From Ruminococcus sp. (GTDB lineage: Bacteria; Bacillota_A; Clostridia; Oscillospirales; Ruminococcaceae), in contig NZ_JAEEMU010000036.1 in NCBI RefSeq assembly GCF_016283395.1, positions 124,001 to 188,000 of the forward strand: DNA of 64,000 nucleotides, read 5' to 3'. The translations under genes and the position numbers were made by a program. Under the pieces are notes generated by a model. That model saw nothing but the letters and a program-made list of their open reading frames with translations. It was not told the origin of the DNA and searched no databases. Numbering within the stretch: position 1 is the stretch's first letter; every line of letters starts with the position of its first letter. Of this stretch, positions 1 through 64,000 are shown piece by piece.

Positions 1-1
1 C

Positions 2-610
2 ATCATCTATCACGGAAACAACCACTTCTCACGTATAATCCGCAAAGAAGCATCTGAAGCAAAAATGTCTGATTTCGTAGGAAGCTGGAAGTATCAGGAA
101 TCGAACGGAAACTGCACTGTTGATGTTTCTGCAAAAGATGCAGGTAACATGGAAATAAATGCAGACGGCACATATAAGTTCACAAAAAATGACGGCGTCT
201 CAGAAAAAGGCAAGGTTTATCTTGGCGATGAAACTATAGGCGGCACCGTTTTAACTGTACTCAGATTTTATAACGGTTCTGATCAGAAATTTTCAGCTAC
301 TTACCTGTCGGAAAGACCTGATGAGCTTCACATCGGCAACGGCGGTATGATGCGATTTGTTAAGGAGTCCGCTGCGGCTGCAAAGGTTAAGGGCAACGGC
401 GATGCAAATTGCGACGGCAATACAGATATGTCAGACGTAGTGCTTATCATGCAGGCATTATCCAATCCAAACAAGTACGGCACAGAGGGAACAGCTGCCG
501 AGCATATCACCGCAGCAGGCGTTAAAAATGCAGATGTTGACGGTGACGGACTCACTGTAAATGACGCACTTCATATACAGAAATATCTCTTAGGCGAGCT
601 CAGCCTTTAA
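2..610 (+). CDS. C-terminal part of a secreted dockerin protein (5' end outside window)
   Basis: The reading frame is open from base 2, so the gene starts upstream of the window; the Met at 65 is probably internal. The visible part has a beta-rich stretch (GSWKYQ, ADGTYKF, KGKVYLG) that looks lipocalin-like but is not assigned to a family. It ends in a type I dockerin of about 70 residues with two calcium-binding repeats, DANCDGNTDMSDVVLIMQ and DVDGDGLTVNDALHIQKYLL. The dockerin should plug the protein into a cohesin of a scaffoldin outside the cell. It is followed directly by a strong bidirectional terminator. The N-terminal module is unknown because it lies beyond the edge. Confidence 0.8.
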   Translation: MIYHGNNHFSRIIRKEASEAKMSDFVGSWKYQESNGNCTVDVSAKDAGNMEINADGTYKFTKNDGVSEKGKVYLGDETIGGTVLTVLRFYNGSDQKFSATYLSERPDELHIGNGGMMRFVKESAAAAKVKGNGDANCDGNTDMSDVVLIMQALSNPNKYGTEGTAAEHITAAGVKNADVDGDGLTVNDALHIQKYLLGELSL

Positions 611-624
611 GTTCAATATTCAAC

Positions 625-653
625 AAAGCACCGACCATATGGTCGGTGCTTTT
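625..653. terminator. Bidirectional intrinsic terminator
   Basis: AAAGCACCGACC and GGTCGGTGCTTT form a 12 bp stem around a 4 nt ATAT loop, flanked by A and T runs. It sits between the convergent dockerin genes ending at 610 and 658 and can serve both. Confidence 0.85.
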
Positions 654-657
654 GCAC

Positions 658-1659
658 TTATTTGTATTCCATATATTCTTCCAAGGGTAATACATCTTCT
701 TTTGTGGTTGAAGCATATGCATAATAGGCAAGAATATTTGAAGCATCAATTGCATTTATCGCTCCGTCGCTGTCAACATCAGCAGCAAGCTTTTGCTCAG
801 CGGTATATCCTCCGTTTTTATTTGTGGAAACAAGTGCATAATACGCAAGGACTGATGAGGCATCAATTGCATTTATGAGTCCGTCGTTGTTTACATCGCC
901 AAGATCATATTTGGTCTTGATTATTTTCTCGCCTTTGACCTTAATATAGCCGTTGTAGATACCTTTTGTGAATACGTAGGTCATCTGTAGTCTGCCTGCG
1001 TCATCCTGCTCAGTATTAATAAACGTATCAGCGGCTATGCCGTCATTTGTATATGAAATGCCAAATGGATAGAGTTCGCCTTGTTCGGCACTTTCGGGAA
1101 CGATAAAATCAATGGTGAATAAGCTGCCTTTAGTCAGTTTGTTCTCATCTGAATACGCATAGAATACAAGCTGTCCTTCTTCCACCATTGCAGAACCTGT
1201 TGTGAAGTCCTGTACTGCCTTTCCTGCGTTCATTACCTCGCCATTGGAGTTCCCCTTGACAGTCAGACGGGTATCATAAAAGAAGTGGAGCTTAATGCGG
1301 CTGACAGGTTCTGTTGCACCTGTTATACTAAAATATACTCGCTGGACAGTACCCTTTGCGTATTCGGGCTCAAGTCCGATCTTGTCGAAAAAAAGCATTA
1401 TACCGCCATTATAATCCTTTGGATCTATTTTCGGTGAATTCCATTCTCTGGGTTGTACCCAGCTTTTACGGTCATAGGGCACTTCCTCATCGTTCTGGTA
1501 GTTAAAGGGATTTTCTGTGACAGACTCACTTGCTGCAGCAGCTGAGGTCAATATTGAATTTGTTTTTATGATACGATCAGGGAAACAATGTAAAAGCGAA
1601 AATACAAACGCAAAACTTGTAATTGCTGATATAAAGCGATCAAAGCTCTTCTTTTTCAT
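658..1659 (-). CDS. Secreted cohesin-like/dockerin protein, possible adaptor scaffoldin
   Basis: A 333-residue secreted protein. The start is set at 1659 (MKKKSF) because AGGAGG lies 7 nt upstream; the ORF has an upstream in-frame Met at 1680 without a site. After a signal peptide and a linker, roughly residues 85-245 form a beta-sandwich that reads like a cohesin (RVYFSITG, FFYDTRLTV, TIDFIVPESAEQGELYPF, GYIKVKG). The C-terminus is a dockerin with repeats DVNNDGLINAIDASSVLAYY and DVDSDGAINAIDASNILAYY. This dockerin flavour differs from all others in the window. A cohesin followed by a dockerin is the layout of small adaptor scaffoldins such as ScaC of R. flavefaciens. The dockerin is certain; the cohesin call is by pattern only and needs structure comparison. 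Confidence 0.68.
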   Translation of the reverse strand: MKKKSFDRFISAITSFAFVFSLLHCFPDRIIKTNSILTSAAAASESVTENPFNYQNDEEVPYDRKSWVQPREWNSPKIDPKDYNGGIMLFFDKIGLEPEYAKGTVQRVYFSITGATEPVSRIKLHFFYDTRLTVKGNSNGEVMNAGKAVQDFTTGSAMVEEGQLVFYAYSDENKLTKGSLFTIDFIVPESAEQGELYPFGISYTNDGIAADTFINTEQDDAGRLQMTYVFTKGIYNGYIKVKGEKIIKTKYDLGDVNNDGLINAIDASSVLAYYALVSTNKNGGYTAEQKLAADVDSDGAINAIDASNILAYYAYASTTKEDVLPLEEYMEYK

Positions 1660-1702
1660 ATTGGACCTCCTGTATTGCACATAGCAGACTTTTAAATAAG
1701 GA

Positions 1703-4351
1703 TCATTCGGTCGGTTCGAGACTGTTTATTATCCTGAGCAGATATTTCTGTATTTTTAATGCGTCATTTCCTGTAAGTCCTTTTGTAGTAGTATCAACAT
1801 CTGCCTGTATCTTGCCTTTTTCGGTTATAGCACTTGGCGATGTTCCACCCACGTCATACTTATTAGGATTAGCGATCGACTGCATTATCAGTACAGCATC
1901 CGAAAGATCGACTTCACCGTCACAGTTGGCATCGCCCCATAGCGATTCCGTGATCTGAGTATCACGAGCGTATACCGCCTTTATGACAACATTGCTGTCG
2001 ACAGGTTCAAGAACAGCCTCAGCACTTGCCGCGCTTCCCGATGCAAAATCAGCACCGCTTATATCCCAGCGCAGAAACTTATATCCCGATTTTGGAACAG
2101 CTTTAAGCGTTATGGGCAAGCCCTGAGGATAATCACCCTGCCATTTGCCTTCAGCACAGTCAAGAGTAAGCGTATTGAACTGTACACTGCCCTGATCGGC
2201 ATTATTATCCAGAGTTACCTGATATGTTTCACTGCTTACCTTGTCGCCAAGGTACTCAATAAGCTGAGATTTGGCATATTTGGCACGTACTTTCCAGTAA
2301 TCGCGCAGTCTATTGGTCTCAAATTCTAACTTTCCTTCCGCATCGGTATCCAGTTCACCTTCGCTTGTATAACATTCATAAGAAAAGCGATCAAAGGTAT
2401 CTGTCATTGGAGCTTTATACACTGAATACAGTTCTTCGAGCCTGCGCAGAACGTTGTCGGCTCTGTAATTTTCGTTGCAAAGGTCGAAATATATTCGCAT
2501 GAATTCGGTACGGGCTTTCTCGCTTTTGTTGATCATATCAAAAAGAATATCGTAGTTCCAGCCTCCCGACAAGGTCTTTGTCTTGAAGAGGTTATCCGCT
2601 TCGGCAGTGCCTCCATAAATTCCCTGACCTGATTCAGTATCATACAATACAAGGCGCAGCTTACCGTCAGCATAGGGATTAGAACTGTCAACATTTCTTG
2701 TTTTCCAGAAAGCAGTATTATTGAATCCCGAGTCCACATTGCCTATGATCAATTCCACAGCCATATAGTTCAAAAAGCCTTTCATGTCTATGATCTCGGC
2801 GAAGTTGTCGTAGATATCACCGCTGTCCGTATTGTATTCAATATCGCTGATCTGTTGGTAAATATCCATTATCTCGGTATCATGCGGTGTATCACTTTTG
2901 ACACATATTACATCATTGCTTTTGACTTTGTAATGGTCGGCGATGAAGTCCTCGTCAATTTTTTCTGTAATATTATAAAGTCCCCAGAATTCACCGTCAA
3001 TGAATAAAATACATTCTGTCTGCATCAGTGTTCCGAAGTTCCTGTCTGCTGCCAATTCCTGATTAAGACGGTCATGAAGTTTGGTTTTGGTATCATTGCC
3101 TCCGTTTCGGAGCGATATGCTGTCAAATGAATCAATAACTTTTCCTTTGACATTTTTCAGCTTATCGTTGAAGAAGTCATATTCCATTTTTCGCGGACCG
3201 TATTCACTTCGCGCATTGAAAGTGAAGCTCTTCTGAGACTCAATACGCGACGTACCTCCGCGTATACGTATACCGATATTCGCACTGTACGAAGCCTCGC
3301 CGTTCTCAAATACAGTTATACTTGCAGGACGCTCCCATTCTTTGCCCCTCATTATAAAATTGGAAAGACCAAATTCAGAATCGGCTCCTTTTCCATTTAC
3401 ATATATTCCTTTTTCGTAATCAAAAAGATTGTCGGGATCGGTCACAAGAGATATAACGCGCATATTTCTTGTGTAATCGTTTTCGGAATACCCTACGAAA
3501 TATGTATTTGAAACGATAGGACTTATATTACCGTTTGTATCTTCCGCTATGGCTCTGACTATCATTGCCTTGTCCACAGGCTTTTCGGGAGCAGTATAAT
3601 CACTGTAATTTATGTCGGTTATTGCGGAATATACATTTTCTTCCGATGACTTGTCATATACAGATATGGGAGACTCATAATGCTTTGAATTTACAGTCGG
3701 ATCACTGCCGTCAAGTGTATAATAGATGTTATATCCTTCGGGCGCGGAAAGAGAAAGCTTGAAATCGGAGTCATAGAAGCCGCTCTCCTGTGAAAAAATG
3801 GGCATGGGAACACTTATCAAAAATGCACTTTCAGGATTTGAACTATCGGGAGAAAGCACCTTCATCACTCCGAAGCTGTCACTTCCGTCAGGAAGCCTGC
3901 CATATGAGGTATTATCCGCAAGTGCAGGTATCTCGATATATTCGACCATGTTGCCGTTTGCATCTGAAAGCAGCATGGTGTCGCCGTTTTTTGAAAGTCC
4001 GAACGTTGTTCCTTCTATTGCATTGTCATCTTTCACATCGCAGTATACCACATAAAAACCGCCTGCCGCAATTACAGCATTCTCAGGGAAAACGTATTTA
4101 TCAGGCGTATCCACATCATCGGAGAGTGAATATCCGCTCAAAGACACTGCTTTATCGGTGGGATTATACAGTTCCACAAAGTCATAGAAATTGCCGTCAG
4201 GTGCAGCAACAGTGGTATTTTTTGTGCAAATCTCATTGATAACTACGGCTTTTTCATTATCTGCACCAATTGTAATAAGCGGTACATGATCTGCAAATGT
4301 AAAAGCCGTTATTATCATGCAAGCCAAAGCTTTAGAAATTTTAATATCCAT
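1703..4351 (-). CDS. Lamin-tail / CotH kinase-fold / dockerin secreted protein
   Basis: An 882-residue exported protein with an N-terminal signal peptide. Domains in order: a lamin-tail domain (about 35-175; VVINEICTKN, YDFVELYNP), a chitobiase-like Ig module (about 182-235; YYTLDGSDPT), a CotH domain (about 295-705; IRIRGGTSR, GLYNITEKIDEDF, LYDTESGQG), a beta-rich repeat domain (about 715-795; YKFLRWDISGA) and a C-terminal dockerin (DANCDGEVDLSDAVLIMQ, LTGNDALKIQKYLL). CotH proteins in spore-formers are protein kinases; in ruminococci the family is commonly attached to dockerins and its target is unknown. It starts 10 nt after the flavodoxin-type gene stop with only a weak site, so it is probably co-transcribed with it. 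Confidence 0.88.
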   Translation of the reverse strand: MDIKISKALACMIITAFTFADHVPLITIGADNEKAVVINEICTKNTTVAAPDGNFYDFVELYNPTDKAVSLSGYSLSDDVDTPDKYVFPENAVIAAGGFYVVYCDVKDDNAIEGTTFGLSKNGDTMLLSDANGNMVEYIEIPALADNTSYGRLPDGSDSFGVMKVLSPDSSNPESAFLISVPMPIFSQESGFYDSDFKLSLSAPEGYNIYYTLDGSDPTVNSKHYESPISVYDKSSEENVYSAITDINYSDYTAPEKPVDKAMIVRAIAEDTNGNISPIVSNTYFVGYSENDYTRNMRVISLVTDPDNLFDYEKGIYVNGKGADSEFGLSNFIMRGKEWERPASITVFENGEASYSANIGIRIRGGTSRIESQKSFTFNARSEYGPRKMEYDFFNDKLKNVKGKVIDSFDSISLRNGGNDTKTKLHDRLNQELAADRNFGTLMQTECILFIDGEFWGLYNITEKIDEDFIADHYKVKSNDVICVKSDTPHDTEIMDIYQQISDIEYNTDSGDIYDNFAEIIDMKGFLNYMAVELIIGNVDSGFNNTAFWKTRNVDSSNPYADGKLRLVLYDTESGQGIYGGTAEADNLFKTKTLSGGWNYDILFDMINKSEKARTEFMRIYFDLCNENYRADNVLRRLEELYSVYKAPMTDTFDRFSYECYTSEGELDTDAEGKLEFETNRLRDYWKVRAKYAKSQLIEYLGDKVSSETYQVTLDNNADQGSVQFNTLTLDCAEGKWQGDYPQGLPITLKAVPKSGYKFLRWDISGADFASGSAASAEAVLEPVDSNVVIKAVYARDTQITESLWGDANCDGEVDLSDAVLIMQSIANPNKYDVGGTSPSAITEKGKIQADVDTTTKGLTGNDALKIQKYLLRIINSLEPTE

Positions 4352-4361
4352 ATCTCAATAC

Positions 4362-4895
4362 TCAAAGAGCTTTTCCGAGTTCATAAGCCTGCTTTGGATA
4401 ATCGGTATTCTTCAGCATATCGGGAGTCATACAGTTGACTCCTATTACTGTGCCTGCAATATCCCATTCAAGATATTTCGTCATGCCCTTAAAAGTCTCC
4501 AGTGCGCCGTTGGCAGTTTCAAGGTTATCATCAGCCATTGCTACCATAAGAACAGCTTTTTTATTTCCGTGCAGGACAGCATCATTTGCATAGAAGCGAT
4601 CGATCACTGCCTTGAGCTGTGCATTTATATCATAATAGTATATAGGCGAAACCAATACTATGGCATCTGCTTCTATGAGGTGTGGATTAAGCTCCTGCAT
4701 ATCGTCCTTGAACACACAGCCGAGTGTGCCGTTATGGCATTTTTCACAGGCTATACATGGGTGAACATCTTTAAATGCTGCATCAAAACGACAGACCTCA
4801 TGACCTGCTTCTTCCGCGCCTTTAATAAACTGCTCGGCAAGATAAGCTGTAGTTCCGTTCTTGTGAGCACTTCCTGTAATTATTAATACTTTCAT
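4362..4895 (-). CDS. Flavodoxin-fold NAD(P)H-dependent oxidoreductase
   Basis: A 177-residue FMN-dependent reductase-type protein. The phosphate-binding loop ITGSAHKNGTTAYL is at the N-terminus, followed by CIACEKC, a Cys pair typical of iron-sulfur-flavoprotein-like members of this family, and the flavin-contacting VSPIYYYDINAQLKAVIDR. It is cytoplasmic with no export signal. The start ATG has GGAGAGA upstream. The likely role is quinone or small-molecule reduction; the substrate cannot be inferred. It lies upstream of the CotH gene on the same strand and is divergent from the split amidase gene. Confidence 0.85.
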   Translation of the reverse strand: MKVLIITGSAHKNGTTAYLAEQFIKGAEEAGHEVCRFDAAFKDVHPCIACEKCHNGTLGCVFKDDMQELNPHLIEADAIVLVSPIYYYDINAQLKAVIDRFYANDAVLHGNKKAVLMVAMADDNLETANGALETFKGMTKYLEWDIAGTVIGVNCMTPDMLKNTDYPKQAYELGKAL

Positions 4896-5078
4896 TATGA
4901 TCTCTCCTTTGATTATTTTGTGTAAGGATCGCCGTTATGGGGAAAATGGCATTTCTTATATACATTATATCTTATATCAAATTAAAGGTCAAGCAGATAT
5001 ACTGCTTTGTCATACAACGTCGAACCTGCGAATATAATTCAGTGACTAAATATCGCAAAAGCGGAAGGAGAAACTGAA

Positions 5079-5264
5079 ATGAGAAAAGTACACAGAAAGA
5101 TAGTAAGCGGAGCACTTTTATGCGGCTGCGCATTATTTACACTTTACGGAGCATCACGCATAGCCGAAAGAGCGGAAAACGGTGCATTGCCCGTATCAAT
5201 TACAGATATGGAAAATGAAACTCCCGTAATAGTGCTTGATGCAGGTCATGGCGCATCAACTTAA
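5079..5264 (+). pseudogene. cwlD: 5' fragment of split CwlD-type N-acetylmuramoyl-L-alanine amidase
   Basis: The first 58 codons of an amidase_3 protein: an N-terminal membrane anchor or signal (residues 8-27), a short stalk, and the first strand with the zinc-ligand motif VIVLDAGHG. The frame then runs into AST and a stop because foreign DNA begins at the CATGGCG core (5247-5253). AAGGAG lies about 10 nt upstream of the ATG. The rest of the gene resumes at 34155-34721. Joining the two gives VLDAGHGGIDGGCT in frame, a 244-residue protein close to the 237 residues of Bacillus CwlD. As it stands the fragment lacks the other zinc ligands and cannot be active. Confidence 0.92.
5247..5253. other. 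attL core of the serine-recombinase element
   Basis: The left copy of CATGGCG. Amidase sequence ends here (codons for His-Gly of the DAGHGG motif) and element sequence follows. A perfect 11 bp inverted repeat, ATCAACTTAAA (5255-5265) and TTTAAGTTGAT (5281-5291), lies immediately inside and may be a recombinase-binding arm. Confidence 0.85.
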
Positions 5265-5300
5265 ACATAGTTAGTAAATCTTTAAGTTGATTGACGTTAA

Positions 5301-5330
5301 AAAGCTCCGATCGAGAGGTCGGAGCTTTTG
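5301..5330 (+). terminator. Intrinsic terminator at the left end of the element
   Basis: AAAGCTCCGA (5301-5310) pairs with TCGGAGCTTT (5319-5328) and is followed by T residues. It would stop transcripts that start at the amidase promoter soon after they enter the inserted DNA. Confidence 0.85.
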
Positions 5331-5374
5331 TGCTTTAATATGTAAAATACGGGACATATTAATGAAAAAATCCC

Positions 5375-5403
5375 TTGACAAATCAAAGATCGTACTGTAT
5401 AAT
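5375..5403 (+). promoter_or_regulatory. Consensus sigma-A promoter for leader peptide and ABC exporter
   Basis: TTGACA (5375-5380), a 17 bp spacer and TATAAT (5398-5403): a perfect match to the vegetative consensus. Transcription should start near 5410, giving a leader of about 210 nt before the exporter start at 5624. Confidence 0.88.
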
Positions 5404-5436
5404 GTTTTTATATTAAATGAAAGGAAGGTGAACTTC

Positions 5437-5526
5437 ATGAGAACAGCATACACTTATATGCCATATTATAGACCAGCAAAAAACAAAATGTCACAAAGCA
5501 AGGAGTTTGCCTGCATAGCCGTATAA
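5437..5526 (+). CDS. 29-aa Tyr-rich leader peptide upstream of ABC exporter
   Basis: ATG at 5437 follows AAGGAAGGTG by a normal spacing. The peptide begins MRTAYTYMPYYRPAKNK and ends CIAV-stop. It is encoded in the leader of the ABC exporter, between a perfect promoter and a terminator-like hairpin. Leaders of this layout control drug-resistance and exporter genes by ribosome stalling or read-through. The Tyr-Pro-rich stretch YTYMPYYRP is a plausible stall site. No family is recognised; the peptide itself is probably the cis-acting product. Confidence 0.6.
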   Translation: MRTAYTYMPYYRPAKNKMSQSKEFACIAV

Positions 5527-5562
5527 CAGCTTTTTTTAGCATTATATAACGGTGTACGTTCT

Positions 5563-5593
5563 GCGCTCCTGCATTGTGTAGGGGTGCTTTTTT
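5563..5593 (+). terminator. Attenuator hairpin in the ABC exporter leader
   Basis: GCGCTCCT (5563-5570) pairs with AGGGGTGC (5580-5587), including two G-U pairs, and is followed by seven T residues. The left arm can instead pair perfectly as CTCCTGCA (5566-5573) with TGCAGGAG (5596-5603) near the exporter start. Two mutually exclusive folds are therefore possible, as expected of an attenuator. Confidence 0.65.
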
Positions 5594-5623
5594 ATTGCAG
5601 GAGGAAAGAAAAGAGAGGTAAAT

Positions 5624-6625
5624 ATGTCAGCTATAATCGAGATCAAAAATGTAAGTAAGGAGTTTAAAGTACTCAATCGGCGCGAGGGACTCAAAGGCAG
5701 TCTCAAGGATCTGTTTTCACGGGATTACAAGATCGTACGCGCAGTGGACAACATCTCAATGGACATTCAGCAGGGCGAGATAGTAGGCTATCTCGGACCT
5801 AACGGTGCAGGAAAATCCACTACTATAAAAATGATGACAGGTGTTCTTGAGCCTACTTCGGGAGAAATACTTGTAAGCGGCAATGTCCCTTATCAGAACC
5901 GCACAAGAAACGCGCAGCATATAGGCGTAGTATTCGGTCAGCGTTCACAGCTGTGGTGGGCACTGCCGCTTGTAGAGTCCTTTAAGATACTAAAAGATAT
6001 CTATCAGATACCTGATGAAAAATACGACGGCATAATGAAGCTTTATCGTTCACTTGTGGACATCGAGCCGCTGCTGCACAAGCCGGTTCGTCAGATGTCT
6101 CTGGGACAGCGTACTCTCAGTGATATCCTAGCTGCTTTTCTGCACGATCCAAAGATAGTGTTCCTTGACGAGCCTACTATCGGACTTGACGTTGCTATGA
6201 AATCAAGGATAAGAACTCTTATCCACGCCCTTAATAAGGAGAAAAATACCACTGTTATCCTGACTACCCATGATATGGGCGACGTTGATGCCCTATGTAA
6301 GAGGATAGTCATTATCGACAAGGGCAAAATGCTCTACGATAACGATATCAACCACCTCAAGGGCTTCTTCGGTTCATACAGAACATTGAAGCTCCGCATC
6401 GACGGCGACCTGAAAGAGCAGGCAAAGCTGTTACAGAAGGAGCTCCCCGAGTTTTCCGTATCAGCCGATGATGAGTGGATATCAGTTCTCGTTGATGAGG
6501 AAAAAGCTAAGGTCATAGACGTACTGAGCAAGCTGCAGCACTCTTATAATATCCGAGATATGCAGCTTGAAGAAATATCCACCGAAGAGGTCATCAAGAA
6601 GATATACGAGGAGGGTGTGCAATGA
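5624..6625 (+). CDS. ABC-2-type exporter ATP-binding subunit
   Basis: A 333-residue ATPase of the COG4586 type, which pairs with two ABC-2 permeases. Walker A GPNGAGKST (about 66), signature MSLGQR in place of LSGGQ (normal for this subgroup), Walker B IVFLDEPTIGLD, and the switch His in LTTHDM are present. The C-terminal 80 residues form an extra regulatory domain. The ATG at 5624 has GAGAGG 5 nt upstream. It overlaps the next gene by 4 nt (ATGA), indicating translational coupling. Substrates of this subgroup are poorly known; the attenuated leader suggests inducible export of an inhibitor, but that is inference. Confidence 0.9.
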   Translation: MSAIIEIKNVSKEFKVLNRREGLKGSLKDLFSRDYKIVRAVDNISMDIQQGEIVGYLGPNGAGKSTTIKMMTGVLEPTSGEILVSGNVPYQNRTRNAQHIGVVFGQRSQLWWALPLVESFKILKDIYQIPDEKYDGIMKLYRSLVDIEPLLHKPVRQMSLGQRTLSDILAAFLHDPKIVFLDEPTIGLDVAMKSRIRTLIHALNKEKNTTVILTTHDMGDVDALCKRIVIIDKGKMLYDNDINHLKGFFGSYRTLKLRIDGDLKEQAKLLQKELPEFSVSADDEWISVLVDEEKAKVIDVLSKLQHSYNIRDMQLEEISTEEVIKKIYEEGVQ

Positions 6626-7425
6626 AACTGAAAAAATACCTTACCCTCACACGCGCAGGCATAATCGAAGCTTTGCAGTTCCGATTGTCATTCGTTGTAA
6701 TGGTCATCGGAAATCTGCTGTATCTTATCGTAGTATACTTTCTTTGGAAAGCCATATATGCTTCCGCAGGAACAGACACAGTAAACGGCATGACATTTAC
6801 TGATACCCTGATATACCTTGTACTGGCAACTGCGCTCTTCAACTTCATGGAGATGTACACAGTCTGGGAGATAGGACGAAATATCCAGTCGGGCAAGATA
6901 GTACTTGACCTGCTGAAGCCGATAGAATACCGAAAATACCTGTTCTGGTCGTACTCTGGCTCATTCGTTACTCAGTTCTTCCTGACATTTCTGCCTACAT
7001 TCATAGCTGTGGCTGTTGTAACTCACGGAGCTATACCTATGGGGATAAATTTACTGTATTTCGTTGCTTCCGTAGTTATGGCAGTATCTATCAACTACAG
7101 CATAGACTTCATCGTAGGCACTATATGTCTCTATACCGAGTCCATATGGGGAATAAACATAATGAAGCAGGTCATCGTGCTCCTGCTGTCTGGTGCAACG
7201 ATACCTATCGCATTTTTTCCCGATACACTTAAAACAGTGGTGAACTTCCTGCCGTTTCAGTCCATATACAATGCGCCGCTTTCGCTTCTGCTGGACGGTG
7301 AACCAAAGACTGAGACTGTTCTAACAACTCTCGGAACTCAGCTTATATGGTGCATAGTGATGATGACAATAAGCAAGGTGTTCTGGAAAACGTCACTGAA
7401 ACAGATAACTGTGAACGGAGGCTGA
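6622..7425 (+). CDS. ABC-2 family exporter permease (first subunit)
   Basis: A 267-residue polytopic membrane protein with six predicted hydrophobic segments, of the kind that follows COG4586 ATPases (COG4587/COG3694). It has the family cytoplasmic motif LDLLKPIEYRKYLFW between segments 2 and 3. The start codon overlaps the stop of the ATPase gene, and the next permease starts 6 nt after its stop. It should form the heterodimeric channel with the following gene. Confidence 0.87.
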   Translation: MKLKKYLTLTRAGIIEALQFRLSFVVMVIGNLLYLIVVYFLWKAIYASAGTDTVNGMTFTDTLIYLVLATALFNFMEMYTVWEIGRNIQSGKIVLDLLKPIEYRKYLFWSYSGSFVTQFFLTFLPTFIAVAVVTHGAIPMGINLLYFVASVVMAVSINYSIDFIVGTICLYTESIWGINIMKQVIVLLLSGATIPIAFFPDTLKTVVNFLPFQSIYNAPLSLLLDGEPKTETVLTTLGTQLIWCIVMMTISKVFWKTSLKQITVNGG

Positions 7426-7431
7426 CAGCAT

Positions 7432-8235
7432 ATGAAAAGAAAAAGTTTGGGCTTCTACGCAAAAATATACTGCAAGATACTTGCACAGGATCTGAAAAGC
7501 AAAATGAGCTACCGTGCAGACTTCATCATCTCAACTATCGGAATGATATGCACCAATATAGCAGGCTTTATCAGCTTCTGGATATTGTTCAGAAACTTTC
7601 CCTCAATAAACGGCTGGGGCTACTACGAAATGCTGTTCCTTTACGGCTTCTCACTGATATCACTGACTCCCGTGCAGTGCTTCTTCGACAACAACTGGAG
7701 TCTGCGCCAGAACGTCTACACAGGCGACTTCATCAAATACTGTTTCCGTCCTATCAATACGTTCTTCTATTATCAGTCAGAGGTGTTTGATATCAAAGGT
7801 CTTGGACAACTTGCATTCGGACTGGTAATGCTCATCTATTCATGGATAAAGATAGGTCTGGGCTTCACGCCTCTGATGCTGCTGAAAATAATAGTGTTCC
7901 TGATAACGGCTTCACTTATTATGATAGCCATGCAGAACGCTGCGGCAGCTACCTGCTTCTGGATACAGAACTCGTTCTACGTTCTCGACCTTGCATTCCG
8001 CTTCAAGGATTACGCTAAATATCCAATTACGATATTCAGTCCCGTATTCAGGTTTATTTTCACATTTCTCATGCCTATCGCATTTATCGCGTACTATCCG
8101 AGCCTTGTGATACTGCGTCCGGATAAAGTGCCGATACTGTCGTGGCTTTCACCTTTTATCGGCATCGCATTCTTCTGGCTCAGCTATAAGATATGGATGC
8201 ACGGTGCTAAAAATTACAGCGGCACAGGTTCGTGA
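7432..8235 (+). CDS. ABC-2 family exporter permease (second subunit)
   Basis: 267 residues with about six membrane segments. The N-terminus KIYCKILAQDLKSKMSYRAD and the internal GDFIKYCFRPINTFFYYQ match the second permease class of this transporter type. It begins 6 nt after the first permease and ends the three-gene exporter operon. The stop lies at the base of a long inverted repeat (8238-8372). Confidence 0.87.
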   Translation: MKRKSLGFYAKIYCKILAQDLKSKMSYRADFIISTIGMICTNIAGFISFWILFRNFPSINGWGYYEMLFLYGFSLISLTPVQCFFDNNWSLRQNVYTGDFIKYCFRPINTFFYYQSEVFDIKGLGQLAFGLVMLIYSWIKIGLGFTPLMLLKIIVFLITASLIMIAMQNAAAATCFWIQNSFYVLDLAFRFKDYAKYPITIFSPVFRFIFTFLMPIAFIAYYPSLVILRPDKVPILSWLSPFIGIAFFWLSYKIWMHGAKNYSGTGS

Positions 8236-8237
8236 TC

Positions 8238-8373
8238 AAAACCACCACTTAACCTTGGTGCTCATATAGAAGTTTATAGTTATTACTCGGGGAAAACCTT
8301 TCTGAGGAAAAGTTCTCCTCAATAATAGTTATAAAAGCCTCTGTATTAGTATCATGGTTAAGAGGTGGTTTTT
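8238..8373 (+). ncRNA. Unidentified structured RNA or long-stem terminator region
   Basis: AAAACCACCACTTAACC (8238-8254) pairs with GGTTAAGAGGTGGTTTT (8356-8372) over 17 positions with one mismatch, closing a domain of about 100 nt. Inside is a clear hairpin, TGAGGA/TCCTCA (8303-8321), and A-rich joining strands. The right arm ends in five T residues, so the outer stem could also act as a terminator for the exporter operon. No known riboswitch core was recognised. It lies between the exporter and the promoter of the c-di-GMP signalling genes. Confidence 0.45.
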
Positions 8374-8425
8374 GATTTGAAAACAGATTATTAGTCTACA
8401 TATTTAGCTTATTTACACAGAATAA

Positions 8426-8454
8426 TTGAATATATATTAAAATTATAGTATAAT
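8426..8454 (+). promoter_or_regulatory. Sigma-A promoter of the c-di-GMP phosphorelay genes
   Basis: TTGAAT (8426-8431), a 17 bp spacer and TATAAT (8449-8454), 33 bp upstream of the start codon at 8487, which has a GGGGGG ribosome site. Confidence 0.75.
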
Positions 8455-8486
8455 AGAACCAAATCATCAATCTGGGGGGAATAAAT

Positions 8487-10181
8487 ATGCAGGAATTGCT
8501 TGAGCGGAAGCAAGGTCTTCATAGGACTGTGCTTATTGTTGATGATGAATTAATTGAAAGGGAAATGCTTGGAGCTATGCTAAGCGGAATATATGAGGTC
8601 ATTTATGCGTCAAACGGCTTGACTGCACTTGAAATTATCAGGAAGGAAAAAATGACTCTTTCTCTTATCATGCTTGATCTGCATATGCCTGAACTTGACG
8701 GATACAGTTTACTGAAGATATTGCGTTCGGACAGTGAACTGTGGCGTATTCCGGTCATTGTACTCACTTCTGAAAAAGATGCCGAAGTAAAAAGTCTGCA
8801 ACTCGGTGCGTCGGATTTTATTTCAAAGCCATATGATGCTCCTGAGATCATACTGGCAAGAGTAAATCATTCTATCGAGCTTTCCGAGGACAGAATTATT
8901 ATTCACGGTACGGAAAGAGATGCGCTTACCGGACTTTTTAATAAAGAATTTTTCTTTGCGTACGGCAGAAGGCTCGACATTCAGAACGGGAATATGCCTA
9001 TGGACGCTATTGTTCTTGATATAAACCGTTTTCATATCATCAATGAGCTTTACGGAAGAGCATATGGTGATATGCTCTTAAAACGGCTCGGCAGCATCAT
9101 ACATGAGCTTGTTTGCCAGACAGGCGGTCTTGCCTGCCGCAGCAACAGCAACAGTTTTGGAATATATATCCCTCATATGGATAATCCGAGGGAGAGTATC
9201 ACTCGGTTTATATCAATGATCGAAGATGCTCTTGGCGACAGCAAGGTAAGCATCAGGATAGGAATATATTCCGATGATGATGTTAATCTTGATATGGAAC
9301 AGCGTTTTGAACGTGCTCAGCTTGTCTGCCAAAAGATAAAAAACAACTATACGACCTGCTTTGATATTTATAATGCCGAATTGCACAGCAAAGAGCTTCA
9401 TTCGGAACGGCTTATAAATGATATGGATACTGCCCTTGCAGAGAAGCAGTTCAAGGTTTTTTATCAGCCCAAATACAATATATGTGACGGTAAGCCTGCA
9501 CTGATAAGTGTTGAAGCTCTCGTGCGCTGGTTTCACCCTGAATATGGCGTGATACCTCCCAGTGAGTTCATAACTCTGTTTGAGGATAACGGCCTTATCA
9601 GACAGCTTGACAAATATGTCTGGAATGAAGCTGCTGCTCAGATAAAACAATGGAACGATGAAGGATTTGATCTTCCCGTATCTGTGAACGTTTCAAGAGT
9701 AGATGTTTTTAATCCGCGATTGCTAGACATATTAAGCGATATAATAAAAACAAGCGGTATAGGCAGTGAAAGTCTGCTTCTTGAAATAACGGAATCAGCA
9801 TATTCTGATAATGCACAGCAGATAATCAATACCGTTATGCGCCTTCGTGAAAACGGCTTCAAGATAGAAATGGACGATTTCGGCAGCGGATATTCCTCGC
9901 TCAATATGCTCTGTTCATTACCGATAGACGCGCTTAAACTGGATATGGAATTCATAAGGAATATATGCGAAAACAAAAAACATCTGCGTTTGGTCGGAAT
10001 AATGATCGAGATCGCAAGACTTCTTGAAGTACCTGTTATAGCTGAGGGCGTGGAAACCAAGGAACAGCTTGATCTGCTGGAGGAACTTGGCTGCGATATA
10101 ATACAAGGATATTATTTTTCCAAGCCTCTGTCTGCGGAAGAGCTTACCGCTCTTATGAAAGCTGAAGTTAGGAGTGTGTAG
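8487..10181 (+). CDS. Response regulator with degenerate GGDEF and active-type EAL (c-di-GMP phosphodiesterase)
   Basis: 564 residues, cytoplasmic. The N-terminal receiver (about 15-130) keeps the phospho-acceptor Asp in MLDLHMPELDGY and the Lys in ISKPYD. A diguanylate-cyclase fold (about 150-290) has lost its signature: SNSNSFG stands where GGDEF should be, so it should not make c-di-GMP. The EAL domain (about 300-555) keeps EALVRW, NVSRVD, LEITES, DDFGSGYSSL, KLDMEF and EGVETKEQ, the metal-binding and catalytic set. The predicted output is phosphorylation-controlled c-di-GMP hydrolysis. The HPt gene starts 3 nt after its stop, and a permease-kinase-receiver fusion follows, which together suggest a phosphorelay. 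Confidence 0.9.
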   Translation: MQELLERKQGLHRTVLIVDDELIEREMLGAMLSGIYEVIYASNGLTALEIIRKEKMTLSLIMLDLHMPELDGYSLLKILRSDSELWRIPVIVLTSEKDAEVKSLQLGASDFISKPYDAPEIILARVNHSIELSEDRIIIHGTERDALTGLFNKEFFFAYGRRLDIQNGNMPMDAIVLDINRFHIINELYGRAYGDMLLKRLGSIIHELVCQTGGLACRSNSNSFGIYIPHMDNPRESITRFISMIEDALGDSKVSIRIGIYSDDDVNLDMEQRFERAQLVCQKIKNNYTTCFDIYNAELHSKELHSERLINDMDTALAEKQFKVFYQPKYNICDGKPALISVEALVRWFHPEYGVIPPSEFITLFEDNGLIRQLDKYVWNEAAAQIKQWNDEGFDLPVSVNVSRVDVFNPRLLDILSDIIKTSGIGSESLLLEITESAYSDNAQQIINTVMRLRENGFKIEMDDFGSGYSSLNMLCSLPIDALKLDMEFIRNICENKKHLRLVGIMIEIARLLEVPVIAEGVETKEQLDLLEELGCDIIQGYYFSKPLSAEELTALMKAEVRSV

Positions 10182-10184
10182 ATC

Positions 10185-10520
10185 GTGCTGACGCTAAATA
10201 AACTCATTGACTTTGGTGCAGATGTGAAAGACGGACTTATGCGCTGCATGAACAAAGAAGATTTTTATCTTATGCTGGTCAACAAGTCTCTCAGTGATAA
10301 CAGATTATCCCTGCTTGAGCATCAGATAAACACCAAGGATTATTATTCAGCATTTGAAACTGCTCATACGTTGAAAGGTATGTATTCAAATCTTTCTTTA
10401 ACTCCTTTGACAGTTCCAATCAGCAAAATGACCGAACTCCTTCGTAACGGGACAGATACGGATTATACTGTTCTGTTGGAAGAAGCAAAAGCTCAGTTTC
10501 ATAAGTTGTGTAATTTGTAA
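10185..10520 (+). CDS. Histidine phosphotransfer (HPt) protein
   Basis: 111 residues, GTG start at 10185, 3 nt after the phosphodiesterase stop, so translation is coupled. It is an all-helical HPt with the phospho-accepting His in ETAHTLKGMYSNL. It has no other domain. The expected role is to carry the phosphoryl group between the receiver of the kinase fusion downstream and the receiver of the EAL protein upstream. Single-domain HPt proteins are uncommon in Firmicutes, and this neighbourhood explains the need for one. Confidence 0.85.
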   Translation: MLTLNKLIDFGADVKDGLMRCMNKEDFYLMLVNKSLSDNRLSLLEHQINTKDYYSAFETAHTLKGMYSNLSLTPLTVPISKMTELLRNGTDTDYTVLLEEAKAQFHKLCNL

Positions 10521-10524
10521 TGTA

Positions 10525-10563
10525 AAAACGGGAACAGTTCTTTGAGTTGCTCCCGTTTTATTG
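10525..10563 (+). terminator. Intrinsic terminator after the HPt gene
   Basis: AAAACGGGA (10525-10533) pairs with TCCCGTTTT (10551-10559). It separates the PDE-HPt pair from the permease-kinase gene, which probably has its own or read-through expression. Confidence 0.75.
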
Positions 10564-10606
10564 TTTTATTGTGATATGAGAATGTATTGAAAGGTGGTAA
10601 AGAAAA

Positions 10607-13399
10607 ATGGATAAAAAAACAGTGACCGAAACTCCTAAGCCCTACTTGTCGGGAATTGATGTATGGTCAATGGCTTTCGGCTGCATGGTAGGCTGGGGAG
10701 CTTTTGTAATGCCCGGAACAACGTTCCTTCCCATAGCAGGTCCTCTCGGTACAATAATAGCTATGTTCGTAAGTACGCTTATAATGCTGGCAATAGGCAA
10801 TAATTTCTCGTTTCTGATGAATCTTAAACCCGGTGCAGGAGGAGTATATTCTTATACAAAAGAAGTTTTCGGAAGAGACCATGCATTTTTAAGTTCATGG
10901 TTCCTGTGTTTATCTTATCTTACTATAGTATTTCTGAACGGTACTGCGCTGTTTGTCGTATTGCGAACGATGTTCGGAGATGCTATCCATACAGGCTTTC
11001 ACTACACTGTCTCGGGAAACAGGATATATCTTGGAGAAATACTCGTTTCCGTCAGTGCCCTTGCAGGTGTTGGCGTTTTGTTTATTACAGCGAAAAAGAT
11101 ACTCCATAAGATACATTCGTTTCTTTCTGTAATAATGATAGTCGGGATACTATCGGTCGCTGTAATATGTATTCCCCATGCTATTTCAAGCAGGTCGCTG
11201 AGCATAATCGGGTTAAAGGATACCAATATCTCATATGGCATCTATAGTATAATTTTTCTTGCTCCATGGGCATTTGTCGGCTTTGATGTTATTTCATTCG
11301 ATACGTTTAATTTCAAATTCAAGGTAAAAAGATCCAAAGGAATTATTTTTACTGCTATAATAGCCGCAGGAATTGCATACACTGCATTGGCAATAGTAAG
11401 TATCTCTTCTGTTCCCGACGGATATGCCGACTGGACTGAATATATTACCGATCTGAGCAGCCTCTCAAATGAAAAAGCAGTACCGACTTTCTATGCTGCA
11501 AGGTCAATAATGGGAACACCCGGACTCATATTGATAGGCATTACCGCTCTTGCAGGTGTCCTTACGGGAATAATAGGCGGCTATCGCGCTACCATACGTG
11601 TTTTGTCAACTATGGCAGAGGACAAGATACTTTCCGAGGTTTTCTCAAAAACATTATATAGCACCTTGTTCATCATGATCATTTCGATCTCCCTTGCACT
11701 TTTCGGCAGAAACACCCTGAGCTGGTTCGTTGATCTCACTTCATTCGGAGCTATAGTAGGCTTTGGTTATACCTCTGCTGCCGCATATAAGATCGCCAAA
11801 AATGAAAATATAAAAAAAGTCAAGGCAACAGGATTGGCAGGTACTGTTATTTCGATAATATTTGTAATAGTTCAGCTTGTTCCGAGGATAACGGCTATGG
11901 AAGCAATGGGCAGCGAAGCTTTTCTGCTTCTTTCGTGCTGGTGTCTGATAGGCTTTGTTTTTTACTGGAGGACGATCACGCGCAGCACATTGATCGAATA
12001 CAGCGGCATAGCTACATCGGGAGTTGTACTTTTTGCGCTTCTTATATATTCGGCGTTCCTCTGGCTTGCAAAGCATATTGATTCAAAGGAAAGGATCAGA
12101 GATGTACATTCTTCGCTTATATGCGGCGGTATCGTTCTTATGGTAGTCATTTTTACGGGACTTGTCATAATGATATACATTCAGAACCTTATACGAAAAA
12201 AGCACGAAGCTGCCGAGCTTGCAAGTATACGCGCAATGGAAAGAAACAACGCAAAAAGCCGTTTCCTTTTCAATATGTCCCATGATATACGTACTCCTAT
12301 GAATGCTATCATAGGATATACAGGACTTGCTCTCAAGGAAGCGGCATCTCCCGTGCTTCATAACTACCTTGTCAAAATAGACCGTTCCAATAAACATCTG
12401 CTTACACTGATAAATGATATCCTTGAAATGAGCCGTATTGAAAACGGTAAAATGGAGATAGAATGTATCCCTACCGATATTTGCAGGATATTCGATGATA
12501 TCCATGACCTGTTTGAAGAGCAGATGAAGCAGAAGAAAATGGATTTTAAGATCGATACTTCGGGAGTTAAAAACAGATTTGTTTTATGTGATGAAAAAAA
12601 TCTTAACCGTGTGATCCTTAATCTTCTGAGCAATGCATACAAGTTCACATCAGAAGGCGGAAAGGTATATGTTTCAGTATCTGAAAACATCGGTGAAGAA
12701 GCTGGTTTCGGCTCATATGAGATAAGCGTTTGCGACAACGGCATAGGTATGTCGGAAGAATTTGCCGAAAAGATGTTTTCGCCGTTTGAACGCGAACGTA
12801 CTTCAACGGTAAGCGGTATCGAAGGTACAGGACTTGGGCTTTCCATAACCAAAAGCATAGTAGACCTTATGGGGGGAACTATCAACGTTATAACTTCTAC
12901 AGGTAACGGCACGAAGATCATATTGGATCTGAAACTGAAATTTGCCGATGAAGATGATATTGTTCAGGAAGAAAACAGTGAAAGTTCACATGATGATGAG
13001 ATACTTTTTGAAGGCAAAAGGCTGCTGCTTGTTGAGGATAATATGATCAACATGGAGATAGCCTGCATGATACTTTCACAGGCAGGATTTACTGTAGATA
13101 CAGCAGAAAACGGCAAGATAGCTGTAGAAAAAATATCTGCTTCCGAAAAGGGCTTTTATTCTGCTGTGCTTATGGACGTTCAGATGCCTGTTATGGACGG
13201 TTACACTGCCGCAAAGATGATACGTGAGCTTGACAACAAAGACCTTGCAGGAATACCTATAATAGCAATGACAGCCAATGCTTTTAAGGAAGATGAAAAG
13301 GCTGCACTCAGAGCAGGAATGCAGGGACATATTGCAAAGCCTATAGATGTAGATGTATTATTGAAAACTTTGACGAAAGTATTGTCAGAATATAAGTGA
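10607..13399 (+). CDS. APC-family permease fused to hybrid histidine kinase and receiver
   Basis: 930 residues. The first ~480 form a 12-segment amino acid/polyamine permease-like domain: the unwound first helix motif is WGAFVMPG, and PGAGGVYSYTKEVFG matches the APC family. Further membrane segments lead to a kinase: H-box SHDIRTPMNAIIGY, N-box NLLSNAYKF, G1 DNGIGMSEEF, G2 GTGLGLSI. The C-terminal receiver holds the Asp in MDVQMPVMDGY and Lys in IAKPIDVD. By analogy with CbrA-type transporter-kinases, the permease may sense or transport the ligand, probably an amino acid or amine. With the HPt and EAL proteins next to it, it completes a His-Asp-His-Asp relay that would set c-di-GMP. RBS AAAGGTGG precedes the ATG. 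Confidence 0.9.
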   Translation: MDKKTVTETPKPYLSGIDVWSMAFGCMVGWGAFVMPGTTFLPIAGPLGTIIAMFVSTLIMLAIGNNFSFLMNLKPGAGGVYSYTKEVFGRDHAFLSSWFLCLSYLTIVFLNGTALFVVLRTMFGDAIHTGFHYTVSGNRIYLGEILVSVSALAGVGVLFITAKKILHKIHSFLSVIMIVGILSVAVICIPHAISSRSLSIIGLKDTNISYGIYSIIFLAPWAFVGFDVISFDTFNFKFKVKRSKGIIFTAIIAAGIAYTALAIVSISSVPDGYADWTEYITDLSSLSNEKAVPTFYAARSIMGTPGLILIGITALAGVLTGIIGGYRATIRVLSTMAEDKILSEVFSKTLYSTLFIMIISISLALFGRNTLSWFVDLTSFGAIVGFGYTSAAAYKIAKNENIKKVKATGLAGTVISIIFVIVQLVPRITAMEAMGSEAFLLLSCWCLIGFVFYWRTITRSTLIEYSGIATSGVVLFALLIYSAFLWLAKHIDSKERIRDVHSSLICGGIVLMVVIFTGLVIMIYIQNLIRKKHEAAELASIRAMERNNAKSRFLFNMSHDIRTPMNAIIGYTGLALKEAASPVLHNYLVKIDRSNKHLLTLINDILEMSRIENGKMEIECIPTDICRIFDDIHDLFEEQMKQKKMDFKIDTSGVKNRFVLCDEKNLNRVILNLLSNAYKFTSEGGKVYVSVSENIGEEAGFGSYEISVCDNGIGMSEEFAEKMFSPFERERTSTVSGIEGTGLGLSITKSIVDLMGGTINVITSTGNGTKIILDLKLKFADEDDIVQEENSESSHDDEILFEGKRLLLVEDNMINMEIACMILSQAGFTVDTAENGKIAVEKISASEKGFYSAVLMDVQMPVMDGYTAAKMIRELDNKDLAGIPIIAMTANAFKEDEKAALRAGMQGHIAKPIDVDVLLKTLTKVLSEYK

Positions 13400-13422
13400 T
13401 AACTTATGTATTTATATATAGG

Positions 13423-13470
13423 ATAGAGTCGGTATTTAGCCTTTTTACTAAATATCGGCTCTGTTTTATT
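13423..13470 (+). terminator. Intrinsic terminator after the permease-kinase gene
   Basis: AGAGTCGGTATTTA pairs with TAAATATCGGCTCT (two G-U pairs) around an 11 nt loop and is followed by GTTTTATT. Confidence 0.8.
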
Positions 13471-13567
13471 ATCAACAAAAAACGACTTGTATTTCTTATT
13501 GAAAAAAGTTATTATAAAAATATATATGTTCGTTTTTTATTTATTATTTTAGAAGGATGTGATCATT

Positions 13568-15466
13568 ATGGATTTGACCAATATCAAAAAAATCGTCAGC
13601 ATTATTGCTTCCGCGGTGTTTATCGCTGCATCTGTTCCGTTTTCGGTTTCTGCTGTTGACCAGCATCAAAGAGGCTGCATAGATGGATACAACTATGAAA
13701 TGTGGAATCAGGATTCTATCGGTAAAGTTTCTATTGAGCCTGATTCTGCCTCATTTACTTGTTCGTGGGAAGATGTTGAAAATTGCTTGTTCGCTATGGG
13801 CAGAAACTATGACAACAAAAAGCAGAATTACAAGCAAATTCTGACATTTTACCGTTCATTAAGCTTTGAAGTGGAATATTGTCCAAAAGGCAATTCATTC
13901 ATAGGTGTCTACGGCTGGACAAGAAATCCGCTTTTAGAGTATTATATCGTAGAAGGTTACGGAGACTGGGTGCTGCCGCCAAACCTTGAAGATCGCGGCA
14001 CTTATATGATCGATAACAAGACTTATGATCTGTACAGGCAGATGATGTATAATCACCCCAGCCTTGACGGTACTGCTACATTCCCGAGATACTGGAGTGT
14101 ACGCAACGGAAACAGATTAAACACAAATCATACCAACTACATTAAAGACTATGTCGATATAGAAAGACATTTTGAAACATGGGAAATGCTTGGAGTTGAT
14201 ATGTCAGGAACTCTTTATGAAGCTGATCTGTATATCGAAAATTACAGATCAAGCGGTTCTGCAAACGTTAAGGGTGTATGTATCTCCCCAATTTGTTCTA
14301 CTCATGCATCGATACTCAGATATGGCAGTTACATGACAAATCCGCGATTAAGATTTGTGGACACCAATGGCTATTATTATATATATTCTTTTGACTCCGA
14401 TAAAATACTTGATTGGGCACCTTATGACGAATGTATTCTGTCTGTATCCGAAAAAGGTTACAATGATGTATACGGTGATAACAGTATACTTGTATCAGAT
14501 CGTATTGAAGAATGGGACGGAGTTGTTCTGCCTATCTCAAATAATTTCTTCTCAGGCGAATCACTCGGTTTCGGTGCATCAGTAATGCAGGACACAGAAG
14601 AAGCGGTGGATTTTGTACTGACAGTAATGTACGAAGATGAGGAAGGTATACCGCAGTTTGATGAAGCAGCCGTTGTTACTGCCAAAAAGGGTGAATGGAC
14701 CGATCTTTCCACCACATCATATACCATTCCCGAGAATGCAAATAATACAACAATACGTATTGAAACAAAGAAAAGCAATACGGATTTTTATATTGACAAC
14801 GCTTATGTATCAGAAGCGGGAGTTCCCTCCTATATGAATAAACTGACCGAAGAAAAAGAAACTGAAGGCCAAAAAGGTGATATAAACTCAGACGGTATCG
14901 TTGACGTATTCGACATTTTACCTTTAAGAAGGATCATTCTTGATGTTTTTGAAGGCGAAGAGTATTATCGTTTTAACGCAGATGTTAACTGTGACGGGAT
15001 AGTTAATATTTCAGATCTTGTATGTCTGCAAAGGTTTATTCTCGGCATTGAGAGATCTGTCGTTGCTGAAACAACAACAACTACTACTTTGACTACTACC
15101 TCATCAACTTATACCACTTCTGCTGCAACAACTACTACTGAGAATTCAACAGCAAGCTATAAAAATATCACTCAGGAAGAAGCAAAGGAAATGATGCAGG
15201 TTGATGACGGTCATATCATTGTAGATGTGCGGCGGCAGGACGAGTATGACAGCGGTCATATACCCCATGCGATACTTATACCGAATGAGTCTATAGATAC
15301 AGAGCAGCCTGAAGAGCTGCCCGACCTTGATCAGGTGATTCTTGTATACTGCCGAAGCGGTCGACGCAGCAAAGAAGCAGCTCAGAAACTTGCTGATATG
15401 GGCTATACGAATATCTATGAATTCGGTGGAATAATCGACTGGACAGGTGAAGTAGTCACAAGTTGA
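13568..15466 (+). CDS. GH11 xylanase - CBM-like - dockerin - rhodanese fusion, secreted
   Basis: 632 residues; start placed at ATG 13568, 10 nt after AGAAGGA (an in-frame GTG at 13559 is too close to the site). A signal peptide ends near AVSA. The GH11 domain (about 35-245) keeps both catalytic Glu residues: nucleophile in NPLLEYYIVE and acid/base in IENYRSSGS. A beta-sandwich of carbohydrate-binding type follows (about 265-430), then a dockerin (DINSDGIVDVFDILPLRRII, DVNCDGIVNISDLVCLQRFI), a Thr-rich linker and a C-terminal rhodanese domain (about 540-632) with the complete loop CRSGRRS. A sulfurtransferase or phosphatase-like domain on an extracellular xylanase is very unusual. The frame is continuous, so it is a genuine fusion in this assembly. 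Confidence 0.88.
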   Translation: MDLTNIKKIVSIIASAVFIAASVPFSVSAVDQHQRGCIDGYNYEMWNQDSIGKVSIEPDSASFTCSWEDVENCLFAMGRNYDNKKQNYKQILTFYRSLSFEVEYCPKGNSFIGVYGWTRNPLLEYYIVEGYGDWVLPPNLEDRGTYMIDNKTYDLYRQMMYNHPSLDGTATFPRYWSVRNGNRLNTNHTNYIKDYVDIERHFETWEMLGVDMSGTLYEADLYIENYRSSGSANVKGVCISPICSTHASILRYGSYMTNPRLRFVDTNGYYYIYSFDSDKILDWAPYDECILSVSEKGYNDVYGDNSILVSDRIEEWDGVVLPISNNFFSGESLGFGASVMQDTEEAVDFVLTVMYEDEEGIPQFDEAAVVTAKKGEWTDLSTTSYTIPENANNTTIRIETKKSNTDFYIDNAYVSEAGVPSYMNKLTEEKETEGQKGDINSDGIVDVFDILPLRRIILDVFEGEEYYRFNADVNCDGIVNISDLVCLQRFILGIERSVVAETTTTTTLTTTSSTYTTSAATTTTENSTASYKNITQEEAKEMMQVDDGHIIVDVRRQDEYDSGHIPHAILIPNESIDTEQPEELPDLDQVILVYCRSGRRSKEAAQKLADMGYTNIYEFGGIIDWTGEVVTS

Positions 15467-15521
15467 TGAAAGTAAGTGTTATGCTGTTCCGTAACAAATC
15501 AGACGCAGCAACAGGCGGCGT

Positions 15522-15539
15522 AAATAGACTTGTCTATTT
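15522..15539. repeat. Perfect 18 bp inverted repeat
   Basis: AAATAGAC-TT-GTCTATTT, downstream of the xylanase gene and before its terminator. The 2 nt loop is too short for a stable RNA hairpin, so a DNA-binding site is also possible. No regulator can be assigned. Confidence 0.4.
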
Positions 15540-15572
15540 CGGACTGTAGGTTTTACAATAAGAATGAAAAGG

Positions 15573-15606
15573 ATATGTCCTCTGCGTTTTGAGGGCATAT
15601 TTTTTT
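15573..15606 (+). terminator. Intrinsic terminator after the GH11-rhodanese gene
   Basis: ATATGTCCTC (15573-15582) pairs with GAGGGCATAT (15591-15600) with one G-U pair, followed by six T residues. Confidence 0.85.
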
Positions 15607-15639
15607 ACGCATTAAACGCCGGAAACAAAGAGATTTGTC

Positions 15640-15671
15640 ATTTCACCACAAAAAGAGCATATTTCACCACA
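15640..15671 (+). promoter_or_regulatory. 21-bp-spaced direct repeats, likely LytTR regulator site
   Basis: ATTTCACCACA occurs identically at 15640-15650 and 15661-15671. The 21 bp period, two turns of the helix, is the spacing bound by LytTR-type regulators such as AgrA and ComE. The second repeat lies 28 bp upstream of a TATAAT (15700-15705) that lacks a good -35 box, as expected for an activated promoter. The operon it precedes encodes a LytTR response regulator (21261-21971), so autoregulation is the natural inference. Confidence 0.65.
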
Positions 15672-15731
15672 TTATTTACCATGCTCATTTTTTCTGTGTT
15701 ATAATCAGAAAAAATGAAAGGACCGGTATCT

Positions 15732-16190
15732 ATGAAAAAATTTCTCATTGCATTTATTATTTTGGCTGTTGTGGGCGGCGTGACTTGGTTCTTCCTGCTT
15801 CGTCCCGAAACTATCTCACAGGAAACTCTGACGCAGGACTTTGAAGAGCACCGTCAGGCTTACGAGGACATTGCGTACTACCTCACAAAAAAGGACATAA
15901 CAACTGAGATCAAGGATATCCCCATGGCAGGAAAACAGTATGACGGTGTCGTGTATGAGGATACTGATGAGTACCGTGCATTTATGGAAGCCATTTATGT
16001 AATCATGGAGGAAGATCACGATGCGATAATCTCTGACGGGAAAAATGTGGAGTTCGTGTATCATAGTACGGGCGGCAGGTTCAGAAAGCTGTACGGCTCG
16101 GTGATCTATAACGGTGAGAATCAGGTCAAAGGAAAGGTCACTGTACCGCTGACGACCAACGGCTGGCATTTGTATATCGCACAGGGGTGA
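15732..16190 (+). CDS. Membrane-anchored hypothetical protein, first gene of peptidase/ABC/TCS operon
   Basis: 152 residues from ATG 15732 (GAAAGGA 9 nt upstream; the ATG at 15714 overlaps the site). There is one N-terminal membrane segment (FLIAFIILAVVGGVTWFFLL) and an outside or inside domain of about 125 residues with alternating helices and strands; family not recognised. The stop is 4 nt before the M13 peptidase start, so it is tightly coupled to it. It might be a partner or inhibitor of the peptidase, but nothing in the sequence proves this. Confidence 0.65.
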   Translation: MKKFLIAFIILAVVGGVTWFFLLRPETISQETLTQDFEEHRQAYEDIAYYLTKKDITTEIKDIPMAGKQYDGVVYEDTDEYRAFMEAIYVIMEEDHDAIISDGKNVEFVYHSTGGRFRKLYGSVIYNGENQVKGKVTVPLTTNGWHLYIAQG

Positions 16191-16194
16191 TACT

Positions 16195-18120
16195 ATGCGC
16201 AGATGTGTTTCCGCAATGCTGGCGGCGGAGCTGTTGTTGACGGGCTGTTCTTCCAGGATAGTGCAGAATGAACCCAAGCCCATTGACAACACTGTCTATA
16301 CTCGTGAAAGCGCAGGGATACGTTTGCAGGACGATTTTTACGGTTATATGAATTTCGATTTACTGTACGGCAGCGATATACCTGCAGATATGAACGAATT
16401 GAGCGCGGGGCAGCTTGTGAACAAACAGGTCGAAGATATCCTCTCAGATGAAATACTGACGATAGCCAATGGTAAAGGCTATAGTATCGGCAGCGATGAA
16501 CAGAAAATACACGACATGTATGAGCAGTATCTTGATGACGAAGCAAGAGACAATGTCGGATTTGCACCGCTTGAAGAGGGCTTTGCGGCGATAGAAAGCT
16601 CTCAGACAACGTACGAATTTGTCCGTGCCTGCGGTATGCTTTACACCGAATATGGAGTAGCTGCGCTGCCTGCGGTGTATGTGTCCCAGGATCATTTCGA
16701 CAGCAGCAGATACAGCGTTGTGCTCAGACAAATGGAGCTTTTCTATACGACCGATGAGCTTCTTAACGGCAGGGACAGCGCAGAGGAATTGCAGCGGCAG
16801 ATGACAGAGCTTCTTGAAGCTCTCGGAACAGATAACGCCGATGCTCTCGCTTACGATACGGTCACGATGCTGCTGGATATTGCCGAAAGCACCGCCGATA
16901 CAAGCAATATGACAATTGAGGAAATGCACAATATCCGTAAGCCCGATGAGCTTGATTCTCTGCTCGCGTCTTATATCGAAACGCTCGGACTGGACGGACG
17001 TGATGTGATCGTGTACGACACCGAACAGCTCGATAAAATATGCTCTTTGCTGATCGCTGAAAATCTCCCTCAGTGGAAAGCACTTGCGGAATGTGTGCTG
17101 ATATACGGATACAAGGACTATCTTCCGCCGAAAATCTCAAAGTCTCTGAACTCGGACATAATCTCCGATGAGGAAAAGGTTCTGAATGCTGTGAAAAAGC
17201 TGCTTTCGGACGAGGTAGGAAATATATATGCGAAAAAATATCTTGATGAAAAAATACTTTCTGCTGTAAAGCAGATGACTGAGGATATCATCGCGGCATA
17301 CAAAAAAGTCATCGAAACATCGGAGCTGTTGTCCGAAAGTGAACGTGCGGAATGCCTTGCGAAGATAGACCATATGACAGTAAATATCGGCTGTCCCGAT
17401 GAGAAATATCACAGCAGCTCTGAGGTCTCGGGCAGTCTGCTTGAAAGCGTTATAAGTATCAAAAGTGGGGCAGTAAAAGACAACTTTTCAAAGCTTGATA
17501 AAAGTCCTCAGCCGACAGACTGGTATATGCCGCCGCAGACAGTCAATGCAGTCTGTCGTCAGCAGAGCAACAGTATCACAATTCCAATGGCTATGTTCAA
17601 TGTGCCGTATTTTGACATTAACGCGGACTATTTCACAAATCTGGGCGGACTCGGTTCTGTCATAGCGCATGAGATAGGTCACGATTTCGATGCGGATGGT
17701 ATCCTTTACGATGAGTACGGAAATTACCGTCCCGAACGTATCGGCAGTGACCGCGCTAAGCTATTGTCAGATGAAGTTGCGGAGTATTTCGGCAGCAGGC
17801 AGATCATGGGAACATTCTATATCGACGGCGAACGCACAAAGACGGAAAACGTCGCTGATCTCGGCGGTATGCAGGTGATAGCCTCAATGACCGACAATAA
17901 GGACGAGCTGAAACGTATCTTCGGGAGCTATGCGAATATCTGGGCAACCCTCAGCTTTGATACCGATACAGCGGAGCATATCGCAGATGATGTTCACAGC
18001 CCTGCGGAGATACGTGCGAACGGGGTGCTGTCGAGTGTGGACAAATTCTATGAAGCTTACGGTATTACAGAAACGGACGGTATGTATGTGCCGCCCGAAA
18101 AACGTGTAAGGGTGTGGTGA
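16195..18120 (+). CDS. M13-family (neprilysin/PepO-like) metallopeptidase lipoprotein
   Basis: 641 residues. The N-terminus has a lipobox (LLLTGC), so it should be anchored outside the membrane. The catalytic zinc motif HEIGH is in VIAHEIGHDFDADG, the third ligand Glu in ENVADLGG, and the C-terminal VHSPAEIRAN is the M13 substrate-binding signature. The usual NAYY motif reads NAVC here, a deviation in the substrate-binding edge strand. M13 enzymes cut short peptides only. Placed between a small membrane protein and an FtsX-type ABC transporter with a LytTR/GHKL pair, it most likely trims or destroys an extracellular peptide signal or antimicrobial. It ends 1 nt before the permease start. Confidence 0.88.
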   Translation: MRRCVSAMLAAELLLTGCSSRIVQNEPKPIDNTVYTRESAGIRLQDDFYGYMNFDLLYGSDIPADMNELSAGQLVNKQVEDILSDEILTIANGKGYSIGSDEQKIHDMYEQYLDDEARDNVGFAPLEEGFAAIESSQTTYEFVRACGMLYTEYGVAALPAVYVSQDHFDSSRYSVVLRQMELFYTTDELLNGRDSAEELQRQMTELLEALGTDNADALAYDTVTMLLDIAESTADTSNMTIEEMHNIRKPDELDSLLASYIETLGLDGRDVIVYDTEQLDKICSLLIAENLPQWKALAECVLIYGYKDYLPPKISKSLNSDIISDEEKVLNAVKKLLSDEVGNIYAKKYLDEKILSAVKQMTEDIIAAYKKVIETSELLSESERAECLAKIDHMTVNIGCPDEKYHSSSEVSGSLLESVISIKSGAVKDNFSKLDKSPQPTDWYMPPQTVNAVCRQQSNSITIPMAMFNVPYFDINADYFTNLGGLGSVIAHEIGHDFDADGILYDEYGNYRPERIGSDRAKLLSDEVAEYFGSRQIMGTFYIDGERTKTENVADLGGMQVIASMTDNKDELKRIFGSYANIWATLSFDTDTAEHIADDVHSPAEIRANGVLSSVDKFYEAYGITETDGMYVPPEKRVRVW

Positions 18121-18121
18121 T

Positions 18122-20533
18122 ATGCGCTTTATATTGAAAATGATACTCCGCAATATCACAGTAAAGCCCCTGCGGACAGCTGTCATCGTGCTGTGTCTTG
18201 CGGCAGTGTCGCTGACTTTTTCGCTATGCCTGACCATCAGTGTTTCTTCAAAGATGGCTGTTGAGGAACAGGTGCGCAGCGGAAACGGCAGAGCTGACAT
18301 TGTACTTAACAGCAGCAAGGGCTTTATGGAACTGCCTGTTCTTCCCGATGAATGTGACAGCCTGCCTGTTCTGCTTGCAAGCTCGTATTTTCAGATACAC
18401 GATATCAAAAATTACAAATATGTTCAGAAGAAAAACATCATAGTCCTCGGGATTGATACTGCCAAGGCAAAGGACTTCGGTATGCTTCCCGAGTGTACCG
18501 CACCGAAAGACGGTGAAGCAGTCATCAGCTATTCGGTGGCACAGCGATACGGCTATGAGGTTGGAGATACGATGACACTGCCCTGTGCAGACAAAACAGA
18601 AGTTACTCTCACGGTCTCGGAGATCGTGCTGAACAAGGGCTTGCTTTCAATTATGCCGCAGACGGTGATAGTTACGGAGGACACAGCAAGAAGCTTTCTG
18701 TCCGAACCCGAATTAAAAGCGACAATGCTCTACATAGACGCTCCCGACGGCATGACCTCTGAAATTGCAGATCAGCTGTCGGAAATGTACCCCGAACTTA
18801 CCGTTCAGCAGCTCACGGGAACAGCCGAAACTGAAGATATGATCGAAAGTCTGACAAGAACATTTTTCATTCTTTTCATCGTGACATTTCTTATGATACT
18901 GTTCATCATCACGGCTTTTTCAAAGAATATCGCTGCCGAAAGGCTGTCCGTCATCGGAACGCTCAGAAGTATAGGCGCAGAGAAAAAGACCGCGGCGTTC
19001 ACGCTTCTTGCGGAATGTGCAGTGTATGGACTGCTTGGCGGAATTCTTGGAACAGTGCTGTTTTACGCAATCAAGGATATGCTTGTCGGGAATACGATAC
19101 CCTCTGTGAACGGCTTGGGCGGCAGCGTTTCCGTGCCTTATTACATACCGCTGACGGGACTCCTGCTCTCGGCGGCGATTAGCTGTACAGTCTCGCTTTC
19201 AACTGTTATAAATACATCAAAAACGCCCATAAGGGACATCATTTTCGGCGGTAAGGACAGCGTATACCGCCCCAAAAATGCTACGGCAGTTATAGGCGTG
19301 GCACTTTTCGTTTGCGCACTTATACTGTACTTTTCGCAGACAGGGTCTATCTCTTTTATCGTTGGACTTGCGGCGTTTGTGATCGGTCTGTGCCTTATTG
19401 TTCCGAAGCTGCTGTCCGCAGTATCGGCGATCACGGCATTGCACACGGACGGCGGCATTCTGCCCGTATTAAGGCTTGCTGTTATTCAGTCGGGAACGAA
19501 AAAGACAGCCGTCACGGGCACAGTCATCTGCGTGGCGACTATGCTGCTTACCTCGTCCTTGTATATACTCTCGTGCTCGGTGGAAAAGCTGTATTCGGTG
19601 AGAAATTACGGCTGCGATGCTATCGTGACCGATCTTTCCGAACGTGCAGAGCGTTATGATATCATCACCGCCGACAGCAGGGAATTTATCTATAACACCG
19701 AAGAAACGGCACAGATAAACGGTAAAACCGTGACGATAAACCTATTCGGATATGAGGGCTTCGAGATGTTTTCGGGACTTTGTGATCTGCCCGATAAACT
19801 TGCCGAAAACGAGATAGCATTTGACAGGCTTATGATGAAGCGGCTCGGCATCAATGTGGGGGATAGTGTTACACTCACGCTGAAAAGCAATACCCTTCGT
19901 CCCGTAACGCTTACCTTGACGGCAGTATCAGGCATCGACAGCATTTATTTCGATCAGCGGTGCAATGCGGCGGTCGTAAGCCTTGAAACCTACATAAACG
20001 TCTACCATGATTACCCGTCAACTCTGCTTGTAAAGGGGGATACCGAGCTTATGCGCAGGCAGCTTATCGACAACAGCGCGGAATTCCAGCTGACGGAGGA
20101 ATACTATGCATCATCTGATGAGGAGTCAAAAAGCGTTACGGGACTGCTGAAAGTGCTTGCGGTCATGGGCGTACTGCTTGCGGTGATATCAGTTTCGAGC
20201 GAGCAAATGATAGGTTTCACGCAGCGCAAACATGAACTTGCGGTGCTGCGTTCTCAGGGAATGAGCATCGGGCAGCTCTCAAAAATGCTGCTCATAGAAA
20301 CTATACTGACAGTGATCGTCCCGATATTGCTCTTCGTGACCGCAGGACAGGCTGTGATGCTGTTCATCACGAAAACGCTGGGCAGCCTTGATATGAATAT
20401 ACCGATAAGCTATAAGATAACAGGGCTTGTCGGATTTATCGCAGTCATGTCGGCAGCAGTCGTTTTGACCGTACTGATACCGATCAATTCACTCAAAAAA
20501 ATGAACGTTGCCGCCGAGCTGAAACAGGAATAG
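18122..20533 (+). CDS. FtsX-type ABC transporter permease
   Basis: 803 residues with about ten membrane segments. The first segment (about 17-40) is followed by an extracytoplasmic domain, a three-segment FtsX unit (about 245-360), another hydrophobic pair (about 385-435), a second extracytoplasmic domain, and a final FtsX unit (about 680-795). This is the MacB/BceB-like mechanotransmission class, which expels or senses peptides rather than importing nutrients. It is coupled to the upstream peptidase (1 nt gap) and to the downstream ATPase (10 nt). Confidence 0.87.
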   Translation: MRFILKMILRNITVKPLRTAVIVLCLAAVSLTFSLCLTISVSSKMAVEEQVRSGNGRADIVLNSSKGFMELPVLPDECDSLPVLLASSYFQIHDIKNYKYVQKKNIIVLGIDTAKAKDFGMLPECTAPKDGEAVISYSVAQRYGYEVGDTMTLPCADKTEVTLTVSEIVLNKGLLSIMPQTVIVTEDTARSFLSEPELKATMLYIDAPDGMTSEIADQLSEMYPELTVQQLTGTAETEDMIESLTRTFFILFIVTFLMILFIITAFSKNIAAERLSVIGTLRSIGAEKKTAAFTLLAECAVYGLLGGILGTVLFYAIKDMLVGNTIPSVNGLGGSVSVPYYIPLTGLLLSAAISCTVSLSTVINTSKTPIRDIIFGGKDSVYRPKNATAVIGVALFVCALILYFSQTGSISFIVGLAAFVIGLCLIVPKLLSAVSAITALHTDGGILPVLRLAVIQSGTKKTAVTGTVICVATMLLTSSLYILSCSVEKLYSVRNYGCDAIVTDLSERAERYDIITADSREFIYNTEETAQINGKTVTINLFGYEGFEMFSGLCDLPDKLAENEIAFDRLMMKRLGINVGDSVTLTLKSNTLRPVTLTLTAVSGIDSIYFDQRCNAAVVSLETYINVYHDYPSTLLVKGDTELMRRQLIDNSAEFQLTEEYYASSDEESKSVTGLLKVLAVMGVLLAVISVSSEQMIGFTQRKHELAVLRSQGMSIGQLSKMLLIETILTVIVPILLFVTAGQAVMLFITKTLGSLDMNIPISYKITGLVGFIAVMSAAVVLTVLIPINSLKKMNVAAELKQE

Positions 20534-20543
20534 GGGGAGCAGA

Positions 20544-21218
20544 ATGGAAAATATCATCAAAATAAAAGCGATATGCAAGAGCTTCGGTGAGAAAGACAGC
20601 TGCACACAGGTACTGAACAAAGTGTCACTGACAGTCGGCAAGGGCGAGTTTATCTCGCTTATGGGCGCATCAGGCAGCGGAAAATCCACGCTCCTGTATC
20701 TCATTGGCGGACTTGATACCCCCGACAGCGGAGAGATATTTCTTGACGGCAGAGACATTTCCAAAATGCGCGACAAGGAGCTTTCAAAGCTGCGGCGTGA
20801 GGGAATGGGCTTTGTGTTTCAGTTTTTCAATCTGGTGCAAAATCTCACAGTTGAGGACAATATCCTGCTGCCCCTTATCATGGACGGCAAAAGCCCGAAA
20901 AAATACCGTGACAGGCTGGACAGTATCCTTGAAACGGTTGGACTTTCGGATAAGCGGCGCAGCTACCCGAACCAGCTTTCGGGCGGTCAGCAGCAGCGGT
21001 GCGCTATTGCAAGAGCAGTGATCTATGAGCCGAAAATACTCCTTGCCGACGAACCTACAGGAAACCTCGACAGCAAAAGCGGCACGGAAATTATGGAACT
21101 GTTCAGCCGTATCAACAAAGAAAAGGAGATAACGATACTTATGGTAACACATTCGGCGGAATGTGCGGCGTACTCCGACAGGATAATAACACTGTCAGAC
21201 GGAAAGATACTGCCTTGA
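20544..21218 (+). CDS. ABC transporter ATPase (MacB/LolD class)
   Basis: 224 residues, the usual length for the ATPase that partners FtsX-type permeases. Walker A GASGSGKST, signature LSGGQQQR, Walker B ILLADEPTGNLD and the switch His in MVTHSAE are intact. AGGGGGAG precedes the ATG. It powers the permease encoded 10 nt upstream. Confidence 0.93.
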   Translation: MENIIKIKAICKSFGEKDSCTQVLNKVSLTVGKGEFISLMGASGSGKSTLLYLIGGLDTPDSGEIFLDGRDISKMRDKELSKLRREGMGFVFQFFNLVQNLTVEDNILLPLIMDGKSPKKYRDRLDSILETVGLSDKRRSYPNQLSGGQQQRCAIARAVIYEPKILLADEPTGNLDSKSGTEIMELFSRINKEKEITILMVTHSAECAAYSDRIITLSDGKILP

Positions 21219-21260
21219 AAACAGGCGGCGGATGTGTTATACTGAAATAGGGTGATAATT

Positions 21261-21971
21261 ATGCGAATAGCCGTCTGCGACGATGAGAAATACTTCCGTG
21301 ATACGATCTTTGAGGAGATAAATGCTTTTTATCAAAGTCTTGATGTGCTGTGTCTGCCCTTTGCAAGCGGTGCGGAGCTGATCGCAGCTTTTGAAAAGGG
21401 GCAGCGGTTCGATGCTGTATTTCTTGACATAGAAATGCCGCCACCTGACGGTATGGAAACGGCAAGGCGGCTGCATGAGTTTTCAGCCGAACTGCCTGTG
21501 ATATTCCTTACGAGCCATACTGAGCTTGCTATGGACGGCTACGAGGTGGGAGCTTTCAGATTTTTGCAAAAGCCCGTTGTCAGTGAAAAGCTGACACAGG
21601 CACTCAAAGATATCGGGCAGCTCTGCGACAGAAAAAAGACTGTCTGTATCAAGGAAAACGGCGAGGAGCATTATATTTCTCCCGATGATATCATATACGC
21701 CGAGGCTGACAATAATTCGGTGCGGTTCATCACGGCGGAGCGTGAATATCAAATGAGAATGAAGATAACCGAAGCACTCACTATGCTTGATACGGCTTCC
21801 GACAGCTTTTGCAGGGTACACCGCTCGGTCATCGTAAACCTCGCACACATCATCAGCCGCAGCGACAGAGAGGTAAGGCTTGACAACGGTATCGTTCTGC
21901 CTGTAAGCAAAAGCTACGGTGACGAACTGAAAAAACGGCTGATGGATCACATAAGGCTGAACGAAAGGTAG
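21261..21971 (+). CDS. LytTR-family response regulator
   Basis: 236 residues from ATG 21261 (AGGGTG at 21249-21254; an in-frame GTG at 21252 is inside that site). The receiver (1-115) has acidic AVCDDE, phospho-acceptor in FLDIEMPPPDG and FLQKPV. The LytTR DNA-binding domain (about 135-235) has FCRVHRSVIVN and LPVSKSY, the typical base-reading region. Such regulators bind paired direct repeats; the 21-bp-spaced repeats at 15640-15671 upstream of this operon are the obvious target. The paired GHKL kinase follows. Confidence 0.9.
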   Translation: MRIAVCDDEKYFRDTIFEEINAFYQSLDVLCLPFASGAELIAAFEKGQRFDAVFLDIEMPPPDGMETARRLHEFSAELPVIFLTSHTELAMDGYEVGAFRFLQKPVVSEKLTQALKDIGQLCDRKKTVCIKENGEEHYISPDDIIYAEADNNSVRFITAEREYQMRMKITEALTMLDTASDSFCRVHRSVIVNLAHIISRSDREVRLDNGIVLPVSKSYGDELKKRLMDHIRLNER

Positions 21972-21980
21972 GTGGTGCTG

Positions 21981-23285
21981 ATGAAAACGATTGCACATTC
22001 TTCAATTATACTGCTCGGACTGATATACGGAACGGCGTTCAGCTTCTGCACAGTCGTCACGCTGGGCGACCTGTTTTACAGAAAAGTCAAACGTGTGATA
22101 TTGTTTCCGATAATTGCAGGAGTGATCTTCGGCATTGCGGAATTTTTGCAGAACTCTTTTTTAGGCGGTATCAATATACTGCCGCTGTACCTGCTGCATA
22201 CGGTCGCAGCCGTTTTTCTTCTTGCTGACAAGAATAAAGAAAGTATTATTTCGCTTATCTGTGCGGAGCTGTTTTCGGGCTGTATGATAAATAGTTTACA
22301 GACGGCGGTGTTTTCGGTCACAAACGGTGCAGAGAGATCATTTATCCAGGTGACTTTGCTTTATCTGACAGGCTATCTTGCAGCTGCTCTGTTCGTATTT
22401 CTTTTGAAAAGACTTGTCCGCAGCGAGGACAGAGAACCTCTCGGACTACTGCAAATTTTATTGTTGACGGGTATTTCCTGCGCTGTCACACCGCTTGTGA
22501 GCAGAAGCTTTACCATGTCCGACTACGTTCCCGATGTTTCTCCCGAAGCGGCAATACCCTCGGTGCTTATGCTGATGTCAGTAAGCGTACTTCTCCTGCT
22601 CTCGGTAAAAGCAGAACAGGCAAAGCGTTTCCGTGAGATGAATGAACTGAACGAAAAATATATGGATGTACAGGCGAAACATTTCGAGCAAAGCAGAGCT
22701 GCCGATACCGAAATGAGAATGTTGCGTCACGATATGAAAAATCATATCACGGTGATGAACGGACTTTTTGATTCGGGCAAAACCGATGAACTGAGCGAAT
22801 ATCTCAAGGCGCTCGGTGATACATTTGCAGATGCGCAGTCTGTCAATATCACGGGAAACGAGATCGCCGATGCAATCATTTACGAGAAAAAGAAATATGC
22901 CGAAATGAAAGGCGCAAGTCTTGTGACCGAAGGCAGTCTGAAAGGGCTTGAGATCAGCGCAGTTACGCTTTGTACAGTCCTGTCAAATCTGCTTGATAAT
23001 GCCATCGAAGCTGCTGTGCAGACCGATTCCGAGCGTATTGTAACACTTTCAGCGAAGAAATCAGGCAGCTTTTACTACATTCGTATCACAAACCCGACTG
23101 CAAATTATGTTGATATATCATCGGATATCCCCACAAGCAAACCCGACAGCGGCGGACATGGTCTGGGGCTGAAAAGCGTCAGAAAAGAGACTGAAAAGTG
23201 CGGCGGAACTCTGGAGCTGTCCTGTAAAGAAACGACCTCGGGATATTTCTTTACGGCAGAGGTCATACTGCCTGCGAAACAATAA
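21981..23285 (+). CDS. GHKL-family sensor histidine kinase (AgrC-like)
   Basis: 434 residues from ATG 21981, 9 nt after the regulator stop, with AGGTGGTG as site. The N-terminal half has about six membrane segments forming a sensor of the AgrC/ComD kind. The kinase core has the phospho-accepting His in LRHDMKNHITVMNG, NLLDNAIEAA for the N-box and GHGLGLKSV for the G2 box. These kinases usually detect secreted peptides. It is the last gene of the operon that starts at 15732; the cell-surface peptidase and ABC transporter would act on the same peptide pool. Confidence 0.9.
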   Translation: MKTIAHSSIILLGLIYGTAFSFCTVVTLGDLFYRKVKRVILFPIIAGVIFGIAEFLQNSFLGGINILPLYLLHTVAAVFLLADKNKESIISLICAELFSGCMINSLQTAVFSVTNGAERSFIQVTLLYLTGYLAAALFVFLLKRLVRSEDREPLGLLQILLLTGISCAVTPLVSRSFTMSDYVPDVSPEAAIPSVLMLMSVSVLLLLSVKAEQAKRFREMNELNEKYMDVQAKHFEQSRAADTEMRMLRHDMKNHITVMNGLFDSGKTDELSEYLKALGDTFADAQSVNITGNEIADAIIYEKKKYAEMKGASLVTEGSLKGLEISAVTLCTVLSNLLDNAIEAAVQTDSERIVTLSAKKSGSFYYIRITNPTANYVDISSDIPTSKPDSGGHGLGLKSVRKETEKCGGTLELSCKETTSGYFFTAEVILPAKQ

Positions 23286-23707
23286 CGATTGCGGAATATA
23301 TATCACTTTACCGCAGCCTATTGGAGCACCGATGAGCCGCCCGTAAAATCCAAATCAGCATTATGACATATCTCATTAACGGCACACATTGCTCCTGCAA
23401 GCACTCTCTTTTCCAAGAGGGTGCTTTTTTGTTTCAAAATCAAGCCTTTTAGAGCTTTTTTTACCACCCGTTCAAGTTGGCTTTGATCAGGAAAAAATAC
23501 ATATCTATCCCATGTAACCAATATCTTCTCTGTGGTTGTAATATATCTAATCAAATTATCACTGCACAAGTTTAAAAATTGCACTTTTTATACATACTGT
23601 TTCGCTATTTTAAGCCTTTTGTGTATAAAGTTTAAGACTATTTTAAGATTGGCAGTTTATTATGTAAATACATTTATTGTTTTTTTGTTTTTAGGAGGAT
23701 GAAAAAA
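23286..23707 (+). other. Intergenic region before the CotH/dockerin gene
   Basis: About 420 bp without a convincing gene. It holds the terminator of the preceding operon (23399-23431) and, further on, two copies of CTATTTTAAG (23605-23614 and 23638-23647), 33 bp apart and upstream of the CotH start. These could be operator sites. An 88-codon minus-strand frame here crosses the terminator and resembles nothing known. Confidence 0.5.
23399..23431 (+). terminator. Intrinsic terminator of the peptidase/ABC/TCS operon
   Basis: AAGCACTCTC (23399-23408) pairs with GAGGGTGCTT (23417-23426) with one G-U pair and is followed by TTTT. Confidence 0.85.
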
Positions 23708-26629
23708 ATGAAAAAGAAAAACGTTCTTGCAGGCATATTATCTGCCTGCATTGTCGGCTCGGCATCAGTCCTGACTCTCACAGGCTCAGCTGCCGACAAG
23801 GTGTACGGCGATGCCAACTTAGACGGCTCGGTTGATATGTCTGACTGCGTTCTTATAATGCAGTCTCTGGCTAACCCCTCAAAGTTCGGCACTACAGGTA
23901 CAGATGAAAAGCACCTTACCCTTGATGGTGCAGACCTTGGCGACGTTGCGGACCGCGGCAACGGTATCACCGCAAATGACGCCCTCTCTATCCAGCGTTA
24001 CCTTCTCGGCACTATAAAGAGCCTGCCCGAGAGCTTCGCAGAAGGAGGCAATGGCGACAGTTCCTCAAATGACGAGGCAAGCACCAAGATCCACCTCAAG
24101 GATAATGCTATCACTGTTGAAGGACAGTACGCTGTAGCAGACGGCTCGAAGGTAACTATCTCTCATTCGGGAAGCTATACTATCGACGGAACTCTCTCTG
24201 ACGGTCAGATCTATGTTGAAGTTCCTGATACTAAGGCTGATAAGGATACGGTCAAGCTCATATTCAGCGGAGTCAATATCACAGGCAAGAACGCTCCTGC
24301 CGTATACATAAAGAATGCGGACAAGACCTCTATCACGATCGCTGACGGCACCGAGAATACTCTCTCTGACGGTACTGCTGCATATACGGGCGATAATGAG
24401 AAATCCGCAGTTCTCGAAGCTAAGGACGATCTTACAATAAAGGGCGGAGACAAGGGCACAGGAACACTTACCATAACCGCTAACATTCAGCCTGCTATCG
24501 AATGTAACAACGATATAAAGTTCACAGGCGGTATCACAAACATTGATACTCTCAACGAAACAGAGCCAAACGATGCGGTAAAGGGCAAGTCCTCAGTTAC
24601 AGTCAAGGGCGGCAAGCTTTATATCGACTCCAAGGGCGACGGTATCAAATCAACAAAGGGAAATGTTGATCTTGCAGGCGGCGAGGTTGTAATCAAGTGC
24701 GGAAGCGACGCTGTACAGGCTGAGACAGCTATCAACATCAGCGGCGGTGATATTTCTGCCTTCGGTGATAAGGGACTTACAAGTGCAGGCACTATCAGCA
24801 TCACAGGCGGCGAGCTTCTTGCAACAGCTACAGACTGCCAGTGCGAGAACCTCACGTCAACAGAGCAGAATACTCTTATGTTCGACTTTGTCAAGGAGTG
24901 GTCAAAGAACAATCCTGTTACTATAACAGATTCCTCCAATAAGGAGCTCTTTGACAGGAATACGGGCAAGAAGTTCAGATATGCAATAGTTTCATCATCA
25001 AAGATCGGCAGTGACGAGTATAAGCTCTTCACAGGCGGAATAAAGATGAAGCACAGCACAGGCAGCACCTTCAAGGCAGGCAAGCCTGCTTCATACAAGG
25101 AAGTAAATAACGATATGGAGAACGAGGAGCAGCTCTACAGCGAGCTCTTCAGCCAGAAAAAGATACACAAGATCGACGTCAAAATGGACGAAGCAAAGTG
25201 GGAAGAGCTTCTCAAAAACGCAAGCAAGGAGGAGTGGAACCCCTGTGACGTTATTATCGACGGCGAGGAATACAAGAATGTTGGTATCAGAACAAAGGGC
25301 AACAGCTCGCTTATGATGGCTCAGAACGGCAAATACAGCTTCCGTATCAAGATGGACAAGTACGATAAGGAGACAAACTACCACGGTCTGACCGAGCTTT
25401 GCATGAACAATATGCTCATGGACGCTTCCTGCCTCAGAGATATAATCTGTTACAATGCAATGTATGAGATAGGCGGTGTTGCTCCTCATGCTGCACATAC
25501 AGATATGTACCTCAACGGTGAGCTTTACAGCTTCTATCTGCTGGCTGAGCAGCCCGGTACTACAGTTGCAGAGCGTTATGCTGTAGATGATGATTCTGTA
25601 CTCTACAAGGCTACAGAAAGAGCAGGCAACGGCGGCGGCTGGGGCTTCGGCGGCGACAGCTACTGCTCATTCACAGAGAATATGACTCCTGACAGATTTG
25701 ACGTTAAATTCGGACAGGACGATGAGTACAAGCACATCGTTGATATACAGAAAGCCATCAACAAGCTCACTCCTACCGACTACAAGTTCATTGAAGATGT
25801 TATCGACGTACCGAGCTTCCTCAAGGGCTTTGCAGTAAACTCTATCTTCTGCAACTACGACAGCTATAACGGCTCTCTTGCACATAACTACTATCTTATG
25901 TACTCAGGCGGAAAGGCATATTTCGTAGGCTGGGACTACAACCTCTGCCTCGGCAACTTCACAGGCGGCGCAAGCTCAGTAACATCTGATATCACAACAA
26001 GTCTTTATCAGTCAACTGTTGAAGACCGTCCGCTGGCAAAGCTTCTTCAGGTACCCGAATACTATGATATGTATGTGGACATAGTAAACGAAATTTTGGA
26101 TTACTACAGCGATCCAGAGTCATATGTTGCTGATTATGCAAAGAAGATACGCTCACACGTAGAGGCTGATCCCCGTGCGTCATTTACACTTGATGAGTTT
26201 GATGTCAACACCTCAAAGAGTGCCGAGGGTCTCCAGTACAGCGAAGAAGATACAGGCATGGGCTGGGGCAACTGGAACGGCAACGGCGAAGGCGGCGGCT
26301 GGCAGGGCTTCGGCGGCGGTGATGCCAACGGAGGAAACGGCGGCTGGCAGGGCTTCGGCGGCGGTGACGCTAACGGAGAAAACGGCGGCTGGCAAGGCTT
26401 TGGCGGCGATGCTAACGGAGGAAACGGCGGTTGGCCAGGCTTCGGCGATGCAAGCTTCGACTGGGCTAACGTAGATTGGAGCAACATGGACTGGGGCGAC
26501 ATGGACTTCGGTGATATGGACTGGGGCAACATGGACTTCGGCGGCGGAATGTTCGGCGGCGGTCAGACCTCAGTTGTTGACTTCCTTATCAAGAGATTTG
26601 AGATAATACGCGAAGCACTCAAAAAATGA
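23708..26629 (+). CDS. Secreted dockerin - beta-helix binding - CotH protein with Gly/Trp-rich tail
   Basis: 973 residues; start at ATG 23708 because AGGAGG (23693-23698) directly abuts the earlier ATG at 23699. After the signal peptide comes an N-terminal dockerin (DANLDGSVDMSDCVLIMQ, ITANDALSIQRYLL), an unusual position. Residues about 130-400 are a repetitive beta-helix resembling the Cthe_2159 carbohydrate-binding family (VKLIFSGVNITG, LTIKGGDKGTGTLTI, GGDISAFGDKGLTS). Residues about 470-850 are a CotH domain (GIRTKGNSS, LCMNNMLMDAS, YLLAEQPG, FVGWDYNLCLG). The tail contains repeats around GGWQGFGGGDANG and WSNMDWGDMDFGD before a short charged helix. Probable role: cellulosome-attached cell-surface or substrate interaction; phosphotransfer is possible but untested. 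Confidence 0.88.
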   Translation: MKKKNVLAGILSACIVGSASVLTLTGSAADKVYGDANLDGSVDMSDCVLIMQSLANPSKFGTTGTDEKHLTLDGADLGDVADRGNGITANDALSIQRYLLGTIKSLPESFAEGGNGDSSSNDEASTKIHLKDNAITVEGQYAVADGSKVTISHSGSYTIDGTLSDGQIYVEVPDTKADKDTVKLIFSGVNITGKNAPAVYIKNADKTSITIADGTENTLSDGTAAYTGDNEKSAVLEAKDDLTIKGGDKGTGTLTITANIQPAIECNNDIKFTGGITNIDTLNETEPNDAVKGKSSVTVKGGKLYIDSKGDGIKSTKGNVDLAGGEVVIKCGSDAVQAETAINISGGDISAFGDKGLTSAGTISITGGELLATATDCQCENLTSTEQNTLMFDFVKEWSKNNPVTITDSSNKELFDRNTGKKFRYAIVSSSKIGSDEYKLFTGGIKMKHSTGSTFKAGKPASYKEVNNDMENEEQLYSELFSQKKIHKIDVKMDEAKWEELLKNASKEEWNPCDVIIDGEEYKNVGIRTKGNSSLMMAQNGKYSFRIKMDKYDKETNYHGLTELCMNNMLMDASCLRDIICYNAMYEIGGVAPHAAHTDMYLNGELYSFYLLAEQPGTTVAERYAVDDDSVLYKATERAGNGGGWGFGGDSYCSFTENMTPDRFDVKFGQDDEYKHIVDIQKAINKLTPTDYKFIEDVIDVPSFLKGFAVNSIFCNYDSYNGSLAHNYYLMYSGGKAYFVGWDYNLCLGNFTGGASSVTSDITTSLYQSTVEDRPLAKLLQVPEYYDMYVDIVNEILDYYSDPESYVADYAKKIRSHVEADPRASFTLDEFDVNTSKSAEGLQYSEEDTGMGWGNWNGNGEGGGWQGFGGGDANGGNGGWQGFGGGDANGENGGWQGFGGDANGGNGGWPGFGDASFDWANVDWSNMDWGDMDFGDMDWGNMDFGGGMFGGGQTSVVDFLIKRFEIIREALKK
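26263..26565 (+). repeat. In-gene Gly/Trp-rich repeats in the CotH protein tail
   Basis: Tandem units of about 16 codons around GGWQGFGGGDANG (three to four copies), then shorter units around WANVDW, WSNMDW, WGDMDF and WGNMDF. Copy number could vary between strains by slippage because the units are nearly identical at DNA level. Confidence 0.8.
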
Positions 26630-26670
26630 TCGGCATATTGCTGTAAAGCGATAATACCGAAAAAAGTATA

Positions 26671-26717
26671 AAAAGACGGCTAATGAAGGCTTTAAAGCTT
26701 ACATTAGCCGTTTTTTG
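26671..26717. terminator. Bidirectional terminator between CotH and GH9 genes
   Basis: ACGGCTAATG (26676-26685) pairs with CATTAGCCGT (26702-26711), flanked by AAAAAG and TTTTTT. It serves the two convergent genes. Confidence 0.88.
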
Positions 26718-26725
26718 AATATAAA

Positions 26726-29700
26726 TCAGTCTATACTAAGTCCAAGTAATAATTTCTGTATGTTCAGCGCATCACCAACAGTCAGACCGTCACCGTTCAT
26801 ATCGCCGTTTATTTCGCCCTGCTTTGTAAGATGATTTTCAGCTGTGCCGTTTATTCCGTATTTATTCGGATTTGCAAGAGCCTGCATAATGAGAACTGCA
26901 TCGCTCATATCGACCTGACCATCACAGTTGGCATCAAACTTAACGATCATTGGGATAGGCGTGTCAACTGTTACGACAGAAGTTGTGGATACAGTTGTTG
27001 TGGTAGTTGTCGTTGTGGTAGTGACAGTGCTTGTATTCGTAGTAGTTGTGGTAGTTGTTTCCTCGGGAGCTTTTCCTAAAATATCCTCAAAGAAAGACAG
27101 ATTCCAAACCAAGCCTGCCTGCCAGTCAAGAGCAGGACTGTTTACCGACCATGCCTCAATGGAATCGGCATAGCATTTCTGCGGAGATGTCTTTTGGGGA
27201 TTAAGACCGAGAGCGTGTACATACATATCAGGCACCCATGTATAAGGTCCGCCTGCCATTATTCCGTCAGGAGCTTTGGGGAAGTTCTTGTCGATCTCAT
27301 ATCCCCAGTATTCGTCCACAGGATTTTGAGTATAATATGAACCGCTTCCTGTAACATATGATATACCAAGACCGTTTCTTCCGAAAATATAATCCAAAGC
27401 CTGCAAAGCTCCGTTCAGGTACTTTTTGTCGGCTGTTGCATCGTAAGCATAAGCCATTATCAGAGCATTATTTGTAATTGTACTGTTAGAGCCAAGACCG
27501 TAGCCATATGAATCAGACGGATGGACTAATGGATCATACCAATGCATCTTCTCATACGGAACACCCATGCCATTGGTTTTCGTATCGCTTTCAAGATCAA
27601 GATATTTATTTGCAGTAGTTGTAAGGTTTTTCTTTATTGTTTCCTTGTCAGCATCTGTTGTCTTATCGCTGAGATAAAGAGACAGGGTTCCGCAGCCAAT
27701 CTTATTGTTTCGGTCAAATGAAGAGAATACTCCGTAGGATTCGAGCATAGGAAGATAAGTCGGGAAACCAAAAGCATAACACTGCATAGCATCATTTGTA
27801 ATTTCCTTGCTCTTGAACTCCTTCAGATAATCATAGTATGTTTCGTCACCTGTAGTTGCAAACAGCTCACAGGCTGCCCAGTAAGCATCATCTTCAACAT
27901 CGGAATTATATGAATCAGTATCATGATATGAAGAAAACGGAACAAAATGAACATCTGTCTCCCATGCAGAGTCACTAAATATACCTTCTTTGTATTCAAA
28001 ATCAGCTTTATATTTTATGACAGCTTCCCATGATCTCTTTGCATGGTCAAGACATTCCTGTGCAAAGTCATCATCAATGCCATTCCACAGACGGGCTGCC
28101 TGTGCTGCGCAGGCTATCATATTGAATGTAGCACTGTATGTAGGCGGACAGATTAGACGCGGCGACATTTTTTCGCCGATGTAATCAAGGGGAGCATACG
28201 GTACAGGCTCACTCCAGAGGTTCCTTACCCTGTCGTAAACAAAATCCTCATATTCTTCGCCCCATATGCTGTCCTTTTCAGAGTCAACTATCATTCTGAA
28301 CATGAATTCAAGTTCATATCTGGCCTCGTCAAGAATATCAGGAGTATCAGTACAGTTTACAGTTCCGTTTGATATACTGTATTCGCTTGGAATAGTCATA
28401 GTCTTGCCGTCAGCCCATTTGCCGTCGGTCCCGTTTTTCTTTGACCTTTCGTACATATTCTGGAGAAGCCATACAGCATTACCGCCGCTTGAAATACTCT
28501 TGCAATGGTTTTCGGGATCGTACCAACCGCCCGAAACGTCCAGAGAGACTTTTTTATTTATATCAATATCAAAATCACGACCAAAATATTCATCATACCA
28601 TATCGGCTGAACATAGGCTAAGTCAGTGTTTATAAAATCTTTATGGGCGATCTTATTTTTGTCACCAGATGTCACATACTTCGCTTCAACATCAGAACCC
28701 GAGCGTTTCTGATAGTAATAATTAAGCGCGTTTCTGAGTACGTTTTTATAGATATCATCACCTATGCTGAACTCATGACTGATGTGTTTATTGCCGTCCT
28801 TTTCATCGTCCATAACTATGGTATATACACCGGGAGTATCGAACTTCGAGAAATCAACTATATGGCAGTATTCTCCTGCCATCTCATCATATCCTGCTGG
28901 CTCGCTCTTGCCTGTATATACAGTATTTCCGTCCTTGTCGACCAGCTTGAAATCAACAGCTTCTTTATCCTTTTCGGTAACATATGTAGCTTTTTTATCA
29001 GCTGTTGTGTAATATCCGAGCTGATTAAGGCGTACATCGTTTTTGGGTATAGTTAAGCCCAAATTACTGTCTCCTGTCCAGCCGCAGGTAGCAGAAATGG
29101 GATCTTCATCACAGGTAAGGCATTCGATAGACATATCATCGAACCATATTTCATCACCAGCCTTAGCATTACCCTGATACTTAGTACCTTTTGCATACTG
29201 AAATGTCCACTGACATCCTTCAATATCTTCGGTAGGTTTGAATATTCCCTCAATGGTCTGCCATTCGGTTGTGAGTTCCAACGCCTTTGCCGGCCACCGA
29301 CCATCCATATGAGGTCCCATATGCATATCCGATGATTGACCGTCAAGCACGAAGTATTCTTCAAGGTCGTTTAAAGTACCGATGAACGAGCAAAGCTCCA
29401 TTTTATCTCTTTTGCTTTTGACTTTAAAGCTGACTTTGTACTCATGACCTTTTTTGAAATTGAGACCTCTGTGTCTGAACTGAAGATCCCACTTTTCATG
29501 TTCTGAACCTTCGGGGACACGGATCTGGATATGGAACGTCCCGTCCTCGATATTAAAGGCTTGCTTTGCGGGATTTGATGAACAGATGTGCCATGGAAGC
29601 GACTTGTTTTCAAACGAAGTTTCTCCAAGTACCTGCACCGCCGAAGCAGACATGGGAGCAATATAAGCAGATGTTGATGCTGCTAACATTGCCAGTGACA

Positions 29701-29737
29701 AGATGCCCGAGATAAATTTTTGTGTTTTATTATGCAT
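26726..29737 (-). CDS. GH9-fold protein with CBM4-like and Ig modules plus dockerin; catalytic residues replaced
   Basis: 1003 residues from ATG 29737 (GGGAGG upstream). Order: signal peptide, CBM4/9-like module (about 35-205), N-terminal Ig domain (about 230-330; VRLNQLGYY), GH9 barrel (about 335-870), Thr-rich linker, dockerin (DANCDGQVDMSDAVLIMQ). GH9 signatures are recognisable but altered: GGWYDAGDH reads GGWYDPENH, losing the second Asp (base); NPHHR reads NPVDEY; and the acid signature NExA reads NSPA in YADSIEAWSVNSPALDW, replacing the Glu by Ser. It is therefore probably not a normal endoglucanase; it may bind polysaccharide or have another activity. It lies convergent to the CotH gene and downstream of the GH11-like gene on the same strand. 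Confidence 0.87.
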   Translation of the reverse strand: MHNKTQKFISGILSLAMLAASTSAYIAPMSASAVQVLGETSFENKSLPWHICSSNPAKQAFNIEDGTFHIQIRVPEGSEHEKWDLQFRHRGLNFKKGHEYKVSFKVKSKRDKMELCSFIGTLNDLEEYFVLDGQSSDMHMGPHMDGRWPAKALELTTEWQTIEGIFKPTEDIEGCQWTFQYAKGTKYQGNAKAGDEIWFDDMSIECLTCDEDPISATCGWTGDSNLGLTIPKNDVRLNQLGYYTTADKKATYVTEKDKEAVDFKLVDKDGNTVYTGKSEPAGYDEMAGEYCHIVDFSKFDTPGVYTIVMDDEKDGNKHISHEFSIGDDIYKNVLRNALNYYYQKRSGSDVEAKYVTSGDKNKIAHKDFINTDLAYVQPIWYDEYFGRDFDIDINKKVSLDVSGGWYDPENHCKSISSGGNAVWLLQNMYERSKKNGTDGKWADGKTMTIPSEYSISNGTVNCTDTPDILDEARYELEFMFRMIVDSEKDSIWGEEYEDFVYDRVRNLWSEPVPYAPLDYIGEKMSPRLICPPTYSATFNMIACAAQAARLWNGIDDDFAQECLDHAKRSWEAVIKYKADFEYKEGIFSDSAWETDVHFVPFSSYHDTDSYNSDVEDDAYWAACELFATTGDETYYDYLKEFKSKEITNDAMQCYAFGFPTYLPMLESYGVFSSFDRNNKIGCGTLSLYLSDKTTDADKETIKKNLTTTANKYLDLESDTKTNGMGVPYEKMHWYDPLVHPSDSYGYGLGSNSTITNNALIMAYAYDATADKKYLNGALQALDYIFGRNGLGISYVTGSGSYYTQNPVDEYWGYEIDKNFPKAPDGIMAGGPYTWVPDMYVHALGLNPQKTSPQKCYADSIEAWSVNSPALDWQAGLVWNLSFFEDILGKAPEETTTTTTTNTSTVTTTTTTTTTTVSTTSVVTVDTPIPMIVKFDANCDGQVDMSDAVLIMQALANPNKYGINGTAENHLTKQGEINGDMNGDGLTVGDALNIQKLLLGLSID

Positions 29738-29837
29738 TTTAAACCCTCCCTTATAAATATGCATTGTATAACTATTATATATGTTTATGAAAAAATAGTC
29801 AAGTTTTTGTAAAAATCGGTATATGAAAATTTTGCAA

Positions 29838-29890
29838 TGCAGCCATTAGCTGTTAGCCGTAAGCTATTAGCCGAAGAAGTTCGCATACAT
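29838..29890. repeat. Partial copy of the palindromic heptamer repeat
   Basis: AGCCATT-AGCTGTT-AGCCGTA-AGCTATT-AGCCGAA followed by a stretch like the core of the backbone repeats (GAAGTTCGC). It is a half copy without the second arm, inside the recombinase element, which implies the repeat family and the element have shared a host. Confidence 0.65.
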
Positions 29891-29912
29891 TTTTTAAATA
29901 GATATGCAGCGG

Positions 29913-29950
29913 CAAAAGAAAACGCTCGCGAATACGCGAGCGTTATTTTT
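29913..29950 (-). terminator. Terminator of the GH11-like gene
   Basis: AACGCTCGCG (29921-29930) pairs with CGCGAGCGTT (29935-29944) around a 4 nt loop. Read on the minus strand it ends in TTTTCTTTT. T-rich flanks on both sides make it usable in both directions. Confidence 0.85.
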
Positions 29951-32114
29951 ATTCTGTTTTGGTCTTGTCAAAGAATGATAATTCCTCGATATCAATATGT
30001 CCCGATGTATTGTCAGCACTTAATTCAAATTTTATTTCGCTTGGTTTGGCATTTTCCATACCATAATACTTCAGTATCTCTGAAAAGTCAATTTCTCTTT
30101 CAAAGCTGCATGGTACGCCGCATTCAATGATATTTTCTGTGGGATAGAGCCAGTACACAGGTTCAAATATGTCATTTCCCTCAGTTTCCTTATCAACGTA
30201 ATACTCTGTTCCGCCAATAGTCACGCGCTCCATATCGTCAGCTCCCGATAACCACCTGAGCCTATCTTTTTCATCTGCACCGTCTACAACAAACACATTG
30301 AAAGTTTTGCCGTCTTTTATGAATCCTGCAGTCAGTGTAACAGTAATATCATGGTAACTGCTGTCGTTTTTAAATACCTGATCATCAGTTACTGCTTTTC
30401 CCGAATATTTTACGCTCAGCTCGTCATAGCCGTGAAGCACCCTTGAAGATGATGCCTCATAATTTCTGACATTTTCCCATTCTGCCATAAATGTACCGTT
30501 TTCACGGAGAGCCGTTTTTACAGATTTGGAATTGCCTCCGTAAGCACTTACTATATGAGTTGTACCGTTAACTTCTTTATTAAAACTTCCAAGGTATAAT
30601 TCCGTACCGATCTCAGGTTCGGGGATAGACTTTGCCTGACCGAGAACGAAACGTGTAAGAAGTACCAGATCACTTATATTGAGCTTGCAGTCTCCGTTGA
30701 CATCGTGAACAGCGTCAATGGAAAAATCACTTGCATCAATGAGTTCTTTTCTCAATGCGATAATATCGAACATATCAACTGAATTATCATGGTTGATATC
30801 TCCGCGTACACGATCATCTGATGGATTTATCATCTCATTATATTTATCCGCTTCGCAGATATAGAGATTATCTGCGTAGAAATCCACAGCTTCGTTAGCT
30901 GTTACGGTGAGATAGGCTTTTGTGAAGCAATCAGCGGATACTGAAAAATGGAACGGCTCTACAGATACCCAGCGTCCTGCGGGAACGGTCCTGCTGTATT
31001 TGTCAGCGAAAAAAATGCCTCTGGTATTGTTCTCGAACATGACCTCAAAATCAAAGGTTACAGCCTTGTCCGAATTCTGGAACAGCTTTATTCCACTTAC
31101 AAGATCACTGCTTCTGAAGTCATACGGATCTATCTCGTACATAAATGTACGTTTGTTATCGCCCTCAGCTGATATGAGCACTGAACGCTCGCCGCTGACA
31201 GAACGTTCATCACTGTATGAAGCCTGACATTCTTCGCTGAGTGTACCGAACTTGTCATTATCGGTTTCAAAGTCGGTATATACTGTTCTTCCTTCTTCGT
31301 CAGGTTCACCAGGTTCATGCTTTTTATATGCAAAAACAGGTCCGTAATTCAACTCAGGAGTGATCTCCTTTGTGATGTCGAGCGAGTTCAGTTTGACGCT
31401 GCCGCTGCTTCGGTAGCCTTCGGAGTCGAATCCAATATTATATATATATCCAAGCTCAAAGCCTGCTTCGGACCATGCTTTAAAATGGTCAGCAACATTG
31501 ACAGTATTTTTGATATTGCAGGTACCGTCTATCTTTTCGGCTTGATTTTCCCTTGCAACGCTATAGTAAATATACTTAGGCGAGTTATTATCGCTAAAGC
31601 AGGCTATCTGAGCTATGACGCTCCTGTAAATGTCATATGTAATGCCATTTGATTCAAATGAGCCATAATCTTTGTCATCATTTCCCCGGGGACGCCAGCT
31701 TCCCCAGCTGTCTATGATATAGAAATATTTATCAGGCTCATCCATACAGCCATAAATGCCGCAGTAATTGTTCTGCCCCATATAGTCGATATCTGCATCA
31801 TATGTCACATTGTATTCCTTAAGCTGGGATGCAAATATCTCTTTTCTTTCAAAGGCTTCACCTTTCATTACAAAAGAGTTCTCGATATTGCTCCAGCTGA
31901 CAGAATAGCCGTTATTTTCAGTGTTTTCGTAATTGAGTTCTCCGGTGCCGTTCTGCCGCCATACCTCATAATGATAGCCGTCTATATCTCCGTCCTCGAA
32001 ATAATCAGCTGCGTATACATTTGATGAAGATATGACCGACGGCAGATTTACTGTACCCAACAGACAAAATCCAGCTGTCAGGACAGCCGCTGTTCTGGCA
32101 AACGATTTATGCAT
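29949..32114 (-). CDS. GH11-like / CBM-like / dockerin secreted protein lacking the GH11 nucleophile
   Basis: 721 residues with a signal peptide and GAGGAGG site. The first domain (about 40-250) aligns with GH11: DGYHYEVW, YSVSWSNIENSF, GIYGCMDEPDKYFYIID, SWGSWRP, SEGYRSSGS. The acid/base Glu is kept in SEGYRSSGS, but the nucleophile Glu of PLVEYYIVE is Tyr (PDKYFYIID), so xylanase activity is doubtful. A beta-sandwich (about 280-425) and a mid-protein dockerin (DINHDNSVDMFDIIALRKEL, DVNGDCKLNISDLVLLTRFV) follow. The C-terminal ~220 residues are another jelly-roll-like domain (NGTFMAEWENVRNY) of uncertain family, perhaps a second GH11/12-type fold. The domain order parallels the active GH11 protein at 13568 as far as the dockerin; both end in an extra domain. 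Confidence 0.82.
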   Translation of the reverse strand: MHKSFARTAAVLTAGFCLLGTVNLPSVISSSNVYAADYFEDGDIDGYHYEVWRQNGTGELNYENTENNGYSVSWSNIENSFVMKGEAFERKEIFASQLKEYNVTYDADIDYMGQNNYCGIYGCMDEPDKYFYIIDSWGSWRPRGNDDKDYGSFESNGITYDIYRSVIAQIACFSDNNSPKYIYYSVARENQAEKIDGTCNIKNTVNVADHFKAWSEAGFELGYIYNIGFDSEGYRSSGSVKLNSLDITKEITPELNYGPVFAYKKHEPGEPDEEGRTVYTDFETDNDKFGTLSEECQASYSDERSVSGERSVLISAEGDNKRTFMYEIDPYDFRSSDLVSGIKLFQNSDKAVTFDFEVMFENNTRGIFFADKYSRTVPAGRWVSVEPFHFSVSADCFTKAYLTVTANEAVDFYADNLYICEADKYNEMINPSDDRVRGDINHDNSVDMFDIIALRKELIDASDFSIDAVHDVNGDCKLNISDLVLLTRFVLGQAKSIPEPEIGTELYLGSFNKEVNGTTHIVSAYGGNSKSVKTALRENGTFMAEWENVRNYEASSSRVLHGYDELSVKYSGKAVTDDQVFKNDSSYHDITVTLTAGFIKDGKTFNVFVVDGADEKDRLRWLSGADDMERVTIGGTEYYVDKETEGNDIFEPVYWLYPTENIIECGVPCSFEREIDFSEILKYYGMENAKPSEIKFELSADNTSGHIDIEELSFFDKTKTE

Positions 32115-32352
32115 AATAATTCCTCCTCACTGAAAAACAAATCAAATTCAGAAATAACATATCCTCTTTTCATGCTATCATTTTTATTCTGAAATGTCAA
32201 ATCATTTTTTGCTAAAAAAGGCGGTACGTAGCCAACTGCTGTTCCATTGATATTAATTGTTCTGCAATTATGTTTACGATAAACGCAGACACAGATCAAG
32301 CGGTAATATAGCGTTGTCTGACCGCATATAATTCAAGGAAAGGGGGAGTACC

Positions 32353-32472
32353 ATGAAGGAGAGAATATATATTAAAAACAGCTATAAATCACCAAATGTT
32401 GAACACTTGCGGAAAGCTGTCACTGAAAAGATCGAAAAGCTTATAAATCGTCAGCTCAGTAAAGCTTGCTGA
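32353..32472 (+). CDS. 39-aa basic small protein upstream of the serine recombinase
   Basis: ATG 32353 follows GGGGGAG; the frame encodes 39 residues beginning MKERIYIKNSYKSP and rich in Lys/Arg and Leu (LRKAVTEKIEKLINR), predicted mainly helical. It ends 16 nt before the recombinase frame, so both probably share a transcript. Small basic proteins beside serine integrases are sometimes recombination directionality factors or regulators, but there is no recognisable family here and the role is open. A TATAAT at 32327-32332 may be its promoter. Confidence 0.6.
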   Translation: MKERIYIKNSYKSPNVEHLRKAVTEKIEKLINRQLSKAC

Positions 32473-32488
32473 TAATAAGTGCAGCACA

Positions 32489-34078
32489 TTGAAGGAGGTG
32501 AGGTCAACGCCTAAAGTGGCTATATATTGCCGATTGTCCATAGAAGACAAGGACAAAGCGAAGAACGGCTCAAGCGCAAGCATACAAAATCAAAAGGCAA
32601 TGCTCCGTGACTACTGTCACGAGCGTGATTGGGAGATCTTTGACATCTACGTTGACGACGGCTGCAGCGGCATTGACCGCACCCGTCCCGAGTTCAACCG
32701 TATGCTCAGGGACTGCGAGAACGGAAAAATCGACATTGTTCTGTGCAAAGACCAGTCCCGCTTCTCACGCGATACAGTGGTTATCGAGCAGTTTATCAAC
32801 GACAGGTTTTTAGAGTGGGGGATACGCTTCATCGGAGTCGCCGACAATGCAGATACAGACAGCGAAAGCTATTCCACAATGCGGCTGTTCACCAGTGCCT
32901 ACAACGAGATGTACGTAAAGGATATTTCCTCGAAAATTCGGCGTACTCTCGCATATAAACGTGAGCAGGGACAGTTCATAGGCTCTTTTGCTCCATATGG
33001 CTATACTATTGACCCAAAAGAAAAACATCATCTTGTTATAGACGAAGAAACTGCACCTGTTGTGCGGCTTATATTCGATATGTACGTCAGCGGTGAGGGC
33101 TACCGCAGAATAGTTCAGCGGCTGAACGCCGACGGCATCGTAAGTCCGTCAGAGTACAAGCGTCAGAAGGGTTCAAAGTATGTTAATCTCAATGCCGATA
33201 CGAGTAATGCCAAGGGACTTTGGACGCAGTCTACTGTTGCAAGGATCTTGCGTAATGAAATGTACACGGGTACGCTTGTGCAAGGAAAGTCCCACCACAT
33301 CAGCTACAAAAACAAGAAGCGAAAGAAAGTGGAGCAGTCTGAATGGGTCCGTATTCCCGATGCACACGAGGCTATAATAGACACTGAAACATGGTCACGT
33401 ACACAGGAACGTATTAACGGCAATGTTAGAGCAGAAAAGTGTTCGCAGGAGCTCTCTCCGCTGTCAGGAAAGGTCAGATGTGCTTGCTGCGGACGACCTA
33501 TGAAGCGTAATATTTATTATAACAAGGCTAAGACTATAAAGTACTACGGACTGCAATGCGCAACTTACAAGACAGGTGCAATGAACTGTCCCAACAGATC
33601 AAGTATCAGCGGTCTTGTCCTTGAAAGGCATATTCTCGTTGAACTTAACGCTGTCGTTGAGCAGTTCTGCCAAGCTGATGAGATACAGCTCACGGATATC
33701 CACTCCGAGCAGCTAAGGGAGCTTGAACGCAGGCTCTGTACACTTGAAGCAAGGCAGAAAACAGCTAATGATCGCCTTTTGAAAATGTACAAGGACAAGC
33801 TTGACGGAATGCTGTCAGACGGGGACTACTCTGTGTTCAGACAGAGCCTAAGCGATGAGGAGAATGATCTCACGGAGCAGATAGCAGAGCTCGGGCAACA
33901 GATAGCGGACTGCCGAAAACGTCAGGAAAATGCCGAGGTGCAGAAGGCTCTGATTGGGCAGTTTACCCACTTCGATAAGCTTGACCGTATTATTGCTGAC
34001 GAGTTCATCGAATATATCGAGATAGGGGAGACCTGCGAGAGCGGCGCGCGAGAAATACATATACACTGGAAGCTGTAG
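32489..34078 (+). CDS. Large serine recombinase (TnpX/TndX class)
   Basis: About 529 residues. The resolvase catalytic domain (about 8-150) has the nucleophile Ser in VAIYCRLS, then SIQNQ, DDGCSG and DQSRFSRD. The recombinase domain (about 165-275; YGYTIDP, GEGYRRIVQRLN), a zinc ribbon (CACCGRPM and later Cys), a coiled coil (about 400-475) and a C-terminal tail complete a large serine integrase like those of Tn4451 and Tn5397. The start is uncertain: AAGGAGG (32492-32498) lies just after the TTG at 32489 and no ATG is near; GTG 32516 is an alternative. It should catalyse strand exchange at the CATGGCG core. The gene ends 77 bp from the right junction, pointing outward. Confidence 0.93.
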   Translation: MKEVRSTPKVAIYCRLSIEDKDKAKNGSSASIQNQKAMLRDYCHERDWEIFDIYVDDGCSGIDRTRPEFNRMLRDCENGKIDIVLCKDQSRFSRDTVVIEQFINDRFLEWGIRFIGVADNADTDSESYSTMRLFTSAYNEMYVKDISSKIRRTLAYKREQGQFIGSFAPYGYTIDPKEKHHLVIDEETAPVVRLIFDMYVSGEGYRRIVQRLNADGIVSPSEYKRQKGSKYVNLNADTSNAKGLWTQSTVARILRNEMYTGTLVQGKSHHISYKNKKRKKVEQSEWVRIPDAHEAIIDTETWSRTQERINGNVRAEKCSQELSPLSGKVRCACCGRPMKRNIYYNKAKTIKYYGLQCATYKTGAMNCPNRSSISGLVLERHILVELNAVVEQFCQADEIQLTDIHSEQLRELERRLCTLEARQKTANDRLLKMYKDKLDGMLSDGDYSVFRQSLSDEENDLTEQIAELGQQIADCRKRQENAEVQKALIGQFTHFDKLDRIIADEFIEYIEIGETCESGAREIHIHWKL

Positions 34079-34154
34079 AGGTATGCTGTTATTTTGGAAA
34101 ATCGAAGCTGCTTAGCGGATAGATCTTATGACTGTAGTTAAGACATATCCACCA

Positions 34155-34161
34155 CATGGCG
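34155..34161. other. attR core of the serine-recombinase element
   Basis: The right copy of CATGGCG. Element sequence (ATCCACCA) lies before it and the amidase frame (GGIDGGCT) after it. Joining 5246 to 34155 regenerates the codons of DAGHGGIDGG, so this is the exact crossover segment within 7 bp. Confidence 0.85.
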
Positions 34162-34721
34162 GAATAGACGGCGGCTGTACCTCTGCCGAAGGAGTTCCTG
34201 AGAAAGGGATAAACCTCGATATATTGTTGAAGCTTAGGGATTTGCTTGAAGTAAACGGATTTGAGGTCAGGGTAACAAGAGACACTGACAGATCGATACA
34301 CAACGAAGGAGTGGAGGGTATAGCAGCGCAGAAAAGCTCGGATATGGATAACAGACTTGCCATATTCAACGAGAGCGATAATGCTGTGTGTATATCAATA
34401 CATCAGAATCAGTTCACAGATCCGAAATACAGCGGAGCACAGATGTTTTACTCGGGCAGCAACAGTACCAGCGAAGCCCTTGCAAGGGCTTTGCAAGGGA
34501 AGTTCAGGGAGTTTTTGCAGCCTGATAATGACAGGGAGATAAAGCTGTGCGGAAAGGAGCTTTTTCTCTGTTATTACAGCAATAATCCTACAGTTATGGC
34601 GGAATGCGGCTTTTTGTCCAATCCCGATGAGGCTTCGCTTCTGAATACGGAGGAGTACCGTTCAAAGGTGGCATTTACGCTTTTTTCGGGGATAAATGAT
34701 TATCTGGATCAGAAGAAATAA
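34155..34721 (+). pseudogene. cwlD: 3' fragment of split CwlD-type N-acetylmuramoyl-L-alanine amidase
   Basis: Encodes the remaining 186 residues of the amidase after His-Gly: GGIDGGCT, the Glu of EKG, SIHQNQ with the second zinc His, KYSGAQMFYSG, and the C-terminal ECGFLSNPDEASLL with the catalytic Glu. KYSGAQMFY and GFLSNPDEASLL are nearly the same as in Bacillus CwlD, which makes muramic-lactam in spore cortex. An ATG at 34128 inside the element could give a 197-residue product, but it would lack the first strand and the membrane anchor and has no good ribosome site. It would become functional if the element is excised. Confidence 0.92.
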
Positions 34722-34723
34722 AA

Positions 34724-34755
34724 CAACGGGAGCTTTTTTAGCTCCCGTTGTTGTT
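34724..34755 (+). terminator. Intrinsic terminator after the amidase gene
   Basis: CAACGGGAGCT and AGCTCCCGTTG form an 11 bp stem around a T-rich loop, followed by TTGTT. Confidence 0.85.
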
Positions 34756-34846
34756 ACATTTTTATTGTTCTGAACGATAGTACATATATCAAAACGATAT
34801 CATTCGGTATGAGAAGCAGCTTTACTGATACTATCAGGTTTTGAGC

Positions 34847-35107
34847 TTATGCGTTTTTCTGCTTTTCATATGCTTCGCGGACAGCGAGACAGAGCTGATC
34901 TGCGCAGGAAGTAGGTCTCCTGCCGCAGGTATTACCTTTGAGCTTAGCCTCTATCTGTTCAACGGTCCAGCCGTCAAGTATTTTTGAGATAGCCTTTAGG
35001 TTTCCGTTGCAGCCGCCCACGAACGATATATTGGTGATAACATCGCCTTCTATGTGAAAGCTTATTTCCTGTGAACAGACCATATTTGTTTTGTAAGTGT
35101 AATCCAT
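34847..35107 (-). CDS. TSCPD-domain protein (TIGR03905 type)
   Basis: 86 residues with conserved spaced cysteines: VGGCNGNL, GNTCGRRPTSCADQLC. The TSCPD module is also found at the C-terminus of some ribonucleotide reductases; the free-standing form is common in Clostridia and is likely to bind metal. Function unknown. It is monocistronic, with GGAGG upstream of the start. Confidence 0.85.
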   Translation of the reverse strand: MDYTYKTNMVCSQEISFHIEGDVITNISFVGGCNGNLKAISKILDGWTVEQIEAKLKGNTCGRRPTSCADQLCLAVREAYEKQKNA

Positions 35108-35259
35108 AATATCCTCCTTATTGATAATGATATGGTAAAAATAATTTATCTTGTTTTGATTTTATACTAAAAAAGCATTTTTGTCAACAGACAGTTGCTG
35201 AAAATTCTGTGAAAAAACGTTATATGACAAAACTGTTATTTTTTAAGAGTGAAATAATG

Positions 35260-35288
35260 TTTACAAACAGAGAAAAATATGATATTAT
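35260..35288 (+). promoter_or_regulatory. Sigma-A promoter of the GH25 lysozyme gene
   Basis: TTTACA (35260-35265), 17 bp spacer, TATTAT (35283-35288), 42 bp before the start at 35330. Confidence 0.65.
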
Positions 35289-35329
35289 ATACTTACAGAC
35301 AAAAAACGAACATAAAAATGGAGGAAACA

Positions 35330-36325
35330 ATGTCAGAACCCAGAAGAAGGATACGTTTCAAGAGCATTGCTATACTTGAAGCGGTAATTATACTTATACT
35401 AACGATCGCGCTGATATGGATAGCGTTTATACGCGGCAGAGATGATGCAGTTGCTGCAAATTCCAAATCAAAAGGAACTGATGTGCGCAGAAGAGCGGTA
35501 ATTGAGAAGGAAGAGACTTTTTACCAGCTTGACGGCAAGAAGCTGCTTATGCATGACAGCTCGCTTGGAGAAGTATTCGTACCTGTTTATGCAGATGTTC
35601 CTGCAAGTACTGTCGATGTCAATAATATTTCTATGAGGAACGGATATGCTTATTATACGGAAAACGGCGAAGTTAATTCCGAAAACGGCATAGATGTTTC
35701 GGAATTCCAGGGCGAGATCGACTGGGAGCAGGTAAAGCAGGCTGGTATCGACTTTGCCATAATACGTGTTGGCTATCGTACATACGGCGGCGGTGTTGTT
35801 ACATATGATGAACAGTTCAGAAACAATATCGAGGGAGCTCTTGCACAGGGCATAAAGGTCGGAGCGTATTTCTACTCGCAGGCAACTACAGCAGATGAAG
35901 CAGTTGATGAGGCTGATGCTATCATAGATGCACTCAGCGGTTATGATATCACATACCCTGTAGTTTATGACTGGGAGCTTGTATCGGGAGATGCTGCACG
36001 TACAGACGATGTGAGCGTGGAAGCACTTGCGGATTGCTGCGTATCGTTCTGCGAAAGAATAAAGGATTCGGGATATACTCCTATGGTATACCAGAACAAG
36101 ACAACAGCAATGCACAAGCTTGATATACCGAGAGTCAAGGACTACGACTTCTGGCTTGCAGAATACAGTGACAAGCCGTCCTATTACTATGACTTTAAGA
36201 TCTGGCAGTACTCGAATTCGGGAAATGTTCCCGGTATCGAGGGCAATGTTGACCTTAACATATGCTTTGAGCCATACGGCGGTAAAAAAGCAGATAAAGC
36301 AGACAAATCGGAAAAAGCAGAATGA
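35330..36325 (+). CDS. Membrane-anchored GH25 lysozyme (muramidase)
   Basis: 331 residues from ATG 35330, chosen because GGAGG lies 5 nt upstream (an in-frame ATG at 35279 overlaps the promoter). A basic N-terminus and one membrane segment (about 12-33) anchor it; a stalk of about 80 residues leads to the GH25 barrel (about 120-315). Catalytic acidic residues are seen in GIDVSEFQGEIDW and VVYDWELVSG; KVGAYFYSQA and FWLAEY fit the family. It should cleave the MurNAc-GlcNAc bond of peptidoglycan. The C-terminus is a Lys/Asp-rich tail. Confidence 0.9.
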   Translation: MSEPRRRIRFKSIAILEAVIILILTIALIWIAFIRGRDDAVAANSKSKGTDVRRRAVIEKEETFYQLDGKKLLMHDSSLGEVFVPVYADVPASTVDVNNISMRNGYAYYTENGEVNSENGIDVSEFQGEIDWEQVKQAGIDFAIIRVGYRTYGGGVVTYDEQFRNNIEGALAQGIKVGAYFYSQATTADEAVDEADAIIDALSGYDITYPVVYDWELVSGDAARTDDVSVEALADCCVSFCERIKDSGYTPMVYQNKTTAMHKLDIPRVKDYDFWLAEYSDKPSYYYDFKIWQYSNSGNVPGIEGNVDLNICFEPYGGKKADKADKSEKAE

Positions 36326-36326
36326 A

Positions 36327-36353
36327 AAAGGCGGATCATTGATCCGCCTTTTT
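36327..36353 (+). terminator. Intrinsic terminator after GH25
   Basis: AAAGGCGGATC and GATCCGCCTTT form an 11 bp stem with a 3 nt loop, followed by TT. Confidence 0.85.
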
Positions 36354-36364
36354 GCACATATAAA

Positions 36365-36395
36365 ACAACAGGGACGACCATAGGTCGTCCCTTAA
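36365..36395 (-). terminator. Intrinsic terminator after ireB
   Basis: AGGGACGACC (36370-36379) and GGTCGTCCCT (36383-36392) form a 10 bp stem; on the minus strand it is followed by a T-rich run. Confidence 0.75.
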
Positions 36396-36410
36396 CTAAT
36401 CACTGATTAA

Positions 36411-36656
36411 TTATGCATTCAGATATGATCTTACAAGCACCTGTAAAAGCTCGTCACGGTCGATGTGACGAATAAGGCTTCTTGCATTGTTGTATGTTGT
36501 GATGTATGTAGGATCCTCTGAAAGGATATAGCCTACTATCTGATTGACAGGATTATATCCCTTTTGAGTGAGAGCGTCGTAGATAATAGTGAGATTTTTT
36601 TTCAGCTCTGCTTCCCTGTCTTCATTAACTGAGAACGTCATGGTTTTATCGAACAT
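36411..36656 (-). CDS. ireB: IreB-family regulatory phosphoprotein
   Basis: 81 residues from ATG 36656, 8 nt after GGGAGG (the longer frame to 36713 has no site). [35 protein letters not shown] and [16 protein letters not shown] are the conserved blocks of the UPF0297/IreB family. In Enterococcus, IreB is phosphorylated by the PASTA kinase IreK on N-terminal Thr residues and tunes envelope stress; the Thr residues of DKTMTF are present here. Usually this gene precedes ruvX-like genes, but here it is alone. Confidence 0.9.
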
Positions 36657-36880
36657 AGTATCAGCCTCCCGATTTGTGGAATACTTCTGGTGAAACGCGA
36701 ATGGATCAAACAAGAAGCTTACTACTATTATAACCTAAAATCGGCGGCAATGCAAGGGTATAAAGGAATTTTTCCCGATTTGACCGAATTTCACTCTTTA
36801 TTTTATGGATTTTGCACATCTGAGACAGTTTGAAAACGACATTTTCCACAGAAATCCTGCCGAAATGACATGGCTTAGCG

Positions 36881-37417
36881 TTAATTTTGTTTTATTATTT
36901 CGCATACGGATACTACAAATCGTTTTTCGCCGATGATATACTGTCTGAAACGGCAGTTTTCGATGTTTGTGACTATATCAGTTCCCAAAAAGCTGAATTC
37001 AACTTCGTTCATAGGGTAGGAGATACCGATGCCGATAGCCTTTACATAGGCTTCCTTGAGAGTCCATAGCTTGAAAAAGAGCAGAGCCTTTTCGCTGTCG
37101 GGAGTATTCTCGAACATTGCTTTCTCATTCTCTGAAAATACCCGTTTTACCACATTCGGACGGAAGTCCCTGACCTTTTCGCAGTCAATTCCGCACTCAT
37201 AGTCTGATATCATACAAGCGGCGATGCCCTCTGCGTGGGAAAGGTTGTAATGTATATCGGGACGCTCTGCAAGGGAGGGCTTGCCCATTTTGTTTTTGGT
37301 TATGGGAGTATCTTCGGTGTAGTTTATATTTCTGAGCTTCAGGGCTTCTCTCAGCATTTTGTGAGCGTAGCCGTGGAGCTGTTTTTTTTCGGTATTTGTC
37401 ATTGATATCATAAGCAT
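36881..37417 (-). CDS. Sfp-type 4'-phosphopantetheinyl transferase
   Basis: About 178 residues. GIDCEKVRDF and FFKLWTLKEAYVKAIGIG are the Mg/CoA-binding signatures, and HYNLSHAEG the upstream motif. It activates carrier proteins by adding phosphopantetheine. The start is taken as ATG 37417 with a weak site; a GTG at 37426 is possible. No polyketide or NRPS genes are in the window, so the client protein is unknown; it may act on fatty-acid ACP. The upstream region is occupied by a palindromic repeat element. Confidence 0.87.
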   Translation of the reverse strand: MLMISMTNTEKKQLHGYAHKMLREALKLRNINYTEDTPITKNKMGKPSLAERPDIHYNLSHAEGIAACMISDYECGIDCEKVRDFRPNVVKRVFSENEKAMFENTPDSEKALLFFKLWTLKEAYVKAIGIGISYPMNEVEFSFLGTDIVTNIENCRFRQYIIGEKRFVVSVCEIIKQN

Positions 37418-37440
37418 ATTGATCACCGTATCATTACTGT

Positions 37441-37627
37441 AAATTGAAATAGGGAAGATAATTACTGCGTAATAAAGCCGTTAGCCATGAGCCCTTAGCC
37501 GAAAGTGTTCGCTTACGCTCATGATATTTAAATTATTCGCCGAAGGAGACGCATTGGCTAATAGCTAATGCCTAAAGGCTAATGGCTAAGTGCAAGGGCT
37601 GGATGATAATACTTCCCAGATTCAAAC
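37441..37627. repeat. Palindromic repeat element, copy A (MITE-like)
   Basis: About 187 bp with terminal inverted repeats: AATTGAAATAGGGAAGATAAT at the left and the complement of ATTATCATACTTCCCAGATTCAA-like sequence at the right (GATAATACTTCCCAGATTCAA). Between them are heptamer arms (AGCCGTT-AGCCATG-AGCCCTT-AGCCGAA / GGCTAAT-AGCTAAT-GCCTAAA-GGCTAAT-GGCTAAG) that can fold on each other, around a core with GTTCGCTTACGCTCA and ATTCGCCGAAGG. No ORF. Two further full copies (B, C) and partial copies are in this window. Confidence 0.85.
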
Positions 37628-37667
37628 ATTATTATACCACATTTTACAGTATATTTGCAATAACAAA

Positions 37668-37693
37668 TGACAAATGTCACTGAGATAGTGACA
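37668..37693. promoter_or_regulatory. Overlapping TGACA/TGTCA palindromes upstream of membrane-protein array
   Basis: TGACA-AA-TGTCA (37668-37679) and then TGTCAC-N7-GTGACA (37675-37693). They sit about 90 bp upstream of the first small membrane-protein gene and look like operator half-sites. Confidence 0.45.
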
Positions 37694-37783
37694 AACGATA
37701 TCTTGTGGAAGTGTTGACAAAATGGTATTATAATCACACAGGGAGCTCATATGAGCATGGTTTAAGATGAGAAAGGAAAAGAT

Positions 37784-38002
37784 ATGGATAATTGTATTGA
37801 TATGTTTACGGTAATGATCTTTTTAGGCGGTATGATAATGCTGATATTTGGCATAGACTGGGGCTGGTATTCGGAAGATCCGAAGAAAAAGATCAAAGGA
37901 AAGGTCATATTTGCTGTTTCGCTGATAATTTGTGTTAGTATAATTTACCTGTGGATAAAGAGTACTGCGCATGGTTCAGTTTTTGGGACCTGCTGCGGAT
38001 AG
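37784..38002 (+). CDS. Small two-TM membrane protein 1 of array
   Basis: 72 residues, AAAGGA site. Two hydrophobic segments (FTVMIFLGGMIMLIFGIDWG and VIFAVSLIICVSIIYLWI) separated by a short charged loop EDPKKKIKG, and a Cys-containing C-terminus FGTCCG. It is the first of at least five genes of the same plan up to 39349. Family unknown. Confidence 0.7.
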   Translation: MDNCIDMFTVMIFLGGMIMLIFGIDWGWYSEDPKKKIKGKVIFAVSLIICVSIIYLWIKSTAHGSVFGTCCG

Positions 38003-38106
38003 GGTGGATAATAGGCAGTGTGTTTTTGCTGATACTGGGGTGTATAGTGTTTGGCTGGCTTAAATCCTGTGATGATTGTATTGTAGGCATTGGAAAAATA
38101 GGGTAA
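38002..38106 (+). pseudogene. 3' remnant of another array member
   Basis: Not in frame with the preceding gene. It encodes a second membrane segment and a tail GWLKSCDDCIVGIGKIG-stop that matches the tail of the 38125 protein (CETAEGVGRIG) and of the last member (CCSEVEKMG). There is no start codon with a ribosome site. This is best read as the end of a deleted paralogue. Confidence 0.6.
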
Positions 38107-38124
38107 TGCGAAAGGAGAATATTT

Positions 38125-38547
38125 ATGACCGCATTATTCGTGATAATTTTATTGATAGTTGGAATATGGCTGGCTGCTGATTACTCAAATGATAAAAATA
38201 ATAAGGCTGAATTGGTGGGAGCGATAATCCTGATAGGTATAGCGGCAATTATTATTGGTGCATGGCTGGTATTTCTGTCTGTGACAGTAAAATTAGGTCA
38301 AAGTGAAAGGAGCTTTTATATGATCATGTTTTTTGCGTTAATTCTGATGATACTTGGAATACGTCTGGCTGTTGATTACAGCGATGATAAAACTCAGAAA
38401 GCTAAATTGGTGGGAGCAATAATGCTGATAGTTATTGCTTTGGCTTTGGGCAGTATATATCTGGCACTTCGGGCAATGGCTGAAGCATTCGGTCAGTGCT
38501 TTGATCTTGGCTGCGAAACAGCCGAGGGTGTCGGAAGAATAGGTTAA
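38125..38547 (+). CDS. Fused duplicate of the two-TM membrane protein (array member 2/3)
   Basis: 140 residues made of two similar halves: GIWLAADYSNDKNNKAELVG and GIRLAVDYSDDKTQKAKLVG are equivalent, each with flanking membrane segments. The junction GQSERSFYM is encoded by what looks like a former intergenic ribosome site (GAAAGGAG at 38305-38312) and start codon (ATG 38320). Two tandem genes have thus been fused by a small deletion, and the second half may still be translated separately from 38320. The C-terminus CFDLGCETAEGVGRIG carries the array's Cys motif. Confidence 0.72.
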   Translation: MTALFVIILLIVGIWLAADYSNDKNNKAELVGAIILIGIAAIIIGAWLVFLSVTVKLGQSERSFYMIMFFALILMILGIRLAVDYSDDKTQKAKLVGAIMLIVIALALGSIYLALRAMAEAFGQCFDLGCETAEGVGRIG

Positions 38548-38562
38548 GGAAAGGATATATTT

Positions 38563-38778
38563 ATGTTTGTTGCATTTTTGATAACCGTGGCAGTTGTTGT
38601 TGTGTTTGTATTTATCGCATTTGTGCTGGAAAGCCTGAATATTGACCATGAAAGGCTGAAAAGAGCTGTGCTTTTCATCATCATTGCGGCAGGTGTTATA
38701 TTTATATACTACATCATCGGAAAGTTCTTCATATCAGACCTTGACTCATGTAAGCCATTTGTAAGCAGAAGGCACTGA
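38563..38778 (+). CDS. Small two-TM membrane protein of array (member 4)
   Basis: 71 residues, AAAGGA site, 15 nt after the fused gene. Two hydrophobic segments (FLITVAVVVVFVFIAFVLES and AVLFIIIAAGVIFIYYIIG) with a short charged loop NIDHERLKR. The tail is basic (CKPFVSRRH) and has a single Cys. Function unknown. Confidence 0.68.
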   Translation: MFVAFLITVAVVVVFVFIAFVLESLNIDHERLKRAVLFIIIAAGVIFIYYIIGKFFISDLDSCKPFVSRRH

Positions 38779-38811
38779 TTTGGTTTATATGTAAGACAGG
38801 AGGTATGGAAA

Positions 38812-39093
38812 ATGTTATTGTTTTTGCTTATCATAATTATTTCGATAATAGGAATTATTGCTTTGTCAGGTAATGGCTATGATGACAAAATCAGCGAAAA
38901 TGAAGAAACTGACGAAAAAAGCAGATTAAAGGAAGAATTCAGGAGTGAAATAAAAGCATTTATCATTATAGGACTTATTATTGCTTCGCTCTTTTTAGTC
39001 GGTTATATGGTTTGGAGTTTTATTGCAGATGCAATGTTTGTGTTGTTCGATCCCTTTGTTGATGCGCTGCACGAAACTCAGAAGCACGGATAA
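38812..39093 (+). CDS. Small two-TM membrane protein of array (member 5)
   Basis: 93 residues, AGGAGG site. First segment LLFLLIIIISIIGIIALSG, acidic-basic loop of about 35 residues (ENEETDEKSRLKEEFRSE), second segment IIIGLIIASLFLVGYMVW, and a tail with no Cys. Same plan as its neighbours but a longer loop. Confidence 0.68.
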   Translation: MLLFLLIIIISIIGIIALSGNGYDDKISENEETDEKSRLKEEFRSEIKAFIIIGLIIASLFLVGYMVWSFIADAMFVLFDPFVDALHETQKHG

Positions 39094-39106
39094 GCAGAGG
39101 TGGAAT

Positions 39107-39349
39107 ATGGAGATCATTTATATTGGGGCAGTAACTTTAGCGGTGATTGGTATATGGGTATTTTTAGCTTTTAAAGATACCTCTGAAACGAGCCCCGGCA
39201 AAGATAATAAAGGCATACGTATCTTTAAGATCGTATTGATGATCCTGCTGATAGTCCTTATTTTAGGGATATTTGTTTTTATACAGGCCATTAACGAATT
39301 GGGGGATATGTTCAATTCCTGCTGTTCGGAAGTGGAGAAGATGGGATAA
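39107..39349 (+). CDS. Small two-TM membrane protein of array (member 6)
   Basis: 80 residues from ATG 39107 (GAGGTGG site). Two membrane segments (IYIGAVTLAVIGIWVFLAF and IVLMILLIVLILGIFVFIQA), loop KDTSETSPGKDNKG, and a tail NSCCSEVEKMG echoing the first gene's TCCG. It ends the array; secA follows from its own promoter. Confidence 0.68.
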   Translation: MEIIYIGAVTLAVIGIWVFLAFKDTSETSPGKDNKGIRIFKIVLMILLIVLILGIFVFIQAINELGDMFNSCCSEVEKMG

Positions 39350-39401
39350 ATGCCGAAAATCTGCCGAAATCAGACGTTGTTAACCAAATGCTACGTGGGT
39401 A

Positions 39402-39430
39402 TTGACAAACAGAGCCATTTGTTGTAAAAT
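39402..39430 (+). promoter_or_regulatory. Sigma-A promoter of secA
   Basis: TTGACA (39402-39407), 17 bp spacer, TAAAAT (39425-39430), 62 bp before the secA start. Confidence 0.8.
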
Positions 39431-39492
39431 ATATTATGTGTATTTATACTATCAAGACCTACACTATTATAATGTAAAGGCGGAAAACAAAA

Positions 39493-42255
39493 ATGGGTTT
39501 ATTCAAAAACGTTTTTGGCGCGAACGCTTATTCCAACCGTGAATTAAAGCGTATCGAACCTATTAAAAATAAAGTTCTTGAACTGGATGAAGAGTATCAG
39601 GAGCTCTCAGATGCAGAGCTCAAGGCTAAAACAGCCGAATTTAAGGAAAGACTTGAGGACGGCGAAACTCTCGATGATATACTCCCCGAGGCTCTTGCTA
39701 CTGTAAGAGAAGCTGCATGGCGTGTTCTTGAGAAAAAGCCTTATCCTGTTCAGATCATCGGTGCTATCGTTCTTCACCAGGGACGTATCGCTGAAATGAA
39801 GACAGGTGAAGGTAAAACTCTCGTTGCCTGTGTTGCTTCATACCTCAATGCGCTTTCAGGTCTCGGCGTTCATGTCGTTACCGTTAACGATTACCTTGCA
39901 AAGACTCAGGCTGAGGAAATGGGTAAGGTACTCCGCTGGCTGGGACTTACAGTAGGCTGTATCCTTCACGGTCTCAACAACGATCAGCGTCGTGCTGCAT
40001 ATAACTGCGATGTAACCTATGCTACAAATAACGAGCTCGGTTTCGACTATCTCCGTGATAACATGGTAACTCACAAGGAAGAGCGTGTTCAGCGTGCTCC
40101 TAACTTTGCTATCGTGGACGAGGTCGACTCTATCCTCATCGACGAGGCACGTACTCCTCTTATCATTTCGGGACGCGGTGATAAGTCCACTGATCTCTAT
40201 GCTATTGTTGACCGCTTTGCAAAGACACTTACTTCAACTACTGTTGTTGAAATGGACGATAAGGTAGATCAGGAGTCTATCAATGATACTGCTGACTATA
40301 TCATCGACGAAAAGGCTAAGACAGCTACTATCACACAGCGCGGTGTTAAGAAGGCTGAGCAGGCATTCAGAATCGAGAACCTTATGGATTCAGAGAATAT
40401 GACACTTCTTCACCACATCAATCAGGCTATCAAGGCTAACGGTGTTATGAAGAACGATATAGACTACGTTGTCAAGGACGGCGAGATCATCATCGTTGAT
40501 GAGTTCACAGGCCGTCTTATGATGGGACGTCGTTTCAACGACGGTCTCCACCAGGCTATCGAGGCTAAGGAAGGCGTTAAGATCAAGAGCGAGTCAAAGA
40601 CTCTTGCTACTATCACTTTCCAGAACTTCTTCCGTCTTTACACAAAGCTGTCAGGTATGACAGGTACTGCTATGACAGAAGAGGACGAGTTCAAGGAGAT
40701 CTACAAGCTCGATGTTATCGCTATACCTACAAACAAGCCTGTTATCCGTATAGATTACAACGACCTTGTTTATACTACTGAAAAGGGCAAATATGCTGCT
40801 ATCATCGAGAAGATCATCGAATGTCACGATAAAGGACAGCCTATCCTCGTTGGTACTGTTTCTATCGAGAAGTCAGAGCTCCTCTCTGCTATGCTCAAGA
40901 GAAAGGGCGTAAAGCACGAGGTACTCAACGCTAAGCAGCACGCTAAGGAAGCTGAGATCGTTGCTCAGGCAGGTAAGTACGGTGCAGTTACCATCGCTAC
41001 CAACATGGCTGGACGTGGTACCGATATCATGCTCGGCGGTAATGCTGAATTCCTTGCAAGAGCTGAACTGAGAAAGCGCGAGATACCTGAGGAGATCATC
41101 ACAGAGGCTATCGGCTTTGCTGATACTGATAATCAGGAAGTTATCGAAGCAAGAAAGCTCTACCGTGAGCTTTATGATAAGTACAATGCTGAGGTTAAGG
41201 AGAAGGCTGTTGCTGTTAAGGAAGCAGGCGGTCTCTATATCCTCGGTACAGAAAGACACGAATCAAGACGTATCGACAACCAGCTCCGCGGACGTTCGGG
41301 CCGTCAGGGCGACGAGGGCGAAAGCTGCTTCTTCCTCTCTGTTGAGGACGACCTCATGCGTATCTTCGCAGGTGACCGTCTTGAAAATATGATGAGAACT
41401 CTTAACGTTGACGAGAATACTCCTATCGAGAGCAAGATGCTCACAAGAATTATCGAGTCCTCACAGAAGAAGGTCGAGGGACAGAACTTCAGCGTAAGAA
41501 AGAACGTCCTCAACTACGACGACGTTATGAATACTCAGCGTGAGATCATCTACAAGCAGAGATCACAGGTTCTTGACGGTGAGGATCTCCACGAGAGCAT
41601 TCTCAAGATGATGGAAGATCTTATCAAGTCTACTGTTGATACATACCTTGTTGATGACGAGGTAAAGGACGACTGGAATATTGTCGGACTCAAGGATCAC
41701 TTCCTTGGCTGGCTCATCGGTCCTGAGGATCTTACTTTCGAGGAAGGCGAGATCGAAGATGTATCCAAGGAAGATATCGTTAATGCTCTCAGCACTAAGG
41801 CAGGAGAGATCTATCAGGCTAAGGAAGAGGAATACGGCGCAGAGATCATGCGTGAGCTCGAACGTGTTATCCTCCTGAAGGTAGTTGATACAAAGTGGAT
41901 GGCTCATATCGATGATATGGAAGAGCTCAAGAAGGGTATCGGTCTCCGTTCATACGGTCAGAAGAACCCTGTTATCGAGTATCGTTACGAAGGCTTCGAG
42001 ATGTTCGATGCTATGGTAGAGTCTATCCGTGAGGATACTATCCGTATGCTCCTTACAGTAAAGCTCCAGAAGAACGAAGCTCCCGAGCGTGAGCAAGTAG
42101 CTAAGCCTGATGCTCCTAATGCAGGTGCAGGCGACGGAAGCTTTAGTGATGAGCCTGTTCGTGTAAAGAAAATAGGCGATAACGATCCGTGCCCCTGCGG
42201 AAGCGGCAAGAAGTATAAGAAGTGCTGCAAGGCTAAGGACGCAGCAAACAAGTAA
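39493..42255 (+). CDS. secA: Preprotein translocase ATPase SecA
   Basis: 920 residues, normal length. It is the motor that drives unfolded secretory proteins through SecYEG, needed here for the many dockerin proteins. Visible motifs: Walker [11 protein letters not shown], Walker [29 protein letters not shown], the [13 protein letters not shown] block, preprotein cross-linking region, and a C-terminal zinc finger [13 protein letters not shown]. Codon use is strongly biased (GCT, GTT, CTC, AAG), as in highly expressed genes. Confidence 0.98.
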
Positions 42256-42260
42256 TACAG

Positions 42261-42286
42261 AGGGGCGGTTTTCTCCGCCCCTTTTC
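42261..42286 (+). terminator. Intrinsic terminator after secA
   Basis: AGGGGCGG (42261-42268) and CCGCCCCT (42275-42282), then TTTT. Confidence 0.85.
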
Positions 42287-42316
42287 TGCGTTGATGCAGG
42301 ATAGAAAGAAAATAAT

Positions 42317-42480
42317 GATTGAATTAGGGAAGTATTATCTCAGCCTTTAGCTTTTAGGCTTTAGCTATTAGCAAATGTGTCGCCTTCGGCGAATAATTAA
42401 AATAATGTGAGCGTAAGCGAACTCTTTCGGCTAATGCCTAATGGCTAACGGCTACATTTTTCCTTTCCTATTTCAATTTA
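42317..42480. repeat. Palindromic repeat element, copy B (MITE-like)
   Basis: About 164 bp between secA and a lipoprotein gene. The left end TTGAATTAGGGAAGTATTATC and right end (complement of TAAATTGAAATAGGAAAGG) are terminal inverted repeats. The arms are heptamers (AGCCTTT-AGCTTTT-AGGCTTT-AGCTATT / GGCTAAT-GCCTAAT-GGCTAAC), and the core contains GTCGCCTTCGGCGAATAAT and GAGCGTAAGCGAAC, i.e. inverted relative to copies A and C. Confidence 0.85.
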
Positions 42481-42526
42481 CAGTATACTAAGGCTTTTTG
42501 AAAGAAAGGTATTATGAGGTGACATT

Positions 42527-43510
42527 ATGAAGAAATATATCTTACCTGTTCTTGCACTGGCTCTCCTTACGGGCTGCGGCAAGGTAAGCGAGGTAAAGGA
42601 TACAGACCGTCCTATAAATATTGTTTCGGGTACTGTTGAGGGAACTACAAAGGATATCTCAACTACAGATACAGAAGCCGATGACGATATCGTTTCGGGA
42701 ACTACTACAGATAAGGCAGGAAATAAGGTATCAGGCACTACGACTACTACAAGTGCAGGTTCAAAGAAGTCTGCTGTTACCCGTGCAAACGGCGGCAGCG
42801 GCGGAGTTTACGGAACTACAAGAGCTGTACCTGTTGCTCCGAAGAGCAATAATACCAAGAAAACAACAACTACAGCAGCTCCTGCAACAACTCAGCCTGC
42901 TACACAGTCTCCGAAATTCGATCCTAAGGATTGCAGCTCTATCTCATTCGGATATTCTAACAGCACACCTAACAAAATAGATGTATCAAGACAATACAAT
43001 GACGGACAAGCACGTTCATATCAGGTGCTGAGTGCAGATACTGCCGAGATACAGAAGGCTATAGAGAAGGACTCTTCAAAGACCATAAATGATTTTGTTA
43101 TAAAGAACGATTATGACTTTGACGGTTATCCTGATATCTTCATAATTGAAAAGCCAGATGACCTTAACAAAACAGGTAAGTATTACCACTATGACCCGGA
43201 AAGCGGCAACTATCAGGCGTGGGCAGAGCTTAACAGCATACATCTGGAGTTTGCAAGAAATGCCGCTGAGGATCTGCTTATTACCGTTGAGAAAAAAGAC
43301 GATATCGAATATGAGGAAAAGGCTTATTACTGGAACGAGCAAAATCAGCTCTCACTGAGAAGCTATACTCATAAGTACAAGGCAGGAGATACTATCCTCA
43401 TAGAATATGTGGGTTATGATAATAGCGGTGCCGAGACATTCAGAGAGACACGCGATGAAAACGGAAATCTCGTAGGCGGAAATACAGGCGATCAGTCGCA
43501 GGGCGAATAA
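42527..43510 (+). CDS. Thr-rich lipoprotein of unknown function
   Basis: 327 residues with a lipobox (LALLTGCG). A Thr/Ser-rich linker (to about 130) leads to a C-terminal domain of about 190 residues containing DFVIKNDYDFDGYPDIFII, a calcium-loop-like DxDxDG segment reminiscent of VCBS/FG-GAP-type surface proteins, then IEYEEKAYYWNEQNQLSLR. Probable cell-surface anchored protein; family not identified. AGGTGA lies upstream of the ATG. Confidence 0.75.
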   Translation: MKKYILPVLALALLTGCGKVSEVKDTDRPINIVSGTVEGTTKDISTTDTEADDDIVSGTTTDKAGNKVSGTTTTTSAGSKKSAVTRANGGSGGVYGTTRAVPVAPKSNNTKKTTTTAAPATTQPATQSPKFDPKDCSSISFGYSNSTPNKIDVSRQYNDGQARSYQVLSADTAEIQKAIEKDSSKTINDFVIKNDYDFDGYPDIFIIEKPDDLNKTGKYYHYDPESGNYQAWAELNSIHLEFARNAAEDLLITVEKKDDIEYEEKAYYWNEQNQLSLRSYTHKYKAGDTILIEYVGYDNSGAETFRETRDENGNLVGGNTGDQSQGE

Positions 43511-43538
43511 GCCTTTGCGCAAAGGAAAATGCTTTCAT

Positions 43539-43567
43539 GGACTGTACCTTATATGGTGCAGTCCTTT
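43539..43567 (+). terminator. Intrinsic terminator after the lipoprotein gene
   Basis: GGACTGTACC (43539-43548) and GGTGCAGTCC (43555-43564) with one G-U pair, then TTT. Confidence 0.75.
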
Positions 43568-43597
43568 GCTGTAATCAAAACGGAAGAGTGATTAAAT

Positions 43598-44365
43598 ATG
43601 AGCGGATACAGTGCGTTTGCACGTTACTATGACGAGCTTACGGCAAATATAGACTATAAACACCGAGGTGAGTTTTTCCACGGCATAATTCAGAAGTTCA
43701 AGACCACAAAGGAGAATATCCTCCTTGATCTTGCCTGCGGTACGGGAAGTATCTCCGAGGTAATGGCAGGTCTGGGGTACGATGTTATCGGAGTTGATAA
43801 CTCCGATGAGATGCTGGGCATAGCTCTTGATAAGAAGTTCGACAGCGGACTGAATATACAGTATCTATGTCAGGATATGCGTAAGCTTGATATGTTCGGG
43901 ACTGTGGATATTACCATATGCGCCCTTGACAGTATCAATCACCTTGCAAGTATCGGCGATGTGAAAAAGGTGTTCGAGAATGTGGCTTTCTTCTCGGAGC
44001 AGGACGGACTTTTCATATTCGATGTGAATACTCCCTACAAACACCGCGAGATACTGGCAAACAATACCTTTACATATGAGACGGAACACGTTTACTGCGT
44101 GTGGGAGAATACCCTTGTCCCCGATACCCTTGAAGTTAAAATGGAGCTTGAATTCTTCGAGCGCGAGGAGAACGGGCTTTATTCACGAAGCTCCGACGGC
44201 TTCTCGGAAAAGGCTTACAGTGAAGAGGATATCGAGGCTCTGCTTAAAGAGTGCGGGTTTGAAGTGCTGGCAAAGTACGGCGATGATACCCTTGAACCGC
44301 CCTGTGAGACTTCACAGCGTATAGTCTATGCCGCAAGATGTATCAGAAGCGGTCAGAAATATTGA
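43598..44365 (+). CDS. Class I SAM-dependent methyltransferase
   Basis: 255 residues. SAM-binding motif I ILLDLACGTGSISEVM, acidic motif II VIGVDNSDEML, and ICALDSINHL as motif IV. It is a soluble small-molecule type methyltransferase; the substrate is unknown. It is followed by hslO with 13 nt between, so the two form an operon together with the HAD phosphatase. Confidence 0.87.
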   Translation: MSGYSAFARYYDELTANIDYKHRGEFFHGIIQKFKTTKENILLDLACGTGSISEVMAGLGYDVIGVDNSDEMLGIALDKKFDSGLNIQYLCQDMRKLDMFGTVDITICALDSINHLASIGDVKKVFENVAFFSEQDGLFIFDVNTPYKHREILANNTFTYETEHVYCVWENTLVPDTLEVKMELEFFEREENGLYSRSSDGFSEKAYSEEDIEALLKECGFEVLAKYGDDTLEPPCETSQRIVYAARCIRSGQKY

Positions 44366-44378
44366 AAGGATAAGTAAA

Positions 44379-45251
44379 ATGGGAAATTTATACAGAGCTA
44401 TCTCTGCTGACGGTTCGGCTTTCGCAGAGGTACTTGATGCTAAGGATATAGTTTCGGAGATAGAACGCATACACAAGACATCGGCTGTTATCACGGCAGG
44501 TCTTGGCAGACTTTCAATAGCAGCTTCCCTTATGGGCTATATGCTAAAAGGCGATAACGACAGCGTTACTCTCCGTGTGGACGGCGGCGGTCCTTCGGGA
44601 CAGCTGGTCGCAGTTGCTGACAGCTGGGGAAACGTAAAGAGCTGCGTGAATAATCCTGTTGTGGAGCTTCCGCTCAATGCGCAGGGAAAGCTTGACGTAG
44701 GCGGCGCAGTTGGCAGGGACGGTACTCTGTCCGTAGTCAAGGATATGGGGCTGAAAGAGCCGTATGTGGGCGTTATCCCCCTTGTTTCGGGAGAGATAGC
44801 CGAGGATATCGCAAGCTATTACGCTACAAGCGAGCAGATACCTACTGTTTGCAGTCTTGGTGTGCTTGTAAATCCCGACCTTACTGTAAAGGCAGCAGGC
44901 GGTTTCCTTGTTCAGCTCCTGCCTTTTGCAGATGAGAAGTGTATTGATACAATTGAGAAGAATGTGGCGAATATGCGCCCAATTTCACAGATGCTGGACG
45001 ATGGCATAACTCCCGAGGAGATAGCAAATATGCTTCTTGACGGACTTGAGCCTAATGTGCTCGATACTGCGTCACCTGTTTATAAATGTGATTGCAGCCG
45101 TGAGCGCACAGAAAAAGTTCTCATCAGTATCGGAAAGGACGAGCTGAAGTCAATTGCGGACGAGGGAAAGGATACCTCTGTAAGCTGTCATTTCTGCGGT
45201 AAGGAGTACGTGTTTACTCCCGATGAGATACGCGGACTGATAGGGGAATAA
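44379..45251 (+). CDS. hslO: Redox-regulated chaperone Hsp33
   Basis: 290 residues from ATG 44379 (AAAGGA 8 nt upstream). The N-terminal domain has RAISADGSAFAEVLDA and GPSGQLVAVADSWGNVKS; the C-terminal zinc switch has CDCSRER and CHFCGKEY. Oxidation of the four Cys releases zinc and activates the holdase. Fits an anaerobe exposed to oxygen. Operon with the methyltransferase and the phosphatase. Confidence 0.95.
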   Translation: MGNLYRAISADGSAFAEVLDAKDIVSEIERIHKTSAVITAGLGRLSIAASLMGYMLKGDNDSVTLRVDGGGPSGQLVAVADSWGNVKSCVNNPVVELPLNAQGKLDVGGAVGRDGTLSVVKDMGLKEPYVGVIPLVSGEIAEDIASYYATSEQIPTVCSLGVLVNPDLTVKAAGGFLVQLLPFADEKCIDTIEKNVANMRPISQMLDDGITPEEIANMLLDGLEPNVLDTASPVYKCDCSRERTEKVLISIGKDELKSIADEGKDTSVSCHFCGKEYVFTPDEIRGLIGE

Positions 45252-45255
45252 ACGT

Positions 45256-45900
45256 ATGAAAACGGCTGTGTTTGATCTTGACGGCACTATTGCCGATACT
45301 ATTTACGACCTGGGCGACGCGGTAAATCACGGTCTTGAAAAGCTTGGCTGCTCTGCACATGACTACAAGGCGTATAAGAAAATGGTTGGGAACGGTGCGA
45401 AGAAGCTCTGTGAACGTGCGCTTCCCGAGGAAAAAAAGGATAAGGCTGGGGAGCTGCATAAGCTTTTCGGTGAGTACTATTCTCAGCATTATCTTGATAA
45501 GACAAGGCTGTATGACGGCATGAAAGAGACTATGGAGAAGCTCCAGAGCAGCGGAGTCATACTTGCTGTGGCTACGAATAAGCCTGAGGACGTGGCAAGA
45601 GAGATAGTATGGGAGCTTCTTCCCGATATTGATTTCGTGAAGGTGCTGGGCGGAGTTGAATATCGTCCCGTAAAGCCCGACAGTGCCATACTTATCGAGA
45701 TATTTTCAGTTCTTCCCGATGAGGAGAACGAGGTATACATGATAGGTGACAGCAATGTTGATGTTCGCACCGCAAAGAATGCAGGGATCCCCTGTATAGG
45801 CTGTGTCTGGGGATTTCGCGGACGCGCTGAGCTTGAAGCAGAGGGTGCGGAATTTATCGCAGAAAAGCCTGAGGATATCGCGGATATTATCCTTGGATAA
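45256..45900 (+). CDS. HAD-family phosphatase (phosphoglycolate phosphatase-like)
   Basis: 214 residues, start 4 nt after the hslO stop. HAD motif I AVFDLDGTIADT, motif II VATNKP, motif III RPVKPDSAI and motif IV MIGDSNVDVRTAKNAG are intact, with an alpha-helical cap of the PGP/Gph subgroup. The exact substrate is not determined by sequence. Confidence 0.88.
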   Translation: MKTAVFDLDGTIADTIYDLGDAVNHGLEKLGCSAHDYKAYKKMVGNGAKKLCERALPEEKKDKAGELHKLFGEYYSQHYLDKTRLYDGMKETMEKLQSSGVILAVATNKPEDVAREIVWELLPDIDFVKVLGGVEYRPVKPDSAILIEIFSVLPDEENEVYMIGDSNVDVRTAKNAGIPCIGCVWGFRGRAELEAEGAEFIAEKPEDIADIILG

Positions 45901-46078
45901 AAATCAGCTTTTGTAAGAGGGCTGAAATCAGTACTTTTTCAATGCAAAACCATTGAATATTGAAAAAATGTTTTTTGAGTTTTATGTTTTGTACAAATCG
46001 TGACAGCTGTTTTTGTGTATTGTTACGATCATTTTTCGGGGGGGTTATCCGCCCCCTACTTATTATAATAGGGTAAAA

Positions 46079-46108
46079 AAAGCCGCTGCAATTGCAGCGG
46101 CTTTGCCA
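46079..46108. terminator. Bidirectional terminator between phosphatase and GH53 genes
   Basis: A 26 bp perfect palindrome with arms AAAGCCGCTGCAA and TTGCAGCGGCTTT, preceded by A residues; convergent genes on both sides. Confidence 0.85.
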
Positions 46109-47686
46109 TTATTTTACGATAATTGTCTTGTATGTGAGATCACTGTCGGCATATCCTAAGATATAACGCTGTAGCTTCACAAGGTCTGCAACGCCCACCT
46201 CATTATCGCCGTTGAGGTCAAGCTCTGCGGACTTATTTCCTGCAACGATCGCCTTTCTCAGTGCCACAACGTCATATACGTCGATAACTTCGTCGTTGTT
46301 GATATCGCCCAGTATGATATCCTTTGTCTGTACAGGCTCTGTAGTAGTTGTGGTGGTAGTAGTCGATGTTGTTGTCGTAGTTGTAGTGGTAGTAGTAGTT
46401 GTTGTTGTTGTTGTCACTGCGGGCTTATTCTGTGGGTAGATGTTGAGGAATACGTCAAGGGACTCCAGAGGCTTGCCGTGAAAATCGAAAAGTGCCTGAT
46501 TATCAAAGGAAGAACCGCCTGATTCAGTCACGTCCTTGTTGTATTCTTTTGCGTAGTATGTTGCCCAGCCTGTGCCGTATTTGTCCCAGAGCTGTTGCTG
46601 CTGCTGACGGGAGATATCGGGAACTCCAAGCCATGCAGGCTCCCAGTAGAATACGCCGATTCCGTGGCCGTTGCAGTTGGCAACAGTCTGGAATACATCG
46701 GTAAGAGCCTTTGCCTGTCCTTCAACGGATATGGGGTATCTTAGGTCTACACCTGTTAAGCCTGAGCTTACGGTGTTTCCGAAGCTGTCTCCGTCCTGAT
46801 CGGTGTAAGGATAGGCTGTCTCGACTACCATTACGTACTTGTTGTACTTGTTGCCGATATCGGTGAGAGTCTTACGCAGATTATCCAGTGAGCCGTGCCA
46901 GTATGAATAATATGAGCAGGCGAATATATCATAATCAAGGTTGCATTCGTTCATTACCTGAGCGTACCAGCCAAAGTGACCGTTTCCTGCGTTTGCGAAG
47001 TGATGGGCGATAAGGATGTTCTTGTCAAAATCACGTATAGCCTTTTCACCGCTTGAAAACAGGTCGCATATCTTGTACATATCCTTTTCATCGCAGAAGA
47101 AGCACTCTGTCTCGTTGCCGACCTGTACCATGCCGATGTCACTGCCGTTTTCGGTGAGATACTTCACTACCCATGATGTCCAGTTGTATATCTCGGTCTT
47201 GAGCTTCTCATGGCTGTGGGGCTGCCAGTATTTGGGGCGGGTCTGCTTTGCAGGGTCTGCCCAGAAGTCGGAATAATGGATATCGACAAGGAGCTTCATG
47301 CCGTACTGTGCGGCACGTTTGCCTATTTTAGCCGCTGTTTCAAGGTCGGAGTGACCGCCTCCGTAAGTGTGACCGTTGCCGTCGTTAGGCTCGTTCCATA
47401 TCCTTACTCTGATATAGTTTACACCGTGGTCGGCAAGTGTTTTGAATATATCCTTCTCTTTTCCGTTATCGTCGAAGAATTTAACGCCTGCTTCTTCAAG
47501 AGAAATGACAGAGGATATGTCCACACCGCGTATGGGCTCGCCGCCGTTTATGCGGCTGTCAAAGTTTGTGAATGTAACTGAGTTTATGTTTACAGCAGAT
47601 GTTTTTGTTCTGATGTCGGTGCATAATGCAGAGGGAAAGGCTATCAGCGCAGCTGATGCCAGTGCGATAAAACCTTTGAATTTCAT
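46109..47686 (-). CDS. GH53 endo-beta-1,4-galactanase with dockerin
   Basis: 525 residues from ATG 47686 (AAAAGGAG 6 nt upstream). Signal peptide, GH53 barrel (about 35-385), Thr-rich linker, C-terminal dockerin (DINNDEVIDVYDVVALRKAI, DLNGDNEVGVADLVKLQRYI). The acid/base Glu is in VQVGNETECFF and the nucleophile in VVETAYPYT; NEPNDG and HYSDFWADPAKQ are typical of GH53. It cleaves beta-1,4-galactan side chains of pectin. Its upstream region is palindromic repeat copy C, 20 bp from the start. Confidence 0.93.
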   Translation of the reverse strand: MKFKGFIALASAALIAFPSALCTDIRTKTSAVNINSVTFTNFDSRINGGEPIRGVDISSVISLEEAGVKFFDDNGKEKDIFKTLADHGVNYIRVRIWNEPNDGNGHTYGGGHSDLETAAKIGKRAAQYGMKLLVDIHYSDFWADPAKQTRPKYWQPHSHEKLKTEIYNWTSWVVKYLTENGSDIGMVQVGNETECFFCDEKDMYKICDLFSSGEKAIRDFDKNILIAHHFANAGNGHFGWYAQVMNECNLDYDIFACSYYSYWHGSLDNLRKTLTDIGNKYNKYVMVVETAYPYTDQDGDSFGNTVSSGLTGVDLRYPISVEGQAKALTDVFQTVANCNGHGIGVFYWEPAWLGVPDISRQQQQQLWDKYGTGWATYYAKEYNKDVTESGGSSFDNQALFDFHGKPLESLDVFLNIYPQNKPAVTTTTTTTTTTTTTTTTSTTTTTTTTEPVQTKDIILGDINNDEVIDVYDVVALRKAIVAGNKSAELDLNGDNEVGVADLVKLQRYILGYADSDLTYKTIIVK

Positions 47687-47705
47687 AATAAACTCCTTTT
47701 TTCCG

Positions 47706-47848
47706 GTAATTGAAATAGGGAAGATAATACGGTAATGAGCCATTAGTCGTTAGCCGAAAGAGTTTGCTAACGCTCACATTATTTATATTATTCGCCGAAG
47801 GCGACACATTGGCTTAATAGCTAAGGGCTAACGGCTAACGGCTTTATT
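47706..47848. repeat. Palindromic repeat element, copy C (MITE-like)
   Basis: About 143 bp between GH53 and the NERD gene. Left end GTAATTGAAATAGGGAAGATAA, arms AGCCATT-AGTCGTT-AGCCGAA / AGCTAAG-GGCTAAC-GGCTAAC, core with GCTAACGCTCACATTATTT and ATTCGCCGAAGGCGACACAT. The right terminal repeat is truncated at the stop codon of the neighbouring gene. Confidence 0.8.
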
Positions 47849-47849
47849 A

Positions 47850-48497
47850 TCAGTCGTTCTTTTTGCGTGTTCTTATCCACATCTTCTTGAATGGGTTTCG
47901 TACCTGCATTTTTTCAAAGTAGTGGTAGAGTATATCCTGATTGCAGCCTGCATCAGGAAGTGAATTGTAGAACTTTTCAAGTCCCTTTAAGTCCATGCCT
48001 ATTTCTGACGGGAAATCAATATCCTTTGCGGAGAATACTACCGCGCCGTTTACGGGAGTTTTCTCGAAACCGCCCTTTTTCAGGTGGTGGATAACGTTAT
48101 CCATGTGTGTCTTGTTCTGGAGCTGTGGGTTGTAGAATTTATGAGTCTTGCTGCCTATGTTATGAGTCAGATTTTTGCCGCTGCCTGTTACAGTGCCTGA
48201 GATACCCTTTGTTTCGACAACGAGTACGCCGAAACGTCCGAAAACAAGGTGATCGACTTCACAGGCTTTGTTGTAAAGAGGGAGATAAGCGTTGTTGATT
48301 ATCCTTATCTTGTCCTTTTTGCCCAGTTTTTTCAGATATTTTCCTACCTTGCGCTCGGCAGCTCTGCCCTTGCGCTTGCCTTTGCTGAAGTGTACGGATA
48401 CATAAAGAATGAGCAGAAGCACTGCGGCAGCGATCACGGCTATCATTATCCATGTTTTTTTATCAAAGGATAAAAGTGACATATTATACAGAAACAT
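47850..48497 (-). CDS. Membrane-anchored NERD (nuclease-related) domain protein
   Basis: 215 residues from ATG 48497 (AAGGAG site). One N-terminal membrane segment (about 15-37), a basic linker KGKRKGRAAERKVG, then a NERD domain: NNAYLP, EVDHLVFGRFGVLVVETKG with the nuclease-like Asp and Glu-x-Lys, and GVVFSAKD-like blocks (NGAVVFSAKDIDFP). Predicted DNA-acting but unproven. Confidence 0.82.
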   Translation of the reverse strand: MFLYNMSLLSFDKKTWIMIAVIAAAVLLLILYVSVHFSKGKRKGRAAERKVGKYLKKLGKKDKIRIINNAYLPLYNKACEVDHLVFGRFGVLVVETKGISGTVTGSGKNLTHNIGSKTHKFYNPQLQNKTHMDNVIHHLKKGGFEKTPVNGAVVFSAKDIDFPSEIGMDLKGLEKFYNSLPDAGCNQDILYHYFEKMQVRNPFKKMWIRTRKKND

Positions 48498-48619
48498 AAT
48501 TTTTCTCCTTAAAAATGAATAATCCTGAATTTTGCGGCGATAATACATTTGTACCAGTGAAGAGCGGTATTTATCCGCCGTCAGTGGTTTAAAATCCCGA
48601 ATAAAGAGGTGTTCTCAAT

Positions 48620-48838
48620 ATGTGGGACAAACTTGCTCTTATTCTTCTGATTATCGGAGGAATAAACTGGGGATTAGTCGGTATTTTTGAATTTGACATT
48701 GTAGCATGGCTTTTCGGCGGTGCTGACAGTGTCATAAGCCGTGCAGTTTTCATACTTGTAGCTATCTCAGCAGTATGGTGCATCTCTCTTCTCTTCCGCA
48801 GAGATGAGGAGCTTGCTGTTCAGAATATCGACCGGTAA
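48620..48838 (+). CDS. DUF378 small membrane protein
   Basis: 72 residues with two membrane segments; LALILLIIGGINWGLVGIF and VFILVAISAVWCIS fit the DUF378 family. Function unknown. Its start has AGAGGTG upstream. A hairpin CGCTCCTT/AAGGAGCG (48850-48877) follows the gene. Confidence 0.82.
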   Translation: MWDKLALILLIIGGINWGLVGIFEFDIVAWLFGGADSVISRAVFILVAISAVWCISLLFRRDEELAVQNIDR

Positions 48839-48892
48839 CCCCGTTTGACCGCTCCTTTGCCGATGCCGTAAGGAGCGTTACATATGAATATG

Positions 48893-48922
48893 CAAAAAGG
48901 GAGGCATAATGCCTCCCTTGAA
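48893..48922 (-). terminator. Intrinsic terminator after rpsR
   Basis: AAGGGAGGCAT and ATGCCTCCCTT form the stem; on the minus strand it ends in a run of T. Confidence 0.85.
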
Positions 48923-48930
48923 TTTTATGA

Positions 48931-49173
48931 TTAGTCGCTGATGTAAGGAAGCAGAGCGATGTGTCTTGCTCTCTTGATAGCAACTGTGAGCTCACGCTGG
49001 TGGTAAGCGCAAGTGCCTGTTACACGTCTTGGAAGAATCTTAGCTCTCTCAGTCATGCACTTTCTGAGCTTAGCGAGATCCTTATAATCGATCTTCTCGA
49101 TTCTGTCAGCGCAGAACATACATACCTTCTTGCGAGGCTTCTTTGCCGGACGGGCATTTCTTTCCTTTTCCAT
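48931..49173 (-). CDS. rpsR: 30S ribosomal protein S18
   Basis: 80 residues. [17 protein letters not shown] has the N-terminal Cys pair of the zinc-type S18, and [17 protein letters not shown] and [12 protein letters not shown] are conserved. Last gene of the rpsF-ssb-rpsR operon; binds S6 in the small subunit platform. Confidence 0.97.
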
Positions 49174-49212
49174 GACTTTTCCTCCTATCGTAATAAAGTA
49201 AAGTTAACTGAC

Positions 49213-49728
49213 TCAGAACGGTACATCGCCGTCACTGAGTATTTCCTCAAAATCGCTGAGGTTGCCGTAAGACATACTGTCATTAGCGGGCTGCTGTGGA
49301 GCTGCCTGCTGTGGAGGAGCGGAATAATTGTTATTGTAATTGTTCTGGGGAGCACTGTAGCCGCCATTATTCTGATAACCGCCGCCGTTGCCGCCGCTTT
49401 CGCTCTTGCCGCCTACAAACTCGACATTATCTACCTGCACATCTGTTGTGTAGTGTGTTATGTCGGGGTGGTTCTTATCCTGATAATTGTTATTTCTGAG
49501 TGAGCCCTCTACACAGATGAGCTTACCCTTGCTGAAATATCTTGAAACGAACTCAGCAGTCTGTCTCCATGCTGTACAGCTGATGAAATCAGCCTGTCTT
49601 TCACCTGTATTCTTGTCGGCAAATCTTCTGTCGCAAGCTACGGTAAATCTGCATGAAGCTATACCGCTCTGAGTCTGTCTCAGTTCAGGATCAGCAGTGA
49701 GCCTTCCAATTAAAATGACCTTATTCAT
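49213..49728 (-). CDS. ssb: Single-stranded DNA-binding protein
   Basis: 171 residues. The OB fold (1-110) begins MNKVILIGRLTADPELRQT; a Gly/Asn/Gln-rich linker leads to the acidic partner-binding tip FEEILSDGDVPF. Sits between rpsF and rpsR as usual in Firmicutes. Confidence 0.97.
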   Translation of the reverse strand: MNKVILIGRLTADPELRQTQSGIASCRFTVACDRRFADKNTGERQADFISCTAWRQTAEFVSRYFSKGKLICVEGSLRNNNYQDKNHPDITHYTTDVQVDNVEFVGGKSESGGNGGGYQNNGGYSAPQNNYNNNYSAPPQQAAPQQPANDSMSYGNLSDFEEILSDGDVPF

Positions 49729-49757
49729 CTGACCGCCTCCTAATTAATGAAGTAGAA

Positions 49758-50054
49758 TTATTCAACAACTGTTACGAGTGAACGAAGAACGCCGTCTGTG
49801 ATGTTAAGACGTCTTGAAAGCTCAGCAGGATAATCAGGCTGTGACTGGAATGTGTAGATCACGTAGTAACCCTCAGTCTCGTCCTCGATAGGATATGCAA
49901 GCTTACGCTTACCCCAATCCTCGTTGACTTCAACAGCTTCAGCGTGACGCTCGATTCTTTCCTTGAACTTTTCTACGAGAGCCTTCATTGGCTCTTCGCC
50001 GTTCTTGAGGCTGAAAACAACCATTACTTCATACTTAGCGGATACCTTTGCCAT
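49758..50054 (-). CDS. rpsF: 30S ribosomal protein S6
   Basis: 98 residues; KYEVMVVFSL, EDWGKRKLAYPIEDETEGYY and LNITDGVLRSLVTV are conserved S6 blocks. AAGGAGGTG precedes the start. First gene of the operon, transcribed from the consensus promoter at 50140-50168. Confidence 0.97.
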   Translation of the reverse strand: MAKVSAKYEVMVVFSLKNGEEPMKALVEKFKERIERHAEAVEVNEDWGKRKLAYPIEDETEGYYVIYTFQSQPDYPAELSRRLNITDGVLRSLVTVVE

Positions 50055-50078
50055 TTAGCACACCTCCTTCTGGGATCA

Positions 50079-50101
50079 TGCCCGACAACTTACTGCGGGC
50101 A
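50079..50101 (-). promoter_or_regulatory. Leader hairpin upstream of rpsF, possible S6:S18 autoregulatory site
   Basis: On the minus strand TGCCCG and CGGGCA pair around an 11 nt loop, between the promoter and the rpsF ribosome site. S6:S18 leader elements occur at this position in many bacteria; the match is by location and general shape only. Confidence 0.4.
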
Positions 50102-50139
50102 AGGATAATAATAGTATCTGTTGCACAAGATACTCAAAT

Positions 50140-50168
50140 ATTATACCATTTCATTGACAGCTTGTCAA
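50140..50168 (-). promoter_or_regulatory. Consensus sigma-A promoter of rpsF-ssb-rpsR
   Basis: On the minus strand TTGACA (50168-50163), 17 bp spacer and TATAAT (50145-50140): perfect consensus for a ribosomal protein operon. Confidence 0.88.
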
Positions 50169-50209
50169 GCATTTTTTTGAAGTTGTTTCAAGATATTTTT
50201 CAAAAAAAG

Positions 50210-50238
50210 TTGACATCTGACAAACCTCATAGTATAAT
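50210..50238 (+). promoter_or_regulatory. Consensus sigma-A promoter of the antiporter gene
   Basis: TTGACA (50210-50215), 17 bp spacer, TATAAT (50233-50238), 56 bp before the start at 50294. Confidence 0.88.
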
Positions 50239-50293
50239 AAGGATATATGGGAGCGGTGGTGCTCCCTTTATTTACGAAAGGATATGGATATGA

Positions 50294-51508
50294 ATGGAAA
50301 CTTATAATATCCTCAAAGACCTTGCTATCATATTTATATGTGCAAAGGGTGCGGGACTTCTTGCAAGAAGGCTGAAAGCACCTATGGTCGTTGGAGAGAT
50401 CATCGCAGGTCTGCTCATCGGACCATGCCTGTGGAGAGGACTTGTCCAGCCCTCTGATTTCATAAGTCAGATGGCGGAGATAGGTGTTATACTTATCATG
50501 TTCTCGGCTGGTCTTGAAACGAATTTGCAGGAGCTGAAAAAATCGGGCTTTGCGGCGTTTATGATAGCCTGTGTGGGAGTATTTGTGCCGCTTGTGGGCG
50601 GAAGTCTGCTGTATATGTGCATTTACGGCTTTTCGGAGTTTGGCTCGGACGAATTCTTCAAGGCTGTGTTTATTGGCTGTATCATGACGGCTACGTCAGT
50701 AGGCATAACGGTAGAGGTACTGAAAGAGCTTGGCAAGCTCAAGACCCGTGTGGGACAGACTATACTCAGTGCGGCTATCATTGATGATGTTATCGGTATG
50801 ATAGTGCTGACATTTGTGCTCGGTTTCAAAGACCCGAACAGCAATACTCTCGTTGTTACGGGAAAGATAGGTCTTTTCCTTGTGCTGTCGCTGGTCCTCG
50901 GCTACATAATCTATAAGCTTTTCAGGTTTTACGATGAGAGACATACTCATACAAGACGTATACCGATTATAGCTATAACTCTTTGCTTCATCATGGCTTA
51001 TATCGCTGAGAAGTATTTCGGTATCGCTGATATCACAGGCGCATATATCGCAGGAATCATCCTGTGCAATGTCCGTGATGCGGAGTATATCGACCGCCGC
51101 GTAAATATCAACGGATATATGTTTTTTGCTCCTGTGTTCTTCGTTGGTATCGGACTTAAAACCGATTTCAGCAACGTTGATTCGAGCATGATAGTGTTCT
51201 CAGTCGGATTTGTTATCGTTGCAATGCTCACTAAGGTCATCGGCTGCGGATTTGTATCTAAGTGCTTTAAGTACAGCTGGAAGGACTGCCTTAAAATCGG
51301 CGCAGGAATGATGACACGCGGTGAGGTGGCTCTTATCATTACCAATAAGGGTCTGGGACTCGGAATTATCGACTCGTCATACTTTACGGCGGTAATACTT
51401 CTTATTATCGTATCAAGTATAGTAACACCAGTGGTGTTGAAACTGCTTTTCAGCAAGTCGGAAAATGAAGAAGAAAAAGTTCTTGAAACAGTGGAGAATA
51501 AATCATAA
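50294..51508 (+). CDS. CPA2-family cation:proton antiporter
   Basis: 404 residues with about 12 membrane segments. [28 protein letters not shown] and the paired acidic motif [16 protein letters not shown] are typical of KefB/NapA-like antiporters; [10 protein letters not shown] follows the family pattern. It exchanges Na+ or K+ for H+ across the cell membrane. There is no C-terminal TrkA domain, so regulation by NAD is unlikely. ispF starts 34 nt after its stop and may be co-transcribed. Confidence 0.88.
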
Positions 51509-51542
51509 TTTAGCTGCGTCACGCTGCGAAAGGAGAATCAAT

Positions 51543-52019
51543 ATGTTCAGAATAGGTCACGGTTACGATGTACACAAGCTGGTTGAGGGCAGAAAGCTCA
51601 TTCTCGGAGGTGTGGAGATACCTCATACTACAGGACTTCTCGGACACTCGGACGCAGATGTTCTCGTTCATGCGATAATGGACGCAATGCTGGGAGCTCT
51701 CGCAATGGGCGATATAGGTCATCTTTTCCCCGATAACGATGACAGCTTCAAGGACGCGGACAGCATGAAGCTCATGGAAGAGGTATGCCGCAGAGTCCGC
51801 GAAGCAGGGTGGGAGATAGGCAATATAGATGCTACTGTTATTGCTCAGGCACCTAAGCTTGCTCCACATATAATGACAATGCGCGAGAATATCGCAAGAG
51901 TGTGCGGCTGTGATGTTTCGCAGATAAGCGTTAAGGCTACCACTGAGGAGCACCTTGGCTTTACAGGCGAAAAGCTGGGTATGTCTGCTCATGCAGTTGC
52001 CCTTATGTATAATAAGTAA
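51543..52019 (+). CDS. ispF: 2-C-methyl-D-erythritol 2,4-cyclodiphosphate synthase
   Basis: 158 residues from ATG 51543 (AAAGGAG site). The zinc site is in [12 protein letters not shown] and [31 protein letters not shown] closes the family pattern. It performs the fifth step of the MEP isoprenoid pathway. Normal length. Confidence 0.97.
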
Positions 52020-52037
52020 TAAGTACACATATGCAGC

Positions 52038-52067
52038 AAAAATGGCGGATATTGTCCGCCATTTTTT
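52038..52067 (+). terminator. Intrinsic terminator after ispF
   Basis: AAAATGGCGGA and TCCGCCATTTTTT form the stem and T run. Confidence 0.87.
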
Positions 52068-52118
52068 GTGTATTGAATTATCTATGCACTGATCACTAAC
52101 TACTAACCACTAAACTCA

Positions 52119-52520
52119 TCAGAGCGGTACTTTCGGGAGCTTTATAGATTCTTTTTCCTTTGTGGTGGCCATTTCCTCGGTCGGTGGCTGAGTAGCTGCT
52201 TCCGTTGCTGCTGTTGTGGGGGCAGTTTCCTTTGGTACGTTAAGCTCCGTAACTGTCTGCGCTGCGGCTGTCTGAGGACTGTCTGTGCTTTTGGCAGTTG
52301 TGGCAGAAGCGGCAGTTGTGGTCGTAACAGTTGTCGTTGATGCTTTGCTCGTTGTTTTTTCAGCAGTCGTGGTCTGCTCGGTAGCCGTTGCAGTAGTCGT
52401 TTCGGCAGACGTTACAGTTGTAGTCGCGGACGATGATGCGCCTTTGTCCGATGAATCGTCGTTTTTACAGCCTGTCAGCACAAGAGCGGACAGCAGCAAA
52501 ACGGGTAATATCCTTTTCAT
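52119..52520 (-). CDS. Thr/Ala-rich lipoprotein
   Basis: 133 residues: lipobox LVLTGCK, then almost entirely Thr, Ala, Ser and Glu, with a short basic C-terminus KESIKLPKVPL. No folded domain is visible; it resembles a stalk or linker. It is the third gene of a minus-strand operon after a secreted protein and a 30-aa peptide. Confidence 0.7.
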   Translation of the reverse strand: MKRILPVLLLSALVLTGCKNDDSSDKGASSSATTTVTSAETTTATATEQTTTAEKTTSKASTTTVTTTTAASATTAKSTDSPQTAAAQTVTELNVPKETAPTTAATEAATQPPTEEMATTKEKESIKLPKVPL

Positions 52521-52569
52521 ATCTTCTCCTTAAAACAACAGGCAGCCGCGTGGACTGCCTGTTTATTAT

Positions 52570-52662
52570 TTATATTCCGTCTGTTTCAGGAATACTTGTT
52601 GTGATTACGTCTTCTGACTCGAATTCGATTATTTCAAGCTCTGGGCTGATATACTTTTCCAT
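52570..52662 (-). CDS. 30-aa acidic peptide gene with strong ribosome site
   Basis: ATG 52662 lies 8 nt after AAAGGAGG. The product begins MEKYISPELEIIEFESED and continues VITTSIPETDG. Very short proteins of the pattern KY-PEhxhxxF-xEDVITTS are seen in gut Firmicutes, but I know of no established function. It lies 43 bp after the secreted-protein stop and 49 bp before the lipoprotein start on the same strand, so the three are probably one transcript. A secreted peptide or a RiPP-like precursor is possible; no modification enzyme is nearby. Confidence 0.62.
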   Translation of the reverse strand: MEKYISPELEIIEFESEDVITTSIPETDGI

Positions 52663-52705
52663 TGTGGCTTACCTCCTTTGGTCAAATCTCAAAGATCATT
52701 ATGCA

Positions 52706-53629
52706 TTATAAAACTGATACATACTTATAATATTCATATGCAGCCTTACCCATGTTTTGAGTCTTGACATCTGTAGAATTTATTGCGCGGAAACAGTATG
52801 AAAGTGCAGAAGCCTTGTATTCATTTCCGTTGTAAGTTATTGTCTGTACTTCGTCAAAATACTTTGGGTAAAGGAATGTGCTTTCAAAGCAAGCCTTGTC
52901 ATTCTTACCATTTTGTGAATATATTGAAGTTTCGCCATCACTGTCTTTGAGATTAGCTGCCTCAGGTACAGTAAGACCATCAATGTAAACTCTGAACTTA
53001 GTAATTGAATTAAGTAAGAGAGATATCTTTGCAGATGTATCTGTTCCGAAATCAGGAGCATATGCACTGAGATCATAGCTATCTTCCATGAATGTGATAG
53101 CTGTATCATTATTGTTGAAGTAGTTGTCAGATGCGATACCGAGGTTTTTAAGTGACTTTGCTGCTTTCTTTTCTTCATCTGTATAATCAGTTGAAGAACC
53201 TGCTTCTACAGCATCACAGTATTTATTTACAGTATATGTGAAGCTTGCACCCTTATCAGCGATATTTACAACAGTATCGCCCTTCTTGAACTGGATAGTA
53301 ACATCCTTACCAAGCTGTGTTGGGTACAGATCATATGAATATGTATAGGTGGTTCCGTCATCAGTAACAATAGGATCAATATCACCGTTAGGACCTGAGA
53401 TAACAACACCATCAACACCTGCTGCATCTACTGAGCTTTTTGATGCAATGAAGTCAAGAGTGATAGAACTTGTAAGCTCTACCTGTGCAGCTGTCAGTGT
53501 TACCTCGTTTTCAGCGGCACTTGCTGTGAGGACAGTTGGGAAAACTTCAGTACCGAAAGCTGCCGGTACACCGCCGACAACAGCCAGAGCACAAGCTGCT
53601 GCCATTGCTTTTTTCATAAACTTGTTCAT
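52706..53629 (-). CDS. Secreted protein of unknown function
   Basis: 307 residues. Signal peptide (KKAMAAACALAVVGGVPAAF, cleavage near ASAAE), then a beta-rich domain (about 40-130; VTLTAAQVELTSSITLDF) and a mixed domain to the C-terminus ending YEYYKYVSVL. No dockerin and no catalytic motif. It is driven by a perfect sigma-A promoter with a leader of about 160 nt and an AGGAGG site, so it should be made abundantly. Confidence 0.78.
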   Translation of the reverse strand: MNKFMKKAMAAACALAVVGGVPAAFGTEVFPTVLTASAAENEVTLTAAQVELTSSITLDFIASKSSVDAAGVDGVVISGPNGDIDPIVTDDGTTYTYSYDLYPTQLGKDVTIQFKKGDTVVNIADKGASFTYTVNKYCDAVEAGSSTDYTDEEKKAAKSLKNLGIASDNYFNNNDTAITFMEDSYDLSAYAPDFGTDTSAKISLLLNSITKFRVYIDGLTVPEAANLKDSDGETSIYSQNGKNDKACFESTFLYPKYFDEVQTITYNGNEYKASALSYCFRAINSTDVKTQNMGKAAYEYYKYVSVL

Positions 53630-53797
53630 AAAAAACCTCCTTATAAATAAAACAACCGCATTGGGAAAAAATATCCCGAAAGCGTTTTTTAACTGAATTA
53701 AGTAGTGTGTATATAGGAGCAGCAGATTTTTACTATGGTAAAAAAAATAACATAAATAACCGTTCCCATTACGTGATCTCTTTTTATTTATACGTGA
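53630..53797 (-). other. Long 5' leader of the secreted-protein operon
   Basis: About 160 nt between the transcription start expected near 53790 and the start codon at 53629. It contains a small hairpin (GGGA/TCCC near 53670) and A/T-rich stretches; no known riboswitch is recognised. It may serve mRNA stability. Confidence 0.45.
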
Positions 53798-53826
53798 ATT
53801 ATAACATAATGGAGAGTATTTGTCAA
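53798..53826 (-). promoter_or_regulatory. Consensus sigma-A promoter of secreted protein / peptide / lipoprotein operon
   Basis: On the minus strand TTGACA (53826-53821), 17 bp spacer, TATAAT (53803-53798): perfect consensus. Confidence 0.88.
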
Positions 53827-53900
53827 TAGATTTCAGAAAGTATATAAAAAAATTATGTCTACAACCAGTACAAATAATTGTGGTGAGAGTTATTCACTAA

Positions 53901-53946
53901 AAAAGCCATAGTATACCGATAAGTTCAGTAATACTATGGCTTTTTG
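53901..53946 (-). terminator. Intrinsic terminator after the lysozyme-like dockerin gene
   Basis: AAAAGCCATAGTAT (53901-53914) and ATACTATGGCTTTT (53931-53944) form a 14 bp stem with a 16 nt loop; T-rich in both directions. Confidence 0.85.
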
Positions 53947-53947
53947 T

Positions 53948-55237
53948 TTATTTCGGATCGAGATTGTCTATCTTGTGGAGGAGATACTCCTGTATGCGCA
54001 GGGCATCGTTTGAAGTAACGCCCTTGCTTGAAAGATCGACGTCAGCATTCACCTTTCCATGCATAGTGATGTGATGCTCGTCAGTGCCGTTGATGTCGTA
54101 CTTGTTGGGATTTGCAAGTGACTGCATTATCAGTACGATATCCGACATATCAATGGTGTTATCGCAGTTTGCGTCGCCGTAAAGTGTATCACCCATTGCA
54201 AAGCTTGTAGTTGCGGTAGTTGTTGTAGTCTCCTCAGATGTGGTCGTAGCTGATGTAGTAGTTGTGGTCGTAGTAGTGGTGGTTGTTGTAGTTGATGTGG
54301 TAGTTTCCTGCTTTTCTTCTATTGGAGCCATGCTTGGTACACCGTCGCCCCACCAGTCCCAGCGGTTTGAAGTACGGTATTTATTGATCTTTTCGCCGTT
54401 TGCAGATGTCCATGTGAACACGTTGTCGTAGAGGTGTCCCTCGTAGTAGTAGAACTGCGCCATTGCACATATCTCGTCTGCATATGTAGCGTATGCACCA
54501 TCGTCCTCAGCCTTGGTACACCAGCCTGTGTTGAAGCCTTTAAGGCTGTTTCTTATTACCTGATAGTCGTTCATTCCCTGCTCGTTTATGCATATCTCGG
54601 CAAAGTGGAGTATCTTTCTGATACCCATATGATTGGATATTATGCAGTCATAGAAGTTGGACTCTGTAAACGAATACTGGTACATTTCGGGTACGTTGTC
54701 CTCGGGCATGAACTTAGGATCGCAGTCCTTGAATGCTGTAACGGCAGTCTGTAACGTACCGTATGCGTGAGCGGAGTTTACTCCCCAGCCGTCCTCATAG
54801 GCTGTTTCATGGTCTGAACCTATCTTGCCCTCGCCGAGTGTGGACTCTCTTGAACCGAGTCCTAAAAACAGGGCATACATCTTTTCACGGTCAGTCTGAC
54901 CGAGACGAGTGGAGATAAGGTCCCAGTGCTCGTCTATCTCCTTGTAGAGTGCGTACTTTACTTGCTGTACGGTCATCTTGTGATTGATAGCGCGTATCTC
55001 CGCTGTAGAAGCATCGGCAGGAGTGTTTCTTTCGCCGAAGTTAAGCGGATTTCCCACGCCCTCTTTCTGGATATCACGTGAAGTGTCATGGAGAGGTTCG
55101 CAGGTATCTCCTGCAAAGCACCATTCGTCTGCGGAAGCGTGGAGCACAGGAGCAGTTTTATCTGCTATTGTGGGCACGCAGGCGGCTGTACATATGGCAA
55201 ATGCGGTCAGTAAGCCGCAAATTCTTTTGAATTTCAT
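53948..55237 (-). CDS. Secreted lysozyme-like domain protein with dockerin
   Basis: 429 residues from ATG 55237 (GAGGTGA site). After the signal peptide, residues about 60-300 are helical with ALFLGLGSRESTLGEG and AYGTLQTAVTAFKDC, a layout like lysozyme-fold transglycosylases or chitosanases in which the Glu of RESTLG would be catalytic. The exact family is not clear. A Thr-rich linker leads to a C-terminal dockerin (DANCDNTIDMSDIVLIMQ, VTSNDALRIQEYLL). It starts 10 nt after the stop of the MIF-like gene. Confidence 0.78.
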   Translation of the reverse strand: MKFKRICGLLTAFAICTAACVPTIADKTAPVLHASADEWCFAGDTCEPLHDTSRDIQKEGVGNPLNFGERNTPADASTAEIRAINHKMTVQQVKYALYKEIDEHWDLISTRLGQTDREKMYALFLGLGSRESTLGEGKIGSDHETAYEDGWGVNSAHAYGTLQTAVTAFKDCDPKFMPEDNVPEMYQYSFTESNFYDCIISNHMGIRKILHFAEICINEQGMNDYQVIRNSLKGFNTGWCTKAEDDGAYATYADEICAMAQFYYYEGHLYDNVFTWTSANGEKINKYRTSNRWDWWGDGVPSMAPIEEKQETTTSTTTTTTTTTTTTTSATTTSEETTTTTATTSFAMGDTLYGDANCDNTIDMSDIVLIMQSLANPNKYDINGTDEHHITMHGKVNADVDLSSKGVTSNDALRIQEYLLHKIDNLDPK

Positions 55238-55247
55238 TCGTATCACC

Positions 55248-55589
55248 TCAGAAATTTGAACCGTTCCAGCCCCATTCATTGGTACTTGTGTACTTTACAT
55301 ACACACGGTCGGACGGTATGCCGATATTGTCTGTGAGAATGCCTGTGATATGGCTTGTGAGAGTTACAAGAGCATTTGAAGAAGCACTGCCGAAGATAGA
55401 TACCTCTACCATAGCGGCAGGAGCGTCCTCGCCCTTGAACCAGAGGTCGTACTCAGGCTCGATGCCTACCATGAGCCAGCCCTCTGACTTGCCGGGAATA
55501 GCTGTGATAGCGCGTCCCATAGCGGATTTGATGGATGTTTTCTGTTCGTCGGAAACAGATACGTTTGTTTTGACATTGATGAATGGCAT
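55248..55589 (-). CDS. MIF/4-oxalocrotonate tautomerase superfamily protein
   Basis: 113 residues. The N-terminal MPFINVKTN exposes Pro-1 after Met removal, the catalytic base of the superfamily; Lys-33-equivalent GKSEGWLMVGIEP and the C-terminal RVYVKYTST fit MIF. It may have phenylpyruvate tautomerase activity. MIF-like proteins are rare in bacteria but recur in gut anaerobes. GAGGAG site. Co-directional with the lysozyme-like dockerin gene. Confidence 0.87.
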   Translation of the reverse strand: MPFINVKTNVSVSDEQKTSIKSAMGRAITAIPGKSEGWLMVGIEPEYDLWFKGEDAPAAMVEVSIFGSASSNALVTLTSHITGILTDNIGIPSDRVYVKYTSTNEWGWNGSNF

Positions 55590-55611
55590 GATAATTCCTC
55601 CTCATTGATAT

Positions 55612-55647
55612 TTTAGCCGTTAGCCATTAGCCGTTAGCTGTTAGCCC
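55612..55647. repeat. TTAGCCR heptamer array
   Basis: TTAGCCG-TTAGCCA-TTAGCCG-TTAGCTG-TTAGCCC: five 7-nt units upstream of the MIF-like gene. Same unit as in repeats A-C but without the core or second arm. Confidence 0.75.
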
Positions 55648-55694
55648 GTTGTAGGGGCGGCGTTCCGCCGCCTGATAATAATGTGGCAAAGCCG

Positions 55695-56975
55695 TTAGAT
55701 CTTGATGAGTCCGTCAGAGAGCATTTCCTGTGCTGCAAGCATTACGCCAAGCTTGCCGCTTGTGTAGGTTATGCCGCCCTGCATCCAGACTGCATATGGT
55801 TCACGAAGCGGTGCATCGGCTGAAAGCTCTATTGATGCGCCGTTTGTAAAAGCTCCTGCTGCCATGATGACCTGGCTTGAATAGCCGGGCATATCCCACG
55901 GCTCGGGAGTTACGAAAGAGTCCACGGGAGCACCTTTCTGTATTCCGCGGCAGAATGCGCAGAGATGTTTCTCGTCACCAAGTTTTACGGCAGTTATGAT
56001 GTCGCCGCGTGGCTCGTCCTTGCGCGGTGAACACTCAAATCCCAGAAGTGTGAAAAGCTCGCTTGCGAAGGTACAGGTCTTGATAGCATTAGCTACAACA
56101 TCTGGAGCAAAGAAAAGTCCAAGAAGCATTTCGCGGTTCATACCGAGGGTGCAGCCTACTTCCTTGCCCATGCCTACGCAGGTAAGTCTGTATGAGCAAA
56201 GCTCCACAAGGTCGGCTCTTCCTGCGATATATCCGCCTGTACGTGCGATACCGCCGCCTGCGTTCTTGATAAGTGAGCCGATGATGATATCAGCACCTAC
56301 GGAAACTGGCTCGCGGTCCTCAACGAATTCACCGTAGCAGTTGTCCACCATTACGATGATGTCGGGATTGCCTTTTTTTGCGGCAGCTGCCATTTTTTCG
56401 ATATCCGCAATTGTGAAAGCTCCGCGGAGAGAATAGCCGCGAGAACGCTGTATGTAAGCGACTTTAGCTCCCTTTACAGCTTCGGTTATCTCGTCAAGTT
56501 TGGGAGTACCGTCATCGTTAAGGTCTACCTGACCGTATTCAACGCCGTAGTCCATGAGTGAGCCTTTGCCTTTTCTGCCGCTGATACCGATAACTTCTTC
56601 GAGGGTATCATAGGGCTTGCCTGTGACAGATACTATTTTATCGCCTGTTCTGAGTACACCGAAGAGTGCAACGGAAAGAGCGTGAGTTCCCGAAACAAAG
56701 TTGAAGCGCACGAGAGCGTCCTCTGCACCGAGTGCCTGAGCAAATACCTTGTCGATCACATCGCGTCCCATATCGCCGTAGCCGTAGCCTGTTGAGCCGT
56801 AGAAGCATGGCTCGCTGACCTTGTTGTCGGAGAATGCTTTGAGTACCTTTGCTCCGCAGTATTCAGCATTTGCGTCAATTCTTGCAAATGCCTCTGCGCA
56901 GTTCTTTTCAGCCTGAGCAGCAAGCTCTGTGAGCCTGCCGTCGAAGCCGTATATCTCGTTTATCTTTGTGTTCAT
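55695..56975 (-). CDS. Methionine gamma-lyase family PLP enzyme (aluminium-resistance type)
   Basis: 426 residues. FYGSTGYGYGDMGRD at the N-terminus, FVSGTHALSVALFG, MVDNCYGEFVE with the PLP-pairing Asp, and GSLIKNAGGG with the PLP Lys match the family once named aluminium resistance protein. It is often found next to tRNA-modification genes such as miaA or hfq/hflX in Firmicutes; here hflX is immediately upstream. Substrate not proven. Confidence 0.9.
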   Translation of the reverse strand: MNTKINEIYGFDGRLTELAAQAEKNCAEAFARIDANAEYCGAKVLKAFSDNKVSEPCFYGSTGYGYGDMGRDVIDKVFAQALGAEDALVRFNFVSGTHALSVALFGVLRTGDKIVSVTGKPYDTLEEVIGISGRKGKGSLMDYGVEYGQVDLNDDGTPKLDEITEAVKGAKVAYIQRSRGYSLRGAFTIADIEKMAAAAKKGNPDIIVMVDNCYGEFVEDREPVSVGADIIIGSLIKNAGGGIARTGGYIAGRADLVELCSYRLTCVGMGKEVGCTLGMNREMLLGLFFAPDVVANAIKTCTFASELFTLLGFECSPRKDEPRGDIITAVKLGDEKHLCAFCRGIQKGAPVDSFVTPEPWDMPGYSSQVIMAAGAFTNGASIELSADAPLREPYAVWMQGGITYTSGKLGVMLAAQEMLSDGLIKI

Positions 56976-56993
56976 TATTTATCCTTTCGTTTT

Positions 56994-57113
56994 AATCAAA
57001 ATTTAGCAAAGCTAAATTTTGATTTAGTTGAGAGTTTAGAGTTTAGAGTTGACAGTTATGGTGTCGCCGCAGCGAACATATTAACTCTCAACTCTCAATT
57101 CTCAACTCATAAC
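56994..57113. repeat. Hairpin repeat plus heptamer palindrome
   Basis: AATCAAAATTTAGC-AAA-GCTAAATTTTGATT (56994-57025), duplicated at 63859-63891, followed by heptamers GAGTTTA-GAGTTTA-GAGTTGA and, after a short core GTGTCGCCGCAGCGAAC, the complementary arm AACTCTC-AACTCTC-AATTCTC-AACTC. Foldable as a large cruciform. No gene. Confidence 0.8.
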
Positions 57114-57166
57114 TTAATTATAGCGTTTTTAAGTGCTTGTGTCAACGTGTTTTCGCGGAAAAGTCC

Positions 57167-58414
57167 TCAGACTTTATAGTTCTCCGCTTCCTTGATGAGC
57201 TTTACATCAATGAGTGCGTCGATGAGAGTGCCGTTTTCAGCGTATTCCTCGGAGAATATCTTGCCGTCTTGTCTTATTTTGCCGATAAAGCCGCCTTTAT
57301 CATATGGAACGAGCAGCTTCATGCGCTTTGCAGTCTCGGGCAGATTTTTCATTATACATTCAAGGAGCTTATCAAAGCCTGTCTGCTCCTTTGCACTTAT
57401 CATAACTGTATTGTCGTCCTCGAATACCGTATCTGTGAACGGTGCGGCATCAGCCTTGTTCATAACGTATATCTGCGGTATGCCTTCGCAGCCAAGCTCG
57501 TTGAGCAGACTTGCTGTGACCTCTGCCTGCTCTTTTATCTCGGGTGAGGATAAGTCCTGCACATTCAGGATTATATCCGCAGCAGCTGCTTCTTCAAGTG
57601 TGGACTTGAATGCTTCTACAAGATTATGGGGGAGCCGTCTGATAAGTCCGACTGTATCTATGAGCATGACGCTCCTGCCGTCGGGAAGCTCTATTGAGCG
57701 CGAGGTGATATCAAGTGTGGCAAAAAGCTTGTTTTCGGCAAGAACTCCTGCATCCGTCAGTGCGTTCAGAAGTGTGGACTTGCCTACGTTGGTATATCCG
57801 ACAATAGCTGCACACAGTACGCCGTCCTTTTTTCGGCGTGAACGCGAGAAGTTACGGTGCTTTTTGAGTTCCTCAAGCTCGGCTTCAAGGTAGCTTATGC
57901 GCTTGCGGATATGACGTTTGTCTGTTTCGAGCTTTGTTTCACCGGGACCTCTTGTACCGATACCGCCGCCCAGTCTTGAAAGGGCAGTACCCATGCCTGT
58001 AAGGCGGGGGAGGCGGTATTTCTGCTGTGCAAGCTCGACCTGCAGTTTACCTTCTTTTGTTCTTGCACGCTGGGCGAAGATATCGAGGATAAGAGTGGTT
58101 CGGTCAATAACGCGCACATCCAGTATCTGCTCGATATTTCTCACCTGTACGCCTGTGAGCTCATGGTCGAATATGACTAGCTCGGCTTCGAGGGTTTCGA
58201 GCTGTTCTTTAAGCTCCTCCAGTCTGCCTGCGCCCATGCAGGTGGCAGAGTCATAGGCAGGACGCTTCTGTATTATAGTTCCCACTACATCGGCATTAGC
58301 CGTAGCAGCCAGTTCTGCCAGCTCATTTATGGAGACTTCCGCGTCGAATTCACCTGTATCAACACAGGCAAGGACGGTTTTTACGGGGAGGTCTTCAGTC
58401 TTGTTTTCGTACAT
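57167..58414 (-). CDS. hflX: Ribosome-associated GTPase HflX
   Basis: 415 residues. The N-terminal HflX domain has the family block GGIGTRGPGETKLETDKR; the GTPase has G1 GYTNVGKSTLLNAL, G3 DTVGLIRRLP and G4 NKAD. HflX splits stalled or hibernating ribosomes under stress. Its start is 3 nt from the GIY-YIG stop, so they form an operon. Confidence 0.95.
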   Translation of the reverse strand: MYENKTEDLPVKTVLACVDTGEFDAEVSINELAELAATANADVVGTIIQKRPAYDSATCMGAGRLEELKEQLETLEAELVIFDHELTGVQVRNIEQILDVRVIDRTTLILDIFAQRARTKEGKLQVELAQQKYRLPRLTGMGTALSRLGGGIGTRGPGETKLETDKRHIRKRISYLEAELEELKKHRNFSRSRRKKDGVLCAAIVGYTNVGKSTLLNALTDAGVLAENKLFATLDITSRSIELPDGRSVMLIDTVGLIRRLPHNLVEAFKSTLEEAAAADIILNVQDLSSPEIKEQAEVTASLLNELGCEGIPQIYVMNKADAAPFTDTVFEDDNTVMISAKEQTGFDKLLECIMKNLPETAKRMKLLVPYDKGGFIGKIRQDGKIFSEEYAENGTLIDALIDVKLIKEAENYKV

Positions 58415-58417
58415 ATA

Positions 58418-58735
58418 TTACTCCTTGTCAAAGGTCTCACGGGTATATTTTTCGGAAAGCTCCGTACCAAAAAGCTCTCCAAAGCAGCTGTTGTCAGCAA
58501 TAATCTTCAGCTTTTGCGCTTTGGAGAGCTGCTTTATTCGGTATTCGAGCTTTGATGCGAGACTGCGGTTTTCACAGCTCCAGAGAGCTTCGAGAGAGAC
58601 TGCCTTGTGTGAGCGGGTGTATTTCGCACATTTTTCCGTTCTGCCGAAATGCTCGCTCATGCGGCGTTCCACATCGGTGGTAATGCCTGTGTACAGCAGG
58701 TCTCCCTCACATTTTATGATATAGATATAGTACAT
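58418..58735 (-). CDS. GIY-YIG domain protein
   Basis: 105 residues. YYIYIIKCEGDLLYTGIT carries the GIY-YIG pair (YIYII/YTGIT), followed by RRMSEH and EYRIKQLSK with a family Arg and Glu. Single-domain UPF0213-type members may be nucleases; role unknown. It starts 3 nt from the stop of the membrane protein gene. Confidence 0.9.
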   Translation of the reverse strand: MYYIYIIKCEGDLLYTGITTDVERRMSEHFGRTEKCAKYTRSHKAVSLEALWSCENRSLASKLEYRIKQLSKAQKLKIIADNSCFGELFGTELSEKYTRETFDKE

Positions 58736-58738
58736 TGC

Positions 58739-61126
58739 TTATACCCAGAATGCGAACATCCTCTGGACTTCATAAGCCATTTCGGGGAATTCTCTGTTGT
58801 AGATATCAAAGCGGAATGCCTGATTGAATTCCTGTACGCCGCCAACTATAAGTCCCCACATCACCGAGAACCACATAAAGGCGGATATGAGCTTTTTCTT
58901 TGTGGGATCGTCAAGTCGGCTGTAGATGAAGAATATGATAGTGTATGCGCCGAGAAGTGACTGCCATGCGAAATCCACCATATATCTTACTGCATAGCCG
59001 CTTTCCCATACGGAAGCAACGATGCCGAATGGTATGAACAGGCATGGGATAGCTATGTATGCTGCGTGAAGGATCTTCTGCTTTCTTCCACCGCGGACTT
59101 TTTTCAGAGCCTTGCCCGAAAGCAGATATGCGAACATAGGAAGTGCAAGGAAGAAAAGTCCCGAGGTATTTGCTGTGGAATTAAGGTCGGCGTAGAAATA
59201 GCCTCCTGCGTTCATAAACTGGAACTCAGTGCCGATTATCGGGTAATAAGTCTTGAAAGCAGGCGGATTGAGGAAGTAGTTGTACAGAGCTGTCCATGAA
59301 AGTCGGCTGTGGAACTGAGTCTTTGTAAAGTCATTGATAGTAAGTGAATACTGTATGCCGAATTCAAACGGCGAGCCGAAACGGTCGTAGTTATACCACA
59401 TCTGTGTAAGACCTATGCAAGCCATTGGAACTATGGCACAGAGCAGATAGCGGACTCCCGAAGCGGTGAAAAGCTTGCTTTCGCCCTTTTTGCCCGATGC
59501 TGATACACGGGGAAGTGCAAGCATCATGAACAGTGCTGCGGTTATGCAGTAAAGTACAAGTGTAGGACGGCAGAGAACTGCTATGGCAAAGAGAAGCGAA
59601 GATATTGCTGTTCTGCTGAGTATGGGCTTTTCTGTACCTATTATGTTGGCGGAGAACATGAAATATACCGCCCATGTAAGCGTTGCAAAGCCAGCGGACA
59701 TAGCCACCTCGTAGAAAAGAGGTCTGCCAATGCTGAACCATATGCCGCTTACTGTCTGAATGAGGATAAGTCCTGCTATTGCTATGCCTGTTGGAGTTTT
59801 AGGGAAGAACTTCTTGAGGAACTCCTTGTAGAGCTTGGTAAGTCCGATCATACCAATGATAGCAAACAGGAGAACTGCCATAGAATCGGGGAAGAAATAT
59901 CCCGTCAGAAGATGATACGGCAGGAATACCAATACAACAGGAGCTATACCGTAATAGCTGAAATACTGCTGGTTGAAGTAAACATGATCCCACTGATAGC
60001 GGATATGAGCTTCATCAAGAGCATCACTGTTGTAAGGAGTAGGGAAGTTGTTGAGCTCGTCAGTAGGCTCGGTGAGCAGGTGAGTACTGCCGTGTTCAAA
60101 GGCTTCAACAAGCTCCTGAGTCATCTGGTTTCCTGTGGGACGCTTCATTATGTCGATGATAGAAGTGTTGTCGAGCTTTGTGAAGGTTATGAGTACTGCC
60201 GCAAGACAGGCGATATCAGTTATGATTACGCAGGCAAGACGGAATATCTTTTTATTCTTGGTAAAGCTGTACTGCATGGTCTTGCTCTTCATCATGAGCT
60301 GCCAGAAGCAGGCTGCAAATACGATAAGGAACAGTCTTGCCCATGAGATGCTCATAGGTATCTGTTTGTTGAAGGTGATGCCTTTAATATATACCATGCC
60401 CTCATCAAGGGGAGATACCGTAAGTTTAAGGTTGCTCACATCGCCTGAAAGGTGGAGCTGTATATAGTGAGAATGGGGCTTGCCCTTGACAAGAGTACCC
60501 TCGGCTATCATCTCTCTGTAGCTGTTTGACTTTGTTTCGTCCATAGCATCAATGGATACGTTTGCTGCCTTTGTGTTTTTGCCGAAGTCGATATCCACGT
60601 AAACATCTGCAACTTGTTCATTGATGCCCTTGAATGTGAATGTAGTTGTACGGTCGCCGATAACAGCTATATCGTCATTCTCGGGACGGTATTCAATATC
60701 GCTGCCGTCAGAAAGCTCCTGTGCGGAAAAGCTCATTTCTCCGTAGCTTCCGAACCAGAGACGGAATGTGGGGATACTGAATATGGTGGCTTCAAGCACA
60801 GTGGCTATGAGCAGGGCTTTTACGAATGTTTGAACGGTGTGGTACTTTTTCTTTTTGTTGACAGTGCAGGCAAGCATGGACAAGCCTGCTGCTGCACCGA
60901 GCATGAGGAAAGCACCCTTGTATTCGCTTATATTTATTATGCCGAAAGCTTCTGCGGCTGCTATGAAGCTGAGAAGTACCGCAGCACCTCTTGCAATGCC
61001 GCGCAGGCTCTTTGTCTTTGAACTTATCTTGCTGTAACCGTTGATGTCGCATTTTATCTCATGCAGAAAAACAGCGGTCACTGCGACAGAGACCGCAAGC
61101 ATTAAAACAAACAGGAACGTATTCAT
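58739..61126 (-). CDS. Polytopic membrane protein, GT-C glycosyltransferase-like
   Basis: 795 residues with about 14 membrane segments. A first block of four, an exposed beta-rich domain (about 125-260), then ten more segments with periplasmic loops such as RYQWDHVYFNQQYFSYYG and ISWARLF. The layout resembles GT-C mannosyl/oligosaccharyl transferases or YfhO-like proteins, but no clear DxD/E motif is fixed. Possibly glycosylates envelope polymers. In a tight operon (hflX side downstream; tgt 33 nt upstream). Confidence 0.72.
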   Translation of the reverse strand: MNTFLFVLMLAVSVAVTAVFLHEIKCDINGYSKISSKTKSLRGIARGAAVLLSFIAAAEAFGIINISEYKGAFLMLGAAAGLSMLACTVNKKKKYHTVQTFVKALLIATVLEATIFSIPTFRLWFGSYGEMSFSAQELSDGSDIEYRPENDDIAVIGDRTTTFTFKGINEQVADVYVDIDFGKNTKAANVSIDAMDETKSNSYREMIAEGTLVKGKPHSHYIQLHLSGDVSNLKLTVSPLDEGMVYIKGITFNKQIPMSISWARLFLIVFAACFWQLMMKSKTMQYSFTKNKKIFRLACVIITDIACLAAVLITFTKLDNTSIIDIMKRPTGNQMTQELVEAFEHGSTHLLTEPTDELNNFPTPYNSDALDEAHIRYQWDHVYFNQQYFSYYGIAPVVLVFLPYHLLTGYFFPDSMAVLLFAIIGMIGLTKLYKEFLKKFFPKTPTGIAIAGLILIQTVSGIWFSIGRPLFYEVAMSAGFATLTWAVYFMFSANIIGTEKPILSRTAISSLLFAIAVLCRPTLVLYCITAALFMMLALPRVSASGKKGESKLFTASGVRYLLCAIVPMACIGLTQMWYNYDRFGSPFEFGIQYSLTINDFTKTQFHSRLSWTALYNYFLNPPAFKTYYPIIGTEFQFMNAGGYFYADLNSTANTSGLFFLALPMFAYLLSGKALKKVRGGRKQKILHAAYIAIPCLFIPFGIVASVWESGYAVRYMVDFAWQSLLGAYTIIFFIYSRLDDPTKKKLISAFMWFSVMWGLIVGGVQEFNQAFRFDIYNREFPEMAYEVQRMFAFWV

Positions 61127-61159
61127 ATAAACTCCGTATTATGGCGTTATGCCGTGATA

Positions 61160-62700
<1,541 letters not shown>

Positions 62701-62726
62701 TTTTCTTTTTCCCTTCAATATTATTT

Positions 62727-63758
62727 TCAAAGTATACACATACTGTCGCCGAAGCTGAAAAATCTGTATTTTTCTTCGACCGCTGTCTTATAAGCTGTCA
62801 TTGTATTCTCGTATCCCATGAAAGCTGAAACAAGCATTATGAGCGTACTTTCGGGAAGGTGGAAGTTTGTTATGAGTCCGTCTATGCATTTGAATTCATA
62901 GGACGGGTAGATGAATATGTCCGTATATCCCTCGTGTTCGGAAATATCTCCGTAAAAGCTTGCCACGCTTTCAAGTGTGCGGCAGGTGGTAGTTCCTACA
63001 GCTATAACTCGTCCGCCCTTTGCCTTTGTCTCGTTTATAAGGTCGGCAGTCTCCTTCGGGAGATAGTAATGCTCGCTGTGCATTTTGTGGTCGAGTACGT
63101 TATCTTCCTTGACGGGGCGGAATGTACCCAGTCCCACATGGAGAGTTACGAAAGCAGTCTTTATGCCACGTGAGCGAAGATCGTCAAGCATTTCGGGAGT
63201 AAAGTGCAGACCTGCTGTGGGAGCGGCTGCTGAACCAAGCTCCTTTGAATATACTGTCTGATAACGTTCGCGGTTTTCGAGCTTTTCCTTTATGTAAGGC
63301 GGAAGCGGCATCTGTCCCACATCTTCGAGAGCTGTGAAGAAATTGCCCTCGCACTCGAACTGAACGATGCGGTTGCCGTCGTCCTTGACTTCAACTACCT
63401 CAGCGACCAGCCTGCCGCCGCCGAATGAGAAGCGTGTGCCCACCTTGGCTTTTTTGCCAGGACGGCAGATTATCTCCCAGCGTTTGTCGCCCTTCTGCTC
63501 CAGCAGGAGAAACTCGATAAAGGTCTGGTTGCCCACTTTTTCACCGTAAAGTCTTGCAGGGATAACTCGGGAATCGTTCATTACCAGCAAGTCACCTTCC
63601 TTGAGGTGATCGCATAGATTATAGAAGTGGTCGTGTGATATTGCTCCCGTTTTGCGGTCAACGCACATCATTCGTGAGGCGTTTCGCGGCTCTATGGGAG
63701 TCTGAGCGATGAGCTCCTCGGGAAGCTCATAGTAAAAATCGGATTTGAGAAGTTCCAT
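62727..63758 (-). CDS. queA: S-adenosylmethionine:tRNA ribosyltransferase-isomerase
   Basis: 343 residues. [46 protein letters not shown] and [18 protein letters not shown] are the conserved QueA blocks. It adds the epoxycyclopentane ring to preQ1-tRNA. First gene of the queuosine operon with the PAS gene and tgt. AAGGAG upstream of the start. Confidence 0.97.
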
Positions 63759-63775
63759 TAATATCTCCTTTTTGT

Positions 63776-63891
63776 CCAGTGATCAGTTGATAGTGATTAG
63801 TGCTTAGCATGGAGTATTTTCAACTGACTAATCACTATGCACTAATAGCTAACAGCTGAAATCAAAATTTAGCAAAGCTAAATTTTGATTT
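63776..63891. repeat. Heptamer palindrome plus duplicated hairpin
   Basis: GTGATCA-GTTGATA-GTGATTA-GTGCTTA and the complementary arm CTAATCACTATGCACTAATAGC are followed by AAATCAAAATTTAGC-AAA-GCTAAATTTTGATTT (63859-63891), the same 30 bp hairpin seen at 56994-57025. Confidence 0.75.
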
Positions 63892-63916
63892 CTTGGAATA
63901 AAATTTCAATTATGTA

Positions 63917-63945
63917 TTGACAATAGCTGATTTAAGTGCTATTAT
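63917..63945 (+). promoter_or_regulatory. Sigma-A promoter ahead of the lysine riboswitch
   Basis: TTGACA (63917-63922), 17 bp spacer, TATTAT (63940-63945); the riboswitch starts 7 bp downstream, so the expected transcript begins at its first helix. Confidence 0.8.
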
Positions 63946-63951
63946 AGTTAC

Positions 63952-64000
63952 AAGGTAGAGGCGCGGCTGCGAATAGTACCTGTACACGGGACGACCCGTC
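63952..64000 (+). promoter_or_regulatory. 5' part of a lysine (L-box) riboswitch, cut by window end
   Basis: AAGGTAGAGGCGCGGCTGCGAA and the following AGTACCTGTAC resemble the conserved 5' junction of L-box RNAs (GGTAGAGG-YGCG). About 50 nt of the expected ~170 are present. The regulated gene, probably for lysine synthesis or transport, lies beyond the window. Confidence 0.7.

Follow-up and report, generated by a model that had tools for sequence, protein, structure and literature searches.

A large serine recombinase (LSR) element splits a gene for a CwlD-like amidase in the 64,000-nucleotide stretch of Ruminococcus DNA analysed here (the window). This element is probably, at roughly 60% by our estimate, a sporulation gene-intervening element of the skin/gin type. 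Elements of this type encode a site-specific serine recombinase and rejoin their target gene precisely across a short core. The window element encodes such a recombinase, as recognised by Pfam, and in silico rejoining across the core restores the reading frame at all 12 loci of the genus where both gene halves were recovered.

The split amidase gene and its rejoined frame

The amidase frame of 244 codons is interrupted by 28,908 bp at the core CATGGCG, which is present at both junctions (5247-5253 and 34155-34161). Its 5' half occupies 5079-5249 of the forward strand and ends, after 57 codons, with DAGH; the interrupted frame (5079-5264) then continues through GAST to a stop at 5264. The 3' half, which holds the catalytic domain, spans 34158-34721 on the forward strand and lies within an open reading frame (ORF; 34128-34721) that matches Pfam Amidase_3 (E = 3.9e-35) and the CwlD profile (185 bits). 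The insertion point falls in the codons of the first zinc-ligand motif (DAGH/GG). Joining 5246 to 34155 in silico yields a stop-free protein of 244 aa, so the split, the shared core and the rejoined frame stand as the initial annotation had described them.

The intact counterpart that was to be sought in related genomes does exist. The window host belongs to the Ruminococcus flavefaciens group, and its relative YAD2003 carries an uninterrupted amidase that is 97% identical to the joined window protein; intact homologues also occur in ATCC 19208 (93%) and Y1 (91%). Window positions 5032-5253 are 96.4% identical to the orthologous YAD2003 DNA. The same attachment site is split recurrently across the genus, and each of the 12 in silico joins gives an open frame of 241-253 aa, which argues against chance. 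Ten of these loci are on single contigs, and the halves of G010 and G018, found on separate contigs, were paired by us. At G014 the chosen cut leaves Gln where the motif His is expected, so crossover at this locus lies slightly earlier.

The amidase is called CwlD-like because the curated CwlD cut-off is not reached: two intact relatives score 199 and 200.9 bits against the NCBIfam equivalog TIGR02883, whose cut-off is 221.55. The closest solved structure is a germination-specific amidase (7rag, 134 bits; the next scores 64.6), and each genome has one strong copy of the gene. In both C. difficile and B. subtilis, cwlD is described as a member of the sigma-E regulon (PMC3789822, PMC517825).

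Composite make-up of the copy in the window

The left end of the element (attL, 5247-5272, forward strand) consists of the core and a P' arm, CATCAACTTAAACATAGTT. The same or a similar arm follows the 5' half in most other split loci and is also found in the array cassettes described below; attP junctions occur within the chromosome at L087, L083 and L166. Cargo module A (5624-15466, forward) encodes an ABC-2 exporter trio, a GGDEF/EAL regulator, an Hpt protein, a permease-hybrid kinase and a GH11-CBM-dockerin-rhodanese protein. Module M1 (15634-23299, forward) encodes a hypothetical protein, an M13 peptidase, an FtsX/ABC exporter and a LytTR and GHKL two-component pair. Module M2 (23495-32218) has three genes, for a CotH-dockerin protein on the forward strand (23699-26629) and for GH9 (26726-29764) and GH11-dockerin (29949-32114) proteins on the reverse strand. 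The LSR gene (32489-34078, forward; 529 aa, with Pfam Recombinase, Resolvase and Zn-ribbon domains) sits at the right end, where it had been placed originally. The right junction (attR, 34130-34161, forward) joins an atypical P arm, GACTGTAGTTAAGACATATCCACCA, to the core. None of the 17 element ORFs submitted to Pfam was identified as a phage, relaxase or conjugation gene, and the window contains no tRNA that might have served as a target.

A 39-aa ORF (32353-32472, forward) with relatives upstream of other LSR genes is a candidate recombination directionality factor (RDF). Small ORFs precede the LSR in all 31 cases, 28 located by script and three (G014, G050 and G099) by eye, two of the latter lacking a stop codon within the stretch read. 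The three small ORFs submitted to Pfam gave no significant match.

As a span, the 28.9 kb element of the initial annotation holds; as a single unit it is rejected. M1 and M2, together 16.4 kb, are resident in YAD2003 at 91-92% identity, where their order differs, the amidase downstream of them is intact and no close LSR is present. There, M1 (92%) lies immediately 5' of the amidase and M2 (91-92%) lies upstream of M1. Module A is absent from the YAD2003 stretch compared, apart from one 98-bp match. Inspection by eye found no decayed seams of amidase 5' half and P' arm between M1, M2 and the LSR gene. The right arm is one of three outliers among 29, with a median alignment score of 6 versus 9-15.5 for 26 of the 28 others, and its best match is the type B element of G014. 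The R. flavefaciens strains ND2009, XPD3002 and YRD2003 have a split amidase and right arms of the typical kind.

The resident modules and the outlying arm favour a hybrid history for this copy, in which the right arm derives from an older type B element, the left arm and recombinase derive from a type A LSR element, and rearrangement brought in resident modules, leaving a relic that is now fixed. Such a history is quite conceivable, if somewhat short of an even chance. The open LSR frame with all its Pfam domains, the two open amidase halves with their identical core, and the equally divergent arm of G099 (median 6.0) all speak against it. A hybrid relic in the window is compatible with a sporulation element at the level of the family. 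The composite structure of the window element and its atypical right arm make its excision uncertain, and this copy may no longer excise.

A genus-wide family and its promoter motifs

Of the 125 genomes of the genus, 31 encode a relative of the LSR, a single one per genome when up to 11 candidates were scored in each. By hand count, the amidase is split in 28 of the 30 LSR-positive genomes (two intact) and in 8 of the 77 LSR-negative genomes (69 intact; Fisher p = 2.4e-16). This count excludes 18 genomes without a scorable amidase, one of them LSR-positive (G094). About a third of the scorable genomes (36/107) thus carry a split gene, 8 of these 36 without a detected LSR. The ten complete elements range from 3.8 to 28.9 kb and have in common only the LSR and the upstream ORF of about 39 aa. 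Their cargo differs, and the LSR is the sole shared ORF of at least 90 aa. Dockerin cargo was rejected as a general feature, since four of the ten carry any by a home-made profile. A phage or plasmid origin was rejected as well, all LSRs in the phage (855 matching records) and plasmid (385) collections being below 60% identity.

Identities of the LSR and of the amidase 3' half correlate weakly (r = 0.29; 351 pairs from 27 genomes), so the elements pass between lineages. For example, G030 and G062 share 97.8% identity in the 3' half and 80.1% in the LSR, and G087 and G121 share 94.7% and 70.3%. That the split state is inherited by vertical descent alone is unsupported, given this correlation and the synonymous divergence of G010 and G012 (dS 0.60 for the LSR versus 1.29 for the 3' half).

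In three genomes, the amidase is restored by cassettes that bring along a new promoter and a new 5' half. A broader and rather tentative proposal is that the Ruminococcus cwlD-like gene is a programmed-rearrangement locus, split in about a quarter to a third of species by sigma-E-timed LSR elements. Non-autonomous cassettes of the R. flavefaciens group, each with a P' arm, one large gene often with a dockerin, a sigma-E promoter and a fresh amidase 5' half, would enter the core used by the elements and rebuild the gene with each insertion, giving an integron-like platform on which cellulosome genes are stacked. The dockerin bias of the cassettes is modest because dockerins are abundant, with at least 130-149 dockerin stretches in each of six R. 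flavefaciens-group genomes.

Sigma-E-type promoter motifs precede both the window amidase (TCATACA-N14-AATATAAT; 5010-5038, forward; 8 of 9 motif letters) and the recombinase operon (TAATATA-N14-CATATAAT; 32304-32332, forward; 9 of 9). The motif scored, ATA-N(15-17)-CATAnAnT with nine letters, was defined after the LSR upstream sequences had been viewed. Of 31 LSR operon upstream regions, 27 score at least 8 (shuffle mean 5.5) and 14 score 9 (0.29), and 22 of the 27 motifs share one common position. Amidase upstream regions reach at least 8 in 63 of 87 cases (shuffle mean 6.5) and 9 in 19 (0.36), whereas the corresponding counts for other intergenic upstream regions are 43 and 1 of 583. None of 20 unrelated LSR upstream regions scores at least 8, a weak control because its own expectation is low (0.10-0.66). 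All seven presumed sigK upstream regions carry the motif (shuffle mean 1.96), six of them at a spacing of 17, not 16. The spoIVA positive control failed, with none of 13 upstream regions scoring at least 8 within 150 nt; over 600 nt, three of the 13 do so, at differing positions.

Sporulation genes are present in these relatives. SpoIVA is encoded in all 13 genus genomes searched, and the best sigma-E profile matches score 334-356 bits in 18 of 18 genomes, eight of them above the cut-off of 348.6. In G030, a second sporulation-type sigma gene is also divided in two, its 3' piece lying next to a recombinase frame. The matching rare motifs on LSR operon and amidase suggest a link to sporulation, from which we infer sigma-E dependence.

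The elements might instead be ordinary LSR genomic islands with a strict attB in the amidase, inactivating a dispensable gene and turning over by transfer, with no programmed excision. Variable cargo around a single shared LSR, the discordant histories of the two genome pairs above and the proportion of split genes all fit such islands. They are nevertheless an unlikely explanation, as the recombinase operon and its target carry the same rare promoter motif, none of the 12 recovered loci has decayed halves, and dN/dS of the 3' half (0.050, 0.011 and 0.032 in three usable split-split pairs) is as low as in intact genes (median 0.043 for seven pairs). The open right halves and low dN/dS also disfavour, for the family, the earlier suggestion that the host no longer needs the amidase, although young insertions would look alike and, given movement between lineages, the open halves may only reflect youth. 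Serine recombinases can serve reversible switches, and with both gene halves open, a cell-wall amidase turned on and off during vegetative growth (phase variation) could be imagined in place of sporulation timing. The sigma-E-type motifs and the affinity to CwlD point to sporulation and make such switching highly improbable.

Predicted mechanism and known systems

As a skin/gin-type element, the insertion would be made by a site-specific LSR at the DAGH/GG codons of a CwlD-like spore-cortex amidase, and vegetative cells would carry the gene in two parts. In sporulating cells, the sigma-E of the mother cell would direct transcription of the operon of small ORF and LSR. With the small protein serving as directionality factor, recombination between attL and attR would excise the element. 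The amidase gene, now rejoined, would be transcribed from its own sigma-E-type promoter in the mother cell, which dies anyway, and the spore would retain the element. The recurrent site, the in-frame joins and the shared mother-cell-type motif indirectly favour, for the family, the reversible, developmentally timed gene-splitting element first proposed; the atypical right arm counts against straightforward precise excision of the window copy.

If correct, this mechanism would add the spore-cortex amidase to the known targets of developmental DNA rearrangement and bring the phenomenon to the fibre-degrading cocci of the rumen, in which sporulation is little studied, and would mean that one spore gene has been captured repeatedly by unrelated cargo. 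With its intact, split, tandem and cassette-restored genes, the genus provides a natural series for testing why mobile DNA comes to lie in genes of the mother cell. The highly site-specific recombinase family, with its deduced attP sites, is a further resource.

SCC and ECC cassette chromosomes are LSR elements that occupy one chromosomal site and form arrays. The present elements resemble them in both respects, and CcrB is the best NCBIfam profile of the window-family LSR, although its score of 134 bits, like those of CcrC (108) and CcrA (74), falls far short of the cut-offs (900, 900 and 700) and places the LSR outside these families. The target differs, and in the present arrays it regains its promoter and 5' half. 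SCC composites are described in PMC5595907.

SP-beta in spsM, vfbin in spoVFB and vrin in spoVR (PMC4191935), together with yin in yabG (PMC10747680), also intervene in sporulation genes. These sources describe them as prophages or prophage-like, and none of the four is placed there in cwlD; our literature search found no paper with an amidase or cwlD as the target of such an element. The skinCd element in C. difficile sigK is comparable, being an LSR element in a mother-cell spore gene, with an RDF, CD1234, under sigma-E (PMC5025042). In that account sigma-E controls the 72-aa RDF alone and the LSR is expressed constitutively, whereas the present elements have one apparent operon, with the ORF of about 39 aa followed by the LSR.

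The gin element of Bacillus cereus ATCC10987 differs in its target, gerE rather than an amidase, in its three recombinase genes and in its host class, Bacilli; its excision is proven, whereas that of the present element is predicted (PMC5595907). The remaining features of gin have observed or putative counterparts in the present element. As described in that report, gin (28.6 kb) is free of phage genes, splits a mother-cell spore gene at a short shared core of 9 bp and combines an LSR, GirC, expressed specifically during sporulation, with GirX, an additional directionality factor.

The split amidase and its element family

The CwlD-like amidase gene in the window is divided, as the initial annotation had it, into a 5' half (amN, 5079-5249) and a 3' half matching Amidase_3 (amC, 34158-34721), with the core CATGGCG at both ends of the intervening element (5247-5253 and 34155-34161). 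Joining the halves in silico gives a stop-free frame of 244 aa. Among the best 80 of 244 confirmed amidase loci, R. flavefaciens strains are the best matches, which places the window's host within the R. flavefaciens group. The amidase of strain YAD2003 is intact and 97% identical to that of the window.

Relatives (E <= 1e-130) of the element's large serine recombinase (LSR, 32489-34078) occur in 31 of 125 Ruminococcus genomes, one per species. They are 50-86% identical to the window's LSR and are present as single copies among the candidates scored. One match to the intact amidase (E <= 1e-50) is found in 107 of the 125 genomes, and 36 of these matches start at residue 35 or later, our own criterion for a split gene. 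When the two surveys are crossed by hand, 28 genomes have an LSR and a split amidase, two an LSR and an intact amidase, eight a split amidase without LSR, and 69, including two partial matches (G046 and G104), an intact amidase without LSR (Fisher p 2.4e-16). G094, which has an LSR and an unscorable amidase, and 17 further genomes lie outside this table. Inspection covered a subset of the 36 split calls that excludes G081 (first matched residue 35) and G043. Split amidases without LSR may reflect incomplete assemblies, and both genomes combining an LSR with an intact amidase (G008 and G009) carry cassette arrays.

The amidase locus set already contained amC copies preceded by a common arm instead of amN, and amN copies followed by CATGGCGnATCAACTTAAACnTAGTT. 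The halves rejoin in frame, in silico, in all 12 loci where both were recovered (the window, G010, G011, G012, G014, G018, G030, G031, G062, G099, G103 and G105). Ten elements complete on single contigs span 3,836 to 28,908 bp. All ten have just one ORF of at least 90 aa in common, the LSR, which is 50-84% identical to that of the window. The LSR lies in the right part or middle and points to amC in nine; in G031 it adjoins the left arm. Among the further cargo tested are genes of polysaccharide type, dockerin proteins, an RsgI-like protein and, in the G105 element (L163 16093-19605), a TIR-domain protein that weakly matches Thoeris ThsB and is a possible defence gene.

Identities of amC and LSR are mismatched in G030 versus G062 (97.8% and 80.1%) and in G087 versus G121 (94.7% and 70.3%), which indicates repeated insertion of elements into the amidase site. 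The dN/dS of amC is 0.011-0.090 in six pairs with usable dS (0.050, 0.011 and 0.032 in the three where both members are split), and intact amidase pairs have a median of 0.043 (n = 7). No decay of amC is visible by this measure, as expected for a gene in use or for young insertions.

Attachment sites, cassette arrays and the window's copy

Whole attP sites can be read from tandem copies in G008, G009 and G102; one of them is GACTCGGTTTAAGTTGATTCGCCACATGGCGGATCAACTTAAACATAGTT, an inverted repeat around the core. The stretch of amidase codons specifying DAGHGG serves as attB. C. difficile CwlD has a zinc ligand in His49 and, over residues 1-25, a predicted transmembrane segment that presumably lets it cross membranes derived from the mother cell (PMC8496864). 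The motif His of the Ruminococcus amidase would be the counterpart of His49. Insertion therefore parts the catalytic domain from its membrane anchor. Right arms of L054, L077, L166 and other loci read in frame LVLVDSPHGG, resembling the amidase strand IVLDAGHGG. This likeness probably reflects shared recombinase half-sites, and some of these arms may give amC an open in-frame start.

In G006, G008 and G009, an intact amidase is preceded on its contig by one to three amN copies, each followed by a P' arm (the arm right of the core at an element's left end). All six cassette intervals examined hold one large gene and end in a fresh amN; the third interval of G006 has two smaller ORFs besides. 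Dockerin_1 is matched by four of these six genes (E <= 7e-7 to 1.8e-4); one match exceeds the Pfam cut-off and three fall just short of it. The array genes in L082 (G006), L084 (G009) and L088 (G008) are of LRR-dockerin, CotH-dockerin, and LRR or RTX types.

The amN copies within an array differ in sequence and are therefore not recent duplicates. The right flanks of G008 and G009 are about 96-97% alike, and the two genomes have one cassette in common, with ends 87% and 92% alike and a diverged middle; G009 has an extra cassette closer to amC. This pattern is consistent with insertion at an intact core, which would formally join attB with an amN|P' circle, unlike the usual attB x attP reaction. 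Alternatively, the cassettes may have arisen by homologous recombination in amN. A 190-kb contig (G009:C13 1-189937; L085, L086 and L101) carries an amN|P' junction close to each end plus a third, internal P' arm; its att-like sites may be dispersed, or they may belong to one very long array.

The left arm and LSR of the window's element are of the common type. Its right arm is unusual: when each of 29 right arms is scored against the others, it reaches a median of 6.0, compared with 9-15.5 for 26 arms, 6.0 for G099 and 3.0 for G014. Its best match is the arm of G014, whose LSR is 50% identical. In YAD2003, the left flank (window 1-4393) is followed by 23495-32218, then 15634-23299, then intact amN plus amC (L098 and L001); the best LSR matches in that genome are 32-35% identical and lie on other contigs. 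Hence 16.4 kb of the window's cargo consists of resident modules whose order is permuted. These presumably passed through a circular or tandem intermediate, and the copy in the window may be a hybrid that has lost the ability to excise. Left of the amidase, at 65-4351, reading by eye shows additional ORFs resembling dockerin or CotH sequences, in DNA that YAD2003 shares. The window also encodes an odd fusion in which a rhodanese domain forms the C-terminus of a GH11-CBM-dockerin protein (13559-15466), and a hybrid histidine kinase fused to an amino-acid permease (10607-13399).

Promoter motifs

An ORF of ~39 aa, a candidate directionality factor, lies upstream of the LSR (window 32353-32472); a script detected it in 28 of the 31 elements, and it was recognised by eye in the remaining three. 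Upstream of it lies ATA-N16-CATAnAnT, which corresponds to the consensus letters of sigma-E promoters. Sigma-E and sigma-K promoters have similar -10 and different -35 elements (PMC3789822). At least eight of the nine letters are present in 27 of the 31 LSR operons (200 shuffles: mean 5.53, maximum 13), with 22 of the 27 motifs 28-35 nt before the scanned region ends, and all nine in 14 (mean 0.29, maximum 2). Unrelated LSRs of the genus gave 0/20 at each of two offsets, where expectations were low (0.10 and 0.66).

The motif was chosen after the LSR upstreams had been seen, so later tests weigh more. Amidase upstreams have at least eight letters in 63 of 87 cases and nine in 19 (shuffle means 6.48 and 0.36), although these sequences are related and hence mutually non-independent. 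Of 583 intergenic upstreams belonging to other ORFs of these loci, 43 and one, respectively, reach these levels. At least eight letters also occur upstream of orphan amN copies in arrays (6/7 distinct sequences), and presumed sigK upstreams carry the motif in 7/7 (shuffle mean 1.96, maximum 5), with a spacing of 17 in six. The motif is found in 0/13 spoIVA upstreams, the positive control, and 600 nt of upstream sequence gives a scattered match in only 3/13. The control genuinely fails; the spoIVA promoter may lie far upstream, or the motif may be weakly defined.

Sporulation context and known intervening elements

R. bromii has a full sporulation gene set and forms endospores (PMC5814915). SpoIVA scores above cut-off in 13/13 genomes. 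The top sigma-E profile match reaches 334-356 bits in 18/18, eight of them above the cut-off of 348.6, and other sigma factors follow at about 190-205. Against the CwlD profile the amidase scores 199-201 bits, under the cut-off of 221.55 but well above the next amidase profiles at 81-83; its closest solved structure is 7rag, a germination-specific amidase.

The second-best sigma gene of G030 is split between two contigs (L223 3959-4331 and L224 4984-7086), and a 584-codon serine recombinase frame directly precedes the 3' piece. This split sporulation-type sigma gene is presumably sigK, which points to a probable skin element in Ruminococcus. In the open-access literature, we found nothing joining cwlD with gene rearrangement and a recombinase, or serine recombinase, dockerin and R. 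flavefaciens, and the papers listed by further searches do not mention Ruminococcus. Intervening elements are known in sigK, spoVFB, spoVR and spsM (PMC4191935), in gerE (PMC5595907) and in yabG (PMC10747680). The best reading of the amidase elements is a family of sporulation gene-intervening elements whose target is new; its members would likely undergo programmed excision.
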